DNA of 64,000 nt from Nitrospirota bacterium (GTDB taxonomy: Bacteria > Nitrospirota > Nitrospiria > Nitrospirales > Nitrospiraceae), in the NCBI GenBank assembly GCA_004296885.1, contig SCVN01000002.1:124001-188000 (forward strand), read 5' to 3'. This document shows, one piece after another, positions 1 to 64,000 of the stretch; positions within the stretch are counted from its first letter, which is position 1; each line of letters begins with the position of its first letter. The notes under the pieces are model-generated. The model saw only the letters and a program-made list of their open reading frames with translations. It was not told the origin of the DNA and ran no database searches. The translations under genes were made by a program, and so were the position numbers.

Positions 1-175
1 CGTCGGAACGTCACCGCAGCGCATATTGAGGGAGTCGGAGCGGCTGCTGCGCGACCTGGCCGCCTACCGGTCGATGATAAAGAAAAAGAACCCGTTTGGA
101 GATGGGCATGCCAGCGAGCGCATCGCGGATATCCTATGTCGGAAATTTCGAAAATCGAGGAAGGAGGACGCCTAA
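1..175 (+). CDS. wecB: UDP-N-acetylglucosamine 2-epimerase, C-terminal fragment (5' cut by window edge)
   Basis: Only the last 57 codons are present, in the frame starting at base 2, with stop TAA at 173-175. The fragment begins VGT and contains the segment NPFGDGHASERIADIL. This matches the conserved tail of the non-hydrolysing UDP-GlcNAc 2-epimerase family (typically NP[YF]GDG.A..I). The enzyme interconverts UDP-GlcNAc and UDP-ManNAc in the cytoplasm. The next gene encodes a UDP-ManNAc dehydrogenase-like enzyme, so the pair would make UDP-ManNAcA. The start and catalytic domain lie outside the window. The family call rests on the tail motif and the neighbour. Confidence 0.8.
   Translation, partial: VGTSPQRILRESERLLRDLAAYRSMIKKKNPFGDGHASERIADILCRKFRKSRKEDA
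161..167 (+). promoter_or_regulatory. Ribosome binding site deciding the wecC start
   Basis: AAGGAGG lies at 161-167, inside the end of wecB, ten bases before a TTG at 178. The TTG is two bases after the wecB stop. The ATG at 211 has AAAGGG only two bases upstream, and the ATG at 136 has nothing similar. This favours the TTG start. Confidence 0.5.
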
Positions 176-177
176 CC

Positions 178-1416
178 TTGAACATTGAGAAATGCGTTCC
201 CGAAAGGGACATGAGCCGCGTATGCGTCATCGGGTTGGGGCACATTGGTCTGCCGACGGCCAGCGTGCTTGCCACGGCAGGGGCCCAGGTCATCGGGGTT
301 GATGTCAATCCTCGGGTCGTCGAGGTGATCAACTCCGGCAATATTCACATTCAGGAACAGGACCTTGACGTACTCGTGAGAGCAGCGGTCCTTTCGGGGC
401 AGCTCCGGGCGACCTGTAAGGTCGAAGAAGCCGACGCGTTTCTCATTGCCGTCCCGACCCCATTTCGCGAGAACTATGCGCCGGACCTGACAGCCGTACA
501 GCATGCTGTGAATGCCGTGCTCCAGGTCGTCAAGAAAGGGAACCTGATCATCCTAGAGTCGACGTGCCCTGTCGGCACCACCGAGGATCTCGTCGCGGCT
601 CCGCTCGAAGAGCGGGGCTACAAGGTGGGCACCGATGTGTTTGTCGCCTATTGTCCGGAGCGAGTGCTCCCCGGTCAGGTGCTGAAGGAGTTGGTGGACA
701 ATGATCGGGTTATCGGCGGGATGACGCCGACTTGCGCGCTGCGGGCCACCGAGCTCTATGGGAAATTTGTGCGCGGGCAGTGTCACGTCACCAGATGCCG
801 GACGGCGGAAATGGTCAAGCTCGCCGAGAACGCCTATCGCGATGCCAACATTGCGTTCGCCAATGAAATGTCGATGGTCTGCTCGGAAATGGGCATCGAT
901 GTGTGGGAACTGATCGGACTGGCCAACCGTCACCCGCGGGTGAACATTCTACGTCCGGGGCCCGGCGTCGGCGGGCATTGCATCGCCGTGGATCCCTGGT
1001 TCATTGTCTCGCAAGCCCCGTCCACGGCCCAGCTCATCCGCAAGGCGCGTGAGGTCAATATGGAGAAGGCTCACTGGACCGTGGAGCGGATCATGAAAGC
1101 GGCCAAAGCCCTGGATCGGCCGACCATTGCCATACTTGGCGTCGCCTACAAAGCGGACGTGGATGATGTCCGGGAATCGCCGGCCCTGGAGGTTGCCAAG
1201 GAACTGCAGGTCTGCCAAGCCGGACGGGTTGTCCTCGTCGATCCCCATGTCCCGGAAATCCACGGCTTCGAGATGCGTTCGCTCGCGGAGGGTATCGCGG
1301 AAGCCGACATCGTCGCGGTCATGGTGCCGCACCGGGCTTTTCGCCCATTGCCGTCGCTTGACGGCAAGAAACTCCTCGACTTCTGCGGGCTGACCTCCGA
1401 GGTCCAGGATGCTTAA
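178..1416 (+). CDS. wecC: UDP-N-acetyl-D-mannosamine dehydrogenase (nucleotide-sugar dehydrogenase)
   Basis: Member of the UDP-glucose/GDP-mannose dehydrogenase family, which oxidises the C6 hydroxyl of a UDP-sugar to a carboxylate with 2 NAD+. The Rossmann motif GLGHIGLPTA is near residues 19-28, the linker-helix motif KLAENAYRD is mid-protein, and GPGVGGHC with the catalytic Cys is near residue 268. The C-terminal UDP-binding domain has GVAYKADVDDVRESPA. The length, about 412 residues, is normal. The substrate is inferred from the preceding wecB-like gene; UDP-GlcNAc 6-dehydrogenase activity is an alternative. The start is uncertain: TTG 178 has the best ribosome binding site, ATG 211 gives the conventional family N-terminus, and ATG 136 would overlap wecB. 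It overlaps the next gene by 8 bases. Confidence 0.85.
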   Translation: MNIEKCVPERDMSRVCVIGLGHIGLPTASVLATAGAQVIGVDVNPRVVEVINSGNIHIQEQDLDVLVRAAVLSGQLRATCKVEEADAFLIAVPTPFRENYAPDLTAVQHAVNAVLQVVKKGNLIILESTCPVGTTEDLVAAPLEERGYKVGTDVFVAYCPERVLPGQVLKELVDNDRVIGGMTPTCALRATELYGKFVRGQCHVTRCRTAEMVKLAENAYRDANIAFANEMSMVCSEMGIDVWELIGLANRHPRVNILRPGPGVGGHCIAVDPWFIVSQAPSTAQLIRKAREVNMEKAHWTVERIMKAAKALDRPTIAILGVAYKADVDDVRESPALEVAKELQVCQAGRVVLVDPHVPEIHGFEMRSLAEGIAEADIVAVMVPHRAFRPLPSLDGKKLLDFCGLTSEVQDA

Positions 1417-2401
1417 AGACCTCCGCATCGTTGTCTCGGGGGGAGCCGGAGCCATCGGCTCCAACCTGGTAGCGGCTCTCGCGGCACGCAACACGGTGGT
1501 GGTGGTTGACGACCTCTCCTCGGGGGTGGCGGAGAACCTGCCTCCGTCCGTTGATCTGCTCATCGGCGATATCCTTGATCCGGATATCCTGGCGCGCGCG
1601 TTCCGCGACACGACGCAGGTCGTGTTCCATCTCGCGGCCCTGTTTGCCAACCAAAACTCCGTCGATCACCCCGAACGGGACCTGCAGGTCAACGGCCTGG
1701 GCACCCTGCGGATGCTCGAGCAGGCCAGGCAGGCGGGAGTGGAGCGCTTCATCTATGCCTCCTCCTCCTGCGTCTATGGGCCTAAGAGCCGGAAGTGCAG
1801 CGAGGACGACGTCGAATTCCATCCTGAAACGCCCTATGCTTTCAGCAAGCTGCTCGGCGAGCGGTACACGAATTTCTTTCACCAGACCTACGGTCTGCCG
1901 ACTGTGATCGTCCGGTATTTCAACGTCTATGGTCCGGGCGAGCGGCCCGGTCTGTATCGCAACGTCATCCCGAATTTCTTCGCCAGGTCGTTGAAGAACG
2001 AGCCGCTGGTGATCACGGGAGATGGGACGGAAACGCGGGATTTCACCTTTGTGACCGATGCCGTGGCGGGCACAGTGACCGCAGCTGCCAGCGCCGCGGC
2101 AATCGGGCATACCTACAACATCGGAAGTGGAGTTGAGACGCCGATTCTCTTGCTGGCCGAGGAGATCAACCGGGTGACCGGCAGCACGGGCGGAATCCAC
2201 TTTCAACCCCGCCGGCACTGGGATGGCGTGCGGCGCCGCAGCGCCACCATCGAAAAAGCCACCACCGATTTCGGCTACCAGCCGAAGGTCGCGCTTCGGC
2301 AGGGGCTCGATCATACATCGAGGTGGTTCAAGGCGCAGGTTGCGGCCGGAAACATTTCGCCCGAGCAGATGGCGGTGGGGCAGGCGAGCCGGAAATCATG
2401 A
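1409..2401 (+). CDS. NAD-dependent nucleotide-sugar epimerase/dehydratase (extended SDR)
   Basis: Extended short-chain dehydrogenase of 330 residues. The NAD-binding motif GGAGAIG is near residues 11-17, HLAA near 76, a catalytic-Ser segment SSSCVYG near 113, and the YxxxK pair in YAFSK near 143-147. RYFNVYGPGE is typical of UDP-glucose 4-epimerase-like proteins. It probably epimerises or dehydrates a UDP-hexose or UDP-HexNAc in the cytoplasm; the exact substrate is not determined. The start overlaps wecC by 8 bases, and its TGA overlaps the ATG of the next gene (ATGA), suggesting translational coupling. Confidence 0.8.
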   Translation: MLKDLRIVVSGGAGAIGSNLVAALAARNTVVVVDDLSSGVAENLPPSVDLLIGDILDPDILARAFRDTTQVVFHLAALFANQNSVDHPERDLQVNGLGTLRMLEQARQAGVERFIYASSSCVYGPKSRKCSEDDVEFHPETPYAFSKLLGERYTNFFHQTYGLPTVIVRYFNVYGPGERPGLYRNVIPNFFARSLKNEPLVITGDGTETRDFTFVTDAVAGTVTAAASAAAIGHTYNIGSGVETPILLLAEEINRVTGSTGGIHFQPRRHWDGVRRRSATIEKATTDFGYQPKVALRQGLDHTSRWFKAQVAAGNISPEQMAVGQASRKS

Positions 2402-3297
2402 CTAGACACGTCGAGTGGAACAGCAGCAGTTGGACCGAAGGCAACAGGGATCTCCGGCGAGACGACCGCATGGGCAGCCGGCGTTTGTTCATACTGCTTC
2501 CCGCATACAATGAGGAAGAAGGCATCGAGAAACTCCTGTCGAGGATCGACCGCATTTGTCAGAACTACGCGATCCAGACGCAACTTGTGATTGTCAATGA
2601 CGGGAGTATCGATCGTACCCGTGCGGTTATCCGTTCCTTTGCGGGCATGCCGATCACGCTGATCGATTTTCCGGTCAATCGAGGAATCGCCGCCGTGTTC
2701 GCCGCGGGCTTCAAGTGGATCTTATCGAATGGGAAGGACGAGGACTTTTGCGTCACGTTCGATGCCGATAATACCCACAATCCCTACGTCGTGTTGGATA
2801 TCCTCGACAAACTGTTAGATGGCAATGACATCGTCATCGCCTCACGATTTCAGCCCGGAGGCGGAGTGGTCGGCCTGCCGTGGTTCCGTCGCGCGATGAG
2901 CAATGTCGTCGCCGTATTGTTGCAGAATTTCGTCGGCCTTCCCAACGTGCGTGATTACTCGACATTTTATCGCGGGTATCGCATTGCGCTGATCCGCAAA
3001 GGATTCGAGTCATTTGGGGATAGGCTGATTGAGGGACAGGGCTTCTCCGCTATGGCCACCCTCCTCGTGAAGCTCGGGCAACTGACGGACCGGATTGCGG
3101 AAGTACCTCTCCGCATCAGGTATGATCTCAAGGAGGGCGGCAGCGGGTTGCCTATTTTGCGGACGATCCGGGGGTATCTGTGGTTGCTGCTTCGATATTG
3201 GCGAGGAGAATGTAGCCCTGCCGGTGCGGGTGCTCTTTCCCCTGCCGGGTCAGGTCCGGGACCGGCATCGATGAAGGGTCCGGGAACCAAACGGTGA
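2398..3297 (+). CDS. Glycosyltransferase family 2, polyprenyl-phosphate sugar transferase-like
   Basis: GT2 (GT-A fold) enzyme of about 299 residues. LLPAYNEEEGIE near residue 30 begins the fold, NDGSIDRT follows, and DADNTHNP near 121 supplies the metal-binding DxD-type motif. The arrangement resembles dolichol-phosphate mannosyltransferase-like enzymes, which load a sugar on a lipid carrier at the cytoplasmic face. No C-terminal membrane segments are seen. The chosen ATG overlaps the previous stop (ATGA); the frame is open further upstream to 2323 but without need. The next gene is a GT-C enzyme that could use the lipid-linked sugar. The sugar is unknown. Confidence 0.78.
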   Translation: MTRHVEWNSSSWTEGNRDLRRDDRMGSRRLFILLPAYNEEEGIEKLLSRIDRICQNYAIQTQLVIVNDGSIDRTRAVIRSFAGMPITLIDFPVNRGIAAVFAAGFKWILSNGKDEDFCVTFDADNTHNPYVVLDILDKLLDGNDIVIASRFQPGGGVVGLPWFRRAMSNVVAVLLQNFVGLPNVRDYSTFYRGYRIALIRKGFESFGDRLIEGQGFSAMATLLVKLGQLTDRIAEVPLRIRYDLKEGGSGLPILRTIRGYLWLLLRYWRGECSPAGAGALSPAGSGPGPASMKGPGTKR

Positions 3298-5219
3298 TTT
3301 CTCAGGGCTTGGAAAACGCCGGGTGCTCCGGGGTGTGCAGGGCCACCTCCGGATCCACCATTGTAGCGTGGGTCGGGACCCGTCTGGCACTGCTGCTCCT
3401 GGTGGGCATCCTTGTCGTCGGCGCGATACTGCGATATTCGCTGATCAGTTATGGGTTGCCCGAGGTGTACCACCCGGATGAAATCAATCTCATGCACGAA
3501 ACGTACAAATTTTGGTTCAGCATTTTGAACCTCAATTTCTCGCTGTCCACGAACCTCTTCTCGCACTTGCTGACCTTGGTGCACGCAGCCGATTACTTGC
3601 TTTGCCGCCTCTCGGGTGCGTGCCAGGCCGCTTCGGATTTTCAGCAGATGGTCCTCCTCGACGATCCTTCGCTCTTGCTCGACGGGCGCTTTCTGGCAGC
3701 CACCTTTGACATCGGGAACATCTATCTCACGTATCGTCTCGGCGTGCTGCTCTTTGGAACCACCGCCGGTGTCATCGCAGCCTTGGGCTATGCGGTGACA
3801 GCGGTGCCCGTCGCGGCCGCGGTCTGGGTTAAGATGGACAGCGTGACCGCCTTTTTCATCCTGCTTGCCCAGATTGCGATCATCCGGGCAATGCAAGTCC
3901 GGAAGCGGGCAGGGTGGTATGCTGCGGGAGCCCTCACCGGACTTGCCCTTGGAGCGAGGATCAATGCCGTTCCCCTGGTGCTCGCGTTGATCATCGGGTT
4001 CTGGTGGCAGACTCGTGAGACGGCGAGGTCGGCTCCGTCGTCCGCTGCGCCGCTCGACTGGAAAGTCTTGGCGGGCTCCCTCGGCGCTATGGTCGCCACC
4101 TATCTTCTTGTCTCGTTCAGACTCACCGAAGCCATTGCCCATCTTGTCGGTCAGCGCCGGATCTTCTGGACCCATCCCTATCTCGAGGTGATGGTGTCCA
4201 AGGCGCTCAATGATTGGCAGGGGAATGCGTGGCTGATGATCGCACGGAATGCTGATTTCTATGTGGCCGTCCTGCTCGGCACCGTGGGAGCGCTCGGCCT
4301 GCTGGTCATGGCCACGGCCCTAGTGGTGACCGCGATTAATGGAAACGCGTCCGCCCGGCTGTCTTTCATCTTTCCCGGGCTCTATCTGTTTCCCCTGCTG
4401 CTGTATTCGACCTACATGAGCCATTACGTCCTCTTGTTGCTGCCTTTTTTATTCTGCTATCTCGGATTCCTACTGCAAGGAATGGCGGATCGCATCAGGA
4501 GTGTGGCTCCGCAGGTGGTCGGACCGATTCTGGCGGTGGCGGTGGCCGTCATCCTAGTCTATCCGGCGCAGGTGACGGCAACGTATGTGGGGTATCTGGC
4601 TGATACTGCTCATCAGGACACCCGGCTTCGGGCCATGAACTGGATCGAGGCGAATGTTGCGGATGGGGAATCCGTGGCCATGGAAAAGCATCACGAACTG
4701 CCCGCCCTGGTCCCTCCCATCCACGAAACTCCAGCAGAAAATCGTGAAAAGCTGCTCGCGACGCGGGATCTCGGGTTGGGATCCGGCAGGGCGCGTGAAG
4801 CACAGCTGCGGGAACCCCATTCCCCCTCGTACGTCATCATCAATCTGACGATGGAATCGCCGTTCGGGGAGCGAGGCAAGCCTTTCGAGAATGCCTATGA
4901 CACGGACTTGCTGCGGCGGCAAGGCGTGCGGTATGTCGTCCTGGGCGAACACGTTCCGCAAAGCTATGTGCCCAAGGCGGTGGGTGCCGCCTTCCCCAAG
5001 AAGCGCGAGGCGTTTCTGGCCTGGCTAGGAATGAATGCAGAACTGGTCGGGGATTTCCCGCCGCAAGGCGATGAGTCCACGGTGAAAGTGGTCCGGTTAT
5101 TGTCCTGGTTCATGGTGGATCCTGGAGTCATGATCTACCGATTGGAGCCGATCAATGGCTCGCTTGTGCAGGGAGGCTCTCGAGATCCCGACCGCGCCGG
5201 GTCCACCTGCGGCTCGTGA
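3294..5219 (+). CDS. GT-C fold membrane glycosyltransferase (GT39/ArnT-like)
   Basis: A 641-residue multi-spanning membrane protein. A hydrophobic helix near residues 30-48 is followed by the loop YHPDEIN near 58-64. This acidic first periplasmic loop is typical of GT39/PMT and ArnT-like enzymes that transfer sugars from polyprenyl phosphate. Several hydrophobic segments follow (about residues 100-400), then a soluble C-terminal domain of about 200 residues. The GTG start overlaps the previous stop as GTGA. Together with the upstream GT2 this looks like a two-gene module for adding a side sugar on the periplasmic side. Acceptor and sugar are not known. Confidence 0.72.
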   Translation: MISQGLENAGCSGVCRATSGSTIVAWVGTRLALLLLVGILVVGAILRYSLISYGLPEVYHPDEINLMHETYKFWFSILNLNFSLSTNLFSHLLTLVHAADYLLCRLSGACQAASDFQQMVLLDDPSLLLDGRFLAATFDIGNIYLTYRLGVLLFGTTAGVIAALGYAVTAVPVAAAVWVKMDSVTAFFILLAQIAIIRAMQVRKRAGWYAAGALTGLALGARINAVPLVLALIIGFWWQTRETARSAPSSAAPLDWKVLAGSLGAMVATYLLVSFRLTEAIAHLVGQRRIFWTHPYLEVMVSKALNDWQGNAWLMIARNADFYVAVLLGTVGALGLLVMATALVVTAINGNASARLSFIFPGLYLFPLLLYSTYMSHYVLLLLPFLFCYLGFLLQGMADRIRSVAPQVVGPILAVAVAVILVYPAQVTATYVGYLADTAHQDTRLRAMNWIEANVADGESVAMEKHHELPALVPPIHETPAENREKLLATRDLGLGSGRAREAQLREPHSPSYVIINLTMESPFGERGKPFENAYDTDLLRRQGVRYVVLGEHVPQSYVPKAVGAAFPKKREAFLAWLGMNAELVGDFPPQGDESTVKVVRLLSWFMVDPGVMIYRLEPINGSLVQGGSRDPDRAGSTCGS

Positions 5220-5238
5220 TTCATAGAAGAGAGGCGAT

Positions 5239-7050
5239 ATGAAAATCATCGGGTTTCATTGGGATCATCACTCGAGCGTCGCCCTGCTGGAAGGCGCTAC
5301 GATCACGGCATGTGTCGCCGAGGAGCGGTTCACGCGCATCAAGAATGAATCGCGATTTCCCCGTCAGGCCGCCGATTTTTGCGAGCGCATGGCCGGCGGT
5401 CGAGGCAAGATCGACGCCGTCGCCATTGCCACCCTCGACAAGCTCTACGATTATTATCTCCTCAACGTCATGCAGAGCTTCAGTATCGCCGATTTCATCC
5501 AGGAGCAACACCTGTTCTGGAAACCGTGGTTCTATGAGGGGCGGCGGGATCTGCGGATGCGGCATCTCTTTCCGCAATACATCGATCGTACGCAGTATCC
5601 GCAAAAATATTGGTCCGTCCTTGGACAGGACGAAAAACGCGAAGAGACCTTTGCGGCCGACGGCGATCAACTCGTTGCCGATCACTTCGGGCTTCCCGTG
5701 GAAAAAGTCAGGCGGTATGACCATCACACCTGCCATGCCCGCTATGCCCTACATGCCTCCAACTTCCATGACGGGCCGGTCTTGGTCTTGACGGTCGACG
5801 GGTTCGGAGACGGCGCCAATGCGACCATCTACCTGAAGGACGGAGACGAGCTGGAACGGCACTACAGCACTCCCGATTGCACGCTCGGCCGGTACTATCG
5901 GTATATCACACTGATGCTGGGGATGCGCCCGCTGGAGCATGAATACAAGGTCATGGGACTGGCTCCCTATGGCCGGGGCAAGCAGATCGAGCGGGTGCTC
6001 AATATTCTGCACCGGACCCTGCAGGTCGAGGGGACCCGGTTTGTGCCCGGCCCTGACAAGCCCCGCGACAGCTATTTTCCGTTCCGCGATCTCTTCGAGG
6101 GCATCCGCATGGACTACATCGCCGCCGGGCTGCAGCTCTGGGTGGAGCAACTGCTGGAGCAATGGGTGGGCAACGTCGCCAAGCATTTCGATGTCTCGAC
6201 CGTCGTGATGGGCGGTGGCGTGGCGATGAATGTCAAGGCCATGGGGCGCCTCGGCCAGATGCCCTGGATGAAACGGTTCTTTGTTGCGGGGAGCAGTTCA
6301 GATGAATCCAACTCCATGGGCGCGGCCCTCTGCTGCGCGGCCGAGCAGGGCGTGAAGCTCGGGAAGGCGGTGCCCTCCCTATACCTGGGATCGCCGGCGG
6401 AGGCCGAGGCGGACATTCTGGCGAAGGCGCGAACGGACGGGCACGTCGTGGTGCGCAATCCCTCGGAGGATCAGATCGCCGACGCGCTGGCGGCGGGCAT
6501 CGTGATCGGCCGTTGCGTCGGTCGAATGGAGTTCGGCCAGCGGGCTCTCGGCAACCGGTCCATCCTGGCCGATCCGACCAGCCCGGAGGTTGTACCGCGC
6601 ATCAATGCGATGATCAAGAGCCGGGACTTTTGGATGCCCTTTGCGCCGGTCATCCTGGATGTCTTCGCGGAAGAGTATTTGCTCAATCCCAACGGGGTCG
6701 ATTCCCCGCACATGACGATTGCCTATCACACCACCGACGAGGGATTCCGGGTGCTTCGGGCGGCCTGTCATCCGGCGGACCGGACAGCGAGGGCCCAAAT
6801 CCTCCGCCGGGAGCAAAATGTCTCCATGTATTCGCTGTTGGAGGCGTTTCTGCGACGAACCGGACGCGCGGGACTGCTCAACACGTCGTTCAATCTCCAC
6901 GGCTATCCGATTGTGCGGGACACGGCCGACGCCTATGATGTGTTCAACCGGACCGAACTGGATGCCCTGCTGACAGCCGACGCGCTGGTCCTGAAGGCTG
7001 CCTGCCAATACAGGCCAACGTCGCCGGATTTGGCCTCGCAGGGCCGATGA
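5239..7050 (+). CDS. NodU/CmcH-type O-carbamoyltransferase (first copy)
   Basis: A 603-residue carbamoyltransferase of the NodU family, which uses carbamoyl phosphate and ATP to carbamoylate a sugar hydroxyl. The N-terminal domain starts KIIGFHWDHHSS and has the metal-binding pattern DHHTCHARYAL near residue 160. GGGVAMNVK lies mid-protein. The C-terminal carbamoyltransferase domain has MEFGQRALGNRSILADP near 430 and LLNTSFNLHG near 547. AGAGAGGCG lies just upstream of the ATG. A second, divergent copy is at 18877, and the two bracket the nonulosonate module, so the two sugars or positions carbamoylated probably differ. Confidence 0.88.
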   Translation: MKIIGFHWDHHSSVALLEGATITACVAEERFTRIKNESRFPRQAADFCERMAGGRGKIDAVAIATLDKLYDYYLLNVMQSFSIADFIQEQHLFWKPWFYEGRRDLRMRHLFPQYIDRTQYPQKYWSVLGQDEKREETFAADGDQLVADHFGLPVEKVRRYDHHTCHARYALHASNFHDGPVLVLTVDGFGDGANATIYLKDGDELERHYSTPDCTLGRYYRYITLMLGMRPLEHEYKVMGLAPYGRGKQIERVLNILHRTLQVEGTRFVPGPDKPRDSYFPFRDLFEGIRMDYIAAGLQLWVEQLLEQWVGNVAKHFDVSTVVMGGGVAMNVKAMGRLGQMPWMKRFFVAGSSSDESNSMGAALCCAAEQGVKLGKAVPSLYLGSPAEAEADILAKARTDGHVVVRNPSEDQIADALAAGIVIGRCVGRMEFGQRALGNRSILADPTSPEVVPRINAMIKSRDFWMPFAPVILDVFAEEYLLNPNGVDSPHMTIAYHTTDEGFRVLRAACHPADRTARAQILRREQNVSMYSLLEAFLRRTGRAGLLNTSFNLHGYPIVRDTADAYDVFNRTELDALLTADALVLKAACQYRPTSPDLASQGR

Positions 7051-7064
7051 GATAAAGGGGAGCC

Positions 7065-8153
7065 ATGCAACAGGACACGACCAAAGAGAGCCGGGCAGGA
7101 ACAACGAGAGATTGGGGGATGACACTCACCAATCCGTCGATCAAGACCGACATCAACAAGCGGATCCACGACATCCTCTTCAAGGAGGACCCGGAGAAAG
7201 CCCGGCGGTTCAAGGAATACCGGCAGGCGTTTGACCGGGCCGCCCATCTGGACGTGGAGCTGGACTTCCCGATTCACCTCATCGTCGAAGCGATCTACGC
7301 GTGCAACTACCGCTGCCCGCAGTGTTACCTGGGAATTTCCCAGTTCAAGAAGCAATTCGGCGGGCAGGGACTCATGTCCATGGAGAGCTATCGCAAAATC
7401 GTGGACGAAGCCGAGCGGTACCGGACTCCCTCCATGCTGCTGAACGGGGTCAACGAGCCGCTGCTCGACGACCACCTGATCGAGCGGATGCAGTATGCCC
7501 GCGATCACGGCTTCATCGACATCCATTTGCATTCGAACGGAGAACTGCTGACCGAGGAATTGTGCCATCAGATCATCGACGCCGGCTGCACCCGCTTCAT
7601 GATCAGCCTCGACGCCTTCAGCGCGGATACGTTCTCCAAGATCCGCGTTGGCGGAAACTATGACAAGGTTCTCGAGAACGTTGAAATGTTCCTGGAGGTT
7701 CGGCGAAAAAAAAGCGCGGAACTGCCGGTCTTCCGCGTCAGCATGGTCCGGCAGAAGGCCAATGAGCACGAGATCCAACCGTTCATAGACTACTGGGTGC
7801 CGCGGGCCGACTATGTCTACATGCAAACCTATCAGGAACTCGTGAACACCCGGAACTTCAATTACTATTCCAGCGCTCCCGACGAGATTCCGCCGAGCTT
7901 CCGGTGCGAGCAGCCCTGGTATGCCATGTTCATCCGGCCGAAAGGCGACGCGTTGCCCTGCTGCTCTTTCATGAACTATTATCTCAAGATGGGAAACGTG
8001 TTCGAAACGTCCGTCCATGACGTCTGGCATGCGCCGCCGTATCGGGAGATCCGGGCCCTCCACCAACGCGGCGAGTTCTATAAAAACGATGCCTGTCAGA
8101 AATGCGTGACCGGCATGTCACCCGAAGCAGCGGCGGAGGAAGTTTCCTCTTAG
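7065..8153 (+). CDS. Radical SAM/SPASM-domain protein
   Basis: A 362-residue radical SAM enzyme. The [4Fe-4S]-SAM motif CNYRCPQC has cysteines at about residues 80, 84 and 87. A C-terminal SPASM/twitch-like region (CEQPW, CC, then CQKC) would bind additional iron-sulphur clusters. Such proteins carry out radical modifications of peptides, sugars or cofactors; no substrate can be read from this sequence. AAAGGGGAG precedes the ATG at good spacing. It sits between a carbamoyltransferase and a Gfo/Idh/MocA oxidoreductase. The same radical SAM plus Gfo/Idh pairing recurs at 58.3-60.5 kb beside the second nonulosonate genes, suggesting work on the sugar or its precursor. Confidence 0.82.
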   Translation: MQQDTTKESRAGTTRDWGMTLTNPSIKTDINKRIHDILFKEDPEKARRFKEYRQAFDRAAHLDVELDFPIHLIVEAIYACNYRCPQCYLGISQFKKQFGGQGLMSMESYRKIVDEAERYRTPSMLLNGVNEPLLDDHLIERMQYARDHGFIDIHLHSNGELLTEELCHQIIDAGCTRFMISLDAFSADTFSKIRVGGNYDKVLENVEMFLEVRRKKSAELPVFRVSMVRQKANEHEIQPFIDYWVPRADYVYMQTYQELVNTRNFNYYSSAPDEIPPSFRCEQPWYAMFIRPKGDALPCCSFMNYYLKMGNVFETSVHDVWHAPPYREIRALHQRGEFYKNDACQKCVTGMSPEAAAEEVSS

Positions 8154-8255
8154 CGATCGATCGCTGGTTGCTGGACCGGCTGATGTTTCCTCCTGCCCAT
8201 TCGCGCGCCACGTGGTTCAGCCTCGACCGGCCTTCCGGAAACCTTCAAGTAGCTT

Positions 8256-9239
8256 ATGAAATTGGTGGCGGTTCTCGGGACCGGCAGCATCGGCACGAGG
8301 CATCTCTCAGTCCTCAAGCAGATCCCTGGCGTACAGCCGGTGGCGGTCCCTGCGCATCCGGAGAAGGTGAGGGAATTAACCATGGCGGGATATACGGCCG
8401 TAGCCTCTCTTGAGGAGGCGGTGAAGCGTGGAGCAAGCCGCTGCATCGTCGCCACCGACACGAGGAGACATGTGGCGGACGGGATGGAGGCGGTGCGGTG
8501 GGGCCTCGACCTGTTGGTCGAAAAACCGCTGTCCACGGACGCTCCGACAGCGAACCGGCTCTATGTGGAGACGCTGAACAGGGGACGGCAGTTGTATGTG
8601 GCGTGCCTGATGAGGTTTCCTCAGTCCATGACCAAGTTCCGCCAGTGGCTGCCCGAGATCGGCCTGCTGCACGCGGTCCGGATCGAGTGTCAGTCCTATT
8701 TGCCTGACTGGCGGCCCGCAAGACCCTATCGGGACTCCTATTCCGCGCGGGCCAAGGAGGGGGGCGTGCTCCGGGACCTGATTCATGAGATTGATTACGC
8801 GGGATGGCTGTTCGGCTGGCCGGACGCTGTCCAGGCCAGGGTGGTGAATTTGGGACGGCTCGGCATCGCAGCGGACGAAGCCGCGGACCTGTGGTGGGAA
8901 GGCCGCGATGGCGTTCAGGTCTCCATCCGTCTCGATTACCTGTCCAAACCGACGCGGAGGGTCATGACCGCATTCGGAAGCGGCGGAACTCTCGAGTGGG
9001 ACGGCGTCGCAAACGCCGTGACGCTTCGTTCGGAGAGGGAGCCTCTCAAGGAGGCCGTCTGCCGGCAGACAAAGGATGAGATTCTGTTGGACCAGGCACG
9101 CGCCTTTTTGGGCGAGGTCCCGGAAGCAGCGTCATCCCCGCTGGCCACGGGTTGGGAGGGAGTCCGGGCGCTGGCCGTCTGTGATGCGGCTCGGCTGGCC
9201 TCCGCGGGACAGCGAGAGGAAAGGGTCGTCTATCCGTGA
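8256..9239 (+). CDS. Gfo/Idh/MocA family NAD(P)-dependent oxidoreductase
   Basis: A 327-residue oxidoreductase. The N-terminal Rossmann motif VLGTGSIGTRHL spans residues 6-17, and VEKPLS with the family EKP motif is near residue 89. The C-terminal alpha/beta domain includes DLIHEIDYAGW, the region holding the catalytic Asp/His in this family. It probably oxidises or reduces a hydroxyl of a (nucleotide) sugar. No strong ribosome binding site is visible before the ATG. The 102 bases before it hold no gene. It sits immediately upstream of the CMP-transferase and may belong to nonulosonate precursor formation; this role is inferred only from position. Confidence 0.82.
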   Translation: MKLVAVLGTGSIGTRHLSVLKQIPGVQPVAVPAHPEKVRELTMAGYTAVASLEEAVKRGASRCIVATDTRRHVADGMEAVRWGLDLLVEKPLSTDAPTANRLYVETLNRGRQLYVACLMRFPQSMTKFRQWLPEIGLLHAVRIECQSYLPDWRPARPYRDSYSARAKEGGVLRDLIHEIDYAGWLFGWPDAVQARVVNLGRLGIAADEAADLWWEGRDGVQVSIRLDYLSKPTRRVMTAFGSGGTLEWDGVANAVTLRSEREPLKEAVCRQTKDEILLDQARAFLGEVPEAASSPLATGWEGVRALAVCDAARLASAGQREERVVYP

Positions 9240-9997
9240 ACGCCTCTGCCGGCATGCTGGCCGTCATTCCTGCCAGGGGCGGATCGAAGGGGCTTCCGGG
9301 CAAGAACATCAGACCCTTTGCGGGGCTGCCGCTCATCGCCCATTCCGTGCTGTTGGCAAAGGCCTGTCCCGAAATCGCGCGCGCGATCATCTCCACGGAC
9401 GCGGAGGAGATTGCCGCTGTCGCCCAGCGTCACGGCGGAGAGGTTCCGTTCCTCCGCCCTGCCGAGCTGGCCAGGGACGACACTCCGCTCTGGGACGTCA
9501 TCAGGCATGCGCTCGCGACTGTCGAGTCACGGGAAGGGCTCCGCTATGACTACCTGGTGCTTCTTGATCCGACGACTCCCTGCCGGTTGCCCGAGCAGAT
9601 CGCCGAGGCGTATCGGCGTTTGGAGGCCAACCCGTCGGCTGACGGGATCGTCGGGGTGTCGAAACCGGATTTCAATCCGGTGTGGCACTCGGTGGTGGAG
9701 CGGGAGGGATGGATGACCGACCTGATTCCCAACGGCGGCAACTATGCCCGTCGCCAAGACGCGCCGACGGTCTGCCGGATCAACGGCACGCTGTACATCT
9801 GGCGGGCTGAATTCGTGCGACGTTCGGAGGCCGGCTGGCGTAACCACGGTCGGCACCTGATGTACGAGGTGGCAGACTTTGCCGCAATCTCGATCGATAC
9901 TCTCGAGGAATTCGAGCGGGCCGAACTGTTCGTGACGAGCGGGCGATTTCCTCTGCCCTGGCTCGGCAACCTGCATCCGGGATCATGCGTTCACTGA
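9236..9997 (+). CDS. neuA: CMP-nonulosonate cytidylyltransferase (acylneuraminate cytidylyltransferase)
   Basis: A 253-residue protein with the N-terminal CTP-binding signature IPARGGSKGLPGKN near residues 11-24, then LDPTTPCR near 110 and NGTLYIWR near 182. It activates a nine-carbon nonulosonic acid as the CMP-sugar. It could be LegF or PseF in function rather than NeuA proper. The legionaminic-type neighbours (NeuC-type hydrolysing epimerase, CBS-nucleotidyltransferase, LegB-like dehydratase) favour LegF. The GTG start overlaps the previous stop as GTGA, with GAGGAAAGGG upstream. A second, different cytidylyltransferase is encoded at 57547. Confidence 0.86.
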   Translation: MNASAGMLAVIPARGGSKGLPGKNIRPFAGLPLIAHSVLLAKACPEIARAIISTDAEEIAAVAQRHGGEVPFLRPAELARDDTPLWDVIRHALATVESREGLRYDYLVLLDPTTPCRLPEQIAEAYRRLEANPSADGIVGVSKPDFNPVWHSVVEREGWMTDLIPNGGNYARRQDAPTVCRINGTLYIWRAEFVRRSEAGWRNHGRHLMYEVADFAAISIDTLEEFERAELFVTSGRFPLPWLGNLHPGSCVH

Positions 9998-10791
9998 AAC
10001 AGATGATGGATCTGTCCGGGCGCCGGGCGCTTGTGACCGGCGGCGCCGGCCATATCGGCTTGGCCGTCTGCGAGGGATTGATCGAGTTGAATGCAAGGGT
10101 GGCGGTCTTGGACCTCGACAAGACAGCCTGTGAGCGGCGGGCCGACGAACTGGCCGGCCTTCGGCGGGACGCCGCGGTTCCCGTCGCCTGCGACCTCCGG
10201 GACGAGCAGGCCACCCGACAGGCGGTTCGGGATGTGATCCGAAACCTCGGAGGGGTGGATGTGCTCGTCCATGCCGCCGCCTATGTGGGCACTACCCAGG
10301 TGCCGGGTTGGGCGGTGCCGTTCGAGCAGCAGAGCGTGTCGGCCTGGGAGGCCGCCCTGCAGGTGAATCTGACGTCCGCTTTCATCATGGTCCAGGAGGC
10401 CCGGGAGGCTCTCCAGGCGTCCGGCAAAGGATCGGTGATTTTCTTCTCTTCGACCTACGGGATGGTCGGTCCGGACATGCGCCTCTATGAAGACACCTCC
10501 ATGGGGCGGCAACCGGCCGGCTATGCCGCCTCCAAGGGCGGCCTGCTGCAATTGACCCGGTACCTGGCGACCGTCCTGGCTCCCCGGATACGGGTCAATG
10601 CCATCACCCCGGGCGGGGTCCGTCGCGGCCAACCCGAGAATTTTCATCAACGCTACGTGGCCCGCACCCCGCTAAGCCGGATGGCGACTGAAGAAGATCT
10701 GAAGGGAGCGGCCGTGTACCTGGCAAGCGATCTCTCGGCCTACGTCACGGGCCAGAACCTTATCGTGGATGGAGGGTGGACCGCATGGTAA
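9985..10791 (+). CDS. Classical short-chain dehydrogenase/reductase (FabG-like)
   Basis: A 268-residue classical SDR. TGGAGHIG near residues 19-26 binds NAD(P), followed by a catalytic-Ser segment FSSTYGMVG, YAASKGG with the Tyr/Lys pair near 182-186, and a C-terminal NLIVDGGWTAW. It lies between the cytidylyltransferase and the synthase genes. In Campylobacter-type legionaminic clusters an SDR (PtmA) occupies a similar context, so a role in making or modifying the precursor or the CMP-sugar is plausible but unproven. The ATG overlaps the end of neuA by 13 bases. Its end overlaps the neuB start by 7 bases. Confidence 0.82.
   Translation: MRSLKQMMDLSGRRALVTGGAGHIGLAVCEGLIELNARVAVLDLDKTACERRADELAGLRRDAAVPVACDLRDEQATRQAVRDVIRNLGGVDVLVHAAAYVGTTQVPGWAVPFEQQSVSAWEAALQVNLTSAFIMVQEAREALQASGKGSVIFFSSTYGMVGPDMRLYEDTSMGRQPAGYAASKGGLLQLTRYLATVLAPRIRVNAITPGGVRRGQPENFHQRYVARTPLSRMATEEDLKGAAVYLASDLSAYVTGQNLIVDGGWTAW
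10771..10776 (+). promoter_or_regulatory. Ribosome binding site deciding the neuB start
   Basis: GGAGGG at 10771-10776, inside the end of the SDR gene, is eight bases upstream of ATG 10785. This supports that ATG over the in-frame GTG at 10776. Confidence 0.6.
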
Positions 10792-11837
10792 GGCCGGTAA
10801 TGGTGGCCGGTCGGCCGATCGGGACGGGACATCCATGCTTCGTGATTGCGGAGGCAGGCGTCAATCACAATGGCGACCTTCGCCTGGCCCGGCGGCTCAT
10901 TGACACGGCGGTTCAGGCCGGAGCCGACGCGGTCAAGTTCCAGGCGTACAAGGCTGAACGGCTTGTCACGGAGGCCGCGCCGAAGGCCGAATACCAGGTC
11001 CGGGCCACGGGTGGCGGGGAGTCCCAACTGGACATGCTGCGGCGGCTTGAGCTACATCCCGAGGCGCAATATGAGCTCAGGGACTATTGTCGCCAGAAGG
11101 GGATTCTATTTCTGTCGACGCCGTTTGACGAGGAAAGCGCGGACGTGCTGGAAAATGTCGCCGTCTCCGCCTTCAAGATCCCCTCCGGCGAGATCACGAA
11201 CCTCCCTTTCCTGGCGCACGTCGCCAAGAAAGGGCGGCCGATGATCCTTTCGACCGGCATGGCGACCTTGGGCGAAGTGGAAACCGCGCTTCGAGCCGTC
11301 GAATCAGCGGGGAATTGCGAGGTGATTCTTCTGCATTGCGTCAGCAACTATCCGGCCGATCCGGCGGACGTTAATCTGCGGGCCATTCCGACCATGATCC
11401 AGGCCTTCCATCTCCCGGTCGGCTACTCGGACCATACCTTGGGGATTGAGGTTCCGCTGGCGGCCGTGGCGCTGGGCGCCTGTGTCATAGAGAAACATTT
11501 CACATTGGACCGAGCCCTGCCGGGCCCCGACCAGCAGGCCTCCGCCGAGCCGGCGGAGCTGGCGGCCTTGGTGGCGGGGGTGCACAAGGTGGAAGCGGCG
11601 CTCGGGCACGGGCGGAAAGTGCCGGCCGCCAGCGAATCGGGCACGGCTACCGTGGCCCGTAAAAGCCTCGTGGCGGCCCGGTCTATCCGTGCGGGCATAA
11701 GCCTGACGGAGGACATGATCGCGATCAAGCGCCCGGGGACCGGATTGCCCCCTGTCCTGCGGGCCACCTTGGTCGGGCGGGTCGCGAAGCGGGACATCCC
11801 CGCCGACGCCATGCTTTCCCTGGAGATGCTGGCCTGA
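10785..11837 (+). CDS. neuB: Nonulosonic acid synthase (NeuB/LegI type)
   Basis: A 350-residue PEP-condensing synthase that joins a six-carbon N-acyl amino sugar and phosphoenolpyruvate to give a nine-carbon nonulosonate. The TIM-barrel motifs EAGVNHNGD, STPFDEESADVL, KIPSGEITNLPFL, LLHCVSNYPA, SDHTLG and IEKHFTLDRALPGPD are all present. The C-terminal SAF (antifreeze-like) domain starts near ARKSLVAARSI. The NeuC-type epimerase directly downstream means the substrate is probably produced by UDP (or GDP) hydrolysis and epimerisation. This fits legionaminic or sialic acid and not pseudaminic acid. The stop overlaps the next ATG by one base. Confidence 0.9.
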   Translation: MVRPVMVAGRPIGTGHPCFVIAEAGVNHNGDLRLARRLIDTAVQAGADAVKFQAYKAERLVTEAAPKAEYQVRATGGGESQLDMLRRLELHPEAQYELRDYCRQKGILFLSTPFDEESADVLENVAVSAFKIPSGEITNLPFLAHVAKKGRPMILSTGMATLGEVETALRAVESAGNCEVILLHCVSNYPADPADVNLRAIPTMIQAFHLPVGYSDHTLGIEVPLAAVALGACVIEKHFTLDRALPGPDQQASAEPAELAALVAGVHKVEAALGHGRKVPAASESGTATVARKSLVAARSIRAGISLTEDMIAIKRPGTGLPPVLRATLVGRVAKRDIPADAMLSLEMLA

Positions 11838-12997
11838 TGCTCGTCGGCGTCGTCACGGGCGGGCGTTCCGACTACGGGATCTACCGTCCGCTGTTGCGCG
11901 CCTTGGTGGACGATCCCTTCTTCACCCTCCGGCTTTATGTGACCGGCATGCATCTGTCCCGCGAGTTCGGGCATACGATCGACACGATCCAGGTGGAGGG
12001 GTTTTGCGTGGATGAACGCGTGGAAATGCTCCTGTCTTCCGACACACCGGAGGGCATCGCCAAATCCATGGGGCTCGGCACTCTGGGATTCGCGCAAGCC
12101 TATGCCCGCTGCCGTCCCGATCTGCTGATCGTCCTGGGCGACCGGTTCGAGATGCATGCGGCGGTGGTGGCGGCCGTGCCGTTCAAGATCCCGGTGGCCC
12201 ACATCCATGGGGGCGAGATCACCGAAGGCGCCATTGACGACGCCTTTCGGCATTCGATCACCAAGATGAGCCATTTGCACTTCGTCTCTGCCGAGGAATA
12301 TGCCCGGCGCATCCAGCAGATGGGAGAGGAGCCTTGGCGCATCACTGTCTGCGGCGCGCCCAGCCTTGATAACCTCCGGACCGTCAAGCTCCTGGACCGG
12401 ACGGAACTGGAGAAGCGACTGGGCTTGTCATTGGAGGTTGCGCCTCTGCTCGTCACGTATCATCCGGTCACGTTGGAATTCGAGCGGTCGGAGTGGCAGA
12501 TCAATGAGCTGCTGGCCGCGCTCGATGACGTGGAGCGGCCGATCCTTCTGACCATGCCCAATGCCGACACGTCCGGCCGGATCATCGGGCAAAAGCTCAG
12601 GGATTTTGCGGGAGCCCGGCCAGCCGTGCGCTGTGTGGACACCCTCGGCACGCAGGTCTACTTCAGTCTTATGGCCTGCGCGGCGGCGATGGTCGGGAAT
12701 TCCTCGAGCGGGATCATAGAAGCTCCTTCCTTTGGCCTGCCCGTCGTGAACATCGGCACCCGCCAGGCCGGGCGGGTGCGCGGGCGGAACGTCATCGATG
12801 TCGGGTATGCCAGGGCGGCCGTCGCGGAGGGAATCGCCAGGGCCCTGAAGCCGGCTTTTCGGGAGTCCCTGAAAGGCGTTCCCAATCCCTACGGGGATGG
12901 CCGGGCTGCGAGCATGATCACGGAGAGACTGAAGGCGGTCGCAGTGGACGAGCGCCTTGTGGTCAAGAAGTTCGAAGCCTCAGTCGGGTCTCCCTGA
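11837..12997 (+). CDS. neuC: Hydrolysing UDP-sugar 2-epimerase (NeuC/LegG type)
   Basis: A 386-residue enzyme of the UDP-GlcNAc 2-epimerase superfamily, hydrolysing branch, which releases UDP and the 2-epimer sugar for the synthase. Motifs: GGRSDYGIYRPLL at the N-terminus, GDRFEMHAA near 97, HIHGGEITEGAIDD near 120, the C-terminal GNSSSGIIEAPSFGLPVVN, and RQAGR. These are characteristic of NeuC/LegG and distinct from WecB. In this setting LegG activity (making the 2,4-diacetamido-2,4,6-trideoxymannose substrate) is the likelier role. It overlaps neuB by one base. Confidence 0.88.
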   Translation: MLVGVVTGGRSDYGIYRPLLRALVDDPFFTLRLYVTGMHLSREFGHTIDTIQVEGFCVDERVEMLLSSDTPEGIAKSMGLGTLGFAQAYARCRPDLLIVLGDRFEMHAAVVAAVPFKIPVAHIHGGEITEGAIDDAFRHSITKMSHLHFVSAEEYARRIQQMGEEPWRITVCGAPSLDNLRTVKLLDRTELEKRLGLSLEVAPLLVTYHPVTLEFERSEWQINELLAALDDVERPILLTMPNADTSGRIIGQKLRDFAGARPAVRCVDTLGTQVYFSLMACAAAMVGNSSSGIIEAPSFGLPVVNIGTRQAGRVRGRNVIDVGYARAAVAEGIARALKPAFRESLKGVPNPYGDGRAASMITERLKAVAVDERLVVKKFEASVGSP

Positions 12998-13011
12998 GGC
13001 CGGGTCACGCA

Positions 13012-13881
13012 ATGGAAAACGTCCGCATCATCGCCAGGCTGGATATCAAGGGGCCCAACCTGGTCAAGGGGATCCACCTGGAAGGGCTTCGCGTCCTTGG
13101 GAAGCCGGAGCGCTTCGCCCGCCTGTACTACGAACAAGGCGCCGACGAGCTGCTCTACATGGATCTTGTGGCCAGTCTCTATCAGCGAAACAGCCTGCTG
13201 GACATCGTCAGCAGAACCTCCAAAGAAATCTTCATCCCCCTCACCGTCGGAGGAGGGATCCGGACCCTGGACGATATCCGGGACGTCTTGCGCGCGGGGG
13301 CGGACAAGGTGTCGCTCAATACGGCGGTCATCAGCCGTCCGGAGCTCATCCGTCAAGCCTCGCGCTGCTTCGGGTCCTCGACCATTGTCGTGTCAATCGA
13401 AGCTATCCGGAAACCGGACGGAACCTATGAGGCGTTTACCGACAATGGGCGCGAGGCCACCGGTGTAAATGCTTGCGAGTGGGCTATTCGGGCCGCCGAA
13501 CTCGGCGCGGGAGAGCTTGTGGTCACCTCCATCGACCGCGAGGGTACAGGGAAAGGATTTGATCTGGAGCTCACGAGCAAGATTGCGCGGGCGGTCTCCG
13601 TCCCAGTCATCGCTTGCGGTGGTGCTGGAGCCCTCGATCATGTGTGCGAGGTTGTCCTGCAGAGCCGCGCGGACGCCGTCTGCCTGGCCTCGATGCTCCA
13701 CTACAATCTGGTGGACCGGGCGCTCATCGGCGACTTTTCGGCGGAAGGCAACATCGAATACCTGAAAAGCGGCCGGTCCTTCTCGAAGGTGCGCGGGGCG
13801 AGCCTGCCGGAGATCAAGGCGCACCTGGCTGGCCATGGGATTCCATGCCGTCCGGCCCCCGATGCCGTCCTCCATGTCTGA
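13012..13881 (+). CDS. hisF: HisF-like cyclase subunit of a sugar amidotransferase system
   Basis: A 289-residue TIM-barrel protein homologous to the imidazole glycerol-phosphate synthase cyclase subunit. The N-terminal catalytic Asp is kept in RLDIKGPNLVKG, along with VGGGIRTLDD, TSIDREGTGKGFD and ACGGAGALDH. The residue equivalent to the second catalytic acid of HisF (Asp130 in the Thermotoga enzyme, usually in AID) is Glu here (VSIEA). With HisH and the N-acetyl sugar amidotransferase directly downstream, this is the sugar-amidination (WbpG/PseA partner) version. The histidine pathway is unlikely: no other his genes are nearby. It likely channels ammonia. The ribosome binding site is weak. 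Confidence 0.85.
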   Translation: MENVRIIARLDIKGPNLVKGIHLEGLRVLGKPERFARLYYEQGADELLYMDLVASLYQRNSLLDIVSRTSKEIFIPLTVGGGIRTLDDIRDVLRAGADKVSLNTAVISRPELIRQASRCFGSSTIVVSIEAIRKPDGTYEAFTDNGREATGVNACEWAIRAAELGAGELVVTSIDREGTGKGFDLELTSKIARAVSVPVIACGGAGALDHVCEVVLQSRADAVCLASMLHYNLVDRALIGDFSAEGNIEYLKSGRSFSKVRGASLPEIKAHLAGHGIPCRPAPDAVLHV

Positions 13882-14572
13882 GCCTCGACCGAATACCGTG
13901 GCCATCGTGGACTACGGCCGCGGCAACCTGTTCAGCGTCAAGCACGCCTGTGAGCGGGCCGGCCTGGTTGCGGACATCACGAGCCGCCCGGCCGAGATCC
14001 TCGCGGCCGACGCCGTTGTGCTGCCCGGGGTCGGCGCCTTCGGGGATGCGATGGCCACGCTGTCGACGCTGGACCTCGTGAGTTGTCTGAAGGATGTCGC
14101 CGCTTCGGGCAAGATCCTGTTCGGCGTCTGCCTGGGCATGCAACTGCTGATGACCGAAAGCCGTGAATTCGGCCGGCATAGGGGGCTCGGGCTGATCGAT
14201 GGGGAGGTCGTCCAGCTGCCGGACGTGGACGCGGGCGGCGAGCCGGTCAAGGTCCCGCAGGTGGGGTGGAACCGGATCGGCTCGCCGGACCCGGCGCGGT
14301 CCGCGTCGCGATGGACCGGCACGCCGCTCGAAGGACTGACGGAAGGGGAATATATGTATTTTGTGCATTCCTTCTACTGCCGGCCCTTCGATCCGGGCGT
14401 CGTGCTCTCGACGACGCGCTACGGCGGGGCGGAATTCTGCTCGACGCTCCGATCCGGGAACATCTTTGCTTGCCAGTTCCATCCGGAGCGTAGTAGTTTT
14501 CAGGGCATTCGCATCTATCGAAATCTATCCACACTAATCACGCGATTCACGAGGGAGGCACAGGGTGTCTAG
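13874..14572 (+). CDS. hisH: HisH-like glutamine amidotransferase subunit
   Basis: Class I glutamine amidotransferase of about 232 residues that releases ammonia from glutamine. The nucleophile elbow GVCLGMQLL holds the catalytic Cys, and the His-Glu pair is in FACQFHPERSS near the C-terminus, so the triad is complete. YGRGNLFSVKHA near the start is typical of HisH. The ATG at 13874 overlaps the HisF stop by 8 bases; an in-frame start at 13835 is possible but gives a non-conserved extension. Together with HisF and the adjacent PP-loop enzyme it forms the known LPS amidination trio, which converts an N-acetyl to an acetamidino group. Confidence 0.86.
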   Translation: MSEPRPNTVAIVDYGRGNLFSVKHACERAGLVADITSRPAEILAADAVVLPGVGAFGDAMATLSTLDLVSCLKDVAASGKILFGVCLGMQLLMTESREFGRHRGLGLIDGEVVQLPDVDAGGEPVKVPQVGWNRIGSPDPARSASRWTGTPLEGLTEGEYMYFVHSFYCRPFDPGVVLSTTRYGGAEFCSTLRSGNIFACQFHPERSSFQGIRIYRNLSTLITRFTREAQGV

Positions 14573-15785
14573 TAACCTGGAAGCCAAATATGGGCTGCCT
14601 GAAACGGTCGTTTTTTGCAAGCGGTGCGTGATGTCGAACCAACGCCCGTCCTCGTCCATCGAGTTCAAGCATGGCAAGGACCGCCGGCATGCGACGTTGC
14701 AGTTCAATGAGGACGGTGTGTGCGATGCGTGCAAGGTGGCCGAGAAGAAGGACGCGATCGACTGGGAGCAGCGCGAAAGCGAGCTCCTGGAGCTGCTGGA
14801 CAAGCATCGCCGCAAAGACGGCTACTATGACTGCGTGGTGCCTGGCAGCGGAGGCAAGGACAGCGCCTATGCCGCCCATGTTCTTAAGTACAAGTATGGA
14901 ATGCATCCGTTGACCATCACCTGGCCGCCCATTCTCTATACGGACGTCGGCTTGAAGAACTTCCGAAGCTGGATCGAGATTGGCGGGTTCGACAATGTGA
15001 CCTTCAAGCCCAATGGTCGCGCCCAGCGGCTGCTGACGCGGCTCGCAATCGAGAACCTGTTACACCCCTTTCAAACTTTCATCCTCGGACAGAAGAATCT
15101 GGCTCCCAAGATCGCCGCCAAATACAAGGTGCCCCTCATTTTTTTCGGCGAACATGAAGCGGAATACGGAAATCCCATCGCGGAGACTTCCAGTTCACTC
15201 CGCGACAAATCCTATTTTGTCATGCAGGACCTCTCGGAGGTGCAGCTGGGAGGGGTCTCGATACGCGAGCTTCAGGATCGGTACGGGCTATCGCTTAACG
15301 AGATCATGCCGTATCTTCCGGCTGACTATAAGGAGCTGGAACAGTCGCAGATCGAGGTGCGGTATCTCGGCTATTATCTCAAGTGGACGCCCCAGGAGTG
15401 CTACTACTATGCGGTGGAGCATACCGGTTTCGAGGCGAATCCGGTCCGGACGGAAGGCACGTACAGCAAATACAACAGCCTCGATGACAAGATCGACGGA
15501 TTCCATTACTACACGACGTTTATCAAGTTCGGACTCGGACGGGCCACGTACGACGCTTCCCAGGAGATCAGGAACAAGCATTTGACCAGGGAAGAAGGGG
15601 TGGCCTTGGTGCGGCGGTTTGACGGTGAGTTTCCGGAGCGCTATTTCCAGGAAGTGATGGAATATATCGGGATGAAACCCGAGCGATTTCTGGAACTCTG
15701 CGACCAATTCCGGTCCCCTCATCTCTGGGCCAAGGAGGGAGGACAGTGGCGGCTGCGGCACCCGGTCCATGGTGAACCCGCATGA
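14565..15785 (+). CDS. N-acetyl sugar amidotransferase (WbpG/PseA-like PP-loop enzyme)
   Basis: A 406-residue PP-loop ATP pyrophosphatase. A zinc-type Cys pair FCKRCVMS near residue 18 and CDAC are at the N-terminus, and the PP-loop PGSGGKDSAYAAH is near 90-102. It would adenylate the N-acetyl amide of a nonulosonate or amino sugar and replace the oxygen with HisF/HisH-derived ammonia, giving an acetamidino group as in legionaminic or pseudaminic derivatives. The GTG start, with GGGAGG upstream, overlaps the HisH stop by 8 bases. Its stop overlaps an upstream candidate start (ATG 15782) of the next gene. The exact acceptor position is not readable. Confidence 0.85.
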   Translation: MSSNLEAKYGLPETVVFCKRCVMSNQRPSSSIEFKHGKDRRHATLQFNEDGVCDACKVAEKKDAIDWEQRESELLELLDKHRRKDGYYDCVVPGSGGKDSAYAAHVLKYKYGMHPLTITWPPILYTDVGLKNFRSWIEIGGFDNVTFKPNGRAQRLLTRLAIENLLHPFQTFILGQKNLAPKIAAKYKVPLIFFGEHEAEYGNPIAETSSSLRDKSYFVMQDLSEVQLGGVSIRELQDRYGLSLNEIMPYLPADYKELEQSQIEVRYLGYYLKWTPQECYYYAVEHTGFEANPVRTEGTYSKYNSLDDKIDGFHYYTTFIKFGLGRATYDASQEIRNKHLTREEGVALVRRFDGEFPERYFQEVMEYIGMKPERFLELCDQFRSPHLWAKEGGQWRLRHPVHGEPA

Positions 15786-15800
15786 CCGAGGCTCATCACC

Positions 15801-15806
15801 AAGGAG
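15801..15806 (+). promoter_or_regulatory. Ribosome binding site for the CBS-nucleotidyltransferase
   Basis: AAGGAG at 15801-15806 is eight bases before ATG 15815. The competing ATG at 15782, which overlaps the previous stop as ATGA, lacks a comparable site. Confidence 0.5.
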
Positions 15807-15814
15807 CTGTGACC

Positions 15815-16891
15815 ATGGTCTCCGACATCACCGAGTACTGCGTTTCACCGGCCAGCACCATCCGGCAAGTTATTGCCTGCATCGAACGAAACAGCGGCGG
15901 CACCGCGCTGGTCGTGGGTCCGGAGGGGAGGCTCCTGGACGTCATCACGGACGGCGACGTGCGCCGGGCCATTCTTGCGGGGTTGTCGCTGGACGAATCC
16001 ATCAGCGTCTTGCGAAGCCGACGGGCGCATTCCGCCTATCCCGAACCCGTGACCGCCTTGATCGGCACGGAGCCCGAGGAGTTGCTGCGTCTGATGCAGG
16101 AGCGGGCTGTGCGGCAGATCCCCCTCGTGGATGAAAGCCGCCGGGTCACGAAACTGGTCTTCCTGCGGGACCTGCTCCCCGATGAGACCTGGCCGCTTCA
16201 GGCCGTGGTGATGGCGGGGGGGTTCGGCAACCGCATGCGTCCGCTCACCGAGAAGATGCCCAAGCCCATGCTGCCGGTCAGCGACAAGCCGCTGCTGGAG
16301 CTGATCCTGCAGCAGCTCCGCGAGGCCGGGGTCCGGCGCGTGAACGTCACGACGCATTACAAGAGCGAGGTGATTGCCAATCACTTCGGCGATGGACGCA
16401 ACTTCGGCGTGGAAATCAATTACATCCAGGAGGATCAGCCGCTGGGCACGGCCGGGGCGTTGAACTTCGTGGACAAGTCCGAAGGACCGCTGTTGATCAT
16501 GAACGGCGATATCATCACCCAGGTGGATTTTCGGGCCATGGTGGACTTCCACAGGGACAACCGGGCGGATATGACGGTCGGAGTCCGGCTGTATGAGCTC
16601 AGCGTGCCCTACGGAGTCATGGAAACGGAGGGCATCGACATCACGGGAATTTCAGAAAAGCCGGTGTTGAAGCATTTCATCAACGCCGGAATCTACCTGC
16701 TCGATCAATCCATGCGTCGGTACATTCCGACGGGGCAGCCGTTTGACATGCCCGATCTGATCAAGGGGCTCATCGCGGAAGGGCACCGGGTGGTGAGTTT
16801 TCCGATCCATGAATATTGGCTCGATATCGGCCATCACGCGGATTACGAGAAGGCGCTGGCCGATGCCAAGGAAGGCAAGATCGCGTCGTGA
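15815..16891 (+). CDS. ptmE: CBS-domain nucleotidyltransferase (PtmE-like sugar-1-phosphate guanylyltransferase)
   Basis: Two-part protein of about 358 residues. Residues 1-120 form a CBS pair (TIRQ, then TDGDVRRAIL, then IPLVDESRRV). From about residue 130 a nucleotidyltransferase domain follows (VVMAGGFGNRMRPLTEKMPKPMLPV, GTAGALNF, MNGDI, EYWLDIGH). The same architecture is known in Campylobacter PtmE, which makes GDP-GlcN for the legionaminic pathway, and in related proteins. The CBS pair probably binds a nucleotide or product and regulates activity. Its closest relative in this window is the CBS pair fused to an aminotransferase at 48488. ATG 15782 is an alternative start. The end overlaps the next GTG (GTGA). 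Confidence 0.82.
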   Translation: MVSDITEYCVSPASTIRQVIACIERNSGGTALVVGPEGRLLDVITDGDVRRAILAGLSLDESISVLRSRRAHSAYPEPVTALIGTEPEELLRLMQERAVRQIPLVDESRRVTKLVFLRDLLPDETWPLQAVVMAGGFGNRMRPLTEKMPKPMLPVSDKPLLELILQQLREAGVRRVNVTTHYKSEVIANHFGDGRNFGVEINYIQEDQPLGTAGALNFVDKSEGPLLIMNGDIITQVDFRAMVDFHRDNRADMTVGVRLYELSVPYGVMETEGIDITGISEKPVLKHFINAGIYLLDQSMRRYIPTGQPFDMPDLIKGLIAEGHRVVSFPIHEYWLDIGHHADYEKALADAKEGKIAS

Positions 16892-17871
16892 ACTGGTCGG
16901 GCAAGAAAGTGCTCGTCACGGGAGCCGGCGGGTTCATCGGCAGCCATTTGGCGGAAGGGCTCGTCGAACGGGGAGCGCAGTGCCGCGCGTTTGTCCGCTA
17001 CAATTCTGCGGGGAGCCACGGATGGCTGGACGGTTCCCCCATCAAGAGCGAGATCAAGGTGTTCGCGGGGGACATCGGCGACCGGGATGGCGTCGTCCAG
17101 GCGATGCGCGGGGTGGACATCGTGTTTCACCTGGCGGCTTTGATCGGGATTCCCTATTCCTATGCGGCGCCGGCCGCCTACGTCCGCACCAACATTGAAG
17201 GCACCCTCAATGTCCTGCAGGCGGCCCGCGAGCTGGGCCTGGAGCGGGTCATCCACACGTCCACAAGCGAAGTCTACGGAACCGCCCGCTATGTGCCGAT
17301 CGACGAAGAGCATCCGCTGCAAGGGCAATCGCCGTATTCGGCCTCCAAGATCGGCGCGGATCAATTGGCGCTGTCTTTCGCGCGCTCGTTCGACCTGCCC
17401 GTCGTGGTCGTGCGGCCGTTCAACACTTACGGGCCCCGCCAATCGGCCCGCGCGGTGATCCCGACGATCATCGCCCAGTGCCTGGCCGGCGGTGCGGTCA
17501 AACTGGGCAGCCTGACCCCCACGCGCGACCTGAACTTCGTGGTGGACACCGTGGAGGGGTTCTGCCTGGCGGCCGGGCCGTCCGCGGCGATCGGCCGGGT
17601 GATCAATCTCGGCAGCGGCAAGGAGATATCGATCGGAGACTTGGCTCGCAAAATAGCCGATCTCATGCAGGTGGGGCTCGACGTTGAATTTGAAACGGAG
17701 CGCGCCCGCCCGCGCAACAGCGAGGTTGAGCGGCTCTGCGCCGCCAATCAGCGCGCGCGCGAGCTGTTAGGCTGGGCTCCCCGGCACACGCTCGAAGTCG
17801 GTCTGACACGGACGATCGAATGGATGCAGGTACACCGTGACTGCTACCGTCCCAATGTCTATGCAGTGTGA
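16888..17871 (+). CDS. legB: Nucleotide-sugar 4,6-dehydratase (LegB-like extended SDR)
   Basis: Extended SDR of about 327 residues. TGAGGFIGSHLAEGL spans residues 11-25, followed by FHLAALIGIPYSY, STSEVYGTA near 127, YSASKIGADQLA near 150 and RPFNTYGPRQSARA. This pattern (STSEVYGTA, then PYSASKIGAD, then PFNTYGPRQSARA) resembles the family of 4,6-dehydratases in legionaminic clusters. Those give the 4-keto-6-deoxy intermediate that an aminotransferase (LegC) then aminates. No LegC gene lies next to it here. GTG 16888 overlaps the previous stop; the frame is open upstream to 16816. Substrate (GDP- or UDP-HexNAc) is inferred from the PtmE-like neighbour. Confidence 0.78.
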   Translation: MNWSGKKVLVTGAGGFIGSHLAEGLVERGAQCRAFVRYNSAGSHGWLDGSPIKSEIKVFAGDIGDRDGVVQAMRGVDIVFHLAALIGIPYSYAAPAAYVRTNIEGTLNVLQAARELGLERVIHTSTSEVYGTARYVPIDEEHPLQGQSPYSASKIGADQLALSFARSFDLPVVVVRPFNTYGPRQSARAVIPTIIAQCLAGGAVKLGSLTPTRDLNFVVDTVEGFCLAAGPSAAIGRVINLGSGKEISIGDLARKIADLMQVGLDVEFETERARPRNSEVERLCAANQRARELLGWAPRHTLEVGLTRTIEWMQVHRDCYRPNVYAV

Positions 17872-17910
17872 CCGTTGGGGACAGAGTGCCCCAAAGCCGG
17901 GTAGGGGGCG

Positions 17911-18768
17911 ATGCCGGAAATCGTCGTGACCGGCGCAGCCGGGTTTATCGGTCGGGCGGTTTGCGCAGAGTTGCTCCGGCGGGGTGCGACCGTCCAGGCC
18001 GTCGGCCGCTCGAAGCCGGTGCGCCTGCCCGGCATCGCCTATCAACAAGTCGGCGGGTACGATCAGCTAAAGGCGCCTGCCGGTTCGATCTGTCTCCATC
18101 TGGCCGGCAGGAACAGTGCCAGCGGGGTCACTGGGGGCAGCGAGGCGGATCATGCGGCCGCGATGGACCTGACTCGGGCGCTCCTGTCGCGGGGGTTTTC
18201 GAGGGTGATCTTTGCCTCGAGCGCGCTGGTGTACGGGGACCAGTGCGCGTTCGCGAGGCAGGAGGACGAACCCGCGACTCCCGCCGGTGTCTATGCCCGG
18301 AGCAAAGCGGCGGTCGAGGCAGTCCTGCTGGCGCACGGCCATTGCGTGGCCAGGATCGCAAATGTGTACGGGGCTGGCATGGCGGAAACGAACGTGCTCT
18401 CGGACCTGTTGAGTCAGATTCCCGGGTCGGGAATGCTGCGCGTGCGCAATCTGACGCCGGTGCGGGACTTTATCCACGTCACGGATGTCGCTCGGGGCCT
18501 GGCCGATCTTGCCATGGAGGGGGCCACGGGCATCTTCAACCTCGGGACCGGAAAGAGGACGAGCATCCAGGAGCTGGCGTCCCTGCTGGCAGCGATCGCC
18601 GGCGAATCCGACCGCCGCCCTGTTTCCGAGGCGGCCCAGGGCCGCCTGTCGGTCTTGATTCTCGACCCCGACAAAATGCGCCGGCGCTTCGGCTGGCAGG
18701 CCGAAGTGCAACTGCACGAGGGGTTGCGGGAGTTGGTTGAACGCCGGCTGAATCCGGTTTCGCAGTGA
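17911..18768 (+). CDS. NAD-dependent epimerase/dehydratase (extended SDR), substrate unknown
   Basis: Extended SDR of 285 residues. VTGAAGFIGRAV is at the N-terminus, HLAGRNS follows, ASSALVYGD forms the Ser segment, and YARSKAAVE near 128-136 holds the Tyr/Lys pair. RVRNLTPVRDFIHVTDVARGL is the typical C-terminal substrate-domain region, though shorter than in most epimerases. It may reduce a 4-keto sugar or epimerise a nucleotide sugar. The 39 bases upstream hold no strong ribosome binding site. It lies between the LegB-like gene and the second carbamoyltransferase. I cannot assign a substrate. Confidence 0.75.
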   Translation: MPEIVVTGAAGFIGRAVCAELLRRGATVQAVGRSKPVRLPGIAYQQVGGYDQLKAPAGSICLHLAGRNSASGVTGGSEADHAAAMDLTRALLSRGFSRVIFASSALVYGDQCAFARQEDEPATPAGVYARSKAAVEAVLLAHGHCVARIANVYGAGMAETNVLSDLLSQIPGSGMLRVRNLTPVRDFIHVTDVARGLADLAMEGATGIFNLGTGKRTSIQELASLLAAIAGESDRRPVSEAAQGRLSVLILDPDKMRRRFGWQAEVQLHEGLRELVERRLNPVSQ

Positions 18769-18876
18769 CCCGCCCGATGCCCGCGGCCGCATGTACATGT
18801 GCCTCCCGCCGTCCGACCGTTCTCGGCAGCGGGCGGCCGCACGGTCCCAACGTCTAACCGCAGGAGCGATACACCC
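18769..18876 (+). other. 108-base intergenic stretch with short palindromes
   Basis: No gene is seen. It holds CATGTACATG (18790-18799), two copies of GCGGCCGC (18783-18790 and 18833-18840), and an inverted pair GACCGT (18815-18820) and ACGGTC (18841-18846). There is no T-tract, so it is not a canonical terminator. CAGGAG lies shortly before the next ATG. A leader or attenuator function is possible but unsupported. Confidence 0.3.
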
Positions 18877-20580
18877 ATGAAGGTCCTCTCGGTTTATCCC
18901 TACACGCACCTGTCTTCGAGCGCCCTTGTGATCGACGGGCAGGTGATGGCCGCGGCGGCCGAAGAACGGTTCAACCGCGAAAAAATGAGCACCAAGTTCC
19001 CGATTCTGTCCGCACGCTGGTGCCTCGAATCGCAGGGCCTTGGCTGGGCCGATCTGGACGCCATTGCTGTGCCCTGGAACCCCATGCACAACGTGAACTG
19101 GGCGACGAAACGATGGGTCTCCGAAATGACCTGGCGTGGGGAAATGCTCTCACACGTGCCGACGCAGCTCATGCGCGCCATCGCGGATCCGGTGGCTTCC
19201 CAGATGGAACTGAGCTTCGGGAAGACCAGGATCCTGTACCTCAACCATCACGAATGTCATGCCGCCAACGGGTTCTTTCTCTCGCCCTACGAGCGCGCGG
19301 ACATCCTGACCATCGACGGGCACGGCGAGGCGGATACCTGTCTGATGGGCGTCGGAGAGGGGGCCGCTATCGAAGCGCGCGGCGGTATACGCTATCCCCA
19401 TTCGCTTGGCCTCTTTTACGGGACTTTCACCGATTACCTGGGATTCCAGCCCGACGTCGATGAATGGAAAGCCATGGCGTTGTCCTCCTATGCCGAGAAG
19501 CCCGGTCAGTTCGATGCCAAGATCCGGCCCCTGGTGTGCTTGACGGAGGGGGGGTTCGAGCTGGATTTGAGGTACTTCGACTTCTACACGTTCGACCGGC
19601 GGCCGCATTTCTTCAGTCAGAAACTGGTCGACCTTCTCGGTTCCCCCCGGAGGGCCGGGGAGGCCATCACCGAGCGCCATTATGAAATCGCCGGTGCCAT
19701 GCAGCGGATTTTCGTGGAGGCGGCCAAGCATCTCCTGGGCGTGACCAAGTGCCGGGGGAACGGCAGCGGCAATATCGTGCTCTCGGGGGGCGCCGCGATG
19801 AACTGCGTCTTCAACGGGCTGCTGGATGAATGGGATATTTATCGGGACAGCTACATTTCCTCCTGTCCCGACGACTCGGGCGTCTCCGTCGGCGCCGCTC
19901 TGTTGGCCCACTATCGGTTCGGGAACCGCCCTCATCGCAAAGCGGTCGAAGTCACGCACAATTATTGGGGCCCCTCGTTCTCCGACGACGCAATCAGGGA
20001 GACGCTGCACCGGTTCAAGCTCAAGGCCGAGCGGCCGCCGGATATTGTCCGCGACGTGGCCCAGGCGCTGGCGCAGGGCCAACTGGTCGGTTGGTTCCAG
20101 GACGCCATGGAGTTCGGGCATCGGGCTTTGGGCAACCGCTCCATCCTGGCCGACCCTCGGGAGGAGGCGACCAAGGACCGGGTGAACTCTGCGGTCAAAT
20201 ATCGGGAATCGTTCCGTCCCTTCGCGCCCGCGGTCCTGGCCGAGCGCGCCGAAGAGCTGTTCCGTCTGCGGCCAGGCCGGCGCGTCCGCTTCATGGAGCG
20301 GGTGGCATGGGTCAGGGAAGAGTGGAAGGGTCGCCTGGGAGCCGTGACGCACGTGGACGGCACGGCCCGGGTTCAGACCGTCGAGCGGGATGTGAATCCC
20401 AAGTTCTATGAATTGATCGAGACGTTCGGCGCGTTGACCGGAGTGCCGGTCCTGCTGAACACCTCGTTCAACCTGAACGGGGAGCCGATCGTGTGCACTC
20501 CGGAACATGCAATTCGGACTTTCTTCACCTGCGGCCTCGATCTCCTCGCCCTTGGCCCTTACCTGATCAGGAAATCCTGA
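18877..20580 (+). CDS. NodU/CmcH-type O-carbamoyltransferase (second copy)
   Basis: A 567-residue carbamoyltransferase. The N-terminal KVLSVYPYTHLSSSALV is followed by the metal-binding NHHECHAANGFF near residue 124. SGGAAMNCVFNG is mid-protein. MEFGHRALGNRSILADPREE near 411 and LLNTSFNLNGEPIV near 526 mark the C-terminal domain. It transfers a carbamoyl group from carbamoyl phosphate to a sugar hydroxyl in the cytoplasm. ATG 18877 is chosen because AGGAG lies upstream and the family N-terminus starts there; the frame is open to 18799. It is clearly divergent from the copy at 5239, suggesting a different acceptor and not a recent duplication. Confidence 0.87.
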   Translation: MKVLSVYPYTHLSSSALVIDGQVMAAAAEERFNREKMSTKFPILSARWCLESQGLGWADLDAIAVPWNPMHNVNWATKRWVSEMTWRGEMLSHVPTQLMRAIADPVASQMELSFGKTRILYLNHHECHAANGFFLSPYERADILTIDGHGEADTCLMGVGEGAAIEARGGIRYPHSLGLFYGTFTDYLGFQPDVDEWKAMALSSYAEKPGQFDAKIRPLVCLTEGGFELDLRYFDFYTFDRRPHFFSQKLVDLLGSPRRAGEAITERHYEIAGAMQRIFVEAAKHLLGVTKCRGNGSGNIVLSGGAAMNCVFNGLLDEWDIYRDSYISSCPDDSGVSVGAALLAHYRFGNRPHRKAVEVTHNYWGPSFSDDAIRETLHRFKLKAERPPDIVRDVAQALAQGQLVGWFQDAMEFGHRALGNRSILADPREEATKDRVNSAVKYRESFRPFAPAVLAERAEELFRLRPGRRVRFMERVAWVREEWKGRLGAVTHVDGTARVQTVERDVNPKFYELIETFGALTGVPVLLNTSFNLNGEPIVCTPEHAIRTFFTCGLDLLALGPYLIRKS

Positions 20581-20605
20581 ACAAGCTCCTGGGCAGGAAG
20601 ACCCT

Positions 20606-22489
20606 GTGAGAGTGTTCTTGGCGGAAGAACTGACCGCTGAGGCGCTCGGCCGCTATTCCGGTCTCATTCGCTCCGCGGACCACTGTTGGACCCTGCGCGT
20701 GCGGCAAGGGACGGTCGCACTGGCCGCGTTACAGGACAGCCGATGGCAGAAGGAAAGCGGGCCACTGTTCGAATCGGTCGAGGCCCGGTTGGGTCGCTGG
20801 GCCAATTCGCTGGTGATGGCTCAGACCGTCGCCGGACGTCCACTTTCCGCCAAACAGAGAGCGCTCCTGTCCTATGGGATCGAGGCCCGGCTTCGGCTTG
20901 CGGTTTTCGGGAGGGCGTTTCTTCAGCAGACGTTATCGCAGAACGGTTGTCAGGCGGAAGACGTTACCCTGGACGTGCTGGCGACCGACACCTACCTCCG
21001 GGATTCCTTCAGACAGTTGAGACCCAGGCTCCGTTCTCTCCGGTTTCACCGCGCCGCCCGATCCTGGCCTCTGCGGCACCAATTGGAGGAAACGGTCACC
21101 GGAAGCTACCGGCTGCGAGGGGCCGCTCTCCTGTGGGAGGAGTGGCAGGCCGGCCGGCGAAGCCGGCGCGAGGTCAGCGGGCGGACAGGAAGGGCCTCGA
21201 TGCTGGCGGCGGTGTTCATTCTGAACCAACGCTATTGGGATCTCTTCCAACCTGTTCAGATCGAGCTTGAATCACGCGGCTGGCGTGTCCAGGTGTTCTA
21301 TTACAACCCGCTGGTCTGTCCGACGAAAGGAGCCGTCCCCTTCGATGCCGCGGCTGGTGGAAGCCGGGCATGTGAGCAGGAAGCCATCGACAGGCCAGCC
21401 TGGGTGCTGGGGGAGGAATGGCTCCAGGAATCCCCGGTGTCCCGCCCCTGGCTCACCATGGCGCTGGACGCAAGTTGGGTCACCGCCCATATCCAGGTAC
21501 GTCGGCACCTCCGTGTGCTGGAAGCGACGCGTCCCGCTGTCGTGATCTCGTTTGGACCGGAAACGATGAGCCTTGCGCTTCAAGCCAGCGCGGAGCGGCT
21601 CGGGATCCCGTCGGTCTTCATCAACCATACGTTTCGCGAACCGGCTCGGTCCTGCTGGTTCTTGCAGGCGACCGCGTCGACCATGTTCGGACGCGCCTGC
21701 GCGCAGGCGAATGCGGTAGACCTCGAGGGCAACCACAGAACGGGCATGGTGGCGACGGGCCACCCCCCGTACGATGCCATGCTCAAACGCTCCGTTGCCT
21801 CTTCCGGGAGAAGAGAATCTCTCGCCGCATTTTCGCTGCCGCCGGACAGGCCCTATCTCGTGCTCACGTTAGCGCTGTGGGGGCTTGAGCTCGTGTCCTA
21901 TGCCATGCAGGAACGGGCACTCAAAATGCTGGCGGAGGCATTGCCGCACAATGCTTTCTTGGTTTGCAAGCTGCATCCGTCCTGGGAGGACCGGGAGACC
22001 TGCGAAGCGGTGCTCGGAGCTGGCCTTCCGAGGAGCGCGTTTCGGGTCGTGGGGGAGGGGGAATACCGGACGCCGGACCTCCTGGCCGCATGTGACGTGG
22101 CTGTGATGCATGAGCAGAGCATGTCGCTAACCGACGCGATCGTACTGGGTCGTCCGGCCATCGCCATTGCCCACCCCGAGCTGCCCTGCGGCAGTTTTAC
22201 GATGAGACATCCGGCCTGGAGCTTCAAGGGGGCCTGGCGGGTGGTCAACGACAGCGTCGAGTTGCGCCAGGCCCTTGTTGCCCTGACCACGGACGAACGG
22301 GAGAAGCAATCGCTCCTGGAGCAACGACAGGCCTATCTTAACGAATTCCTGGTGGCGGCCGATGCGTGTGCCAGCCGGCGGGTGGCCGATCTTGTCGAGC
22401 ACGTGGGCGCCGGTGGCGCCCCCGAGACTTTCGTTCCTTTGGTGGGGCAAAGCCTGTTGAAAAAGTCTGCGCGCTGTGAAGATATCTGA
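20606..22489 (+). CDS. Large uncharacterised GT-B-like protein (putative surface-glycan transferase)
   Basis: A 627-residue protein that I do not recognise as a named family. The C-terminal half has features of a GT-B glycosyl- or glycerophosphotransferase: VISFGPETMSLALQASAERL, FINHTFREP, TGHPPYDAML, then KLHPSWEDRE near residue 455 and HEQSMSLTDAIVLGRPAIAI near 500. The N-terminal ~200 residues are a separate helical-looking region. It resembles in layout, though not closely in sequence, the 667-residue protein at 60478 near the second nonulosonate module. A role as a nonulosonate (sialyl-type) or capsule transferase is a guess. The GTG start has CAGGAAG upstream. It overlaps the ABC transporter gene by 14 bases. 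Confidence 0.55.
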   Translation: MRVFLAEELTAEALGRYSGLIRSADHCWTLRVRQGTVALAALQDSRWQKESGPLFESVEARLGRWANSLVMAQTVAGRPLSAKQRALLSYGIEARLRLAVFGRAFLQQTLSQNGCQAEDVTLDVLATDTYLRDSFRQLRPRLRSLRFHRAARSWPLRHQLEETVTGSYRLRGAALLWEEWQAGRRSRREVSGRTGRASMLAAVFILNQRYWDLFQPVQIELESRGWRVQVFYYNPLVCPTKGAVPFDAAAGGSRACEQEAIDRPAWVLGEEWLQESPVSRPWLTMALDASWVTAHIQVRRHLRVLEATRPAVVISFGPETMSLALQASAERLGIPSVFINHTFREPARSCWFLQATASTMFGRACAQANAVDLEGNHRTGMVATGHPPYDAMLKRSVASSGRRESLAAFSLPPDRPYLVLTLALWGLELVSYAMQERALKMLAEALPHNAFLVCKLHPSWEDRETCEAVLGAGLPRSAFRVVGEGEYRTPDLLAACDVAVMHEQSMSLTDAIVLGRPAIAIAHPELPCGSFTMRHPAWSFKGAWRVVNDSVELRQALVALTTDEREKQSLLEQRQAYLNEFLVAADACASRRVADLVEHVGAGGAPETFVPLVGQSLLKKSARCEDI

Positions 22490-24257
22490 CGAGAGGGGAC
22501 GGCTTCTGTGGCTCTTCCGTCCATATCGGGGGCGCTTGTTGAGTCTTGGGACCGTGATCGTGGCGGCGGCCGGCGCGGAGGCCCTCGGGTTGATCCTGCT
22601 GGCAGCGTTGCTGCATCAGTTGGGTGCGCGGGGCACCTCCAAGCAGACCTCTGTGTTGGCCCCGGTCTATGACTATGCGCGGGACAATCCCGGGGCGTTT
22701 TTACTCCTGCTGGGAGTCACCTACATCGGCAGGAGCCTTCTTGCGCTTTGGATCACGTACGGGTCCTGCTCACTGGCGCTCCATGTCACCGATGACTGGC
22801 GCACACGGCTGATCCACGCGCTGTTCCACATGCCTGTCAGGCGTCTGGATCAACGCCAGGGCGCAATGCTCCAGCTCATCCTCGATGAGCCGACGAATGT
22901 CGGCTTTGGCCTCAGCGCGGTGGGACTGCTTGCCCAGAACGTGCTATCGGCGGTCACGATCTATGTCGTGCTCATGTCCCTGTCCCCGTTGATCACCGTG
23001 GGGCTCACCGTCATGGCGGGCGCTTCCATCGCGACCGTATGGATGATTTCCCGGTATTCACGGCGTATTGCGGTGCAACGTTCTCAGGTGTTCAGCGAGG
23101 GATACGCCTACGTGGCGGAAATGCTCAGCGCGATCAAGCAGCTCCGCTTGTTCGACCTTGAAGCCCAAGCGAAGGACCGGGCGAAACTCCACATTGACGA
23201 GATGCGTGGCATTCAGTTGCGGGCGAGCGTGCTCGCATCCTCGCCCCGGCTGCTCGTCGAAATCGTGTTCCTCTGCGGTCTGGCGGGGCTGCTGGCCGTA
23301 CTCTGGCCGAGGCTTGGCGAAGCCTCGGTGCTGTCTGCGGTCGGCCTGGCGGTGGTCGCGGCGCTGCGGCTGCTTCCCAGCTTTTCCACGTCCGCCGGCA
23401 CCTGGGTCGTGATTCAGCAGGCCTGGCCGGCCATCATGCGGATCTCGCAGGAACTGGCGTCGGCCGAGAACACGACCGGCGGCGAGGCGTGCATGCCGGC
23501 CAGACGGCCGGTCACGTTTCAAGAGCGGATTCAATGCCAGGGCGTGCACTTCTCCTACCCCGGTCGGGACCAGGCGCTGGCGGGACTGGACATCGAAATC
23601 CCATGGGGGTCGTTCGTCGCGGTGGTCGGTCCTTCGGGCGCTGGCAAGTCCACGCTCGTCGACCTGCTCTGCGGGTTCTACGAACCGGACAAGGGGGAGG
23701 TACTGGTGGACGGGGTGGATCTCCGCCGCGGCGCACTGTCCCATTGGCGACGCCAGCTGGGAGTCGTGTCGCAGGACGCCTTTCTTTTCAGCGGGACGAT
23801 CCGTGAAAACCTGTGTCTTCTTCGCCCGGATTGCCCGGAGCTTTTGTTACAGGAGGTTGTTGCGCTGGTGGGGGCCGACGGGTTCATTCGGGAGCTGCCA
23901 CAAGGGTACGAGACGCGGATCGGGGAGCGGGGGCTGTCGCTCTCCGGGGGCCAGAGGCAACGGTTGGCCCTTGCCCGCGTCCTCGTTCGGGAGCCCCGCC
24001 TTCTGATTTTGGATGAGGCGACCAGCGCGCTTGACGTGGAATCAGAGGAGGCGCTCCAGCAAGGACTGGAGCGGTTGCGCCAACGCCTGACGATGCTGGT
24101 GATTGCCCATCGCCTGTCGACTGTTCGACGGGCCGATCAAATTTATGTGGTTGGTGGCGGGAGGGTTGTGGAATCAGGACGACATGGCGATCTGCTGCGG
24201 AGCGGCGGACTTTACGCCGGGATGTGGCGGACCGCTGAGGCCGGTCTTGCGAAGTGA
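22476..24257 (+). CDS. ABC transporter, fused permease and ATPase (MsbA/PglK-like flippase)
   Basis: A 593-residue half-transporter. About six membrane helices lie in residues 10-310. The nucleotide-binding domain follows: Walker A GPSGAGKST near 385, signature LSGGQRQR near 489, Walker B LLILDEATSALD near 510, switch His in IAHRLST near 544. This fused form is typical of MsbA, and of PglK, which flips lipid-linked oligosaccharides. It is the only exporter recognised in the window, so it may flip the assembled glycan or a lipid-linked unit across the inner membrane. The GTG start overlaps the previous gene by 14 bases. Confidence 0.85.
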   Translation: MKISDERGRLLWLFRPYRGRLLSLGTVIVAAAGAEALGLILLAALLHQLGARGTSKQTSVLAPVYDYARDNPGAFLLLLGVTYIGRSLLALWITYGSCSLALHVTDDWRTRLIHALFHMPVRRLDQRQGAMLQLILDEPTNVGFGLSAVGLLAQNVLSAVTIYVVLMSLSPLITVGLTVMAGASIATVWMISRYSRRIAVQRSQVFSEGYAYVAEMLSAIKQLRLFDLEAQAKDRAKLHIDEMRGIQLRASVLASSPRLLVEIVFLCGLAGLLAVLWPRLGEASVLSAVGLAVVAALRLLPSFSTSAGTWVVIQQAWPAIMRISQELASAENTTGGEACMPARRPVTFQERIQCQGVHFSYPGRDQALAGLDIEIPWGSFVAVVGPSGAGKSTLVDLLCGFYEPDKGEVLVDGVDLRRGALSHWRRQLGVVSQDAFLFSGTIRENLCLLRPDCPELLLQEVVALVGADGFIRELPQGYETRIGERGLSLSGGQRQRLALARVLVREPRLLILDEATSALDVESEEALQQGLERLRQRLTMLVIAHRLSTVRRADQIYVVGGGRVVESGRHGDLLRSGGLYAGMWRTAEAGLAK

Positions 24258-24316
24258 CGGACGACGAAGGCAGTGCTGGCGCCGGGTGAGTGCTTCGCAT
24301 TGAGGGGAGTCATGGT

Positions 24317-25090
24317 ATGAAGGTTCTCATACTCGCAGGAGGGCTTGGAACCCGCCTCCAGGAAGAGACGGCGGTCAAGCCCAAGCCAATGGTGGAGATC
24401 GGCGGGAAGCCGATTCTCTGGCACATCATGCGCAGTTACGCCACCTATGGGTTCAAGGAATTCGTGGTCGCGCTTGGGTACAAGGGAAATGTGATCAGCC
24501 GCTATTTCTTGGATTATTACCATCAGAACTGCAATCTGACGGTTTCACTCGGAACCGGAGCCGTGACGGTCCATGATGGCCACCGTGAGGATTTGCTGGT
24601 CCATCTCATCGACACCGGCGTGGCGACGGAGACTGGGGGGCGGATCAAGCGACTTGCTCCATGGGTCCAAAACGAGCCCTTCATGCTGACCTACGGCGAC
24701 GGCGTTTGTGACGCAAACCTTCAGGATCTGCTGCGGTTCCATCAAGCGCATGGGCGCTTGGCTACTGTCACGGCGGTGCGTCCGCCATCGCGATTCGGCG
24801 GGCTGAGCTTTGACGAAGATCTCGTCACCGAGTTCAGCGAAAAACCGCAGATCGGTGAAGGCTGGATCAATGGAGGATTTTTCGTCCTAGAGCCCGGGGT
24901 ATTTGACTACATCGATGGCAACGAGACCATCTTTGAGCGGGAACCACTGGAGCGCCTGGCGAAGGATGGCCAGTTGGCCGCCTATCGTCATGAAGGATTC
25001 TGGCAATGCATGGACAATCTCCGGGACGTGCGTCTGCTCGAAACCTTGTGGGCGACCGGCAAGGCTCCCTGGAAGGTCTGGTCAGAATGA
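24317..25090 (+). CDS. rfbF: Glucose-1-phosphate cytidylyltransferase
   Basis: A 257-residue nucleotidyltransferase. ILAGGLGTRLQEET at the N-terminus is followed by KPKPMVEIGGKPILWHIM, MLTYGDGVCD holding a metal-binding Asp, and GWINGGFFVLE. This set is characteristic of RfbF/DdhA, which makes CDP-glucose from glucose-1-phosphate and CTP and starts CDP-dideoxyhexose pathways. The length equals the family norm. ATG 24317 is chosen; an upstream in-frame start at 24290 only adds a non-conserved extension. The stop overlaps the start of the CDP-glucose dehydratase gene as ATGA, so the two are coupled. Confidence 0.92.
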   Translation: MKVLILAGGLGTRLQEETAVKPKPMVEIGGKPILWHIMRSYATYGFKEFVVALGYKGNVISRYFLDYYHQNCNLTVSLGTGAVTVHDGHREDLLVHLIDTGVATETGGRIKRLAPWVQNEPFMLTYGDGVCDANLQDLLRFHQAHGRLATVTAVRPPSRFGGLSFDEDLVTEFSEKPQIGEGWINGGFFVLEPGVFDYIDGNETIFEREPLERLAKDGQLAAYRHEGFWQCMDNLRDVRLLETLWATGKAPWKVWSE

Positions 25091-26064
25091 GGCCGCAGTG
25101 GACAGGACGGAGGGTATTTGTCACGGGGGCGACGGGGGTCGTCGGGGCGTGGCTGGTCAAAGAACTGCTTGCGCGGGGAGCCTCGGTGGTGGCCCTCGTG
25201 CAGGATGCCGACCCTCAATCCGAGCTGTACAGGAGCGGCGACATTCAACGGATTTCCGTGGTCAACGGGGCACTGGAGGAGTTCGGGACACTTGAAAGAG
25301 CCATCAATCTCCATGAGATCGACACCGTCTTCCATTTGGGTGCGCAGACCATCGTGGGTGTCGCGCATCGGTCCCCCCTTCCGACGTTTGAGGCGAATAT
25401 TCGCGGAACCTATCACCTTCTGGAGGCATGCCGGTTACACAGAGACCGTGTGAAGCGGGTGGTGATCGCCTCCAGCGATAAGGCCTACGGCGAGCAGGCC
25501 GACCTGCCGTACCGGGAAGAGATGCCGTTGAACGGACGGCATCCCTATGAGGTCTCGAAAAGCTGTGCGGATCTCCTGGCCCAGTCCTATCACCACACCT
25601 ATGGACTGCCCGTCGCCATCGCGCGCTGCGGTAACATCTACGGGGGAGGGGACCTGAATTGGAGCCGCATAGTGCCTGGAACGATCCGATCACTTCTGGC
25701 TGGAGAACGTCCTATCATACGGAGCGACGGTAGATTCGTCCGGGACTACATCTATGTCAAGGACGTCGTGCGGGCCTACCTGCGGTTGGCGGAACATCTA
25801 ACTGGCGGACGGAATGCAGGCGAGGGATTCAATTTCAGCATGGAACAGCCGTTGACCGTGCTGGATCTCGTCCTCCGGATCCGCAAACTGATGGACTGCG
25901 AGCACATCGAGCCGGACGTGCAGAACTGTGCCCAGGGGGAAATCAAGAGTCAGTACCTCTCTTCAGCCAAGGCATTTTCGTTATTGCAATGGAAGCCGGA
26001 GTTCGATCTTGACTCGGGTTTGCGCGAGACCATCGGGTGGTACCATGGGTTCCTTCGCGGATGA
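25087..26064 (+). CDS. rfbG: CDP-glucose 4,6-dehydratase-like SDR
   Basis: Extended SDR of about 325 residues. TGATGVVGAWLVKELL is at the N-terminus, FHLGAQTIVGVA near 80 is characteristic of CDP-glucose 4,6-dehydratases, SSDKAYGEQ follows, and YEVSKSCADLLAQSY near 153 holds the Tyr/Lys pair. RDYIYVKDVVRAYL is also typical. It converts CDP-glucose to CDP-4-keto-6-deoxyglucose. It is slightly shorter than the usual ~355 residues. The ATG overlaps the rfbF stop. No CDP-4-keto-6-deoxyglucose 3-dehydrase (RfbH) gene follows, so the product may be a CDP-6-deoxyhexose and not a 3,6-dideoxyhexose. Confidence 0.85.
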   Translation: MRPQWTGRRVFVTGATGVVGAWLVKELLARGASVVALVQDADPQSELYRSGDIQRISVVNGALEEFGTLERAINLHEIDTVFHLGAQTIVGVAHRSPLPTFEANIRGTYHLLEACRLHRDRVKRVVIASSDKAYGEQADLPYREEMPLNGRHPYEVSKSCADLLAQSYHHTYGLPVAIARCGNIYGGGDLNWSRIVPGTIRSLLAGERPIIRSDGRFVRDYIYVKDVVRAYLRLAEHLTGGRNAGEGFNFSMEQPLTVLDLVLRIRKLMDCEHIEPDVQNCAQGEIKSQYLSSAKAFSLLQWKPEFDLDSGLRETIGWYHGFLRG

Positions 26065-27049
26065 ATTTGGCCATAAGTTTCGCGGCTTGAAGGTCGTCGT
26101 CACCGGCGCCACCGGGTTCATCGGGACGAATCTATGCCGAGCACTTGCTTCGCTCGGTGCATGCGTCACCGGAGTGTCTCTCTCAGGCAAGGGGCGGGGC
26201 ATGCACGAAGGCATCTCCTACAATGCGCTGGACTTGCGCCGCCTCGACGATGTCAAGGCATTCCTGGGCCGGCATCGTCCAAGTCTGATCGTCCATCTTG
26301 CCGGGCGGACGCTTGCCAGACGGGAACGCGAGATGGTCCTGCCGACTTTCGAGGCCAACGCCATCGGCACAGTCCATCTCTTATTGGCCGCCGCCGAGGT
26401 GTCGTGCGACCGGTTCCTCCTGATCGGCTCTTCGGAGGCGGAGGGCGCTGACCGCGATAACGGAGTCAGTTCTCCCTACGCCGCCTCGAAACATGTCGCC
26501 GAGATATACGGGAGAATGTTTCACCGCCTCTACGGCTTGCCGGTCATCCATCTGCGCACCTTTCTGACCTTCGGCCCCTGGCAGGAACCGCCGAAGCTGA
26601 TCCCCTATGTGATCGAGCAATTTCTGCGGGGAGAGGCGCCCGTCCTGACGAGCGGAGGGCGGCGCTGCGACGTCGTTTATGTGGAAGATGTTGTGCGAGG
26701 TCTGCTGAAGGCTGCTGTTGCTCCGGCCGCAGCCTTGGGTTCCTGCATTGACCTCGGAAGTGGCATGGGCGTCACCATTCGCGAGCTGGTTATGCAGGTG
26801 GCCTCGGTAATTGGTCCCGTCGCCGATCCGGTCTTCGGGGGGCTTCCAGATCGTCCCTACGAACATGAGGCTGTGGCCGACTTGGAACCGGCCGCATCCC
26901 TTCTGGGCTGGCGTCCGCAGTGGCCGCTTGAAGAAGCCCTACGAAGCACGGTGGCGTGGCACCGTCAACGGCTCGGTCTCTCTGATCCACTGCAGCGTAG
27001 CTCATCCCTTAACAGTCAGAGCCAGCATATCCAGGCAAAGGAGCTGTGA
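26045..27049 (+). CDS. NAD-dependent epimerase/reductase (extended SDR) downstream of CDP-sugar genes
   Basis: Extended SDR of about 334 residues. VTGATGFIGTNLCRAL lies near residues 18-33, HLAGRTLARRE near 82, and YAASKHVAEIYGRMF near 145 with the Tyr/Lys pair. The usual Ser-containing segment (SSxxVYG) is replaced by GSSEAEGADRD, so the active-site loop is unusual. Its place directly after rfbF-rfbG suggests it reduces or epimerises CDP-4-keto-6-deoxyglucose, in the manner of a CDP-paratose or abequose synthase-type reductase. This is inferred from order only. The ATG overlaps rfbG by 20 bases; the frame is open to 25928. Confidence 0.72.
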   Translation: MGSFADEFGHKFRGLKVVVTGATGFIGTNLCRALASLGACVTGVSLSGKGRGMHEGISYNALDLRRLDDVKAFLGRHRPSLIVHLAGRTLARREREMVLPTFEANAIGTVHLLLAAAEVSCDRFLLIGSSEAEGADRDNGVSSPYAASKHVAEIYGRMFHRLYGLPVIHLRTFLTFGPWQEPPKLIPYVIEQFLRGEAPVLTSGGRRCDVVYVEDVVRGLLKAAVAPAAALGSCIDLGSGMGVTIRELVMQVASVIGPVADPVFGGLPDRPYEHEAVADLEPAASLLGWRPQWPLEEALRSTVAWHRQRLGLSDPLQRSSSLNSQSQHIQAKEL

Positions 27050-27754
27050 ATGGATCCCGATCTGACGATCATCATGTGTGTGTATAACGAGATGGGCAGG
27101 ATCCAGGCAAGTCTCGACGAACTGTTCAAGGCGTTGGAAGGACGTCGCGAGCTTGTTGAGGTCCTCGTCCTGGATAATTGTTCGACGGATGGGACCCGTG
27201 AATGGTTGAAGACCGTCATTCACCCCGTTGCGAAGGTCCAGTTCAACGAGCGCAATCTCGGCAAGGGCGGGTCGGTGAAGCGGGGGATGAAACTCTCACG
27301 CGGCCGCCATGTCATCATCCATGATGCCGATCAGGAGTACCAAGCCAGTGAAATCTGGACCATGCTCGACCGCGCCAATGAAACGAAGTCGCAGTTAGTG
27401 CTGGGAAGCCGGGTTCTGGGCGGCTGCATCCGCCATGAATACGTCTATTACAGAAATTACCTGGGTGTCAGGTTCCTGACATGGCTGATCAATGCGTTGT
27501 ATGGCTGCCGAATCACGGACGCTGCGACGGCCTTAAAATTGATGGACGGCGATGTTGCACGCAGTCTGGACCTACGATGCAGCGGCTTCGACCTGGATTT
27601 CGAGCTTGTCGCCAGAGTCGTGCGCAAAGGATACACTGTCGAGGAAACGGCGGTGCAGTATCGTCCCAGGACGAAGCGGGAGGGGAAGAAGATCCGCGCG
27701 TGGCGGGACGGCCTCCTGGCTCTGTGGGCCATCCTGGTGACCCGCTTCAGATAA
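27050..27754 (+). CDS. Glycosyltransferase family 2, DPM1-like
   Basis: A 234-residue GT2 enzyme. TIIMCVYNEMGRIQ is at the N-terminus, LDNCSTDGTREWL follows, ERNLGKGGSVKRG is the dolichol-phosphate-transferase-like loop, and HDADQEYQ near residue 91 carries the metal-binding Asp motif. RTKREGKKIRAWRDG closes the catalytic domain. It probably loads a sugar onto polyprenyl phosphate. AAAGGAG is six bases before the ATG, and the start directly abuts the previous stop. Together with the GT-C enzyme at 28512 it may form a side-branch module. Nucleotide sugar and acceptor are unknown. Confidence 0.82.
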   Translation: MDPDLTIIMCVYNEMGRIQASLDELFKALEGRRELVEVLVLDNCSTDGTREWLKTVIHPVAKVQFNERNLGKGGSVKRGMKLSRGRHVIIHDADQEYQASEIWTMLDRANETKSQLVLGSRVLGGCIRHEYVYYRNYLGVRFLTWLINALYGCRITDAATALKLMDGDVARSLDLRCSGFDLDFELVARVVRKGYTVEETAVQYRPRTKREGKKIRAWRDGLLALWAILVTRFR

Positions 27755-27768
27755 AACTTCTCATCCGC

Positions 27769-28515
27769 ATGGAAAGTCATCGCTCCTTGGTGGATTCTGC
27801 AGCTCCTATGAATGATTTTCTATATCGCGGAACCGAGTTGGATGCGATGGAAGCGGCGACCAACTACCATCGCGCCATTGCGGAGTGGTTCCGTCCTTAC
27901 GTGGGGAGGCGGGTCGTTGAAATCGGGGCCGGCGTCGGGTCCTTTTCCGCCTCGTTGTTGGCGCGTGTTCCGGATTGCGAGCTGACCCTCGTGGAGCCGG
28001 CCGCCAACCTGTTTCCCTTACTTCACGAACGGTTCGGGCATGAGTCCCGCGTGAAATTGGTGAACGGATTTTTGGAAGTGCTGAGCGGCGGGCTGGTCGC
28101 CGATTCCGTCGTGATGGTGAACGTGCTGGAACACATCGAGAAGGACGAAGCGACCTTGAGCACGATCCACCGCATCCTGGCACGCAACGGGACCATCCTG
28201 CTGTTTGTGCCGGCGTTCCAGTGGCTGTACGGAGCGTTCGACGTGGCGCTGGGCCATTATCGACGCTATAGCAAGGCGGGCCTGACCATGCGGCTGAAAC
28301 AGGCGGGGTTCGAGCCCCTGTGTATCCGGTATTTCAATTGGCCCGGCGTCTTCGCCTGGTTTCTGGCGAGCCGCGTGCTCAGGCAAACGACGGCACGGCC
28401 TGCGGATGTCCGCCGGTACGACAAATGGGTCACTCCATTGACCACGCGCCTGGAGCGACGCTGGGAGCCTCCCTTCGGACAGAGTCTTTTGGCGATTGCC
28501 CGTAAGGTCGAGTGA
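27769..28515 (+). CDS. SAM-dependent methyltransferase (class I)
   Basis: About 248 residues. The SAM-binding motif VVEIGAGVGSFSASLL lies near residues 50-65, an acidic motif II segment TLVEPA follows, and VNVLEHIEKDE near 125 is typical of Methyltransf_11/23-type enzymes. PAFQWLYGAFDVALGHYRRY is often found in glycan-cluster methyltransferases next to DPM1-like GT2 proteins. It probably O-methylates a sugar. The frame is open well upstream (to 27481, overlapping the GT2 gene), so the start is uncertain. ATG 27769 keeps a short gap to the previous stop; ATG 27808 is the alternative. The GTGA overlap at its end couples it to the next gene. Confidence 0.75.
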   Translation: MESHRSLVDSAAPMNDFLYRGTELDAMEAATNYHRAIAEWFRPYVGRRVVEIGAGVGSFSASLLARVPDCELTLVEPAANLFPLLHERFGHESRVKLVNGFLEVLSGGLVADSVVMVNVLEHIEKDEATLSTIHRILARNGTILLFVPAFQWLYGAFDVALGHYRRYSKAGLTMRLKQAGFEPLCIRYFNWPGVFAWFLASRVLRQTTARPADVRRYDKWVTPLTTRLERRWEPPFGQSLLAIARKVE

Positions 28516-29963
28516 CCCCCCGGGGCGGAATTACGTCAATGGCCATGACTGCGGAACAACAACATCGGGCAACGGGAGATGACTGGAAACCGCTGACGGC
28601 GATTGTCGTCCTGACCCTGGCGTTTCAATTCACCAATTTCGTGTTTGACTGGAACACGCTGAGCCTGCGCGACCGGTTTACGGCCAACCTCGAGCTCACC
28701 GTCGGCGATAACACGCATTATTTCGCGATCGCGGCCAATCTGCTCTCCGGAAAGGGGTATATGGACTCCGACGGCGAGATGCTGACCGTCCGGGCGAAGA
28801 CCATCACCTATCGGAGAATGCCCGGCTCGCCGTTCCTTTTCGCCATCCCCCTGGCGCTGTTTTGCCGGGATACCGGGTACCAGATCACGGAAGCCAATGC
28901 CCTTCAGGTCTGGCTGTTCATGTACGGCGTTCATCTGGCGGCTCTGTGTCTCGGGGGCGTCTATCTGTACAAGCTGGCGGACCTGTTCCTGGCAAGTCGC
29001 GGGATGGCGTTTGGGGCGGCTCTCCTCTACGTGCTCTGGCCGTCGAACCTGGTTTTTCTCTCGCCCTCCATGGCCAGGTTCACCGCTGAAACCCTGGTGG
29101 CCCCGCTTTTCATCTGGTCCTATTATCTGCTCCACGACCCGCATGGCACGGTCCGGAGCCGGCTGTTGGCCGGCGCCGTTCTGGGCTTCTGTCTTCTGAG
29201 CAGGGTCTATCTGGTGCTGGTGCTGGCCGGGATCGTCGTCCTGGCGCTCGTGCTTCGGAACGTACAGTTCAGAAGGAACGTCCTTGTCGCCGTCTTTGTG
29301 GCGGTGGTGATCCTGCTTCCCTGGCCGGTCCGAAATTATCTCGTGTTCGGCGATTTTTCCTTGAGCTCGCAAGGCGGGATCCAGCTATGGCTGGGGAACA
29401 ATGCGGAGGCCCGGGGGTCGATCGATGGCCGCATGTACGACGAAGGCTACAGCCGTCCCCAGGACTTCCCGCTGCTCAGGCAGTTGGAAGAGAAGTATCC
29501 GGGCCTCGTCTACATGCAGGGCTATGACGAGACGCAAGCCAAGGCCATTCTCCGGAAGGAGGCGGTGGACTGGATAGTCGCCAACTGGCGGGCGGTTCCG
29601 GATCTCTGGCTGCGGAAACTGGCCATCACCTTGTATCCGGCGAATTTCGGCACCGGGAAGAAAATCAATCTCCTCACCGCCATGGTCTTCCTGCTGAGCC
29701 TGCCAGGCGTGGGGCTGTATCTCTACCGTTGTGCGAAAGGCCTGGCTCCGCCGGAGTTTCTCTCACTGACCTTGCCCATCGTCTGCATGTGCCTGGTAAA
29801 CGTCCTGTTTTTCGCCGAATACCGGACCCGGCTGCTCATGGAGCCCTTCATGATCCTCTTTGCCGTCTATGGGGTGCACCATCTGATCCGGAAGGCTCCC
29901 CTCCACTTGGTTCGATGGAGACAGGAAGGTCTGCGGGAGTGGAAGCGTTGCGAGGGAAAGTAA
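28512..29963 (+). CDS. GT-C fold membrane glycosyltransferase (GT39/PMT_2-like)
   Basis: A 483-residue polytopic membrane protein with roughly ten hydrophobic segments. After the first helix (LTAIVVLTLAFQ) comes a periplasmic loop with an acidic residue (GDNTHYFAIAANLLSGKGY). It is followed by RRMPGSPFLFA, which matches the D...A..L..G....PG.P pattern of GT39-like enzymes. PWPVRNYLVFG in the middle is also typical. It probably transfers a sugar from polyprenyl phosphate on the periplasmic side. GTG 28512 overlaps the previous stop (GTGA), and ATG 28539 is possible. It is convergent with the minus-strand gene three bases beyond its stop. No terminator is seen between them. Confidence 0.72.
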   Translation: MTPRGGITSMAMTAEQQHRATGDDWKPLTAIVVLTLAFQFTNFVFDWNTLSLRDRFTANLELTVGDNTHYFAIAANLLSGKGYMDSDGEMLTVRAKTITYRRMPGSPFLFAIPLALFCRDTGYQITEANALQVWLFMYGVHLAALCLGGVYLYKLADLFLASRGMAFGAALLYVLWPSNLVFLSPSMARFTAETLVAPLFIWSYYLLHDPHGTVRSRLLAGAVLGFCLLSRVYLVLVLAGIVVLALVLRNVQFRRNVLVAVFVAVVILLPWPVRNYLVFGDFSLSSQGGIQLWLGNNAEARGSIDGRMYDEGYSRPQDFPLLRQLEEKYPGLVYMQGYDETQAKAILRKEAVDWIVANWRAVPDLWLRKLAITLYPANFGTGKKINLLTAMVFLLSLPGVGLYLYRCAKGLAPPEFLSLTLPIVCMCLVNVLFFAEYRTRLLMEPFMILFAVYGVHHLIRKAPLHLVRWRQEGLREWKRCEGK

Positions 29964-29966
29964 GGA

Positions 29967-31139
29967 TCAACCTGTGTGCAATATCTGCCAGTACAGCGAC
30001 TCGAGTGCGAGGACGTTTTTCTCCGCGTCAAATAGTTCGGAAACGATCTTTCGACCTTCAAGGCCCATCCTCTTTCTCATGGCTGGATCAGCCAGTAGCT
30101 CGATGATGCTCCTTGCCAATGCGGAGGGATTCGCCGGTTCAACCAGTATCCCAGAACGCCCGTCAGCGACCACCTCCGGCAGGGCCGAGGTTCGCGTCGC
30201 GACGCAGGCCCGCTCCATCGCCATGGCTTCGACGAGGGCGATCCCAAGTCCCTCGGCGAGCGATGGAAGCACGAAGATGTCGCAGAGCTGGAGATACGGG
30301 CGCACGTCCGGCTGGATGCCGAGGAGGCGCACCCGATCGGCGACGCCCCGTCGCTCGAGAAACTCCCGGAAGGACCGCTCGGCTTCCGGGTTCGTGGCGC
30401 CGATGAAGAGAAAGCAGACGTCCGGCCGTTGCTCCGTCACCAAGGGCACCGCTTCGATCAGGTACCGCACGCCCTTTAAAGGATTGAAGCGCGCGATGCA
30501 GAGCACGACCGGCGTGGAATGGGTGATCCCGAGCGTCGCTCGCATCGCGTGCCGCCTGTCCTCAGGCCCCTCGAAGGCTGTGAGATCCACCGAATTATAG
30601 ATGACCGATACCCGCTCCGGCGCCAGTCCCAGATAGCGAACCGCGGATGCCTTGACGTAGTTCGAGACCGCGAGAAACACGGGGGGGGCGAAGCGGCAGG
30701 ACAGCCAGTCGAGAAGGCGCAGCGACGCGAGCTTCAGGGGGGTCAGCGAGGGATTGTCCTGGAGCAGGATCGGCTCGTAATCCGGACAGTGGAGGGAGCT
30801 CAGGACGGGAATCCCCCGCAACCGGCCGATGATCCGGCCGATGATGTTGGCGCCATAGAGATGGGCATGGATCAGATCGACCCGCTCGTGTTTCAGCAGC
30901 CGCCACAGGCGGATAATACCAAGGGGTAAATCATAAATGGACCGGAGCTGCAGGCAGACGACAGGATAGCCAAGTCGCCGGATCGGCTCATTCCAGAAGT
31001 CGTTCTGATCATAGAGATACACAACGAGCCCGTCGAATTGCTTTCGGTCTAGGCGGGAAAGGTTCGTGTAAAGGAGCCGTTCAGCTCCCCCCGAACCCAG
31101 ATCCTCGATAAGATGCAGAATGCGAAAACGCTTCGTCAT
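29967..31139 (-). CDS. Glycosyltransferase family 4 (GT-B, retaining)
   Basis: The only minus-strand gene. About 390 residues. ILHLIEDLGSGGAERLL at the N-terminus is the GT4 acceptor-domain signature. The C-terminal donor domain has VLCIARFNPLKGVRYLI, GIQPDVRPYL and the E-x7-E motif in EGLGIALVEAMAMER, then AGR-type tail residues. It probably adds a hexose to a lipid-linked intermediate at the cytoplasmic face. The start chosen is the ATG whose first base is 31139, giving MTKRFRILHL; an upstream in-frame start at 31238 adds a non-conserved stretch. It is transcribed independently of the large operon and diverges from the gene at 31232. Confidence 0.85.
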   Translation of the reverse strand: MTKRFRILHLIEDLGSGGAERLLYTNLSRLDRKQFDGLVVYLYDQNDFWNEPIRRLGYPVVCLQLRSIYDLPLGIIRLWRLLKHERVDLIHAHLYGANIIGRIIGRLRGIPVLSSLHCPDYEPILLQDNPSLTPLKLASLRLLDWLSCRFAPPVFLAVSNYVKASAVRYLGLAPERVSVIYNSVDLTAFEGPEDRRHAMRATLGITHSTPVVLCIARFNPLKGVRYLIEAVPLVTEQRPDVCFLFIGATNPEAERSFREFLERRGVADRVRLLGIQPDVRPYLQLCDIFVLPSLAEGLGIALVEAMAMERACVATRTSALPEVVADGRSGILVEPANPSALARSIIELLADPAMRKRMGLEGRKIVSELFDAEKNVLALESLYWQILHTG

Positions 31140-31231
31140 GCAGGTATTCCCGGCATTCAGCTGCCGGCTTTGCTGCTCCGTCGCTAATACGGCGCCTACT
31201 ATACCACGGAAACCGTTGTCCTGGGTTGTCC
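31140..31231. promoter_or_regulatory. Putative divergent promoter region
   Basis: A 92-base gap between divergent starts must contain the promoter of the minus-strand GT4 gene and perhaps one for the plus-strand operon. TACTATAC near 31197-31204 holds TATAGT on the minus strand and TACTAT/CTATAC on the plus strand, both -10-like. No convincing -35 box was found at ideal spacing on either strand. Location is supported by gene order; the exact boxes are not. Confidence 0.35.
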
Positions 31232-32596
31232 ATGGCACTGATCTGGCGGACCATGAATTCTGAGGCTGGCGGTTCGGCAGCTCGGGTATTGACCGCTCGG
31301 TGGCGGGCCTTGGCCGCGCCGGCTTCGAGCCCGCCTGCTCTCCACATCGCGCTTCAGATCGCGGGAGCCTGTGTCATGGTCCTCGTGACGCATTTCTTTC
31401 TGCCCTTTACCCTTCCCGATAAAGGAGGAGATGATGCGCAGTACGTCATGCTTGCCAGGGACCTCGCATTCGGCGGGGGCGAGTTGTACCGCAACAGGCC
31501 GGACGCGTCGCTGCATTTCCCGCCGGGATATCCCTTCCTGCTGAGCCTCTTCGTAGAGCGCGACAGCCTGGGCTGGGCGCCGCTCGTCCAACGGATATAT
31601 TACGGGCTTACGGTAGTTCTGGCGGCCGGATGGGCAACTCTGACGTTCGGTGCCGGCGTCGGGTGGACGGTGTTTGGGTTGGTGGCGATGAACCCCGCCC
31701 TGCTGGGCAGCTCGTCCATGCTGGCCTCCGAAGGGCCGCACGTTATCCTCTACATGATCGGCTTCATGGCCTGGATGTGGTTTCTGCGGACGCAACGCGT
31801 TGCCGCCCTTGCCCTCTGCGCTTTCTCTCTTGCCCTGGCCGCGTTCGTGAGGGGGTATGGACTCCTGCTTCTGGTGTTCTTGCCGGTCCTGCTTATGCTG
31901 GCCCTGAGGAAAGAGCCTTGGCAGAGGGTCCTCCGCTACGTGGCCATCTATCTGGCCATATGGGCCGTCGTGCTGGCGCCATGGGCGATACGCAACTATC
32001 GCGTGTGGCATCACTTTGTGCTGATGACGACCCCGGGGACCACCATCTACTCGGCCTGGTTCCCGCCGGCCCCCCTGGCATTTGGCCGCATGGCCAACGA
32101 TGACGTCAGTCGGCAAGCCAATCAAATCACTGACCATTTCGAGCAGGATCGCTTCTATGTACAGGCAGCGGCGAAGCGGATTCTGGATGAGCCGGGGCTG
32201 GCTCTGACGACCACGTTACAGAAGTACGCGTTGTTTGTGATGCCATTCGACTGGGAGTTCTTTGGCCGGTACAACGCCGAAGGGCGTCTTCGTCCCTCGC
32301 TGCATTATATCTATATTTTCATGCTTCCTTTTCTCCTGCTCTATATCTGGCGTCATCGGCGGAGCGAGGAGTTCTGGTGGGGGCCCATGGCTCCGGTCCT
32401 GTATGGGCTTGTGATGACCGCGCTGATCCTTGGCATCCCGCGTTTCCGCCTGTGCGTTGAACCGCTTCTGATGGGGTATGCCGCCGCCGCCCTGGTGGGT
32501 TGGGCGGGCGAGAACCGCGTACGCTGGAGCGCCGCAGGAGGATATTTCGTGGTTTGCCTCGTGAGTGCCTACGTCTTCATGAAGTTGGTGGAGTAG
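31232..32596 (+). CDS. GT-C fold membrane glycosyltransferase (GT39/PMT_2-like)
   Basis: About 454 residues, with many hydrophobic helices. The first periplasmic loop has GGDDAQYVMLARDLAFGGG followed by LHFPPGYPFLLSLF. This is the classic DD.qY...A..l...PPGYP arrangement of the GT39/ArnT-like family. LAPWAIRNYRVW appears mid-protein. It probably transfers a sugar from polyprenyl phosphate on the periplasmic side. The start is uncertain: TTG 31226, ATG 31232 and ATG 31253 are all possible and none has a good ribosome binding site. The next gene is a DPM1-like GT2, making a third GT2/GT-C pairing in this window. Confidence 0.72.
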   Translation: MALIWRTMNSEAGGSAARVLTARWRALAAPASSPPALHIALQIAGACVMVLVTHFFLPFTLPDKGGDDAQYVMLARDLAFGGGELYRNRPDASLHFPPGYPFLLSLFVERDSLGWAPLVQRIYYGLTVVLAAGWATLTFGAGVGWTVFGLVAMNPALLGSSSMLASEGPHVILYMIGFMAWMWFLRTQRVAALALCAFSLALAAFVRGYGLLLLVFLPVLLMLALRKEPWQRVLRYVAIYLAIWAVVLAPWAIRNYRVWHHFVLMTTPGTTIYSAWFPPAPLAFGRMANDDVSRQANQITDHFEQDRFYVQAAAKRILDEPGLALTTTLQKYALFVMPFDWEFFGRYNAEGRLRPSLHYIYIFMLPFLLLYIWRHRRSEEFWWGPMAPVLYGLVMTALILGIPRFRLCVEPLLMGYAAAALVGWAGENRVRWSAAGGYFVVCLVSAYVFMKLVE

Positions 32597-32647
32597 CCCC
32601 CGACGCTCCTCGGTCGTGGCGTTAAAGAGCAAACGGAAGGATTGTGC

Positions 32648-33361
32648 ATGAAAAAACTCACGGTAATCATTCCGGCATATAACGAGGAGGAGATGATCGA
32701 GGCCGTGATCTGCCGGGTGCAGAAGGCGGATATCGGCAATCTGGAGCGGGAAATTATCATCGTCGATGACGGGTCGCGGGACAACACGCGAAACATTCTG
32801 CGCAATATGCAAGAACCCGAGATCACCGTGATCCTGCACGAGCGCAACCGCGGCAAGGGAGGCGCCATCAAGACCGGGCTGGAGGCGGCGACCGGCGATG
32901 TGGTGATCATTCAGGACGCAGATCTCGAATATGATCCGAACGATTTCCGGCAACTGCTTGCGCCGATTCTGGCGGGAGACACGGAGTTCGTAATGGGATC
33001 GCGGTTCCTGATCCGGGAGCAAACATACCAGTGGGGAGGGAAGTCGCCATTTTTTACCCACTACATCGGCAACAAGGTCATTATTATGGTGACCAATCTG
33101 CTTTATTGGAATCGGGCCACGGACTACGAAGGATGTTATAAAGCGCTGACACGCCGTCTCATGTGCTCGCTGGCGATCCGATCTGAAGGGTTCGAATTTG
33201 ACAATGAGATGATCTGCAAAGCGTTGCGGTTGGGGCATCGGATCGTCGAGGTGCCGATTCATTATGCTCCGCGCAGCTATAGTGAAGGCAAAAAAATCAC
33301 CTGGTGGGATGGCATGCGCATGCTCTGGACGATCGTCAAATGGCGCATCCGTCCTTTGTAA
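32648..33361 (+). CDS. Glycosyltransferase family 2, DPM1-like (polyprenyl-phosphate sugar synthase)
   Basis: A 237-residue GT2 enzyme. KKLTVIIPAYNEEEMIE is at the start, IIVDDGSRDNTRNIL near 37, HERNRGKGGAIKTGLEAA near 67, and QDADLEYDPND near 91 with the metal-binding DADLEY. VPIHYAPRSYSEGKKITWWDG is a strong dolichol-phosphate mannosyl/glucosyltransferase-type tail. It should load a sugar onto polyprenyl phosphate. GGAAGGA is upstream of ATG 32648; an in-frame TTG at 32642 is unlikely. It follows a GT-C gene, its probable partner. Sequence is rather richer in A+T than the flanking genes. Confidence 0.86.
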   Translation: MKKLTVIIPAYNEEEMIEAVICRVQKADIGNLEREIIIVDDGSRDNTRNILRNMQEPEITVILHERNRGKGGAIKTGLEAATGDVVIIQDADLEYDPNDFRQLLAPILAGDTEFVMGSRFLIREQTYQWGGKSPFFTHYIGNKVIIMVTNLLYWNRATDYEGCYKALTRRLMCSLAIRSEGFEFDNEMICKALRLGHRIVEVPIHYAPRSYSEGKKITWWDGMRMLWTIVKWRIRPL

Positions 33362-33516
33362 CGGCTGGGCCCAGGGGGAGCCATTTATTTGTTGCCTGTA
33401 GGTCGGAATTTGGATAGCATGAGCATCCTTGACTCCAGGGTGGCGTGGCGCCGGTTTCGGATCCTGCGCGGGCGCAATTCATCGGATGAACCGCGGCATT
33501 GGATGAGAGAGCCGTC

Positions 33517-35016
33517 ATGGTGAGCCGGATCTGCCTCATCATCCCCCCTTCGATCTTCCTGCTTGACGAGCGGGTGTTCATGACGCTCGGAGTTCTGAAG
33601 GTCGCGGCTGTGCTTGAGCAGGCCGGGGTCGAGGTCGAACTGCTTGATTTATCAGGGGTGGCCAATTACGAAGATGTTGTCCGCGATCATGTGGCGTCCA
33701 GCGGGGCCAGGTGCTACGGGCTAACCGCCACCACGCCCCAAATGCCCGCCGCGACCAAGGTCTATCAGGTCATACGCTCAGTTCGTCCGGAAGTCCGAAT
33801 TATCCTCGGCGGCCCGCACGTCACCCTGATCCAGGCGGCGTACAAATACGAGCAGAAACGGGGGGTGCCGGGCCGGGGAACGACGGCGATCCGGCAGCTC
33901 CAGGAGATGTTCGACGTGCTGGTTACGGGCGACGGAGAGCTGGCGGTCTTTGAGGCGTTGAAGGATCATCCCCCGAAACTGGTGGACGGCGATGATCCGA
34001 AAACCGACCTATTCCTGAACAATCAGGCTCTGACCGAATTGCCGTTTCCGGCCAGACATTTGCTGGACGTCGACAGCTATCGTTATACGATCGACGGGGT
34101 GCGCGCGCTGTCCATGATCGCGCAGCTTGGCTGCCCCTTCGGGTGCGGGTTCTGCGGGGGTCGCATGAGTCCGTTTCTCCGCCGCATCCGGATGCGGACA
34201 TCGGAGAACATCGTGCGGGAAATGGTGCACTTGCACGAGACGTACGGTGTCACGGGGTTCATGCTGTATGATGACGAGTTGAATGTGAACCCGAAAATCG
34301 TCGAGTTGATGGATTTGATCGCCAAGGCGCAACGCGATCTCGGGGTTGAATTCAGGCTCCGCGGGTTTATTAAGTCCGAGCTCTTTACGGACCAACAGGC
34401 CGAAGCCATGTATCGGGCGGGCTTTCGATGGGTCCTGATCGGGTTCGAGTCGGGGCACGAGCGCATCCTCACCAACATCCAGAAAAAAGCCAGCCAGGCG
34501 GATAACACCCGCTGCATGGAGATCGCCAAGCGGCACGGCCTGAAGGTCAAGGCCCTGATGTCGCTGGGGCATCCCGGAGAGTCGGAGGAGACGATCCGTG
34601 CCACGCGAGACTGGTTGCTGGCCGTCAAGCCGGCGGATTTCGACGCCACGGTGATCACGACCTATCCGGGGACGCCGTATTTCGACGAGGCGGTGCAGAC
34701 GCAGCCCGGAGTCTGGACGTACACGTATCAGAAGACCGGCGATCGTCTTCACAGCATCGAAGTGGACTATCGCCACGTGGCCGAATACTACAAAGGTGTG
34801 CCGGGGGAATACACGTCCTATACCTACACCGACCACCTCAGCGCGGAAGAATTGGTCCGACTGCGCGATTGGCTCGAAGCCGACGTGCGCGGCAAGCTGA
34901 ATATCCCGTACAATACCGGTACCGCCGCCGTCCGCTACGAGCATTCAATGGGCCAGGGCGGCATTCCGCCCTCGATTCTTAGAATGACGACCCCCCTCAG
35001 CATGAAAAGCACATGA
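33517..35016 (+). CDS. Cobalamin-binding radical SAM enzyme (class B type), first of tandem pair
   Basis: About 499 residues. The N-terminal ~170 residues form a B12-binding-like domain (ICLIIPPSIFLLDERVF, then ARCYGLTATTPQM and RIILGGPHVTLIQA). The radical SAM motif CPFGCGFC has cysteines at about 206, 210 and 213. GFESGHERILTNIQKKAS and SLGHPGESEETI belong to the SAM barrel. This architecture is used for methylation of unactivated carbons and other radical chemistry. The substrate is unknown. The 155-base gap before it has no gene. ATG 33517 follows GAGAG; TTG 33499 is an alternative. A second enzyme of the same type starts 28 bases after its stop. Confidence 0.85.
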   Translation: MVSRICLIIPPSIFLLDERVFMTLGVLKVAAVLEQAGVEVELLDLSGVANYEDVVRDHVASSGARCYGLTATTPQMPAATKVYQVIRSVRPEVRIILGGPHVTLIQAAYKYEQKRGVPGRGTTAIRQLQEMFDVLVTGDGELAVFEALKDHPPKLVDGDDPKTDLFLNNQALTELPFPARHLLDVDSYRYTIDGVRALSMIAQLGCPFGCGFCGGRMSPFLRRIRMRTSENIVREMVHLHETYGVTGFMLYDDELNVNPKIVELMDLIAKAQRDLGVEFRLRGFIKSELFTDQQAEAMYRAGFRWVLIGFESGHERILTNIQKKASQADNTRCMEIAKRHGLKVKALMSLGHPGESEETIRATRDWLLAVKPADFDATVITTYPGTPYFDEAVQTQPGVWTYTYQKTGDRLHSIEVDYRHVAEYYKGVPGEYTSYTYTDHLSAEELVRLRDWLEADVRGKLNIPYNTGTAAVRYEHSMGQGGIPPSILRMTTPLSMKST

Positions 35017-35044
35017 GCGGCCCACGGTGGGGCGAACGGAGAAT

Positions 35045-36661
35045 ATGAATCTGATCACCCTTGAAGAGAGTCAGCCGCAGGCTCCCACGATGACGCCGTC
35101 CGGCGGGCGCAAGTCCATCGTCCTTCTGAGGCCGCCTATGGTCGTGCCGAGGTGGGCGCATGTGTCCTCCATCTGCCCCCCTCTCGGGCTGGCTTACGTT
35201 GCCGCCTCCATCCGGAAGGCGGGGTTTCAAGTCCGTTGCGTGGATGCTCTGGGTGAAGCCCCCTTCCAATGCCTGGTACTGGAGAACCCCAATTTTCTTT
35301 CGTACGGGCTGCCGATTCCTCAAATCGTCGAACGAGTCGGCCAGGTGGACATTCTGGGCGTTTCGCTGATGTTCTCGCATGACTGGCCGGTGCACAAAGC
35401 CATCATCCAGGCCGTGCACGAAAAAAATCCCGGCGTGACGGTCATCTGCGGCGGGGAGCATATCAACGCCGTTCCGGAGTTCTGCCTGGGGGACTGTCCT
35501 GAGATCGACATGTGCGTGATGGGCGAAGGTGAAGAGACGATTATTGACTTATTGAATGCACTGCACGATGGACGGAATCTCAACGCCGTCCCCGGCATCA
35601 TGTTCCGCGCCGACGGAGGATTTATCAGAACGCCGACGAGACCCCGTATCCGGAAGCTCGACGAAATCCCCTGGCCGGCCTGGGATCTCTTCCCGCTGGA
35701 AACATACATGGCCAACGGGCTGGGTTACGGGGTTAATCCGGGACGGACTGTGCCGCTCCTAGTGTCGCGGGGATGTCCGTTCGAGTGCACCTTTTGCTCG
35801 AGCCCCCAGATGTGGACGACGCGCTGGCAGGCCCGTCCGGTCGACGATGTGCTGCGCGAGATGGAGTATTACGTTCAGAACTTTCAGGCTCAAAACTTCG
35901 ACTTCTACGATCTGACGACCATCATCAAGAAGGACTGGATCAAGGAATTTTGCGAGAAGGTCATTGCGAAGAACTGGAACATCACCTGGCAAATGCCGGC
36001 GGGAACGCGTGCAGAGGCGCTGGACGCCGAGGTGCTGCCCTTGATGTACCGGTCGGGGCAGCGGAACATCAGCTATGCGCCGGAGAGCGGTTCCCCCACG
36101 TCCCTCAAGCTGATCAAGAAAAAGGTCAGCCTGGATCGAATGAAGGTTTCCATTCGGAACGCCATTAAGGAAGGCATGAACGTGAAGCTCAACATGATCA
36201 TGGGGTTTCCTCATGAAACGAAGAAGGAGATCTTCGAGAGCTTCCGGTTTCTGCGGGAGGTGGCCATCCTCGGCGTGCACGATGTCTACATCGCCTGCTT
36301 CTCCCCCTACCCGGGATCCGAGCTTTTCGAAGAGTTGCAGCAATCCGGCCGCATCAAGGCTATGGACAGCGATTATTTTCTGATGCTCACAAGCTACAGC
36401 GATATGCGGTATTCCTATTCCTACTCGCCGCACATCTCGAATCGTCAGCTGACCGTCTACCGGCTTGGCGGCATGTTGATGTTTTACGTTATCAGTTATC
36501 TTATCCGGCCATGGCGTTTGTTTAGGGTCTTGCGCAACGTTATGGCCGGCAAAGAGGAATCCCGGCTGGATATGGCCTTAGGTCAGTTGCTGGAACGGCT
36601 GCGGAACAAGAAGGTCGCCTTGCAGGACGTGGAGCGGGCGAGCCTGGGAGCCAACCGGTGA
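35045..36661 (+). CDS. Cobalamin-binding radical SAM enzyme (class B type), second of tandem pair
   Basis: About 538 residues. The N-terminal B12-binding-type domain runs from about 25 to 170 (IVLLRPPMVVPRWAHVSSI, PPLGLAYVAASIRKAGF, VICGGEHINAVPE). The SAM motif CPFECTFC has cysteines at about 244, 248 and 251. SYAPESGSPTSLKLIKKKV and MIMGFPHETKKEI lie in the barrel. The C-terminus carries a hydrophobic stretch LGGMLMFYVISYLI, possibly membrane-associated. Such enzymes often act on lipids or complex glycans. CGGAGAA precedes ATG 35045. It differs enough from the upstream copy to suggest successive and not redundant steps. Substrate unknown. Confidence 0.85.
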   Translation: MNLITLEESQPQAPTMTPSGGRKSIVLLRPPMVVPRWAHVSSICPPLGLAYVAASIRKAGFQVRCVDALGEAPFQCLVLENPNFLSYGLPIPQIVERVGQVDILGVSLMFSHDWPVHKAIIQAVHEKNPGVTVICGGEHINAVPEFCLGDCPEIDMCVMGEGEETIIDLLNALHDGRNLNAVPGIMFRADGGFIRTPTRPRIRKLDEIPWPAWDLFPLETYMANGLGYGVNPGRTVPLLVSRGCPFECTFCSSPQMWTTRWQARPVDDVLREMEYYVQNFQAQNFDFYDLTTIIKKDWIKEFCEKVIAKNWNITWQMPAGTRAEALDAEVLPLMYRSGQRNISYAPESGSPTSLKLIKKKVSLDRMKVSIRNAIKEGMNVKLNMIMGFPHETKKEIFESFRFLREVAILGVHDVYIACFSPYPGSELFEELQQSGRIKAMDSDYFLMLTSYSDMRYSYSYSPHISNRQLTVYRLGGMLMFYVISYLIRPWRLFRVLRNVMAGKEESRLDMALGQLLERLRNKKVALQDVERASLGANR

Positions 36662-36976
36662 GGAGGTTTGCCCGCGGGCTGCTTTGCCTTGGCCTGTGCC
36701 GTCGAAACCGCTGTTCATTGTTGTAAACGTTCCTCCCCGTCCGCCCCGCCCCCTCCATGGAACAAGATAGATTGCTGACAGAGATCATGCGGACGGTCTC
36801 CACGCGGGAACTCCAAGAGGTTTGAGGTCATATGGAGATGTCCGCCGCAGCTGCGATCTGACGATCGCCCCCGGACTCTTTCTCGCGCACTCAATCACTC
36901 TCTCCCCTTCCCGGCTCCCGTCCATGTCGTCAATGCGGTCAGCGTCCCAGGCAGAGCCGGGGGATGTCGAATTATC
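36662..36976. other. 315-base gap without a supported gene
   Basis: This is the longest gene-free stretch on the + strand. It contains the 10-base palindrome GCCCGCGGGC near 36670 without a T-tract, and a 22-codon reading frame (ATG 36757 to TGA 36825) with no homology I can recognise and no ribosome binding site. No clear promoter boxes were seen, although it is the natural place for an internal promoter for the 37-64 kb genes. Confidence 0.4.
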
Positions 36977-38155
36977 ATGCGGGCATTGTTTGTCTCATAC
37001 AACGGGGCGCTTGATTCACTGGGGCAGAGCCAGGTGCTTCCCTATCTGCGCGAACTCCAGCGTGATGGGCATGCCATCAGGCTCTTGAGTTTCGAGCGGC
37101 CGGCGGCCGAGGCCGGGCAGCGTGCGGCCGCCCTTCAGGAACAGCTGCGAGACCGAGGGATCGGCTGGACGTGGCTGTGGTACCACAAACGCCCGCCGGT
37201 CCTTTCCACGCTGTGGGATGTTCTCTTGGGGATGGCCGTGACCTTCTGGCTGACCGTCCGGTATGGAATTCATGTTCTGCACGCGCGTTCGCAAGTGGCG
37301 GCGGCCATGGTCTGGCCTGTGGCCCGTCTGCTCCGGCGCCGCTTTGTCTTTGACCTTCGCGGGCAGATGGCCTACGAGTACGCCGATGGCGGGACCTGGT
37401 CGGAGGGCGGGCTCATTTATCGCCTGGTCGAGCGGGCGGAGCGGCGTTTTATCAAGGATGCGGATGCCATCGTGGTATTGACCCGAGTCCTGGCCGGTGA
37501 CTTGCGAACGGCTGGCGTCCGTCCGCCCGTCGTCATTCCGACCTGCGTGGATCTTCAACTGTTTGCCCCGCCGGCACCAGGGGGCCGGTTGGCAACCATG
37601 GCCTACTGCGGGTCGCTCGGAGCCCGATACGCGCCGGAATTGCTGGTAGCCTTCTACCTCGAGGCCGCGCGGAAGATTCCGGGGCTCCGCCTGCTGTTGC
37701 TGACGCACAGCGATCCAAGTCTGGTGAAACAGATGCTGGCCGACGCAGGTTCTCCGGCCGAGCGGTGCAACACCATGCAGGCGCGGCACCAGGAAGTGCC
37801 AGACCACTTGACCAGCGCGCTCTTCGGAGTGCTGCTCTTGCGTGGGGCGCGATCGCTTCGCGGAGCCTGTCCTACCAAGGTGGGGGAATACCTGGCCGCC
37901 GGGCTGCCAGTCGTGTCAAGTCCGGGCATCGGAGATCTGGACATGCTTCTCGAACAGGAGCGGGTCGGGGTCGTTCTCAAGGGCCATGACCCGGAGGCCA
38001 TCTCGGAAGGGGTTGGCAAGCTGATCGAACTGCTTGCCGAGGGAGAGCCGATGCGAACCCGGTGCCGCCGGTTCGCGGAAAAAGAATACTCCGTGGCCGG
38101 CACCGGTGGGCCGGCCTACCGCACGCTGTATCGAAGCCTTGAGTCGCGCCGATGA
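36977..38155 (+). CDS. Glycosyltransferase family 4-like protein (GT-B)
   Basis: A 392-residue GT-B enzyme. The N-terminal acceptor domain begins RALFVSYNGALDSLGQSQ, with VLHARSQVAAAM near 98 and FDLRGQMAYEYADGG near 125. The donor domain has MAYCGSLGARYAPELL near 210 and CPTKVGEYLAAGLPVVSS near 305, which takes the place of the usual E-x7-E loop. It probably extends a lipid-linked glycan. The spacing from GGGGG to the ATG is long, so initiation looks weak. The gene overlaps the next by 4 bases (ATGA). Confidence 0.8.
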   Translation: MRALFVSYNGALDSLGQSQVLPYLRELQRDGHAIRLLSFERPAAEAGQRAAALQEQLRDRGIGWTWLWYHKRPPVLSTLWDVLLGMAVTFWLTVRYGIHVLHARSQVAAAMVWPVARLLRRRFVFDLRGQMAYEYADGGTWSEGGLIYRLVERAERRFIKDADAIVVLTRVLAGDLRTAGVRPPVVIPTCVDLQLFAPPAPGGRLATMAYCGSLGARYAPELLVAFYLEAARKIPGLRLLLLTHSDPSLVKQMLADAGSPAERCNTMQARHQEVPDHLTSALFGVLLLRGARSLRGACPTKVGEYLAAGLPVVSSPGIGDLDMLLEQERVGVVLKGHDPEAISEGVGKLIELLAEGEPMRTRCRRFAEKEYSVAGTGGPAYRTLYRSLESRR

Positions 38156-39240
38156 GGATCCACTTCCTTGTTCCCTACCCGAAGGATCAGGCTCCTAGCC
38201 AGCACCTGAAGTTCGAGCAGTACTATGACCGCTTTGAGCAGATAGGTTTCGAGGTTATCCATGATGCTTTCTACAGCAAGGCGCTCTATCGGACGCTGGC
38301 GAAATCCGCGCTGCTGGGAAAAGTGGCGGGAGTGCTGTGGGCCTGCATCAAGCGGCTGCGGTCATTATGGATCGCCTGGCGGAGCGATCTGGTGTATATC
38401 AGCCTCGAAGCCCTGCCGCTGGGGCCCCCGTTGATGGAGTGGGTGATCGTCCGGATCCTGCGACGGCCGATGGTCTACGACATCGACGACCTGATCTATC
38501 TGAAGAAGCCCGGCACTCGTGATGTCCTGCCGAATCTGGTGAGCCGCAAGTGGAAGGTGAAGTGCCTCATGCGCATGAGCCGGCACGTCATCGTCTGCAC
38601 GCCTCACCTGGAAAAAGTGGCCCGAAGCGTCAATGACCGCGTAACTCGCATCTCCTCCACCATCGACACGGAGAAATACCGGCCCCGCACGCAATACGAG
38701 ACGGTCCGTGTGACCGTCGGATGGAGCGGAAGCTTCTCCACCTCGCCCTATCTGCACCTATTGGACAATGTGCTCCGAGCACTCCAGCAACGGTACGGCG
38801 CGGCCATCTATGTCATCGGGGATGCCAACTTCTCGATCCCAGGGGTCGAGGTCAAGGCGATTCCCTGGAGGCTCGAGACCGAGGTGGAGGACCTGCTCAG
38901 GATCGACATCGGACTCTATCCGTTGCCGCATGAGGAATGGGTGTTGGGCAAGAGCGGATTGAAAGCGCTCCAATACATGGGATTGGGAATCCCCACCGTT
39001 CTGACTCCCGTCGGCGCCAACCTGGAGATTGTGTCTCACGGGCAGAACGGGTTTTTTGCCGACAACGAAGAGGCGTGGATCACGGTCGTCGGCAAGCTCA
39101 TCGAGGACCCGGAACTGCGGGCCCGGATCGGAAGGGCCGGCCGGAGGACCGTCGAGGAGAGGTATTCGGTCGAGAGCAACTGGCCGTCGTACCGTGACAT
39201 CGTGCAAACCTCCCTGAGCGGGAGATCTGCCGGCGCGTGA
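38152..39240 (+). CDS. Glycosyltransferase family 4-like protein (GT-B)
   Basis: A 362-residue GT-B enzyme. It begins RIHFLVPYPKDQAPSQHLKFEQ, and VYDIDDLIYLKKPG near 106 resembles the acceptor-domain signature of a GT4 subfamily often found in surface-polysaccharide clusters. GWSGSFSTSPYLHLL near 190 starts the donor domain. LGKSGLKALQYMGLGIPTVLTPVG near 265 is the donor-sugar loop. It likely adds a sugar at the cytoplasmic face. ATGA overlap with the preceding GT4 suggests the two act in sequence. Donor sugar unknown. Confidence 0.8.
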   Translation: MRIHFLVPYPKDQAPSQHLKFEQYYDRFEQIGFEVIHDAFYSKALYRTLAKSALLGKVAGVLWACIKRLRSLWIAWRSDLVYISLEALPLGPPLMEWVIVRILRRPMVYDIDDLIYLKKPGTRDVLPNLVSRKWKVKCLMRMSRHVIVCTPHLEKVARSVNDRVTRISSTIDTEKYRPRTQYETVRVTVGWSGSFSTSPYLHLLDNVLRALQQRYGAAIYVIGDANFSIPGVEVKAIPWRLETEVEDLLRIDIGLYPLPHEEWVLGKSGLKALQYMGLGIPTVLTPVGANLEIVSHGQNGFFADNEEAWITVVGKLIEDPELRARIGRAGRRTVEERYSVESNWPSYRDIVQTSLSGRSAGA

Positions 39241-39305
39241 ACTCAGGCCGGGCGGTCCGGCACAGGGAGAGCGAACGTGAGAATTGTGTGCGCGAGGAAG
39301 CGGTA

Positions 39306-41240
39306 ATGTGCGGAATATGCGGGATCCTAAATCTTGACGGGGCGCCGGTTGATCTCCGTGTCCTCGGAGGCATGATGGCGAGCCTGACTCATCGTGGCCC
39401 TGATGCGGAGGGCAGCCATATCAATGCCCGGCCGTCCTCGTCCCAGGGGCCCGCCGTGGGCCTGGGCCATCGCCGGCTGTCCATCATCGATCTGAGCCCC
39501 AAGGGACGGCAACCGATGGCGAACGAGGACGACTCGCTCTGGATCGTCCTCAACGGAGAGATCTACAACTTCCGTGACCTTCGCGCGCAGCTTCAATCCA
39601 AGGGGCATACGTTTCGGTCGGACTCCGATACGGAGGTGGTCCTCCATCTGTACGAGGAACTGGGAGACAAATGCGTCGAGGCCCTGGACGGAATGTTTGC
39701 CTTCGCGCTGTGGGACGAAAGGCGGAAACGGCTCTTCCTGGCCAGGGACCGTGTGGGCAAGAAACCGCTCTTTTACGGACAGGCCGGCTCTACCTTCGTC
39801 TTCGGGTCCGAGGTGAAGGCACTCCTGCAGCATCCCGCCGTCGCCGCCGAGATCTCGTTGGAAGCGCTTCCCTGTTACTTCACGTTCGGCTACGCGCCCC
39901 AGGGACAAACCTTCTACCGGGGGCTGCACCAACTCAAACCCGCTCATGCCATGATGGTCGAGGCCGATGGGCGGATGGAGACCTGGCGGTACTGGGATCT
40001 GGATTTCGGGGCTCCGCGGTCCCGGGAGCCCTCGCTCCCCGAGGCGACGGCGCGCGTCCGCGACCTCGTGACGGAGGCCGTCCGGAAGCGTCTTGTGGCT
40101 GATGTGCCCGTCGGGGCCTTTCTGAGCGGCGGTCTCGACTCCAGCATCGTCGTGGGCCTGATGAGCCGCCTCATGGACAAGCCGGTGAAGACCTTCAGCA
40201 TTGGCTTCACCGGTGATCCGGACTTCGACGAGACGCGTTACGCGCGGATTGTGGCCTCCCATTTCGGCACGGATCACACGGAGTTCATCGTCGAGCCGAA
40301 GGCCATCGACCTGATTGAACCGCTGGTCTGGCACCATGACGGACCCTACGGAGATCCCTCCGCAATCCCCACTTCCATCATGGCCAAGCTGACCCGGCAA
40401 CACGTGACCGTGGCGCTGAACGGGGACGGGGGCGACGAGCTCTTCGCGGGCTACCTTCGCTTCCAGGCCGCCCTGGCCGCGGACCGGCTGCCGCCCGCCC
40501 TCGGCCGCCTGGCCGGCCGGATTCTCAGCGTCGTCCCGGAGCCCAAGGCCTACCATCACTGGCTGCGGCGCGCCCAGCGATTTTTTGCCGCCGCCTCGGA
40601 CGGGCTCTTTGAGCGCCTGCAGCGCTGGACCGCCTTCTTCGATGCGGATCTGCGGGAGCTGCTGCGGCCGGAGGTCTTTGCAGGCATCCCGGTGGGCGGC
40701 AGCGGGTACCCGCCGGAGCTCATTGCCAGGACCTCCCAGTTCTCGACGCTGTCCAAGGTCCTGTATGTGAACTTCATGACCTATCTTCCGGAAGATCTGC
40801 TCGTGAAGATGGACCGCGCGACGATGATGCACAGCCTCGAAGGGCGCTCGCCGTTCCTCGACCACCACCTGGCCGACTACGTCGCCGGACTTCCGGACCA
40901 CCACAAGCTGCGCCGGGGGACGACGAAATATGTTCTACGGACGGCTTTTGCCGACCTCCTACCCCAGGAAATCCTGCGGAGAGGGAAACGCGGGTTCGGC
41001 GTTCCACTGGGCGCCTGGTTCCGCGGCGAGTTGCGGGACTACCTCCAGGAGAACCTGCTCTCCCCGACCGCCCTCTCGCGCGACTATCTGCAACCGGGTT
41101 TCGTCGGTCGGATGGTCCGGGAGCACGTCGATGGCTCGCGGGACCACGGAAATCGTCTGTGGGCGCTGCTGACCTTCGAAGTATGGCTGCGCATGATGCG
41201 CGACCAGGCGGGTCGGCGGCCGGGAGCAGTCCGCGCATGA
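39306..41240 (+). CDS. asnB: Asparagine synthase-type glutamine amidotransferase (AsnB-like)
   Basis: A 644-residue two-domain enzyme. The catalytic Cys directly follows Met1 (MCGICGILN), which fixes the start at 39306, with GAGGAA upstream, although the frame is open to 39237. The glutaminase domain runs to about 200. The synthetase domain has the PP-loop SGGLDSSIVVGL near residue 275 and NGDGGDELFAGY near 375. In glycan clusters such proteins usually amidate a uronic acid or other carboxylate and do not make free asparagine. A UDP-ManNAcA-type uronate or a nonulosonate carboxylate is a possible target, but this is inference. It follows two GT4 genes. Confidence 0.86.
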   Translation: MCGICGILNLDGAPVDLRVLGGMMASLTHRGPDAEGSHINARPSSSQGPAVGLGHRRLSIIDLSPKGRQPMANEDDSLWIVLNGEIYNFRDLRAQLQSKGHTFRSDSDTEVVLHLYEELGDKCVEALDGMFAFALWDERRKRLFLARDRVGKKPLFYGQAGSTFVFGSEVKALLQHPAVAAEISLEALPCYFTFGYAPQGQTFYRGLHQLKPAHAMMVEADGRMETWRYWDLDFGAPRSREPSLPEATARVRDLVTEAVRKRLVADVPVGAFLSGGLDSSIVVGLMSRLMDKPVKTFSIGFTGDPDFDETRYARIVASHFGTDHTEFIVEPKAIDLIEPLVWHHDGPYGDPSAIPTSIMAKLTRQHVTVALNGDGGDELFAGYLRFQAALAADRLPPALGRLAGRILSVVPEPKAYHHWLRRAQRFFAAASDGLFERLQRWTAFFDADLRELLRPEVFAGIPVGGSGYPPELIARTSQFSTLSKVLYVNFMTYLPEDLLVKMDRATMMHSLEGRSPFLDHHLADYVAGLPDHHKLRRGTTKYVLRTAFADLLPQEILRRGKRGFGVPLGAWFRGELRDYLQENLLSPTALSRDYLQPGFVGRMVREHVDGSRDHGNRLWALLTFEVWLRMMRDQAGRRPGAVRA

Positions 41241-41276
41241 ACGGATGCAACGGTGCCTGGCGGCGAGCGGTTCTGC

Positions 41277-42416
41277 ATGGGGCCCGGGCCGCAGCCTGTG
41301 ATCGAGGCGCGAGTGCAGCCGGCCGTTAGCCTGTCTGCCATGAACGGCACCCTCCCTGTTTTGCCCAGCGACTACGACGCGCTGTCCGACTTCCTGGCCG
41401 GGTTTCCCGGCGAGACCAACCCGCGCTCGTTCTGGCTCGACCGGTTTGCCTTGTGGTGGGACCGCAATCCCGCGTTCCGGGCCGGCGCCGAGAGAGGGTG
41501 GCTGCTTCGGAAGGACGGAACGGTCGTGGGCTTCTGCGGGATGGTCCCCTCCTGGTTCCAGCGGGGCGGCGAGGAGACAGCGGCCCTGACCGCCACGACT
41601 TGGCGCGTCCTGCCGGAGTTCCGCAGCCAGAGCCTGACGCTCTTCCTCGCCGTGCTCCGCGCCGCGAGGGACACCGTGATTTTCTGCACCACCCCCGGCG
41701 AGGCCACCGTAGCGGTGCTCAAGGCGATGAAATTCCAGTTGCTTCCCAGGGGCGACAGTCAAAGGAGCGTAGTGCCCATCCATGCGAGCCGTGTGGCGGC
41801 GGCCCAATTGGAAGACCGGTGGGGAGGGTCTGTGCTGGCGGGAGTGCTGGCCCGCGGACTGGACTTGTGGAGCGCCACGCGGCTCCGGCATCTCAGGCAC
41901 GCGCCGAGCGGGGTCGAAGTGCGTGAGCTTGCGCATGCGGACGTCCGGTTCGACGGGCTGTGGGAGCGGACGAGGGGGCGTTACGCGAACACCAACGTGC
42001 GGCGTGCCGAGGTCATCAATTGGTTCTGTTTCGGCCACCCGGGGATGCGGAAGACGCTCCTGGGGGCCTATGTCAACGACGACCTGGTGGGCTACGGGAT
42101 CTTCCGTCTCAACGCCGAGAACCGGTTCGGTTTGAAGGTCTTCGAATGCCTGGATCTGTGGCCGGACCCGGCCGAGGGCCGCGTGCTGCAGGCACTGGTG
42201 CGGGGCGCCACGGAACACGCCGAGGCCCACGGCTACGACCTGCTCGCCGTGCCGCATTTCTCCTCCGGCCTCGCGAGCGGGCTGAGGGAATTGGGCCTGA
42301 TTCAGTTGGCGGGGCGCGAGAGACGGGACTACTTTCGAACGGAGGGCCGGAATGCCGGCGGCATGACGGAGGCCAATTCCTATTTTGTTGCCGCACAGGG
42401 AGATGACGGTCTGTGA
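41277..42416 (+). CDS. GNAT-like acyltransferase, possibly two GNAT halves
   Basis: About 380 residues, start uncertain (GTG 41253, ATG 41277 or ATG 41340; none has a good ribosome binding site). Two halves look like GNAT folds: one around GTVVGFCGMVPSWFQ and TTWRVLPEFRSQSLTLFLAVL, the other around LGAYVNDDLVGYGIFRLN and ALVRGATEHAEAHGYDLLAV. GNAT proteins transfer acyl groups to amines, and relatives in polysaccharide clusters are often annotated only as GNAT or FemAB-like. It may N-acylate an amino sugar using acyl groups from the downstream ACP module; that link is inference from proximity. Confidence 0.6.
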   Translation: MGPGPQPVIEARVQPAVSLSAMNGTLPVLPSDYDALSDFLAGFPGETNPRSFWLDRFALWWDRNPAFRAGAERGWLLRKDGTVVGFCGMVPSWFQRGGEETAALTATTWRVLPEFRSQSLTLFLAVLRAARDTVIFCTTPGEATVAVLKAMKFQLLPRGDSQRSVVPIHASRVAAAQLEDRWGGSVLAGVLARGLDLWSATRLRHLRHAPSGVEVRELAHADVRFDGLWERTRGRYANTNVRRAEVINWFCFGHPGMRKTLLGAYVNDDLVGYGIFRLNAENRFGLKVFECLDLWPDPAEGRVLQALVRGATEHAEAHGYDLLAVPHFSSGLASGLRELGLIQLAGRERRDYFRTEGRNAGGMTEANSYFVAAQGDDGL

Positions 42417-42484
42417 GCGCCGGGCGGGCATGCAAAGAGGGGCCGGTCTTCCTGCTGCGTGCAGGATGCGGGCGTGGCTAGGCG

Positions 42485-43459
42485 GTGCTCTCAAGGGCAG
42501 GGCTGAAATGGGTCTACTTCACAGGGCTTGCCGCCATCGGCCGGGGCGCCGGCCTGCTGCGGAGGATCCGGCGGGACAATCTGGTGGTGGTGCTCAACCT
42601 GCACCAGGTGTCGCCGCGGTCCAACCCGTTCTGGAGCCCCTTGCAGCCGCGCCTCTTCGAGGACCTGCTGCGGTTCATGAAGCGCCACTTCGACGTGATC
42701 ACGTTCGGCGAGTTGGCTGCGGCGAGAGGCAGCCGCCCGGTTGCGATCCTCTCGTTCGACGACGGCTATTACGACTTTGTCGAGTACGCGATGCCGCTCC
42801 TGCACAAGCACGGGATGCGGGCCAACCAGAACATCGTGCCGTCCTGCGTGGAAAGCGGACGCCCGCCCTGGAACGTCCAGCTCTCGGACTTTCTCAATGG
42901 CGCGCCTAGGACGCTCATCAACGAGCTGCGGCTGCCGGGCTTTGCCGAGGGACTGGCCGGGGACGACGTTGACAGCAAGACACGGTACGGGGTCGCGTTG
43001 AGCCGGTTCCTGAAGACGCGGTCGAGGCAGGAACGGCAGCCGCTCTGGTCCCGTGTGGAACAGGTCATGGAGAAAGCCGACTGGACCATGACCCGCATGA
43101 TGAGCGCCGCCGACGTCCGCGCGGCCGGCGCCAGCCAGGAAATCGGCGTCCACTCCTACGCGCATGATTCGATGGAGTTCGAGAGCGACGCGTTCTTCGA
43201 GGAGGATCTGGACCGGTGTGTCGCGTATTTCGAGGACATCCTCCGCATGCCCCTATCCATCTATGCCTTTCCGAACGGGAGCTACCGTCCGATCCACCTC
43301 GAGATCTTGCGTCGCCGGGGGATCAGCCATATCTTGCTCGTGGACGAGAAATTTGCCAGACGGCCCTGCGCCGTCTGTCCCCGGTTCACCATGTATGGGG
43401 ATTCGCCGGCGGAAACCCGGTTTCGGGCGCTCGGGTACTACGCGCAGGGCGTGGGTTAG
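42485..43459 (+). CDS. Polysaccharide deacetylase family protein (NodB homology, CE4)
   Basis: A 324-residue protein of the CE4 fold. Motif 1 is LSFDDGYYDFVEYA near residue 90 with the catalytic and metal-binding Asp pair. The metal-binding His motif is GVHSYAHDSMEF near 221, and YAFPNGSYRP near 262 is motif 4-like. It would remove N- or O-acetyl groups from a sugar. No clear signal peptide is seen, although residues 8-25 are mildly hydrophobic, so it may act on a cytoplasmic or membrane-bound intermediate. Deacetylation beside an ACP and a GNAT suggests exchange of an acetyl for another acyl group. GTG start. Confidence 0.8.
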   Translation: MLSRAGLKWVYFTGLAAIGRGAGLLRRIRRDNLVVVLNLHQVSPRSNPFWSPLQPRLFEDLLRFMKRHFDVITFGELAAARGSRPVAILSFDDGYYDFVEYAMPLLHKHGMRANQNIVPSCVESGRPPWNVQLSDFLNGAPRTLINELRLPGFAEGLAGDDVDSKTRYGVALSRFLKTRSRQERQPLWSRVEQVMEKADWTMTRMMSAADVRAAGASQEIGVHSYAHDSMEFESDAFFEEDLDRCVAYFEDILRMPLSIYAFPNGSYRPIHLEILRRRGISHILLVDEKFARRPCAVCPRFTMYGDSPAETRFRALGYYAQGVG

Positions 43460-43482
43460 ACGCGACACACAAGAGTTGAACG

Positions 43483-43794
43483 ATGGACATGGCGACGAAA
43501 GACAAGGTGCTCCAGGTCATTTACAGCGGCATCGATGCCGTCAACCAGGTGTCAGCCAAGGAGGCCCGGTTGAACAAGGAGCCGGAGACGGCCCTGATGG
43601 GAGAGGCGGGGAAATTGGACTCACTCGGACTGGTGAATCTGATCGTGGCGATCGAGCAGAAGCTTGAAGAGGAGTTTGACGTGACGGTCAACCTGGCGGA
43701 CGGCCAGGCCATGTCGCTGAAGGACAATCCCTTCGCCACGGTGTCGACGCTCGCCGACTACATCGCGGGGATTTTGGAGCAACGGAAGCCATGA
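43483..43794 (+). CDS. Acyl carrier protein
   Basis: A 103-residue small acidic helical protein. The phosphopantetheine attachment Ser is in GKLDSLGLVNLIVAIE (Ser near residue 47). Following helices LEEEFDVTVNLAD and NPFATVSTLADYIAGILEQ fit the four-helix ACP fold. It is longer at the N-terminus than the FabF-type ACP, as common for dedicated ACPs in secondary or glycan pathways. The adjacent FkbH-like gene, with which it overlaps by 4 bases (ATGA), indicates a partnership in loading a hydroxy-acyl unit (for example glyceryl) onto the ACP. ATG 43489 is also possible. Confidence 0.88.
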   Translation: MDMATKDKVLQVIYSGIDAVNQVSAKEARLNKEPETALMGEAGKLDSLGLVNLIVAIEQKLEEEFDVTVNLADGQAMSLKDNPFATVSTLADYIAGILEQRKP

Positions 43795-45479
43795 GCGTGC
43801 CGGTCTTCAAGGGCGCCATCATTTCCGATTTCAACGCCGGAAACTTCGAAGGGTGCCTGAAAAACAGCGAGGATCTGCCCGGCGTGGATCCCGTGCTGGC
43901 GCCCTTCGGCCAGGTGGTCCCGGCGCTGCTGCAGGACGACTTCGAGTGCTGGCGGAACGCCCCGGATTTCGCCGTGGTGTGGGCGCGGCCGCAGAGCGTC
44001 ATCCCGTCCTTCGCCCGGCTGCTCCGCTATGAGACGGTGCCGGCGGATCTCCTGCTGTCCGAGGTGGATGCCTACTGGGCCCTGCTGGAGCGGGCCGGCG
44101 CGCGGGTGAAATTTCTCTTCGTGCCGACCTGGACGGCCCCCGCCCACCACCGGGAGTTCGGCTTGCTGGATTTGAAGGCCGGCGTCGGTCCGGCGCACGC
44201 GCTGATGCAGATGAACCTGCGTCTCGCCGAGCACTGCGGGAAGTCGCCCAACATCCATCTCCTCAACAGCCAGCGGTGGGTCGAGGCGGCCGGGCGGCAC
44301 GCCTTCAATCCCAAACTCTGGTACATGGGGAAGATCGCCTTCGGCAACGACGTGTTCATCGAGGCGGCGCGGGAGGTCAAGGCGGCCCTGCGGGGTCTGA
44401 CCGGCCAATCGAAGAAGCTCGTCCTGGTGGATCTCGATGACACGCTCTGGGGCGGCATCGTGGGGGACTTGGGATGGGAGAACATCGCGCTGGGAGGCCA
44501 CGACGCCGTCGGAGAGGCGTTCGCGGACTTTCAGCGGACCCTCAAGGCGCTGACCCGGCGCGGCGTGCTGCTGGGCATCGTGAGCAAGAACGACGAGGCG
44601 GTGGCCCTGGAAGCCCTCAGACGCCATCCGGAAATGGTGCTCCGGCCGGAAGACTTCGTCGGCTGGCGGATCAACTGGCAGGACAAGGCCGAGAACATCC
44701 TGGATCTGGTGAGGAGTCTGAATCTCGGCCTGCAGTCGGTCGTGTTCATCGACGACAACCCGGTCGAGCGAGACCGGGTCCGGGAGGCCCTGCCCGAGGT
44801 CTTCGTGCCCGAATGGCCGGCCGACACCACGCTCTATGAAAGCACCCTGCTGAGCCTCCGCTGCTTCAACGCCGCGTCCATCACGGCGGAAGACGCGCAG
44901 CGGACCCGCCTCTACGCCGCGGAAGGACAACGGGAGGATTTGAAGCGGCAATTGGGTTCGGTGGAGGCCTGGCTCAAGACCCTGGACGTCCGGGTGACCG
45001 TCGAGAGGCTGCAACCGGCCAACCTTCAACGGACGACGCAGTTGTTGAATAAGACCAATCAGATGAACCTGACGACGAGACGGATGTCCGAAGCGGAGCT
45101 GTCGGAATGGGCCGCCGGGGCGAACCGTCGTCTGTGGACGATCCGGGTGGCCGACCGGTTCGGAGATTCCGGCCTGACCGGCATCGTCAGCGTGGAGTCC
45201 CGTGCCGGCCTCGCCACGATCGTGGACTTCGTGCTGAGCTGCCGGGTGATGGGCAGGCGGGTGGAGGAAGCCATGCTCCATCTCGCCGGCGAATATGCCC
45301 GCTCGCAGGGGGCCCGGACCCTCCATGCACGCTATGTGGCGACGGAAAAGAACCGTCCCTGCCTCGAATTCTGGCAGAAGTCAGGATTTGCCGCAGCCGA
45401 AGGGGCGCTGTTTTCCTGGGACCTGAGCAACCCCTATCCCAGGCCGGACACCGTCACTATCGAGGGGAAGGATGCCTAG
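43791..45479 (+). CDS. FkbH-like HAD-IIIC phosphatase with C-terminal GNAT domain
   Basis: A 562-residue FkbH-family protein. Residues 1-200 form the N-terminal region, and the HAD catalytic motif LVDLDDTLWGGIVGDLGW is near 211-228. GIVSKNDEAVALEAL is near 262 and FIDDNPVERDRVRE near 320. The C-terminal ~150 residues resemble a GNAT domain (VADRFGDSGLTGIVSV, then CRVMGRRVEEAML). Characterised FkbH enzymes convert 1,3-bisphosphoglycerate to glyceryl-ACP; in glycan clusters FkbH-type proteins supply unusual acyl groups. The gene overlaps the ACP by 4 and the next gene by 8 bases, forming a tight three-gene unit. Confidence 0.88.
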   Translation: MSVPVFKGAIISDFNAGNFEGCLKNSEDLPGVDPVLAPFGQVVPALLQDDFECWRNAPDFAVVWARPQSVIPSFARLLRYETVPADLLLSEVDAYWALLERAGARVKFLFVPTWTAPAHHREFGLLDLKAGVGPAHALMQMNLRLAEHCGKSPNIHLLNSQRWVEAAGRHAFNPKLWYMGKIAFGNDVFIEAAREVKAALRGLTGQSKKLVLVDLDDTLWGGIVGDLGWENIALGGHDAVGEAFADFQRTLKALTRRGVLLGIVSKNDEAVALEALRRHPEMVLRPEDFVGWRINWQDKAENILDLVRSLNLGLQSVVFIDDNPVERDRVREALPEVFVPEWPADTTLYESTLLSLRCFNAASITAEDAQRTRLYAAEGQREDLKRQLGSVEAWLKTLDVRVTVERLQPANLQRTTQLLNKTNQMNLTTRRMSEAELSEWAAGANRRLWTIRVADRFGDSGLTGIVSVESRAGLATIVDFVLSCRVMGRRVEEAMLHLAGEYARSQGARTLHARYVATEKNRPCLEFWQKSGFAAAEGALFSWDLSNPYPRPDTVTIEGKDA

Positions 45480-47172
45480 CAGGACGGAAGCCGTGTCGGG
45501 TGAGACGGTCACGCAGCCTCCGGAGCCGGCGCTGCACGTCACGCCGGCGGTCGTGGATCGATTCGCCGAGCTCACGGGTGACCGAAGCTCGTTACACATG
45601 GATCCCGCCTTCGCCCAGCGATCCATGTACCGGCAGAGGGTAGCCCACGGCATGTTGCCGGTCGTCTGTGCTGCCATGCTGTTCCCGCCGTCCGGGCGCG
45701 TGTCCGGATCGATCACGAAAATTGCGGCCCGGTTTCTCAAGCCGGTCTATGTGGGCGATTGGCTGGTGATCGACGCCAGGGCCGTCGGGCCGTCCGGAGC
45801 GGAGCCCTCCACCGAAATCGAATACGCCATCAAGAACCGGGACTCCGGCGCGGTGGTCACGACGGTCCAGGTCGTGTGTGGCGCGACGAAGAGAGCGGAG
45901 AAGGATTTCCGGACACCGCAGGCCGGCCGTGAGTCGACGGCCGGGCCGTTGCCGAGCAGCCCTCTCACGGAGCAGGAATGGCAATTCGACGGGATTGAGA
46001 AAGGGCAGCAGGCGGGCCTCGAGTTCCGGGTCACGGCGGAGAGCCTGGAGCTCTTTCGCCGGCTCCTGCTGGAGGGGCGGGAAGGCGGACAGAGCCCTGA
46101 TGATCTGCGCGGGATCGGGGCGCCGGACGTGCTGGCCGCGTCGCTGGTCTCGACCTTCGCCGGCATGTGCCTTCCCGGAAAATATGCCACGCTGACGGAT
46201 TTCGTGATCACCTTTGCGGAGCCCATACGGCTCGGCGTCTCCTATAAGCTAACGGGGACGGTGGAGCACAAGTCTCAATCCACGGGCAGCGTGACGGAAG
46301 GGCTTGCGATCCGTGAAGTCGGGGGAGGGAGCCGCCTCGTCGCCACCGGCAAAGCCGGCGTCCGGGTGAACGAGCCGCCGGTCCGGGGGCCGGCCGTCTC
46401 CGCGCTCCGCGACCTGGATCTGCAGCTCAAGGACAAGGTCGTCGTCGTCACGGGCGGCAGCCGCGGGATCGGCGCGACGACCGCCAAGCTCCTGGCCCTG
46501 CATGGAGCGCGAGTCGTCGTCAATTACCTGCAGGCCGGCAGGGAAGCGGAGGCCGTCGTCGCCGAGATCGCCGAGGCGGGGGGAAGCGCCTTCGCCGCGC
46601 AGGCCGACGTGTCCGACCGGGCACAGGTCCGGCGCATGATTGCGGCCGCCTGCGAGCGGTACCGGACGGTGGATGTCCTGGTCAACAACGCCACGGCGGA
46701 TTTTTACCCCGTACCGTTCATGGAGCTGACCTGGGACCGCCTGCAGCGCGATCTCGACGTGACCCTGAAGGGGGCCTTCAACTGCTGCCAGGAGGTCATC
46801 CCGACGATGATGAAGAACGGCGGCGGCAAAATCATCAATCTCTCAACCGTGGCGACCGACGATCCGCCTCCCAACCAGTCCAAGTACGTGGTGGCCAAGA
46901 GCGCGCTCATGGGGCTGACGCGGAGTCTCGCCGTGGAGCTGGCGGCGCACAACATCCAGGTCAACATGGTGGCGGCCAGCCTGGTGGAGACCGACCTGGT
47001 CAAGCATCTGCCCAAGATTTTCGTGAAAGGCATGCAGAACGATACCCCCATGAAGCGCAATGCCACGACGACCGATGTCGCCAAGGCCGTGGTGTTTCTC
47101 GCCTCGGCCCTGTCCTCGTTCACGACCGGCCAGCGCCTCATGGTGACCGGCGGCAACCCGCCGTTCGTCTAG
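45472..47172 (+). CDS. Hotdog-hotdog-SDR fusion (MaoC-like dehydratase joined to FabG-like reductase)
   Basis: A 566-residue fusion. Residues 20-150 form a MaoC-like hotdog domain with the hydratase signature GDRSSLHMDPAFA near 37-49. Residues 175-295 look like a second hotdog domain (GAPDVLAASLVSTFAGM and LPGKYATLTDFVITFAEPI) without the Asp/His dyad. Residues 310-566 are a classical SDR with TGGSRGIG near 328, INLSTVA holding the Ser, and SKYVVAK with Tyr 472 and Lys 476. It could hydrate or dehydrate and reduce an acyl-ACP. It overlaps FkbH by 8 bases, so the substrate is probably on the adjacent ACP. The combination is uncommon. Confidence 0.82.
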   Translation: MPSRTEAVSGETVTQPPEPALHVTPAVVDRFAELTGDRSSLHMDPAFAQRSMYRQRVAHGMLPVVCAAMLFPPSGRVSGSITKIAARFLKPVYVGDWLVIDARAVGPSGAEPSTEIEYAIKNRDSGAVVTTVQVVCGATKRAEKDFRTPQAGRESTAGPLPSSPLTEQEWQFDGIEKGQQAGLEFRVTAESLELFRRLLLEGREGGQSPDDLRGIGAPDVLAASLVSTFAGMCLPGKYATLTDFVITFAEPIRLGVSYKLTGTVEHKSQSTGSVTEGLAIREVGGGSRLVATGKAGVRVNEPPVRGPAVSALRDLDLQLKDKVVVVTGGSRGIGATTAKLLALHGARVVVNYLQAGREAEAVVAEIAEAGGSAFAAQADVSDRAQVRRMIAAACERYRTVDVLVNNATADFYPVPFMELTWDRLQRDLDVTLKGAFNCCQEVIPTMMKNGGGKIINLSTVATDDPPPNQSKYVVAKSALMGLTRSLAVELAAHNIQVNMVAASLVETDLVKHLPKIFVKGMQNDTPMKRNATTTDVAKAVVFLASALSSFTTGQRLMVTGGNPPFV

Positions 47173-47238
47173 CCGCCCTGGCTGAGGGATCCCGCAAGGC
47201 GACGAATTACAACCGGATCGTTGAGAAGCAGGAGGGTT

Positions 47239-48408
47239 ATGCCAGGATTTGAAATCATCGGGGATGAGGAGCGACAGGCGGTCAACGAGGTCTTCGAGCG
47301 GAGCGCGGTCCTGCTCCGGTTCGGCTTCGACGAGGCGCGCCGCCAGGTCTTCAAGGTCAAGGAGTTCGAAACGGCGTTCGCGACGAGGCTGGGGGTCCGC
47401 CGTGCCCAGGCCGTCACGTCCGGCACGGCCGCCGTCAAGGTGGGGTTGAAGGCGCTGGGCGTCCGGCCAGGGGACGAGGTCGTCACCCAGTGTTTCACGT
47501 TCGTGGCCACGGCGGAGGCGATCCTCGAGTGCGGGGCGGTGCCGGTCTTTACGGAAGTCAATCGCACCTTGAATATGGACCCCGAGGACCTGGCCCGGAA
47601 GATCACGCCGAAGACGAAGGCGATCATCCCGGTGCACATGCTGGGCGCCGCCGCGCCGATGGCGGAGCTCCTCGAGATCGCCGACCGGCATGGCATTCCG
47701 GTGCTCGAGGATGCCGCCCAGGCCTGCGGCGGGCAATACCGGGGCCGTCCCCTGGGAAGCTGGGGGCGCGCGGGGGCGTTCAGCTTCGACTTCGGCAAGG
47801 CCCTCACGACCGGCGAAGGCGGCATGGTCGTGACCGACCGGGAGCCGGTCTATTCGAGCGCCCGCGCGTACTCGGACCACGGGCACGAGAGCAATCCGGC
47901 CGTGCCCCGCGGCGAGGACACGCGCTCCGCGCCGGGATTCAACTACCGCATGATGGAGCTGCAGGGGGCAATCGGCCTGGTCCAGCTCGCGAAGCTCGAC
48001 GGCGCGGTGAAGCGGCAACGGGAGAACAAGGCCAGGATCAAGCAGGCGCTCCAGGGGATCACCGCCGTCCGGTTCCGGGAGTTCGCGGACGAGGAAGGGG
48101 AGACCGGGGACACGCTCGTCTTGTTCCTCGACGATCCCAAAGCGGCGTCCCGGGCGGCTCGGGATCTGCTCGCCGAGGGCGTGCGCTTCCGCATCCTGCC
48201 CGAGGCGCTGACTTGGCATTTTGCCGGGACCTGGGAGCACATGCTGCCGGGGCTCGAGCGCTACCGGGGCAAGGCCATCGCGCGCGAATGGCCCCTGTCG
48301 GAGGCCTTGCTCCGGTGCGCCATCGCCATCCCGATCTTCATCAAGATGGATGACGCGAAGCTCCAATGGACGATCGATCGGTTGGTGAAAGTGCTGCGGC
48401 AATGCTGA
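47239..48408 (+). CDS. DegT/DnrJ/EryC1 aminotransferase (KdnA-like)
   Basis: A 389-residue PLP-dependent sugar aminotransferase. TSGTAAVKVGLKALG near 57 binds the cofactor phosphate, VLEDAAQACGG near 155 provides the ring-binding Asp, and SFDFGKALTTGEGG holds the PLP Lys near residue 187. The N-terminus PGFEIIGDEERQAV and the SFD version of the Lys motif resemble the subgroup that includes the 8-amino-3,8-dideoxy-octulosonate transaminase KdnA. Other keto-sugar substrates are equally possible. The ATG is preceded by AGGAGGG. It could also fill the LegC role missing next to legB, though its position 30 kb away argues against this. Confidence 0.82.
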   Translation: MPGFEIIGDEERQAVNEVFERSAVLLRFGFDEARRQVFKVKEFETAFATRLGVRRAQAVTSGTAAVKVGLKALGVRPGDEVVTQCFTFVATAEAILECGAVPVFTEVNRTLNMDPEDLARKITPKTKAIIPVHMLGAAAPMAELLEIADRHGIPVLEDAAQACGGQYRGRPLGSWGRAGAFSFDFGKALTTGEGGMVVTDREPVYSSARAYSDHGHESNPAVPRGEDTRSAPGFNYRMMELQGAIGLVQLAKLDGAVKRQRENKARIKQALQGITAVRFREFADEEGETGDTLVLFLDDPKAASRAARDLLAEGVRFRILPEALTWHFAGTWEHMLPGLERYRGKAIAREWPLSEALLRCAIAIPIFIKMDDAKLQWTIDRLVKVLRQC

Positions 48409-48418
48409 GCCGCGGCCT

Positions 48419-48457
48419 CGTCCCTGCCTGGCCGGCGGCAGGCCGGCGGAAGGGACG
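48419..48457. repeat. Inverted repeat in the gap before the CBS-DegT gene
   Basis: CGTCCCT (48419-48425) pairs with AGGGACG (48451-48457), and CCTGCC (48423-48428) pairs with GGCAGG (48437-48442). The two stems overlap by three bases, so they are partly exclusive. There is no T-tract. It lies in the 79-base gap between two aminotransferase genes and could slow readthrough or be an mRNA-processing site; this is not shown. Confidence 0.4.
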
Positions 48458-48474
48458 ACAGACGATCCGGCAGC

Positions 48475-48480
48475 GGGAGG
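48475..48480 (+). promoter_or_regulatory. Ribosome binding site for a TTG start
   Basis: GGGAGG at 48475-48480 is seven bases before the TTG at 48488, which supports this rare start codon for the CBS-DegT fusion. Confidence 0.55.
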
Positions 48481-48487
48481 GGCGACG

Positions 48488-49939
48488 TTGAGCACACGGT
48501 TGGAATCGGTCCTGGTGTCTCCCGACGCGACGATCAGGCAGGCGCTGTCGGTCATCGATACGGGCGGCCTGGGCGTGGCGCTGGTCGTGAACGGCCGGCG
48601 GCAGTTGTTGGGTCTGGTCACGGACGGAGATTTGCGACGGGCCATGTTGGACGGGCACGGCCTGGAGGCGGAGGTCCGCCTGGTGATGAACCCGGAACCG
48701 ATGACCGCATCGAAGGCCACGCCCCGCGAACAGGTGTTCGGCCTGATGAACGTGAAGATCCGGCATATTCCCGTCCTGGACGAGGACCGGCGGGTCTGCG
48801 ACCTGGTGTGTTTCGTCGAACTGTCCAGGAAGATCCCCTGGGCGATCCCCTACATCGGCGAGGAGGAGCAGAACGAGGTCGCGGACACGGTCCGTTCCGC
48901 CTGGGTGACCATGGGTCCGAAAGTCGCCAGGCTGGAGCGGGAGATGGCCGCGTACGTTGGAGTGAAGTATGCGGTGGCGGTCTCCAGCGGCACGGCGGCG
49001 CTGGATGTGGCCCTCAAGGTGTTGCACATTGGGCCGGGCGACGAGGTGATCGTGCCGGCGCTCACGTATATCGCGACGGCGAACGCCGTGCTCTACCAGC
49101 ACGCCACGCCGGTGCTGGCCGACGTGGACCCGACGACGTTCAACCTGGACCCGGAGGATGTCAGGCGGCGCATTACGCCGCGGACCAAGTGCATCATGCC
49201 GATCGATTATGGCGGCCAGTCCGCCGACTATGACGCGCTGGGCCGGATCGCGCGCGAGCACGGACTCGCGCTTGTCGAGGACGGCGCGCAGTCGCTCGGG
49301 GGGGAGTACAAGGGGCGGCGGTTATGCTCCTTCGGCGTCATGAGCACGGTGAGCTTCCATGCCGCCAAGGTGATCACCTCGGTGGAAGGCGGCATGGTCC
49401 TCACAGACGACGAGAAGCTGGCCGACCTCGCCCGGGTTCTCCGCAACCAGGGCGAGGATCCGGTGAACAAGTACCATCATGCCGTGCTCGGACACAACTA
49501 TCGCATGACCGACCTTCATGCGGCCGTCGGCCTGGCGCAGTTCCGGCGGCTCAACGAGGTGCTCCGGCGGCGCGCCGAGATCGCCGACTTCTACACCAAA
49601 CGGCTGACCGGGCTGGAGGGCAAGCTGACGCTGCCCGCGGTGGCGCCCGAGCGCCGGCACGCGTGGTTTTTCTACCCCGTGCTACTTCACAACCGGGACG
49701 AGGTCGTCGGCTACCTGAAGGAGAAGGGCATCGACACGCGGATCGCCTGGCCGCTGCCGATCCACAAGCAGCCGCTGTACCGGTCGTTCTTCGAAGGCGC
49801 GCGGTTTCCGGTGGCCGAGCGCCTTGCCGACTCGGTGTTGAATCTGCCGCTCTACTACGAAATGTCCGAAGAGGAGGCGCAGTACGTCGTGATGCACCTC
49901 AAGGACGCGGTGACCCGCGCGGGAAAGACAGCCCGATGA
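48488..49939 (+). CDS. CBS-pair fused to DegT/DnrJ/EryC1 aminotransferase
   Basis: A 483-residue fusion. Residues 1-118 are a CBS pair (SPDATIRQALSVID, LVTDGDLRRAMLDG, IPVLDEDRRVCDLV). Residues 120-483 are a complete DegT aminotransferase with SSGTAALDVALKVL near 172, VEDGAQSLGGEYKG near 263 and the PLP Lys in FHAAKVITSVEGG (near 294). The CBS pair is homologous to that of the PtmE-like nucleotidyltransferase at 15815 (shared TIRQ, TDGDxRRA and RRV positions). A CBS pair on an aminotransferase is unusual and suggests allosteric control of a sugar amination. TTG start with GGGAGG upstream. The end overlaps the next ATG (ATGA). Confidence 0.85.
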   Translation: MSTRLESVLVSPDATIRQALSVIDTGGLGVALVVNGRRQLLGLVTDGDLRRAMLDGHGLEAEVRLVMNPEPMTASKATPREQVFGLMNVKIRHIPVLDEDRRVCDLVCFVELSRKIPWAIPYIGEEEQNEVADTVRSAWVTMGPKVARLEREMAAYVGVKYAVAVSSGTAALDVALKVLHIGPGDEVIVPALTYIATANAVLYQHATPVLADVDPTTFNLDPEDVRRRITPRTKCIMPIDYGGQSADYDALGRIAREHGLALVEDGAQSLGGEYKGRRLCSFGVMSTVSFHAAKVITSVEGGMVLTDDEKLADLARVLRNQGEDPVNKYHHAVLGHNYRMTDLHAAVGLAQFRRLNEVLRRRAEIADFYTKRLTGLEGKLTLPAVAPERRHAWFFYPVLLHNRDEVVGYLKEKGIDTRIAWPLPIHKQPLYRSFFEGARFPVAERLADSVLNLPLYYEMSEEEAQYVVMHLKDAVTRAGKTAR

Positions 49940-50886
49940 GCTGGCAGGGGACCAGGGTCGTGGTGACCGGGGGGGGCGGGTTTCTCGGCAGCCACCTCTG
50001 CGACGCATTGGTTTCCCGAGGTGCCTGCGTCACGGCCATCGACGATTTTTCGTACGGCTCGCCCGCGCATCTCAAGACCGTCTCCGCAGGGGTCAACGTG
50101 GTGCGGTGCCGGCTGGGGGAGCAGGCCGAGAGCCTCAAGGAGGCCCTGGAGGCCGACGTCCTGTTCCATCTGGCCGCCGTGGCCGATCCGCGGCGCTGCA
50201 AGGCGGATTTCGAGTCGGCGTTCCGGTCCAACGTCCTCGGGCTGAAGGCGTGTCTGGAAAGTGCGGGCCGGCTGCGGCGCCTCATCTTCATGTCCAGCGC
50301 GAGCGTCTACGGCGAACCCGAGTATGTACCGATCGACGAGAGGCATCCGCTGAAGGGGAAGGATCCCTACTCCGTCACGAAGGCCATCGGCGAGTGGCTC
50401 TGCCGGCACTACAGGGAGAATGCCGGTCTCCCCATCACGATCGTCCGCAACTTCAACACGTTCGGGCCGAGGCAATCGGGCGCCTACCTCATTCCCACGC
50501 TGATCGGGCAGGCCTTGTCCCGGGGAAAGATCGAGATGTGGAACGCGGCTCCGGTCAGGGACTTCACGTTCGTCTCCGACGCCGTGGCGGCGCTCATGCT
50601 GCTGGCGGAAGCGGACGGCGCGGAGGGCCTCACCGTCAATCTGGGGCAGGGCGCGGGCATCCGGGTCGGCGAGCTCGCGGCGGGGATCGCCGCCCTGTTC
50701 GGCGTGCCCCTCGTGGATCTCCGGCAGGAGGTCATCGGCAGCCCCGAGCTGGTCTGTGACAACGCGCGGCTGAAAGCCGTCACCGGCTGGGCCCCGCGGG
50801 TCAGTCTGGAGGAGGGCCTGCGGGCGACGATTGAGTATTTCCGGGAACGGAACGGGACCGGCCTTGAGCCGGCCAGACAGCCATGA
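49936..50886 (+). CDS. NAD-dependent sugar epimerase/dehydratase (extended SDR)
   Basis: A 316-residue extended SDR. VVVTGGGGFLGSHLCDAL lies at residues 8-25, FHLAAVADPRRCK near 77, MSSASVYGEPEYVP near 118, YSVTKAIGEWLC near 145 and RNFNTFGPRQSGAYL near 173. The RNFNTFGPRQ pattern is shared by UDP-glucose 4-epimerase and 4,6-dehydratase-like enzymes. It probably provides the keto-sugar for one of the two preceding aminotransferases, though 4-epimerisation is equally likely. The ATG overlaps the CBS-DegT stop, and its own stop overlaps the next start, so it sits within a coupled set. Confidence 0.8.
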   Translation: MSWQGTRVVVTGGGGFLGSHLCDALVSRGACVTAIDDFSYGSPAHLKTVSAGVNVVRCRLGEQAESLKEALEADVLFHLAAVADPRRCKADFESAFRSNVLGLKACLESAGRLRRLIFMSSASVYGEPEYVPIDERHPLKGKDPYSVTKAIGEWLCRHYRENAGLPITIVRNFNTFGPRQSGAYLIPTLIGQALSRGKIEMWNAAPVRDFTFVSDAVAALMLLAEADGAEGLTVNLGQGAGIRVGELAAGIAALFGVPLVDLRQEVIGSPELVCDNARLKAVTGWAPRVSLEEGLRATIEYFRERNGTGLEPARQP

Positions 50887-51815
50887 CGATGAAATCGGGT
50901 CCGGCTGCGGCCGCCGCCGGCGCGCCGCGACCGTCATCGGGCCGGCGCGGGGAGGACCGGATCTACGTCTCGACGGGGGCGTTCAAAACGCGCGACCTCG
51001 GGCAGATCCTCGACGTCTGCCTGCGGGAAGGCGTCCATCGCCTCGAGCTCAGCTCCGGCACCGCCTTTTCGGAGCATCTGCTCGATCTGGTCCGGCGGTC
51101 CCGCGGGACGCCGATGCGGTTTCTCGTGCACAACTACTTCCCGCCCCATCGGATCCCCTTCGTGCTGAACCTCGCCTCCACCGACCCGCAGGCCCTGGTC
51201 CGGTCGCGCGACCATTGCCGGACGGCCATCGCGCTGGCCGCCGAGGTCGGGGCCCCGTTCTTCAGCGTCCACGCGGGCGCCGCGATGAACGCTAGGCCCG
51301 AGGATCTCGGACAGCCGCAGACCCATCTGGTCCACGGGGACGTCCGGCGCGCCTACGAGCTGTTCGTGGAGAGCGTGTCGGAGCTGGCGCGGGCCGCCGC
51401 CGCCGCGGGCGTCTCGCTGCTCATCGAAAACCACGTCGTGGCCCCCTTCAATCTGATCGAGGGGGAGAACCGGTTCCTGTTCGCCAGCACGGCGGAGGAC
51501 ATCCTGCGGCTGATGGAGGACGTGGGCGCCCCCAATCTCGGCCTCCTCCTCGACGTAGGGCACCTGAAGGTCACGGCTGCGTCGCTCGGCTTCGACCCCC
51601 GCCGGCTGGTGGAACGGGTCGCCCCCTTCGTGCGCGCCTTTCATCTGAGCGACAACGACGGCAAGTCCGACCAGAACCTTCCCTTCGGCCGCGAGGCCTG
51701 GTTCATGGACCTGCTCGCCGACTTTCCCGAGGCCACCTACATCATTGAAGCCTACCGGCTGGAGCCGCCCGAAATCCGGGCCTGCCGGGAGGCTGTGCTG
51801 GACGCCGTACAGTAA
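50883..51815 (+). CDS. Sugar phosphate isomerase/epimerase-like TIM-barrel protein
   Basis: A 310-residue protein of the xylose isomerase-like/AP endonuclease 2 TIM-barrel superfamily. An Ala/Pro-rich N-terminal ~25 residues is followed by strand motifs HRLELSSGTAFS, PFFSVHAGAAMN, SLLIENHVVAPFN, GLLLDVGHLKVTA and AFHLSDNDGKSDQ. The Glu, Asp-His and Asp residues in these motifs are the usual metal ligands. Members isomerise or epimerise sugars or sugar acids. In this cluster it may isomerise a precursor for the adjacent Fe-ADH-like or aminotransferase enzymes. The substrate is not known. ATGA overlap with the previous gene. Confidence 0.75.
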   Translation: MTMKSGPAAAAAGAPRPSSGRRGEDRIYVSTGAFKTRDLGQILDVCLREGVHRLELSSGTAFSEHLLDLVRRSRGTPMRFLVHNYFPPHRIPFVLNLASTDPQALVRSRDHCRTAIALAAEVGAPFFSVHAGAAMNARPEDLGQPQTHLVHGDVRRAYELFVESVSELARAAAAAGVSLLIENHVVAPFNLIEGENRFLFASTAEDILRLMEDVGAPNLGLLLDVGHLKVTAASLGFDPRRLVERVAPFVRAFHLSDNDGKSDQNLPFGREAWFMDLLADFPEATYIIEAYRLEPPEIRACREAVLDAVQ

Positions 51816-51834
51816 TTCATGGGAAGGGCAATGC

Positions 51835-53019
51835 ATGGCCATGGAGTCGATTGACAGCGGGCGCTTTCAATTCACGCTGCACACCCACGTGCACGTGGGC
51901 CGCGGGGTCAGCGGGCGGCTGCCGGACGTGCTGCAGGAGTCCGGCTTCCGCAGGATCGCCCTGGTGGTAGACGGGGGCGTGACCGCCAACCCCACGTTCG
52001 TGACGTTGCGCGATCGGCTCGCCGGTTCCTTCGACCTGGTCCACGAGCTCGTCAACCGGGTGAGCGAGCCGGACTACGACTATCTCGACGAGTGCCGGGA
52101 CCGTCTCGCCGCCAAGCCGTTCGACTGCCTGATCGGCTTCGGGGGCGGCAGCTCGCTGGACCTGACCAAGGCGCTTTCGGTGCTGATCACGAATCCCGGC
52201 AAGGCCCTGCAATACCGGGGATACAATCTTATCAAGCAGCCGGGCGTGCCGGTCTTCGCCCTGCCCACGACCGCCGGCACCGGGGCCGAAGTGACGCCCA
52301 ACGCCGTCTTCACGGAGTCGAAGGAGAAGCGCAAGTTCGGCATCAACACGTCTCTCTACCTGCCCAAGGTCGCGTTCCTGGACCCGCTGCTGACCGTGAC
52401 CTGCCCGAAGAGCGTCACCGTCGCGTCGGGGGTGGACGCGCTGATGCAGGCGATCGAGAGCTTCGTCGCGACGAAGGCGACGCCCGCCTCGCGGGTGTTT
52501 TCGCGGGAAGCGTTCAGGCTGGTGTTTGCGGCGCTCCCGAAGGTCGTGCGGGAACCGGAGAACCTGGATCACCGGGAGGCCATGCAACTGGGGGCCTACT
52601 ACTCGGGGATCGCGCTGATGAACTCCGCCCCAGGGCCGGCGGGCGCGATGTCCTATCCGCTGGGCGTCCATTACAAGGTCCCCCACGGGCTGGCCCACGC
52701 GGTCTTCGAACCCACGATCGTGCGTTGGAACGTGGAGCGCGGCTGCACCTTGTATGAGGACCTGTACGGCCTGATCGACGGGGCGCCGCAGGGGCTCGAC
52801 CCGAAGGGGAAGGGGGCCGAGTTCCACCGGCGCCTGACCGCCCTCTACGACGAGGTCGGGATTCCGCGCTCCCTGGCGCCCTTCGGCATCTCCCCTCAGG
52901 ACGTCCGGTTTCTAGCGGAGCAAACCGTGCTGCTCAAGGCCGCCATCGACTTCAACCCCGTTCCGATCTCCGTCGAAGACATCACGACAATTCTAGCCAG
53001 CATGATCAAGCAAGGATAG
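51835..53019 (+). CDS. Iron-containing alcohol dehydrogenase-fold protein with incomplete metal site
   Basis: About 394 residues of the Fe-ADH/dehydroquinate synthase-like superfamily. GFGGGSSLDLTKALS near 100 binds NAD(P) phosphate, LPTTAGTGAEVTP near 140 is well conserved, and SGVDALMQAIESF near 200 and VPHGLAHAVFEP near 285 form the metal region. Compared with FucO-type ligands (Asp196, His200, His263, His277), the Asp and the last His (PHG) are kept. The His in DALxH is Gln (DALMQ), and the His before AHPLG is Gly (AGAMSYPLG). It may oxidise a sugar alcohol or sugar acid in the amino-sugar route. GGGAAGGG precedes ATG 51835; ATG 51841 is possible. Confidence 0.78.
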   Translation: MAMESIDSGRFQFTLHTHVHVGRGVSGRLPDVLQESGFRRIALVVDGGVTANPTFVTLRDRLAGSFDLVHELVNRVSEPDYDYLDECRDRLAAKPFDCLIGFGGGSSLDLTKALSVLITNPGKALQYRGYNLIKQPGVPVFALPTTAGTGAEVTPNAVFTESKEKRKFGINTSLYLPKVAFLDPLLTVTCPKSVTVASGVDALMQAIESFVATKATPASRVFSREAFRLVFAALPKVVREPENLDHREAMQLGAYYSGIALMNSAPGPAGAMSYPLGVHYKVPHGLAHAVFEPTIVRWNVERGCTLYEDLYGLIDGAPQGLDPKGKGAEFHRRLTALYDEVGIPRSLAPFGISPQDVRFLAEQTVLLKAAIDFNPVPISVEDITTILASMIKQG

Positions 53020-53110
53020 CTGGGGTCCGTCTATTGCCAGGGCCATGTCCTGGCCTCTCGAAAAACACGTAGTTTCCGCCGCAGACAAAATTATCGAAAG
53101 GCTTCTGTTC

Positions 53111-53836
53111 ATGGAAAATAATCTCAAAGAATTGTGGGAACGTACGGCCACAGATACCAGAGGAGTCGTCTGGTATCCGAACGAGTTTGTCATTCGCTTC
53201 CTTGCGAAATACGTCCGGAAGCGAGTGGGGATCGATGAATACAGGGTGATACACGAGATCACGCGGGCTTTGGACCTTGGATGTGGCCATGGTCGGCACG
53301 TGATCATGCTTGCGGAACAGGGTTATGACGTGGCAGGTATCGACATCTCGGATGTAGCCATCGGCGTTGCGCGGGATTGGGTTGCCAAGAAGGGCTTGAA
53401 AGCAGATCTCCGAACAGGGACGGTTACCGCTCTGCCCTATAGCGATAGTGTCTTCGATCTTGTAATGAGCCACGGCGTGTTGGACCACATCTATTACGAC
53501 GAATCGCGAGAGGCGGTGCGTGAGATACACCGGGTATTAAAGCCTAACGGGCTTCTGTATGTGGATCTGATCAGCGCCTTGGAGTCTGGATGCGGCCAAG
53601 GCCGGGAAGTTGGACGGCGTACATACATTGTACCTGATGGAGCCGAGGCGGGGGTCCCTCAGAGATTTTTCGAGTTAGAAGATGTGATGGATTTACTTCG
53701 AGATCACTTTACGATCCAGGATGTCGTCCTCTCCCAATGGGAACCGGTCTTCGGTGAAGGTTTCTCTAATTTGGATAAGGAGAACGGCCGCTATCCAAGG
53801 GCGGCTCGGTATCACGTGGCAGCAATAAGGAAATAG
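53111..53836 (+). CDS. SAM-dependent methyltransferase (class I), low-G+C gene
   Basis: About 241 residues. The SAM motif ALDLGCGHGRHVIML is near residues 54-68, the acidic motif VAGIDISD follows, LPYSDSVFDLVMSHGVLDHI near 117 is the Methyltransf_11 core, and REIHRVLKPNGLLYVDL near 140 completes it. It would methylate a sugar or nonulosonate group. Its base composition is far lower in G+C than the genes on either side (43% by count over 53101-53160), which marks it as separately acquired. ATG 53111 is chosen because it gives a normal domain start; the frame is open to 53045. Methyl acceptor unknown. Confidence 0.78.
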   Translation: MENNLKELWERTATDTRGVVWYPNEFVIRFLAKYVRKRVGIDEYRVIHEITRALDLGCGHGRHVIMLAEQGYDVAGIDISDVAIGVARDWVAKKGLKADLRTGTVTALPYSDSVFDLVMSHGVLDHIYYDESREAVREIHRVLKPNGLLYVDLISALESGCGQGREVGRRTYIVPDGAEAGVPQRFFELEDVMDLLRDHFTIQDVVLSQWEPVFGEGFSNLDKENGRYPRAARYHVAAIRK

Positions 53837-53841
53837 GAGAG

Positions 53842-54894
53842 ATGCACTGCATCAAGGTTGGTCGTCTCACAATTGGAGAAGAAAGTCCGTGTTTTATCAT
53901 CGCCGAGGCCGGGGTCAATCATAACGGTGACGTAGCAGTGGCAAGGCGCCTTGTGGAGGCTGCCAAGGAAGCGGGCGCCGGTGCCGTGAAGTTCCAGACC
54001 TTTACGACCGAATCGGTCATCATCGCGCAGGCGCCCAAGGCCGACTACCAACGACAGACGACGGACGCGTCTGAATCGCAGCTGGAGATGCTGCGGAAGC
54101 TGCAGCTCTCCCACCGGGACTTCCGCGGGCTGAAGGAAGAGGCGGACCGGGTCGGCATCCTGTTCTTCTCCACGCCGCACGATACGCGGGACATCGACTT
54201 CCTCGTCTCCGTCGGGGCGCCCCTGATCAAGGTCCCCTCCATGGACATCGTCAACCTTCCGCTGCTGGAGGAAGTCGGCCGCCGCAAGGTTCCGGTCGTC
54301 CTGTCCACCGGCATGGCCACCCTGTCCGAGACGGAGCGGGCCCTGGCGACGCTCCGGCAGGCCGGGTGCCCCTCGATCATCCTGCTGCACTGCGTGACGA
54401 ACTATCCGATCAAGGACGAGGAGGCCAACCTCAGGGTCATGGATACCCTGGCCCGGGCATTCGACTGCATCGTGGGCTTTTCGGACCATACGGTCGGCAC
54501 GGCCATCGCGGTGGCCGCGGTCGCCCGAGGGGCCAAGGTCATCGAAAAGCATTTCACCCTGGACTGCGCGATGGCGGGACCGGACCATGCCGCCTCGCTC
54601 GATCCATCCCAGTTTGCGCAAATGGTCACCGACATCCGGCGGGTCGAGCAGGCGCTCGGCTCCGAGGTCAAGCGGCCGCTCCCCGTGGAGCTGGCCAACC
54701 GCAAGGCCATGCGGCGCAGCCTCGTCGCGGACGCGGACCTTCCGGCCGGGACGGTGCTGGCGCGGGAACACGTGACGCTGAAGCGTCCCGGCACGGGGCT
54801 CGGCGCCGAACTCCTCCCCTATCTGCTCGGACGGACCGTGAAGCGCATGGTCCCCAGAGACTCCCTGATCACGCTCGATATGTTGTTCGAATGA
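53842..54894 (+). CDS. neuB: Second nonulosonic acid synthase (NeuB family)
   Basis: A 350-residue NeuB-type synthase with the full motif set: EAGVNHNGDVAVA, VKFQTFTTESV, FFSTPHDTRDIDFL, KVPSMDIVNLPLL, LSTGMATLSE, LLHCVTNYPI, SDHTVGTA and IEKHFTLDCAMAGPDH. The SAF domain starts near RRSLVADADLPAG. It differs clearly from the synthase at 10785 (for example STPHDTRD against STPFDEES), so the two probably make different nonulosonates. No NeuC-type epimerase is adjacent, so its sugar substrate must come from another route. The ATG has AGGAGA shortly upstream; the end overlaps the next ATG (ATGA). Confidence 0.88.
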   Translation: MHCIKVGRLTIGEESPCFIIAEAGVNHNGDVAVARRLVEAAKEAGAGAVKFQTFTTESVIIAQAPKADYQRQTTDASESQLEMLRKLQLSHRDFRGLKEEADRVGILFFSTPHDTRDIDFLVSVGAPLIKVPSMDIVNLPLLEEVGRRKVPVVLSTGMATLSETERALATLRQAGCPSIILLHCVTNYPIKDEEANLRVMDTLARAFDCIVGFSDHTVGTAIAVAAVARGAKVIEKHFTLDCAMAGPDHAASLDPSQFAQMVTDIRRVEQALGSEVKRPLPVELANRKAMRRSLVADADLPAGTVLAREHVTLKRPGTGLGAELLPYLLGRTVKRMVPRDSLITLDMLFE

Positions 54895-55733
54895 ACGCGC
54901 TCGTGACCGGCAATTCCGGTTTGATCGGGAAAGTCCTGGTCGCCCGTCTCGGCGCGATCCCCGGCGTGCGGGTCCGGTTGTTCCGCACGCCGGAGGCCCT
55001 CCGGGACATCCGGGACCGGCAGGCCGTGCGCGAGGCCCTGAAGGGAATGAACGCTGTCTTTCACCTCGCCAGCCTGTTGAACTATCGGCGCGCCACGGTG
55101 GATGCGATGCGCGCGGTGAACGTCGAGGGGACGCGGCACCTGCTCGATGAAGCCCTGGCCGCCGGGATCTCCAACGTGATCGTCGCCTCCAGCCAAGCTG
55201 TATATGCCGCCTCAGAGGGATGCCCCGGTCCGTTCAATGAGGAAACGTCGCTTCGCACAAAGGATGCTTACAGTGATTCTAAACGGGAGGCCGATGAGTT
55301 ATGCCAAAAGTATCTCGGCGGACAATTATGTATGAGCATCCTTCGGCTGGCGACGATTTATGGTTCGGAATTTTCACGCCTAGAGGATGTGGTTGCTCGT
55401 TTTGTGGATGAAGCTAGAGGCAATGGAGTTATCAGACTGTTTGGCAAGGGACAGCGGATCAGAGATTTGGTCTTCGTCGAAGATGCGGTGGAGGCGATGC
55501 TCAAACTCCAGGGAACCGCGGGTGTCTTCAATATTGGTGGGGGGAGGCCCTACATGACTAGGGAGATTGCCGAAACGGTGAGGGAAGCGGTCGGGGGACG
55601 TATCGAGTACGACGGGCCGCAGGAAGAGGAGACGGGCTTCTACCTGGATATTTCGAAGGCCCGCGCGGCCATCGGCTATGAGCCGGTCGGGTTCGGGACG
55701 GGTCTGCAGCGGTCCCTGGCGGTCCATGCCTGA
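54891..55733 (+). CDS. NAD-dependent epimerase/dehydratase (SDR) with internal composition shift
   Basis: A 280-residue extended SDR. ALVTGNSGLIGKVL is at the N-terminus, FHLASLLNYRRAT near 52, VASSQAVYAASEG near 99 (Ser segment), and YSDSKREADELCQKY near 126 with the Tyr/Lys pair. FGKGQRIRDLVFVEDAVEAML is near 182. It is probably a nucleotide-sugar reductase or epimerase feeding the second nonulosonate. The codons from about 55200 to 55560 are much richer in A+T than those before and after, although the frame is intact. This suggests recombination inside the gene. The ATG overlaps the preceding stop. Confidence 0.76.
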   Translation: MNALVTGNSGLIGKVLVARLGAIPGVRVRLFRTPEALRDIRDRQAVREALKGMNAVFHLASLLNYRRATVDAMRAVNVEGTRHLLDEALAAGISNVIVASSQAVYAASEGCPGPFNEETSLRTKDAYSDSKREADELCQKYLGGQLCMSILRLATIYGSEFSRLEDVVARFVDEARGNGVIRLFGKGQRIRDLVFVEDAVEAMLKLQGTAGVFNIGGGRPYMTREIAETVREAVGGRIEYDGPQEEETGFYLDISKARAAIGYEPVGFGTGLQRSLAVHA

Positions 55734-55742
55734 GAGTCGAAG

Positions 55743-56789
55743 ATGAGCCGGGCGCCGGTCACAGTGCTGGTCACGGGAGCAGGGTCGGCCTGCGGGGTCA
55801 ACATCATCCATTCCCTGCGTCATGCCGGAGGCTACCGGATCGTGGCGACCGATATCTTTTCCGCCTCGGCGGGGCTGGTGCTGGCCGACAAGGGCTATGT
55901 CATTCCCAAGGAGGGGTCCGACGGCAAGTATCTGGACGCCATCCTGGACATTGCGAAACGGGAATCCGTCCAAGCCTTGATCCCCGGGTTTGACGCGGAG
56001 CTTCCCTACCTCTCGGCAGCCGGCGGCACACTCCGGGCGCAGGGCGTGGTGCCGGTCATCGGCGAGCCCGACTTCATCCGCATCGCCAACGACAAGCTGG
56101 CAACGCAGCAGTTCCTGGCCGCCAACGGGTTCCCGTTCCTGCGCAGCTATGGAGCGGCGGAGCAGGCGCAGGCGGTCGCCGAGCTGGGGTTCCCGCTGGT
56201 CGTCAAGCCGCGCTCGGTCTGGGGCTCCCGGGGCGTGCAGGTGGTCGGGAGCGAGGCGGCGCTGCGGCAGGCGGTGGATCACATCGTGAGCCTGGGATGG
56301 GAGCCGCTGCTCCAGGAGTTCATCCCCGAGACGGAGGGCGAGTTCACCAACAGCGTGGCCGTCGCCACCGACCATGACATGCTCGGCGTCGTCTGCATGC
56401 GCCGCGAGTTGGAGAAGGGCGATTCGCGGCGCATCTTCCTGGACGACTTCCCGGACCTGAAACGGCAGTGCGAGGCGATCGCCCGCGCCCTGAACACGAG
56501 CGGTCCCATCAACATCCAGTGCCGGCTGCTCAAAGGGCGCGCCTACGTGTTCGAATTCAACGCCCGATTTTCCACGACGAACATCGTGCGGACGGCGGCG
56601 GGGTACAATGAGGTGGATGCCCTGGTGAAGAATTTTCTGACCGGCGAGAAGGTCCTGTTCAAGGGGTGCCCGCCGGTCGTCGCCATCATGTACCTGGACT
56701 ATGTCTACGTGAAGGCGGACGCCTATCAGGCCCTCAAGGAGGCCGGGGTCACCGGCCGCGCAGGCCACGTCCGGAACCGGCTCGGATGA
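55743..56789 (+). CDS. ATP-grasp enzyme (carbamoyl-phosphate synthase-like fold)
   Basis: A 348-residue ATP-grasp protein. An N-terminal preATP-grasp domain (VLVTGAGSACGVNIIHSLR) is followed by NDKLATQQFLAANGFP near 117, FPLVVKPRSVWGSRGVQVV near 151 and QEFIPETEGEFTNSV near 197. INIQCRLLKGRAYVFEFNARFSTT near 258 carries the metal-binding Glu and Asn residues. Such enzymes activate a carboxylate with ATP and ligate it to an amine or other nucleophile. Located between an SDR and a PHP phosphoesterase in the second nonulosonate module, it may attach an acyl or amino-acid group to an amino sugar. Substrates are not known. Confidence 0.82.
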   Translation: MSRAPVTVLVTGAGSACGVNIIHSLRHAGGYRIVATDIFSASAGLVLADKGYVIPKEGSDGKYLDAILDIAKRESVQALIPGFDAELPYLSAAGGTLRAQGVVPVIGEPDFIRIANDKLATQQFLAANGFPFLRSYGAAEQAQAVAELGFPLVVKPRSVWGSRGVQVVGSEAALRQAVDHIVSLGWEPLLQEFIPETEGEFTNSVAVATDHDMLGVVCMRRELEKGDSRRIFLDDFPDLKRQCEAIARALNTSGPINIQCRLLKGRAYVFEFNARFSTTNIVRTAAGYNEVDALVKNFLTGEKVLFKGCPPVVAIMYLDYVYVKADAYQALKEAGVTGRAGHVRNRLG

Positions 56790-57550
56790 CCGGCGGCGAA
56801 TCCATACAAGGGGAGAGAGGGGTGCTGCCTTTTTGCGAGGCGGCGGCCCTGCTGCGGGACGTCCCGCTCACGGACATGCATTTGCACACCACCTACACCG
56901 ACGGCCGCATGAGCGTCGCGGAGGTGCTGGAACTGACCAAGGCCAACGGGCTGCGGGAGATCGGCTTCACCGACCATGCGCGGCGGACCTCGACCTACGT
57001 GCCCGCCTATCTGGACGAGATCGGCCGGGAGGCCGCCCGGATTTGTCCCGAGATGCGGGTCTTCCGGGGACTCGAGGTGAAGATCACGACGCTTGCCGGC
57101 GAGATCGATCTCGCCGAGTCAGCGGCGGCCTCGCTCGATTTCGTCGTCGGCTCTCTCCACCGCCTGCCGGCGAAGCCGGATGAAGAGGTCTTTGTCAGTT
57201 GGAACCAGGTCGAGCCGTCCCGCGCCGTGGACGTGGAAGTCGAGGCGACGCTGGCGATGGTGCGGCTGGGGCGCGCACAGGTCGTGGGGCATCTGGGGCG
57301 GGTCTTTCTCGAACATTACCACGTGCCCTTCCCCGACAGCGCCATCCGGACGATCGTGGAGGGTGCGAAGCGACATCGCGTCGCTATCGAGCTCAATGGC
57401 CGGTTCCCGGCCGAGCATTTCGCGCGGGTGCTTCATCACTGTCTCGACGTCAACTGTCTCGTGGCCGTGAGTTCCGATGCCCATAAGGCCGAGGACGTCG
57501 GCCTGGGGGTGCGGATGCTCCGCGCGGCCTTGCAGGATCTGTCCGCATGA
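56786..57550 (+). CDS. PHP-domain phosphoesterase (histidinol phosphatase-like)
   Basis: A 254-residue PHP protein. The metal-binding HxH is in DMHLHTTYTDG near residue 30, GFTDHARR near 58 gives the third His, RGLEVKITT near 93 the Glu, GHLGR near 170 another His, and SSDAHKAEDVG near 231 the final Asp-x-His. All motifs expected for a tri-metal PHP phosphatase are present. PHP enzymes hydrolyse phosphate monoesters such as histidinol phosphate. Inside the nonulosonate module it might dephosphorylate a nonulosonate-9-phosphate or a sugar-phosphate precursor; this is inference. The start overlaps the ATP-grasp stop by 4 bases (ATGA) and the end overlaps neuA likewise. Confidence 0.85.
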   Translation: MTGGESIQGERGVLPFCEAAALLRDVPLTDMHLHTTYTDGRMSVAEVLELTKANGLREIGFTDHARRTSTYVPAYLDEIGREAARICPEMRVFRGLEVKITTLAGEIDLAESAAASLDFVVGSLHRLPAKPDEEVFVSWNQVEPSRAVDVEVEATLAMVRLGRAQVVGHLGRVFLEHYHVPFPDSAIRTIVEGAKRHRVAIELNGRFPAEHFARVLHHCLDVNCLVAVSSDAHKAEDVGLGVRMLRAALQDLSA

Positions 57551-58263
57551 GCGCGGCGCGCCGTTTTCTCGGATTGATCCCCGCGCGCGGCGGATCGAAG
57601 GGAATTCCCCGGAAGAACCTCGTGTCCGTCGCCGGGAAACCGCTGATCGGCTATACCATCGAGGCGGCGCTCCGGAGCCGCCATCTCGACCGGGTGCTGC
57701 TCTCCACCGACGACGAGGAGATCGCGGAAACCGGCCGGCGGATCGGCCTCAAGGTCCCGTTTCTGCGCCCCGCCGAACTGGCCGCCGACGACACGCCCAT
57801 GATGGCGGTCATCAAGCACGCCCTCCGGGAGATCGCGAAGACCGAAGGCGACCAGCCGACGGTGGTGGTGCTGCTGCAGCCGACCTCGCCGCTCCGGACC
57901 GAGGCCCACATTGACGCCGCCATCGAGCTGTTCGAAAAGGAACAGGCCGACAGCGTCGTCAGCGTCTCGGAGCCGTTGGAGCATCCCTGCGACATGGTGT
58001 CGTTCGAAAACGGGACCATGACCCTGGCCCTCTCGGCAGAGGAGCGCTGGAAAGGCCGCCAGACTTATCCGAAGTTCTATTTCGTGAACGGGGCTATCTA
58101 TATCGTGAAAACGGAGCTGATCGGCGAGGCGAGGCACCCCTGGGGCGGGAAGACGGTCCCGTTTCTGATGAGCCCGCTGGAATCGATCGATGTGGATGGT
58201 CACGCGCAATTAACCATCACCGAACTCTTGCTCGGTCTAAGACAGATAAGGCAGGGGTTGTAG
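57547..58263 (+). CDS. neuA: Second CMP-nonulosonate cytidylyltransferase
   Basis: A 238-residue acylneuraminate cytidylyltransferase. FLGLIPARGGSKGIPRKN lies at residues 7-24, LSTDDEEIAETGRRIG near 56, LLQPTSPLRTEAHID near 112, and FVNGAIYIVKT near 180. It makes CMP-nonulosonate from the product of the synthase at 53842. It differs from the enzyme at 9236 (LQPTSPLR against LDPTTPCR), in keeping with two separate CMP-sugars. The ATG overlaps the PHP stop (ATGA). G+C falls sharply around its end (near 58200), where the next gene begins. Confidence 0.88.
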   Translation: MSAARRFLGLIPARGGSKGIPRKNLVSVAGKPLIGYTIEAALRSRHLDRVLLSTDDEEIAETGRRIGLKVPFLRPAELAADDTPMMAVIKHALREIAKTEGDQPTVVVLLQPTSPLRTEAHIDAAIELFEKEQADSVVSVSEPLEHPCDMVSFENGTMTLALSAEERWKGRQTYPKFYFVNGAIYIVKTELIGEARHPWGGKTVPFLMSPLESIDVDGHAQLTITELLLGLRQIRQGL

Positions 58264-58296
58264 ATTTCATAACTGTGGGATCACGATAAATCTTCG

Positions 58297-59466
58297 ATGA
58301 ATAGTCAATCACCTCGCACGCTCTTCGAGAACAAGAACCTTCGTCAGGGTTATGCAGACCCGGCCGTCGTTCGGGTGCTGGTCGGAATACTCGATGAGGC
58401 CATTGGGTCTACCAAAAGCACGTCAATTCGAGAAGAATTGAAGGCGGTTAGGGCTTATCTTGACGGCGCGAAACCTACGGACTGCGAGGGGCGGGCGCCA
58501 GACAAGCGTTCTTTCTCCCATACCGAAATCCTCAATGCCTTCAAATTGAACGATGGTCCGGCTGTCTTGCGCTATCTTCTCTATCGCTACCGGTATAACG
58601 TCTATCCAAACACGCAGACATTGGGCGACTTCCCCATTGTTCTTGCCGTCGAACCGACGAGTGTGTGCAATCTCCGATGCGTGATGTGCTTTGAGGCCGA
58701 TCCATCTTTTACCGGCGATCAGTCTGCCATGGGCTACATGGATTTCGGCCTCTACAAGAGCATCATTGATGAAGCGGCTCAACATGGATTGGGCTCTCTC
58801 ATTCTTGCCTCGCGCGGAGAACCGACACTGCACCAGAAGCTGCCTGAGATGATTGCCTATGCCCGCGCGGCGGATATCACGGAAATCAAGATCAATACGA
58901 ATGCGACCATGCTGACAGAAGCACGAAGCCGGCGGATTCTCGCCGCCGATCCGGATCTGATCGTGTTTTCGGTTGATTCGGCCGATAAAGCGCAGTTCGA
59001 GGCGATCCGAGTTGGCGCTTCCTTCGACGAGGTTGTCGCGAACATCAGGAGTTTCAATGACGTTAGACATCGTGAGTTTCCCAACGGACGAACACGAACT
59101 CGCATTTCGATGACCATTATCGGCTCGCAGCAAGATGCCGTACGCGCGGAAAACTTCTGGTCGCCGCTTGTTGATGAATTCGCTGTCAACCAGGCTATCC
59201 CGAAGCTGTTTATTTATGGTCTGCCCAAGTCTCCAGTCGAGCGGTTCTGTGCGCTGCTCTGGGAACGTCTCTACGTCTGGTGGGACGGGGGGGTGAATGT
59301 TTGCGACGAGGATTATAAGAGCCGTTTGTCTGTTGGAAAACTCGGGGATGGTGCCACAATAAAAAACATTTGGCTCGGGGACAAAATGCAGGCCTATCGC
59401 ACTATCCATGCCTCTGGCCAAAAGAACTCGCTCCATCCCTGTGATCGGTGTCCGGGATTCAGCTAA
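58297..59466 (+). CDS. Radical SAM/SPASM-domain protein, low-G+C gene
   Basis: A 389-residue radical SAM enzyme. About 100 residues of N-terminal extension precede the cluster motif CNLRCVMC (cysteines near 126, 130 and 133). GSLILASRGEPTLHQKL near 168 is barrel sequence. A C-terminal SPASM-like region holds FCALLWERLYVWWDGGVNVC and CDRCPG for extra clusters. Its target is unknown; sugar or peptide modification is possible. It sits between neuA and a Gfo/Idh oxidoreductase, repeating the association seen at 7.1-10 kb. G+C is clearly lower than in the upstream genes. No good ribosome binding site before ATG 58297. Confidence 0.82.
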   Translation: MNSQSPRTLFENKNLRQGYADPAVVRVLVGILDEAIGSTKSTSIREELKAVRAYLDGAKPTDCEGRAPDKRSFSHTEILNAFKLNDGPAVLRYLLYRYRYNVYPNTQTLGDFPIVLAVEPTSVCNLRCVMCFEADPSFTGDQSAMGYMDFGLYKSIIDEAAQHGLGSLILASRGEPTLHQKLPEMIAYARAADITEIKINTNATMLTEARSRRILAADPDLIVFSVDSADKAQFEAIRVGASFDEVVANIRSFNDVRHREFPNGRTRTRISMTIIGSQQDAVRAENFWSPLVDEFAVNQAIPKLFIYGLPKSPVERFCALLWERLYVWWDGGVNVCDEDYKSRLSVGKLGDGATIKNIWLGDKMQAYRTIHASGQKNSLHPCDRCPGFS

Positions 59467-59512
59467 AACTCACGTAATTCAGACCGGTGAATAACCGAGT
59501 GAGGCTCTTAAG

Positions 59513-60475
59513 ATGGCTCGGACAGTTTTGACCATCGGTTTTATCGGGGCGGGACGGATGGCGCGCGCGCATGCCGCTGTGCTTCGGACCATGCCAAATG
59601 TGATGCTTAAGGCTTGCTGCGGTCGCCGTCTGAAATCGGGCCAGGCGTTCGGAAAAGAATTCGGCATCCCGGAGGCCTACGCCAACTATGAGGAGCTGCT
59701 GGCGCGTGCGAAGGTCGATGTCTATTGGGTGACGCCCAGCGTACTGGAGCTCCCCACCGTAGCCAAGGCCTGTCTCCGGACCTGCAAGGCCGTCTTTCTC
59801 GAGAAGCCGGTCGGCCTCTCGCTGGAAGAAGCGCAGGAGGTGGCCGATGTCGCGGCCCAATCCTCGTCCATTCACATGGTCGGTCTCAACCGCCGCTTCT
59901 ATTCCAACATCAACGCCGCGGTTCGTCTTGCCGAGAAGCATGGGAGAGTGAGAGGCATTGAAGTCCATGCTCCGGAAGACATCACCGACCTTCATGACCA
60001 TCATCCACCGCGTGTTGTGGATCGCTGGATCTACATGAACGGCGTCCATTGCATTGATCTTCTGCGCTACCTGGGCGGCGAGGTGGCTACGGTCACAGCG
60101 GCCCAGGTTGGTAAGGAGAATTCACGGGGCTATGCCGCAATGTTGAAATTCACGGGCGGAGGAGTTGGACAATACACGTCCCATTGGTACGCCCCGGGCC
60201 GCTGGCGCGTGGCGCTCTATGCCGATGGGCTCTGCTGCCTGATCCAGCCTCTCGAATCGGCGAAGGCGATCTACCGGGGAGGCCGCGAGGAGCCCATTCC
60301 GCTGTCGGAGGAGGATCAGCGGTTCAAGCCCGGTTTCTATGACCAAGCCAGGTACTTCCTGGAGTGCATCATGGCCGGGAAAGCCGTTGCACATCCGGGA
60401 TGCGATCTGCCTGACTACCTGAAAACGGTTGGCCTAATAGACATCATCAACGGCGAGAAACCGCAGATCAACTAA
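59513..60475 (+). CDS. Gfo/Idh/MocA family NAD(P)-dependent oxidoreductase (second copy)
   Basis: A 320-residue oxidoreductase. IGFIGAGRMARAHAAVL near residues 7-23 is the Rossmann motif, and FLEKPVGLSLEEA near 97 has the EKP motif. VGLNRRFYSNINAAV near 120 and WIYMNGVHCIDLLRYL near 171 form the catalytic region with the His-x-x-Asp arrangement expected in the family. It probably oxidises a sugar hydroxyl or a nonulosonate carbon. It is preceded by a radical SAM gene and followed two bases later by the large GT-B-like gene. The ATG has GTGAGG upstream. Substrate unknown. Confidence 0.83.
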   Translation: MARTVLTIGFIGAGRMARAHAAVLRTMPNVMLKACCGRRLKSGQAFGKEFGIPEAYANYEELLARAKVDVYWVTPSVLELPTVAKACLRTCKAVFLEKPVGLSLEEAQEVADVAAQSSSIHMVGLNRRFYSNINAAVRLAEKHGRVRGIEVHAPEDITDLHDHHPPRVVDRWIYMNGVHCIDLLRYLGGEVATVTAAQVGKENSRGYAAMLKFTGGGVGQYTSHWYAPGRWRVALYADGLCCLIQPLESAKAIYRGGREEPIPLSEEDQRFKPGFYDQARYFLECIMAGKAVAHPGCDLPDYLKTVGLIDIINGEKPQIN

Positions 60476-60477
60476 CG

Positions 60478-62481
60478 ATGGGCACTGCTGCTCCCACTCT
60501 CGTCTTCGTCGAATCCGGGTCGGATATAGACCGGATGCGCCATGTGGGCGACGGACGGGATAGATCTCTCAGGATCATCGCGCTTAGTCCGGAAGCCGAA
60601 TACGCGCTGGAGAAAGCCGGGCTGCCGTTCGCGCTTGCGGACGACTACTACACGGGCGAAGAGATCACGCAAGCGGGAATTGCCAACTATGATCGGGTCG
60701 ATGAGTTCTGTGCGTATGTAGATGCCTGGTTCGAGCAGCGTTCGGAGATCGTCAAGCGGTTTGGTTTGAAACCGGCCCGGTTCAACGTGTATCCGCTTAA
60801 GATCCTCTTCGATGCGGTCAGCGTTCGGCTGATCATCTTGAGGCGGATTCTGACTCAGGAGAAGCCTGTGGAAGTCTGGGCTGCTCCGGAGGAACAGGGG
60901 GACCATCCCTTAGATCCCTTCCTTTTCTTCGGTGCCTCCATCTTCGCCAGACTCCTGCCGTCAGTCTGCGCCAGCCTCGGCATCCCCTTCAGAACCTGGA
61001 AAATTGACGGCCACTGCGCTGATGCTGTCCCGACGGCCTTGCATGACCTGGTGAATCCAGGCCGATCGCGCAACAGGTATACCGCGGCCTTCCATACCTG
61101 CTGGCCTCTGATTCAAGACCTCGGTCGTGGCGTCAGCTTGTCGTGGCGAAGGCGCTTCAGCGCAAGCCGTCCGGAACTGCTCGTCATGGACTTGAACGAC
61201 CGGGAGATCCGGCTGGTTTCAGCCTCTCTGATGGAACGAGGCACGTGCAGGCTGTTGTATTGGTCGCGCAGGAGCCGCTGGGTTGCGTCGCTCAACCCTT
61301 TCCGATTGATGCGTCTGGATGACCAAGGGCAACGGGATGGAATCCTTCGAACCCTCACCCAGGAGACAGCGACGCTATGGCCCGAACTGACTGGTGATCC
61401 AGGATTCCGGAGGTTTCTGGTATGGGACGGCGTGGACGCCTTTCCTGTAGTCGAGAGCCGTCTTCAGCACGTCTTCACCGAGTTGCTCGTCAAGGCTGCG
61501 GAGCTCAATCTTCAGGCTCGCGCCATGTTCGACAAGATGAATATTCGTGTCTTGCTTATGTCGCAGGTGGCGTTGTATTGGCAACGGGCGGTTTGCGCAG
61601 CGGCGAAGGATTGCGGCTTGCGCGTGGTCAACATGCAGCACGGCCTGGTGGGCGAGCGCCTCTGTCCGATCGTGTACTACACGGAATGCGAGGGGGTTGA
61701 CGATCTCCTGACCTACGGGACCGGAATGCAGGACTTCTGCCGCCGGCATTATCCACACGCGGCTGTCCCCCTGCCGACCGGCTCCCCCGCGCTGGATCAG
61801 TTGGAACGTTCGGTTGGCAACCGGAATCCGGGTCAGGTGTTGAGAAGGCTCGGGTTGGCTCAGGGGAAGAAAACCGTGATCTATTGCCCGACCAGCAGCA
61901 CCGGGAACAAGCTCTACGTCTCTTTCAGCTATCCCAAGTCCGACAGCCAATATTTCGCGATCCAACGGCGGATCGTGGAGACTTTCCGGGATTACCCTGC
62001 CCTCCAATTCGTGGTGAAGCAGCACGTCGGGATGCCTCGCGGGTTTCCGCTCGGAGACCTGATGCGGGACCTGCGGATGGACAATTGCCGAGTGGTTGTC
62101 GAGGAGCCGTCGTTCGTGGACTTGCTTGCCGCGGCCGATCTCGTCATCCTGGATTCTCCGACCATGACGTTTCTGGAAACGCTGGCGATGGGCATGCCGG
62201 TCCTGGTCTTCAATAACTGGTTCCGCTGGGAGCCAGAAACACTGGAATTGCTCAAGCAGAGCGCGGTGTACAGCAATGACTTCGATGAGTTCATCGGGAT
62301 CCTCCGGGGCTATCTGGCGACCGAGCGCTTCGAGGGGGCCAGCCGGGACGGATCGGCCTTTCTCAGGCGGTTTGGCACCTATAAGGGCGACCGGCGGAGC
62401 GCCGACCGGGCGGCGGAAGCCATCGAAAAGCTCGCACAGACCGACGCTCTCGCCGGTGCCGGGACGGTGGCACAGGCATGA
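60478..62481 (+). CDS. Large uncharacterised GT-B-like protein (putative nonulosonate or surface-glycan transferase)
   Basis: A 667-residue protein that I cannot place in a named family. The N-terminus (ALSPEAEYALEKAGLPF and DDYYTGEEI) looks like a Rossmann-like recognition domain. The C-terminal half has GT-B/capsule-transferase-like features: VVNMQHGLVGERLCPIVYY near 382, PTGSPALDQLE near 434, VVKQHVGMPRGFPLGD near 512, and LVILDSPTMTFLETLAMGMPVLVFN near 556. Proteins of this layout are often linked to sialic or nonulosonic acid genes, and here it directly follows that module. Transfer of the CMP-nonulosonate is a reasonable guess, not shown. It overlaps the next gene by 4 bases. Confidence 0.55.
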   Translation: MGTAAPTLVFVESGSDIDRMRHVGDGRDRSLRIIALSPEAEYALEKAGLPFALADDYYTGEEITQAGIANYDRVDEFCAYVDAWFEQRSEIVKRFGLKPARFNVYPLKILFDAVSVRLIILRRILTQEKPVEVWAAPEEQGDHPLDPFLFFGASIFARLLPSVCASLGIPFRTWKIDGHCADAVPTALHDLVNPGRSRNRYTAAFHTCWPLIQDLGRGVSLSWRRRFSASRPELLVMDLNDREIRLVSASLMERGTCRLLYWSRRSRWVASLNPFRLMRLDDQGQRDGILRTLTQETATLWPELTGDPGFRRFLVWDGVDAFPVVESRLQHVFTELLVKAAELNLQARAMFDKMNIRVLLMSQVALYWQRAVCAAAKDCGLRVVNMQHGLVGERLCPIVYYTECEGVDDLLTYGTGMQDFCRRHYPHAAVPLPTGSPALDQLERSVGNRNPGQVLRRLGLAQGKKTVIYCPTSSTGNKLYVSFSYPKSDSQYFAIQRRIVETFRDYPALQFVVKQHVGMPRGFPLGDLMRDLRMDNCRVVVEEPSFVDLLAAADLVILDSPTMTFLETLAMGMPVLVFNNWFRWEPETLELLKQSAVYSNDFDEFIGILRGYLATERFEGASRDGSAFLRRFGTYKGDRRSADRAAEAIEKLAQTDALAGAGTVAQA

Positions 62482-63701
62482 AAAACATCGAGGCTTGTCC
62501 GGCTTGCGATTGTCCCGACAGCCGGCGGCTGGTGCAGGTGGTGACGGAACATGTGTCCCCGGCGGATGATCTTGTCTACCTGCATTGCGGACGCTGCGGG
62601 CTCGTCTATTCCCATCGGCAATTCGAGGACTCCGCCGAGCTGGATGAGTGCTATGCCGCCCCGTACCAGGAGGCGGCGCGCGCCGAGTTTCTGAAGGTGA
62701 CCGCTCATAAGACCGGCATCCATCGCTATCGGAAGGCCTGGCTCGACGCCACGCTCCGGCGCCTGGCATGGTCTCCCCGCCACAAGCGCGCGCTCGAGAT
62801 CGGCTCGAAGGACGGGTCGTTCCTGAAGCTCATCCGCGACGACGGCTGGGAGGCGGTGGGGATGGATCCGAACGCCACCTACGGCAGGCTGGCGAAGGAA
62901 GTGTACGGGGTCGAGATCAGGTCCGGCTATTTTGAGCAGGGGACCTTTCCCCCGGCGACCTTTGACCTCGTGAGCAGCTTCCATGTGATTGAGCACATCC
63001 AGGATCCCAATCCGGTCCTAACCGCTGTTCGCGACGTCTTGACCCCAGGTGGCCTGCTGTATCTTGAGACACCCAATCTGCATTGCCTCCAGCGGCGGCA
63101 ATTGGCCACGGGGCACGTTGTGCTCTACTCGTTGGCGACGCTCGCACAGGTGCTAGAACACAACGGCTTTGAGGTGGTTGCTGTCTCGGAGAACGGCCCG
63201 GGAGGCCTGTTGACCTTCGACCAGGTGGCGGTACTCGCAAGGGCCACCGGCCGACCGGCCGGCGAATGGCGCCTCGGAGAATCCTTCGAGGAGGCGAAAG
63301 CCTGTCTGGAACGGGCGCTCCAGTCGAATTTTCCATCGCCGGAAGGGCTCTCGTTCCGCAACCGGATGTTTCATCTTGTGCAGCGGCTCTTCGGTGATGA
63401 GCGGGCGCTGGCGCTCAAGTCCGTCTATCTGGGCGTGCATGCCAGGCGCCGCGGACAGCAGATGGAGAAGGCAGCGGGCGGTCCGGCGATGGACCTGAAC
63501 CGCCTGCCCGATCCCGTGCGGCAGCAATTCCTTCAGGGATTCCTGCAAGAAGGCCACCTGCGGGAGCTCCAGCGGCTACCCGACGAGTGGGTGCAGTTGA
63601 AGGTGCTGGCCCGCATCAAGGTGTTCCGCCTTTCCCATGACCAGACGAAGGCCCTGGTTGATGCGGAGCTTTCCCGTGCGCAGGAGGGCGCCTTCCCATG
63701 A
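62478..63701 (+). CDS. Zinc-ribbon class I SAM-dependent methyltransferase
   Basis: A 407-residue protein. An N-terminal Cys4 zinc ribbon (ACPACDC and CGRCGLVYS) precedes the methyltransferase core: RALEIGSKDGSFLKLI near 111, SSFHVIEHIQDPNPVL near 168 and LLYLETPNLH near 190. The C-terminal ~170 residues are helical and not typical of a plain methyltransferase. The zinc-ribbon plus Methyltransf_23/12 layout is seen in sugar C- or O-methyltransferases of glycan and natural-product clusters. Its ATG overlaps the previous stop (ATGA), and its stop overlaps the next ATG. Acceptor not known. Confidence 0.8.
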   Translation: MKNIEACPACDCPDSRRLVQVVTEHVSPADDLVYLHCGRCGLVYSHRQFEDSAELDECYAAPYQEAARAEFLKVTAHKTGIHRYRKAWLDATLRRLAWSPRHKRALEIGSKDGSFLKLIRDDGWEAVGMDPNATYGRLAKEVYGVEIRSGYFEQGTFPPATFDLVSSFHVIEHIQDPNPVLTAVRDVLTPGGLLYLETPNLHCLQRRQLATGHVVLYSLATLAQVLEHNGFEVVAVSENGPGGLLTFDQVAVLARATGRPAGEWRLGESFEEAKACLERALQSNFPSPEGLSFRNRMFHLVQRLFGDERALALKSVYLGVHARRRGQQMEKAAGGPAMDLNRLPDPVRQQFLQGFLQEGHLRELQRLPDEWVQLKVLARIKVFRLSHDQTKALVDAELSRAQEGAFP

Positions 63702-64000
63702 TCGTGCTGGAGCGTCTCACCCTCTTCGGTCTCCTCCGGCTTGCGCGACTGAGGAGCGCCTCCCCCGCGCGGCGGGCGGTGCTTCTCAACGCGGGGCCTG
63801 CTGGTCGTCTCGCCGCGAGAGTCTTCGGCGTGGAACTTCTCCCCGACACGCATCGGGGCAGGGACCGCGCCTTGGCCTTTCTTCTGGCCATTCCGGTCAC
63901 GGAGGCGCTGCTTCGGAAAGGCAAGGAAGATGCGGGGGCGCAGCGAGCGCTGCTGGCTTTCTTCGGGACCGACGAGATCCTGCAGGCCTACCGGAAGTTT
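63698..64000 (+). CDS. Unknown protein, 3' truncated by window edge
   Basis: An open frame of 101 codons from ATG 63698 (overlapping the previous stop as ATGA) to the window end, with no stop. The translation begins MIVLERLTLFGLLRLARL and has ALAFLLAIPVTEALL later. It is rich in Arg, Leu and Ala. I recognise no domain. The tight overlap and continued co-direction support it as a real gene of the same operon. Function cannot be stated from this fragment. Confidence 0.6.
   Translation, partial: MIVLERLTLFGLLRLARLRSASPARRAVLLNAGPAGRLAARVFGVELLPDTHRGRDRALAFLLAIPVTEALLRKGKEDAGAQRALLAFFGTDEILQAYRKF

Follow-up and report, generated by a model that had tools for sequence, protein, structure and literature searches.

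Why do two different sugar enzymes in one locus carry related CBS domain pairs, and what would these pairs sense? The question is raised by the contig of a Nitrospirota bacterium from which a window of 64,000 nucleotides was analyzed; positions are counted from the first letter of the window, and all features described lie on its forward strand. A CBS pair is found, as the first-pass annotation had proposed, at the N-terminus of both a PtmE-like sugar-1-phosphate nucleotidyltransferase (NTase, 15815..16891) and a DegT aminotransferase with a TTG start (CBS-DegT, 48488..49939). Both frames are open, and the Pfam scores of the CBS pairs (43.9 bits in the NTase and 53.6 bits in the DegT protein) exceed the PF00571 cut-off of 24. 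To our knowledge, little has been established on how bacteria control the legionaminic- and pseudaminic-type sugars of their flagella, O-antigens and S-layers.

The expected likeness of the two pairs (NTase residues 1-118, 15815..16168; DegT residues 1-114, 48488..48829) was borne out. Alignment of residues 1-120 of both proteins yielded 46 identical positions of 120 (38%, E 9e-23), and the motif TDGDxRR is common to both at identical residue numbers (T45-D-G-D-x-R-R51), as TDGDVRR in the NTase (15947..15967) and as TDGDLRR in the DegT protein (48620..48640). The DegT CBS pair scored 121 bits with a profile of 41 CBS-NTase pairs, that of the window included, compared to 45 bits with a profile of eight KdsD/GutQ pairs and 33 bits with seven generic CBS pairs taken from this genome. 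Likewise, the NTase CBS pair scored 95.5 bits with a profile of 30 CBS-DegT pairs, again including that of the window, compared to 31 bits with the KdsD/GutQ profile and 17 bits with the generic profile. Judged by these sequence scores, both window pairs belong to one CBS subfamily, apart from the generic CBS domains tested. As they are homologous and of one subfamily, the outcome named beforehand as speaking against their kinship, a fall into unrelated clades, did not occur, with the limit that trees of so short a domain place both pairs poorly. Both proteins have the three features by which the nonulosonate-pathway CBS family is defined here, i.e., the TDGDxRR motif, a higher score with this set than with generic CBS domains, and a NeuB gene in the locus.

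The suggestion that the two enzymes catalyze two steps of the same glycan program found no support in that form: they are part of two distinct nonulosonate (NulO) cassettes, separated by about 30 kb and equipped with a NeuB and a CMP-transferase each, although the two enzymes may still cooperate. Cassette 1 includes a GFO/IDH/MocA oxidoreductase (8256..9239), a CMP-sugar cytidylyltransferase (9236..9997, CTP_transf_3) and a short-chain dehydrogenase (9985..10791), all assigned with Pfam, followed by NeuB (10776..11837, TIGR03569, 461.7 bits) and NeuC/LegG (11837..12997, TIGR03568, 447 bits), both above their NCBIfam cut-offs. HisF-like, HisH-like and WbuX N-acetyl sugar amidotransferase genes (13012..15785) come next, with NCBIfam scores of 271 bits for WbuZ (cut-off 300) and of 181 and 358 bits for HisH and WbuX, both above cut-off. 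In the NTase frame the earliest start codon is ATG 15782, and ATG 15815 suits the domain start better. The NTase has an NTP_transferase domain (156.8 bits, Pfam), its nearest NCBIfam model is mannose-1-P guanylyltransferase (172 bits, far below the cut-off of 440), and it is of the PtmE type in that a CBS pair and an NTP_transferase domain occur together in a locus with LegB, NeuB, NeuC and a CMP-transferase. The LegB 4,6-dehydratase (16816..17871, TIGR04180, 467 bits, slightly below the cut-off of 475) and an SDR-family gene (17911..18768, Pfam Epimerase, 94 bits) follow.

Cassette 2 contains, upstream of the CBS-DegT, a second DegT gene without CBS pair (47221..48408, Pfam DegT, 285 bits). 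An SDR gene adjoins the CBS-DegT (49945..50886, Pfam); in Haladaptatus, the nearest plain DegT likewise has an SDR gene after it. Further downstream are a xylose-isomerase-like TIM barrel (50883..51815, Pfam AP_endonuc_2), which is a mark of class B loci and is 53% identical to its counterpart in locus L103, an iron-type alcohol dehydrogenase and a methyltransferase (51745..53836, Pfam), a second NeuB (53842..54894, TIGR03569, 424 bits, above cut-off), an SDR gene with its domain from about frame residue 176 (54366..55733, Pfam), an ATP-grasp protein and a PHP-domain protein (55743..57550, Pfam), and a CMP-sugar cytidylyltransferase (57547..58263, CTP_transf_3), which scored 146 bits with PseF, below the cut-off of 205.7.

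The catalytic part of the CBS-DegT (residues 115-476, 48830..49915) belongs to PF01041, with 416 bits, the PLP lysine K294, and a fold whose top PDB match is GDP-perosamine synthase 3bn1 (Z 54.4, rmsd 1.3 over 362 residues; pLDDT of the full model 92.7). K294 is invariant among the aligned CBS-DegT proteins, and the structural offset assigns it to K186 of GDP-perosamine synthase, the residue of the K186A mutant in the title of 3dr4. The scores with LegC (TIGR04181, 275 bits) and PseC (TIGR03588, 309 bits) are below the cut-offs of 420 and 423.5, respectively. The KdsD/KpsF model (TIGR00393) is matched by the CBS part alone (46.6 of 203.7 bits, residues 9-106) and not by an SIS isomerase domain. 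A strong form of the one-pathway idea would be that the CBS-DegT is the missing LegC for the LegB of cassette 1, and that one ligand thereby controls two steps. It could explain that no LegC-type aminotransferase adjoins this LegB, where an SDR gene occupies the place, although a DegT gene stands beside LegB in seven of the eight compared LegB-bearing CBS-NTase loci, and also that the CBS-DegT is, with 274 bits, the top one of five LegC-model matches in the genome, all of which are under the cut-off. We nevertheless regard it as very improbable, because the CBS-DegT is about 31 kb away from LegB, resides in a cassette of its own with NeuB and CMP-transferase, and is closer to PseC than to LegC, and because locus L107 also has LegB and a CBS-NTase without a DegT match.

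A CBS pair on a DegT aminotransferase had been called unusual; the architecture is uncommon, yet recurrent, and 29 further CBS-DegT proteins were identified. NeuB is near 24 of these 29, and a CBS-NTase is near none of the 29 within the stretches read. Among CBS-DegT loci, 20 of 25 have NeuB and 17 of 25 a CMP-transferase; among CBS-NTase loci, the counts are 21 and 20 of 26, respectively. In contrast, NeuB is present in 4 of 32 plain DegT loci. Four of four later CBS-DegT loci have both NeuB and NeuC. The locus L112, which has full flanks and no NeuB, counts against the link to nonulosonates. In addition, 18 of 22 NeuC-positive, LegB-negative stretches do not contain a CBS pair, and therefore the sensor is not general to the making of CMP-nonulosonates. 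Related CBS pairs are fused to at least four kinds of enzymes, i.e., NTase, DegT, GHMP kinase and NeuB-TIM, and a divergent stand-alone pair, a protein of 130 residues, is encoded inside a NeuB-NeuC-CBS-CMP-transferase operon. The layout of the window, two adjacent NulO cassettes with one CBS sensor each, is repeated in three other genomes, where the sensors are on an NTase and on a GHMP kinase. For the CBS-DegT proteins of classes A and B that were tested (L100, L103, L110, L123), LegC is the best-scoring model (369-389 bits, cut-off 420), and those of L123 and L116 adjoin NeuD-type, sugar-phosphate-transferase and PglF-like genes. For 45 relatives on viral contigs, no listed match covers both the CBS and the DegT part (44 cover the DegT part and one the CBS part). 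Four of 15 listed plasmid matches (H1, H2, H3 and H11) and three GutQ/KpsF matches of 17 listed were inspected. The solved DegT chains among the 50 matches listed, with lengths of 357-428, are all too short for a CBS pair.

The DegT domain of the window is of a different subfamily than the DegT domains of the class B fusions (AU test, p 0.001), and the window sensor rides an aminotransferase subfamily that was not otherwise seen with a CBS sensor here. For its CBS pair, a grouping with class B was not rejected (p 0.91; the tree held to it was 40 log units above the quick free tree). A grouping of the window CBS with class A (p 0.23) or of the two window pairs with one another (p 0.40) was also not rejected, and careful trees of 115 columns give the DegT CBS pair no supported placement. 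Because the DegT domain rejects class B while the CBS pair does not, a domain swap, in which a class B CBS pair would have been kept and the DegT domain exchanged, is an attractive possibility. A local duplication within the window as source of both pairs is conceivable, but not favored. One careful tree groups the NTase CBS pair with that of the CBS-NTase of L090 (99/89); a later tree omitted L090, and there each window pair has the other among its nearer rows, without support. The nonulosonate pairs are split from KdsD and generic CBS pairs at 96 in a quick tree. In a careful tree, KdsD lies outside a clade of the 76 nonulosonate pairs, at a node with nil support (10/0), and in a tree without generic rows the KdsD pairs nest among them. 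The KdsD/GutQ pairs constitute a separate branch (100/98). The NuoF-like CBS-pair proteins L091, L093 and L099, which lack the motif and branch separately (98), were treated as unrelated.

The TDGDxRR motif is present in 45 of 51 CBS-NTase, 26 of 26 CBS-DegT and 16 of 18 KdsD/GutQ pairs, versus none of eight generic CBS pairs. An alignment of 20 of the 26 CBS-DegT proteins known at that stage shows T45, D46, G47, D48, R50 and R51 unchanged in all 20, which equals the invariance of the catalytic lysine. In an alignment of 60 sequences, six of the seven columns conserved to at least 90% fall in the motif. T-x-x-D within a CBS motif is typical for ligand contact. Six of the 51 CBS-NTase pairs do not have the exact motif; neither do the CBS-GHMP pair of L080/L104 and the L312 stand-alone pair.

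That relatives of the sensor are found on several enzymes of sialic-acid-like pathways suggests that many variants of the pathway answer to a single signal. The two window pairs would be members of one sensor family of CMP-nonulosonate pathways, with one sensor-bearing enzyme per cassette, in cassette 1 the NTase that would open a GDP-sugar route, and in cassette 2 the sugar aminotransferase. We see about an even chance that the CBS pair binds a nucleotide product which the cassettes have in common, probably CMP-NulO, and thereby throttles its enzyme. The activated end product, a CMP-nonulosonate or its CMP part, would bind at the TDGDxRR site and lower the activity of the attached enzyme, which would be feedback control. 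We infer that the sensor could have been transferred from one enzyme to another, since the ligand would remain constant where the route to it differs. The fusion partners have no single common substrate nucleotide, and NeuB uses none; hence, a product common to the cassettes would be the simplest shared ligand. A CMP-sugar is the most reasonable guess. The model of the DegT CBS pair alone (pLDDT 93.5) matches solved CBS entries with Z 14.3-16.7 among the 50 matches listed. In a second listing of 50 matches, PDB entry 4o9k, a CBS pair from a putative A5P isomerase, has the top TMq (0.81); it aligns through TDGDLRR (Z 15.7, rmsd 2.1 over 115 residues), and its title names a complex, the ligand of which we take to be CMP-Kdo. 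KdsD serves the CMP-Kdo pathway. Feedback is more usual at the first step of a pathway than at a mid-pathway aminotransferase, which counts against this reading.

CBS pairs with adenosine-type ligands reach at least the Z score of 4o9k, namely 3kpb (MTA/SAM, 16.7), IMPDH (ATP/ppGpp, 16.4) and 2rif (AMP, 16.2), and the window pairs could accordingly be ordinary sensors of adenylates (AMP/ADP/ATP) or other housekeeping nucleotides, which tie sugar making to the energy state, the link to nonulosonates being shared ancestry. We consider this unlikely, though worth keeping in mind, because the window pairs score far above generic pairs (121 or 115.7 versus 33 bits and 93 or 95.5 versus 17 bits), share TDGDxRR with KdsD and not with generic CBS pairs, and belong to a set that recurs on dissimilar enzymes of one kind of pathway. 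Each pair might instead bind the nucleotide part of the substrate or product of its own enzyme, a GDP- or UDP-sugar, and control would then be local and differ per enzyme. The NTase product is an NDP-sugar and the window DegT is structurally closest to GDP-perosamine synthase, but related pairs are found on GHMP kinase and on NeuB, which handles no NDP-sugar, and in such fusion contexts the motif is kept (L319, L392, L394, L397; not exact in L104), so that this explanation appears improbable. Still less weight is given to a mainly dimerizing or docking module that joins cassette enzymes, with a structural motif: CBS pairs generally dimerize and the 130-residue protein in the NeuB operon would fit, but the conservation is concentrated in the ligand-type motif.

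Taken further, the feedback reading leads to a dedicated CMP-nonulosonate-sensing CBS family that roams between NTases, at least two aminotransferase subfamilies, GHMP kinase, NeuB-TIM and free-standing proteins, usually with one member per cassette, and that keeps feedback while the regulated enzyme and the upstream chemistry are exchanged. We put this forward tentatively, with somewhat less than even confidence. Should a single sensor family govern the flux in many such pathways, its ligand would yield one testable rule, the control-point enzyme of each cassette could be predicted, and a portable regulatory module would be available. Such a family would, moreover, clearly illustrate how an allosteric domain can stay with a pathway and not with the enzyme.

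Among known systems, PtmE of Campylobacter, of the GDP-linked CMP-legionaminic acid route, is like cassette 1 in its NTase type with N-terminal CBS and its LegB-NeuC-NeuB-CMP-transferase locus, whereas the window has no DegT beside LegB. PtmE itself presumably carries a CBS pair. The GDP-linked route is described in passages of PMC4481668, and in the open-access literature found, passages of PMC7371886 and PMC4481668 among it, no role is given for the CBS pair of PtmE-type NTases. The open-access searches found no link of a CBS domain with nonulosonic sugars, PtmE or CMP-Kdo and no mention of 4O9K, matches for CBS domain with DegT appear unrelated by title, and the CBS mentions in passages of PMC3758288 concern TlyC-type proteins and not a NulO sensor. 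KdsD, KpsF and GutQ (SIS plus CBS pair; passages of PMC10448790) also have a TDGDxRR CBS pair on a sugar enzyme, but differ in the catalytic domain, the C-terminal position of the CBS pair and the separate branch. GDP-perosamine synthase and other DegT sugar 4-aminotransferases share the catalytic domain and the lysine corresponding to K294 (the window DegT is 41% identical to 3bn1), but the chains among the 50 matches listed are too short for a CBS pair. LegC and PglE, with PglF, PglD/NeuD and PglC neighbors, resemble the tested class A and B CBS-DegT proteins in LegC score and those of L123 and L116 in gene neighbors; in contrast, the CBS-DegT proteins carry a CBS pair, and the window DegT is outside that subfamily. 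IMP dehydrogenase senses purine nucleotides with CBS domains inserted in its barrel, and the similarity of its sequence to the window CBS pairs is distant, but it and other CBS-regulated enzymes make the same use of a CBS pair, as an allosteric module on an enzyme.

Pfam detected a CBS pair and a catalytic domain in both window proteins, the PtmE-like nucleotidyltransferase at 15815-16891 (CBS-NTase) and the DegT aminotransferase at 48488-49939 (CBS-DegT), where the first-pass annotation had placed them. Their CBS pairs, which had been proposed to be homologous, were aligned over residues 1-120 with 38% identity (E 9e-23), and both contain the motif TDGDxRR at residues 45-51. Group profiles were built leaving out the scored protein. 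The CBS pair of the window's DegT scored 121 bits with the profile of 41 CBS-NTase pairs, 115.7 bits with that of 29 CBS-DegT pairs, 45 bits with that of eight pairs of the arabinose-5-phosphate isomerases KdsD/GutQ, and 33 bits with that of seven generic CBS pairs from the window's own genome. The respective values for the pair of the NTase were 93 bits (40 CBS-NTase pairs), 95.5 bits (30 CBS-DegT pairs), 31 bits and 17 bits; in both directions the other group's profile includes the second window pair as a member. Alignment, motif and profile scores thus place the two window pairs in a single subfamily instead of marking them as a chance pairing of CBS domains, which upholds the proposed homology. 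In a quick tree with other CBS domains, 86 nonulosonate-type rows were separate from the KdsD, generic and NuoF-like rows (96), and the two window pairs did not fall into unrelated clades. A careful tree with outgroups gave the KdsD pairs and the generic pairs a branch of their own each (100/98), and with a generic root the 76 nonulosonate pairs came together without support (10/0). The window's pairs were poorly placed in the CBS trees; a domain of only 115 columns is too short to say more.

Both enzymes had initially been proposed to belong to one glycan programme. The gene content of the window comprises two nonulosonate cassettes with a NeuB and a CMP-transferase each, and therefore "two cassettes, one CBS sensor each" is the better description. 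Cassette 1 (8256-18768) encodes a GFO oxidoreductase, a CMP-transferase, an SDR protein, NeuB, NeuC, HisF/HisH-like proteins, a WbuX amidotransferase, the CBS-NTase, LegB, and a further SDR protein. NeuB (461.7 bits) and NeuC (447 bits) scored above the cut-off, and LegB reached 467 bits versus a cut-off of 475. Cassette 2 (47221-58263) encodes a plain DegT, the CBS-DegT, an SDR protein, a TIM barrel protein, an iron-type ADH, a methyltransferase, the second NeuB (424 bits, above the cut-off), another SDR protein, ATP-grasp and PHP proteins, and the second CMP-transferase. The plain DegT (47221-48408) is on a long branch (1.76) without a close relative in a DegT tree of 131 rows. Between the cassettes, two adjacent B12-binding radical SAM proteins are encoded at 33499-36661. 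Elsewhere in the window, long frames without a Pfam match are present at 28512-29963, 43791-45479, and 60478-62481. Just past the window, a stretch of the same contig (L341, C2:188001-208000) contains more NeuB-family matches at C2:190819 and C2:194047, a possible third ulosonate cassette; a search of this stretch with the CBS profile gave no match.

A strong LegB match was present in eight of ten compared CBS-NTase loci, and a DegT gene adjoins it in seven of these eight (L253, L256, L257, L105, L106, L108, L109). In this comparison, locus L107 and the window contain LegB without an adjoining DegT. Because this is the case for the window's LegB, it is possible that cassette 2 enzymes help cassette 1. 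Cassette 1 may make a sugar other than legionaminic acid, or enzymes of cassette 2 may supply the amino group. The place after LegB, where seven of the eight loci have DegT, is occupied by an SDR gene (17911-18768) in the window.

The first-pass annotation had also called a CBS pair on a DegT aminotransferase unusual. It is indeed uncommon: with the whole CBS-DegT as query against the window's genome and 60 related ones, DegT was found in 60 of the 61, and among the matches listed only the window's own spanned the CBS pair. A CBS query of 395 genomes of the phylum revealed 47 places in 42 genomes, and the 30 places fetched as loci were 24 CBS-NTases (one cut by a contig end), two CBS-DegTs (the window and genome G208), one CBS-GHMP kinase, and three proteins assigned as NuoF-like from reading the sequence. 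The latter (L091, L093, L099) have a CBS pair past residue 490 and were apart from the nonulosonate-type pairs in the quick CBS tree. Nevertheless, the fusion is not a one-off. CBS-DegT is present on at least two plasmid records; a third apparent case, from Ensifer (plasmid match H11, locus L102), turned out to be separate neighboring DegT and CBS-NTase genes. A scan of genome contigs yielded at least 80 loci, at least 22 of which span CBS and DegT. The titles of these records name Chloroflexi, several Proteobacteria, Lachnospiraceae, Planctomycetota, Prochlorococcus, and other groups, and many of the records are MAGs. Four further examples were found in a 398-genome sample of another phylum. 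In total there are at least 30 distinct fusions, window included, the closest two being 91% identical, and because of this recurrence a single CBS-DegT is less odd than it had seemed.

NeuB is near 20 of the 25 CBS-DegT loci outside the window, a CMP-transferase near 17, and a CBS-NTase near none. Among the remaining 58 loci from that scan, 26 have CBS-NTase (NeuB in 21) and 32 have plain DegT only (NeuB in four); the two fusions did not occur together at any of these 25 plus 58 loci. Three of the five CBS-DegT loci without NeuB are on contigs shorter than 9 kb, L124 is near a contig edge, and L112 has full flanks. The four loci from the other phylum all contain NeuB and NeuC, and none contains CBS-NTase. 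Two kinds of loci were distinguished, i.e., class A (16 loci, NeuC in 13, TIM barrel in none) and class B (nine loci, TIM barrel in seven, NeuC in none). In two class A loci, L123 and L116, the gene between NeuC and CBS-DegT encodes a hexapeptide acetyltransferase (NeuD-family above the cut-off in L123, identified by sequence in L116), and genes for a sugar-phosphate transferase and for a PglF-like dehydratase come after CBS-DegT; this set can be read as a UDP-bacillosamine type route. Cassette 2 has class B surroundings, its TIM barrel and CMP-transferase being 53% and 45% identical in L103. The class A CBS pairs form a firm clade (100/96). In the quick DegT-domain tree (131 rows, SH-aLRT), 15 class A fusions and two plain rows form one clade (100), the nine class B fusions group together (80), and the window's DegT joins a CBS-less Haladaptatus DegT (99) within a 29-row set otherwise without CBS (96). 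A constraint uniting the window's DegT with class B was rejected (123.7 log units, p 0.001), and by the starred branches of this tree the fusion must have been gained or lost three times or more. With about 56% identity, this archaeal Haladaptatus protein is the nearest relative of the DegT domain in the window; its gene, on a plasmid (L235, 11998-14056), is likewise followed by an SDR gene.

A NeuB-based survey of 217 genomes of the phylum listed 81 places. The 74 stretches examined, none longer than 20 kb and a few of which overlap, cover all of them except the window's two and one with internal stop codons. Genes were labelled by BLAST thresholds relative to those of the window, and mixed CBS pairs went into the CBS profile. 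A CBS match was present in 19 of the 74 stretches: 15 on NTases (one cut by a contig end) and one each on DegT, a GHMP kinase, NeuB-TIM, and alone. The exact motif is absent from L271, L276, L278, L282, L104, and L312. By these labels, the sensor is characteristic of cassettes of the legionaminic type and not of the plain sialic type, because 12 of 15 stretches with LegB contain CBS-NTase versus no CBS in 18 of 22 with NeuC and without LegB; any such CBS was found in seven of all 59 stretches without LegB. The partners include a triple fusion, in a single frame of 748 residues, of CBS pair, NeuB, and a xylose-isomerase-like TIM barrel (L319, 8630-10873, minus strand), and a CBS-GHMP kinase that adjoins NeuB-TIM (L104). 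A free-standing CBS pair of 130 residues with a divergent motif (L312, 11648-12037, plus strand) lies between NeuC and the CMP-transferase and overlaps both genes. Genomes G458, G758, and G582 show the same arrangement as the window but differ in the second partner: two neighboring cassettes, one with LegB, DegT, NeuC, NeuB, and CBS-NTase, the other with a CBS-GHMP kinase, NeuB-TIM, and a CMP-transferase. NeuB with a C-terminal TIM barrel was also seen at L285 8653-10548, L104 1386-3287, L392 11257-13212, L394 9402-11339, and L397 7768-9705; this barrel is of the kind that class B loci encode separately.

The CBS pair of the window's DegT has a confidently predicted fold (pLDDT 93.5), and its structural neighbors are CBS pairs with various nucleotides, the top one being MJ0100 with MTA/SAM (Z 16.7). 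Fifth in rank is 4o9k (Z 15.7, rmsd 2.1 over 115), a CBS pair from a putative A5P isomerase, which aligned through TDGDLRR; its title describes a complex, whose ligand we take to be CMP-Kdo. The motif, like the PLP lysine, is invariant in all 20 aligned CBS-DegT fusions, and it was counted in 26/26 CBS-DegT, 45/51 CBS-NTase, 16/18 KdsD/GutQ, and 0/8 generic pairs. The CBS pair would sense the product common to the cassettes, CMP-nonulosonate; as the partner enzymes have no common substrate nucleotide, this cassette-wide product would be the most economical ligand.

CBS pairs on PtmE-like nucleotidyltransferases are a known architecture. Searches of the open-access literature turned up no publication dealing with CBS-DegT or with a role of CBS in nonulosonate pathways; the architecture may be listed in a domain database. 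The family pattern behind CBS-DegT is more interesting than the individual fusion. A CBS pair on KdsD is likewise a known architecture (PMC10448790).

Follow-up and report, generated by a model that had tools for sequence, protein, structure and literature searches.

In C. difficile, the peptidyl-amide carried by the Fuc3N of type B flagellin requires CDR20291_0245, a carbamoyl-phosphate-synthetase-like ATP-grasp gene located near FemAB-like and DegT-type (FdtB) genes (PMC5207246, PMC5207245), and this gene offers, by analogy, a genetic precedent for amide chemistry on an amino sugar. In S. meliloti, the SMb21227/SMb21228 region belongs to the Clr-controlled nodP2-SMb21248 polysaccharide cluster (PMC5498481, PMC12542648). 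In Leptospira, a NeuB-type synthase is reported to bear a covalent C-terminal phosphatase domain, for which a 9-phosphate route like that of animals has been proposed (PMC3438082). The locus described here lies in a sugar island of a Nitrospirota bacterium, within a window of 64,000 nucleotides (contig SCVN01000002.1, positions 124,001 to 188,000), and it combines an ATP-grasp and a PHP gene with neuB and neuA. It can be likened to CDR20291_0244-0247, by description and gene setting, in that an ATP-grasp gene lies near a DegT-type aminotransferase gene and in the amide cap that it may build. The C. difficile set, however, has FemAB-like and ornithine-cyclodeaminase-like genes where the window has the PHP gene, and, unlike the window, no NeuB has been reported in it. 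The S. meliloti region likewise carries adjacent PHP, ATP-grasp and SDR genes that include a 4-nt overlap (33, 30 and 28% identity to the window proteins for the ATP-grasp, PHP and SDR, respectively), but differs by its linkage to sulfate activation, AsnB (in some strains), formyltransferase, PIG-L and DegT genes, the last three lying within about 27 kb in the same cluster of strain 1021. Moreover, a search of three related rhizobial genomes that carry the pair found no NeuB, whereas in the window the pair lies between neuB and neuA. As in Leptospira, a phosphatase-like function is linked with a nonulosonate synthase in the window, but the PHP protein is separate, not covalently fused, and as a member of the pair it also occurs without NeuB. 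Finally, the NeuB, NeuA, NeuC, PtmE, LegB and HisF/HisH/WbuX homologues of the Campylobacter-type leg/ptm clusters are also found in the window island, where, by contrast, they are distributed between two modules separated by about 40 kb, and where an ATP-grasp/PHP pair that is not a feature of those clusters sits between neuB and neuA.

The second module comprises five genes on the forward strand. The open reading frames and junctions at 53842-58263 are as the initial annotation had described them: NeuB/SDR, ATP-grasp/PHP and PHP/NeuA meet through ATGA overlaps, and a 9-nt gap separates the SDR from the ATP-grasp gene. Family matches also bear out its description of a further module, built around a second NeuB and including an ATP-grasp ligase together with a PHP enzyme, and the order neuB-SDR-ATP-grasp-PHP-neuA, which it had called noncanonical, was seen in no other locus examined. 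NeuB2 (53842..54894; PF03102, E 6.6e-94) is a nonulosonate synthase of the Neu/Leg branch: it scores 423.8 bits against TIGR03569 (NeuB_NnaB), above the equivalog cut-off of 399.65, and has a SAF domain (37 bits), while its 283 bits against the PseI model fall under the cut-off of 340. Its closest solved structures are sialic acid synthase, SpsE and PseI, its membership in the Neu/Leg branch agrees with the Campylobacter-type leg/ptm pathway, and it is 47% identical to the NeuB1 of module 1. The SDR (54891..55733; PF01370, 116 bits) is of the extended type, with GNSGLIG and YSDSK motifs. It is followed by the ATP-grasp gene (55743..56789), the PHP gene (56786..57550) and the gene for NeuA2 (57547..58263; PF02348, 90 bits), a CMP-nonulosonate cytidylyltransferase whose top solved-structure match is CMP-Neu5Ac synthetase (E 3e-42).

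The run of tightly spaced genes on this strand extends from 47221 to about 60475, so that the transcription unit exceeds the five-gene module. It includes a KdnA-like DegT aminotransferase (47221..48408), which matches the 8-amino-3,8-dideoxy-Kdo transaminase 5k8b with an E value of 2.8e-80, against 8.9e-51 for the runner-up structure. Next come a CBS-domain/DegT aminotransferase fusion (48488..49939) and a LegB-like extended SDR resembling sugar-nucleotide dehydratases/epimerases (49936..50886; TIGR04180, 176 bits, below the cut-off of 475), which overlaps by 4 nt a xylose-isomerase-like TIM-barrel gene (50883..51815; PF01261, 90 bits). An iron-containing alcohol dehydrogenase (51835..53019; PF00465/PF25137) and a SAM methyltransferase (53045..53836; PF08241, 87 bits) complete the upstream set; the latter ends 5 nt before neuB and is likely to share its transcript. 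The fusion scores 309 bits against PseC and 275 bits against LegC, both below cut-off; it is nevertheless the top match to the LegC model in the genome, in which no protein exceeds the LegC cut-off of 420, and hence the best LegC/PseC candidate.

The initial annotation had noted that a NeuC-type epimerase is missing and had placed the ATP-grasp and PHP genes in its stead. The first statement holds inside the module but not for the genome, which encodes a single hydrolysing UDP-GlcNAc 2-epimerase of the NeuC type (11837..12997, forward strand; TIGR03568, 447 bits, cut-off 235.9), 41 kb upstream of module 2 in the same sugar island; the one further Epimerase_2 gene, which resembles WecB, starts before the first position of the window. 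NeuC belongs to module 1 (9236..17871, forward strand), which encodes NeuA1, an SDR, NeuB1, NeuC, HisF, HisH, a WbuX amidotransferase, PtmE and LegB and is of the legionaminic, ptm-like type, its LegB scoring 467 bits against the cut-off of 475. Of the canonical legionaminic set, NeuB, NeuA and NeuC are present, LegB (467/475 bits) and LegC (best 274/420 bits) are matched below cut-off, and no LegH was recognised. The second statement fails, because an intact NeuC also lies beside or near the pair in five relatives (L077, L078, L092, L101 and L113); this and the genomic NeuC led to the rejection of the SDR, ATP-grasp and PHP enzymes as its substitute.

The ATP-grasp protein belongs to the PRK12767 family (NF009402, "carbamoyl phosphate synthase-like", 280 bits, cut-off 218) and has a PylC-like N-terminal domain. 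Its predicted structure (pLDDT 89.9) gave 2pn1 as the best Foldseek match, with PurT, PurK and PylC also matched, and K155-P156, E200, Q259, E271, N273 and R275 are invariant across 15 relatives. By fold, it is a putative carboxylate-amine ligase. The ATP-grasp fold also includes carboxylases and phosphate-transfer enzymes, a breadth that counts against an amide-ligase model. The PHP protein (PF02811, 50 bits) is a candidate phosphoesterase whose predicted structure (pLDDT 94.1) matches the PHP domain of PolX, YcdX and the HisJ/HisK histidinol phosphatases, and in which the metal-binding motif positions H34, H64, E97, H125, H169, D231 and H233 are conserved; it has HxH where many relatives have QxH. 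It shares the predicted fold and most metal-motif positions with YcdX, PolX and HisJ, but, unlike these, it is a stand-alone protein of 254 residues in a sugar locus. Its score against the HisJ subfamily (33.7 bits, cut-off 90.2) does not place it there, and profile scores separate module PHP proteins (1e-59 and better) from PolX (1e-32 and weaker).

Adjacency of the PHP and ATP-grasp genes is beyond chance, since it recurs in 30 loci from many phyla (Pseudomonadota, Bacteroidota, Bacillota, Elusimicrobiota, Acidobacteriota, Chloroflexota, KSB1 and archaea), with a 4-nt overlap in 21. The PHP gene comes before the ATP-grasp gene in 29 loci; the order is reversed in the window and in an archaeal locus, and the association therefore survives rearrangement. 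Identity between the window pair and the others is only about 30-35%. The initial annotation had held that its proposal would be refuted if these genes were unlinked to neuB in relatives: within about 10 kb on each side, this is the case at 25 of the 30 loci, but not at L077 (NeuB-PHP-ATP-grasp-NeuC-WbpG), L078 (PtmE-NeuB-PHP-ATP-grasp-SDR-NeuC), L092 and L101 (both NeuB-NeuC-PHP-ATP-grasp-SDR-HisF-HisH-WbpG) or L093. L113 reads NeuC-PHP-ATP-grasp. Besides the rhizobial genomes, the archaeal genome, which carries a distant version of the pair, lacks NeuB, and three more pair-bearing genomes gave only weak NeuB-family matches. A DegT sugar aminotransferase gene is found near most pairs outside Sinorhizobium, as in three Chloroflexota loci (L097, L099 and L100; PHP-ATP-grasp-DegT) and, together with formyltransferase and PIG-L, in the rhizobial L084, L085 and L089; none was found in the examined stretches of L076, L092 and L093 or, for most Sinorhizobium loci, within about 10 kb. 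The SDR is a looser partner, because the module SDR is only 25-29% identical to those adjoining the pair elsewhere; identities of 20-30% and its frequent absence weaken the case for a conserved third cassette member.

Searches of same-order relatives and of a 396-genome phylum sample returned, apart from the window, only CPSase or PolX background, plus one 32% identical ATP-grasp protein in a different setting (L009). At E 1e-40, no further copies of the pair appeared in Bacillota or Chloroflexota and one additional pair-bearing genome in Acidobacteriota; the pair is therefore rare. No description of it was found in searchable papers, queries combining PHP with ATP-grasp and legionaminic acid included.

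The reading that I favour, with a probability of about 0.5, is that the module forms the second NeuB/NeuA sub-operon within a large sugar island of legionaminic type, and that the ATP-grasp and PHP genes form a portable amide-tailoring pair inserted between neuB and neuA. Since the pair recurs, almost identically coupled, in unrelated bacteria unable to make sialic-acid-like sugars, its probable role is a general decoration of amino sugars, and not compensation for the lack of a sialic-acid enzyme. This reading draws on gene content and coupling, families, predicted folds and motifs, the recurrence of the pair both in company with NeuB and in its absence, and the presence of only one NeuC in the genome. 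The ATP-grasp enzyme would activate a carboxylate with ATP and join it as an amide to a nitrogen installed by a DegT enzyme on a 6-deoxy sugar, which in a legionaminic-type product would be the C7 nitrogen; amide formation on an amino sugar, in line with the initial annotation, is the best current guess. The PHP enzyme may act on either the acyl donor or the coupled product, from which it would remove a phosphate ester, and the SDR may adjust a hydroxyl. The NeuC of module 1, presumably shared, followed by NeuB2 and NeuA2, would then convert the sugar into a CMP-nonulosonate. The idea that the ATP-grasp enzyme takes the place of LegH is not supported, because a hexapeptide acyltransferase accompanies the pair in L078.

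Other readings differ in what the pair acts upon. The ATP-grasp enzyme might instead build a small amide or peptide from amino acids, as a carrier or soluble precursor, which the PHP enzyme would dephosphorylate and another enzyme later transfer to the glycan. This suits a portable pair that accompanies more than one sugar pathway, and several C. difficile genes adjoining the ATP-grasp gene serve the peptidyl cap (PMC5207246, PMC5207245). An ATP-grasp relative in L108, which has no proper pair, is fused to a FemAB/GNAT-like domain; however, neither the surroundings of the window pair nor the NeuB-linked relatives showed a recognisable FemAB-like gene, and I regard this possibility as unlikely. 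Somewhat more doubtful is a scheme in which the KdnA-like aminotransferase and the iron-containing alcohol dehydrogenase swap a side-chain hydroxyl for an amine, which the ATP-grasp enzyme would acylate to give an amino-ulosonate. In the Kdo8N route, KdnB is an iron-containing alcohol dehydrogenase that works with KdnA. The aminotransferase is closest to KdnA by a wide margin (273 versus 176 bits) and shares its gene run with the dehydrogenase, but the latter scores higher against lactaldehyde and methanol dehydrogenases (168 bits) than against KdnB 5k8c (78 bits), and in passing no KdnA-like gene was noted beside the pair in relatives.

That the SDR, ATP-grasp and PHP genes take no part in nonulosonate synthesis and are mere passengers of a mosaic polysaccharide island would fit the mosaic look of the island (GC 0.53-0.68 over 47-64 kb) and the lack of a PHP match in two near-complete genomes of the same genus in the phylum sample; three ATGA junctions nevertheless bind these genes to neuB and neuA, and the pair lies beside or near neuB in five other lineages, which makes this improbable. 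Least credible is the proposal of the initial annotation that the PHP enzyme acts as the phosphatase of a 9-phosphate intermediate; NeuB would form this nonulosonate-9-phosphate by using a 6-phosphate sugar, in the manner of animal Neu5Ac synthesis, and NeuC would be unneeded. PHP proteins are phosphoesterases, the fold matches HisJ/HisK, the PHP gene meets neuA through an ATGA overlap, and the Leptospira fusion (PMC3438082) sets an example. Such a function is very unlikely, however, since the pair is present in genomes without NeuB, NeuC accompanies it in NeuB-linked relatives, and L101 and L078 carry LegB/LegC-type genes, so that their product would be 9-deoxy. A legionaminic-type product of this kind has no C9 hydroxyl to phosphorylate.

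A more specific version of amide tailoring, which I hold only tentatively as rather improbable in its details, is that the pair is an undescribed amide-forming module: the carboxylate joined to the amino sugar would be phosphorylated, such as a phosphoglycerate or phosphoamino acid, and would lose its phosphate after the coupling. Such a module would be common to nonulosonate and non-nonulosonate glycans of bacteria and perhaps archaea. If amide tailoring is correct, a phosphatase-like gene adjoining neuB need not encode a sialic acid 9-phosphatase, and a small portable enzyme pair would add an amide decoration to bacterial surface sugars, sialic-acid-like ones included; in S. meliloti, a tractable organism, SMb21228 and SMb21227 with its adjoining PHP gene would then provide a concrete set of targets.

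The gene arrangement at 53842-58263 is real and confirmed: the ORF positions are exact, and the five genes encode NeuB2 (Neu/Leg type, scoring above the equivalog cut-off), an extended SDR, a PRK12767-type ATP-grasp protein, a PHP-domain protein and a CMP-sugar cytidylyltransferase, NeuA2. The tight coupling claimed in the initial annotation is borne out by the ORF coordinates, with ATGA junctions at NeuB/SDR, ATP-grasp/PHP and PHP/NeuA and a 9-nt gap between SDR and ATP-grasp. The operon extends further, from 47221 to about 60475, on the same strand and with close spacing: the five genes are preceded by a KdnA-like aminotransferase, a CBS-DegT fusion, a LegB-like SDR, a TIM barrel, an Fe-ADH and a methyltransferase, and followed by a radical SAM and a Gfo/Idh gene. 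The nearest solved structure to the first aminotransferase (47221-48408, DegT family) is KdnA (5k8b, 8-amino-Kdo transaminase; E 2.8e-80), all others being far weaker; this gene and the Fe-ADH at 51835 hint at an amino-ulosonate product. In the second (48488-49939), CBS domains are joined to a PseC/LegC-like aminotransferase, a fusion paralleled by PtmE (CBS-nucleotidyltransferase) of module 1. GC content falls to 0.53-0.56 at 53000-54000 and 58000-60000, against mostly 0.59-0.68 in the rest of the island, which suggests mosaic acquisition.

Module 1 (9236-17871), of legionaminic type, comprises NeuA, SDR, NeuB, NeuC, HisF, HisH, the WbuX amidotransferase, PtmE and LegB, the last scoring slightly below its cut-off. 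No LegC scores above cut-off in the genome; the top scorer is the CBS-DegT gene (48488), part of the module 2 run. The two modules look interdependent. Outside the window, the same island (stretch L038) carries a third NeuB-family protein (L038:4577-6475; C2 about 190.6-192.5 kb) with an extended ORF, whose C-terminal half resembles cytidylyltransferases and is probably SpsF-like, judging from the sequence. Adjoining it are an apparent glycosyltransferase-NeuA-like fusion ORF, recognized by eye (L038:5935-7857), and a short fourth NeuB/SpsE-like gene (L038:7790-8602). The island also shares with a Lachnospiraceae locus, L078, a gene that resembles 2-hydroxyacid dehydrogenases (L038:16345-17274 vs L078:1570-2469, 45% identity).

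Scanning the PHP alignment against 84,980 species genomes yielded 35 loci. Among all loci inspected, PHP directly adjoins ATP-grasp in 30, with a 4-nt overlap in 21/30 and mostly ≤80 nt otherwise. PHP comes first in 29 loci, ATP-grasp in the window and in an archaeon (L105), whose ATP-grasp, like that of L102, is distant (23-28% identity to the window's). A PHP profile splits module members (E 1e-59 and better) from the PolX background (1e-32 and weaker). Module-level matches, the seed genome counted, numbered 2/396, 1/398, 1/350 and 1/46 in the phyla of L101, L078, L100 and L093; a single-protein PHP search of 396 genomes from the window's own phylum gave nothing above PolX levels except the window. 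The pair is rare, widely scattered and linked to amino-sugar pathways, and apparently undescribed so far.

The initial annotation had placed ATP-grasp and PHP in place of NeuC, with PHP as a possible nonulosonate-9-phosphate phosphatase. Comparative evidence contradicts the former and makes the latter unlikely. Two genes of the Epimerase_2 family occur in this genome: NeuC itself (11837-12997, in module 1; TIGR03568, 447 bits) and one that starts upstream of the window and looks like a WecB-type 2-epimerase. NeuC also lies near the pair in relatives. Among the five loci where the pair occurs with neuB, NeuC was found in a Mesoflavibacter MAG (L077), the Lachnospiraceae MAG (L078), an Elusimicrobia (L092) and Sulfopaludibacter (L101); the contig of the fifth, from Deltaproteobacteria (L093), starts at PHP. 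L101 is a gene-for-gene match to module 1 (NeuB 61%, HisF 77%, WbuX 77%) but has a PHP/ATP-grasp/SDR trio between NeuC and HisF, and L113, from the phylum sample around L101, reads NeuC-PHP-ATP-grasp. Searches of whole genomes detected no NeuB-family protein in the archaeon or in three rhizobia, whereas KSB1, Thermoflexus and Paenibacillus gave only matches of E 1e-8 to 1e-12. Plasmids searched with PHP as the query yielded Sinorhizobium pSymB loci with adjoining PHP, ATP-grasp and SDR genes and without neuB. In S. meliloti 1021 the trio sits inside a cluster of ~30 kb, nodP2-SMb21248, the presumed source of an uncharacterized sulfated polysaccharide; Clr activates seven of the cluster's genes, and SMb21227 is a PhaR-responsive protein (PMC5498481, PMC12542648). 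I regard the pair as portable, rather than as a stand-in for NeuC (probability about 0.9).

Neighbours in the settings with weak or no NeuB vary by locus: a DegT aminotransferase, initiating glycosyltransferase, formyltransferase, PIG-L deacetylase or AsnB. None of these lies beside the KSB1 pair (L076). The sequence retrieved for L076, L092 and L093 showed no DegT, and in most Sinorhizobium loci none was found within ~10 kb of the pair. The PHP model (pLDDT 94) matches PolX-PHP, YcdX and HisJ/HisK; the first HxH histidine, kept in the window, is Gln in rhizobial, Chloroflexota and several NeuB-linked members, the remaining motif positions being conserved except for Asp-to-Asn in L079. Structural matches to the predicted ATP-grasp protein (pLDDT 90) are 2pn1, biotin carboxylases, PurT, PurK and PylC, which would be compatible with a ligase or a carboxylase, the fold by itself not being decisive.

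There is a precedent in C. difficile, where the terminal peptidylamido-Fuc3N cap depends on the ATP-grasp gene CDR20291_0245, which lies near an FdtB-type aminotransferase gene (PMC5207246; cap structure in PMC5207245). An ATP-grasp is also joined to a FemAB/GNAT-like domain in one ORF at L108:393-2495. Its neighbours in L108 include another ATP-grasp, this one in fusion with a flavin oxidoreductase, as well as a PglD-like gene and an AMP-binding/luciferase/formyltransferase fusion. Settings with and without NeuB are best accounted for together by a reading in which the ATP-grasp would act as a ligase on nitrogen installed by a DegT transaminase. For the overall model, in which ATP-grasp and PHP may tailor amino sugars, I would put the odds at even.
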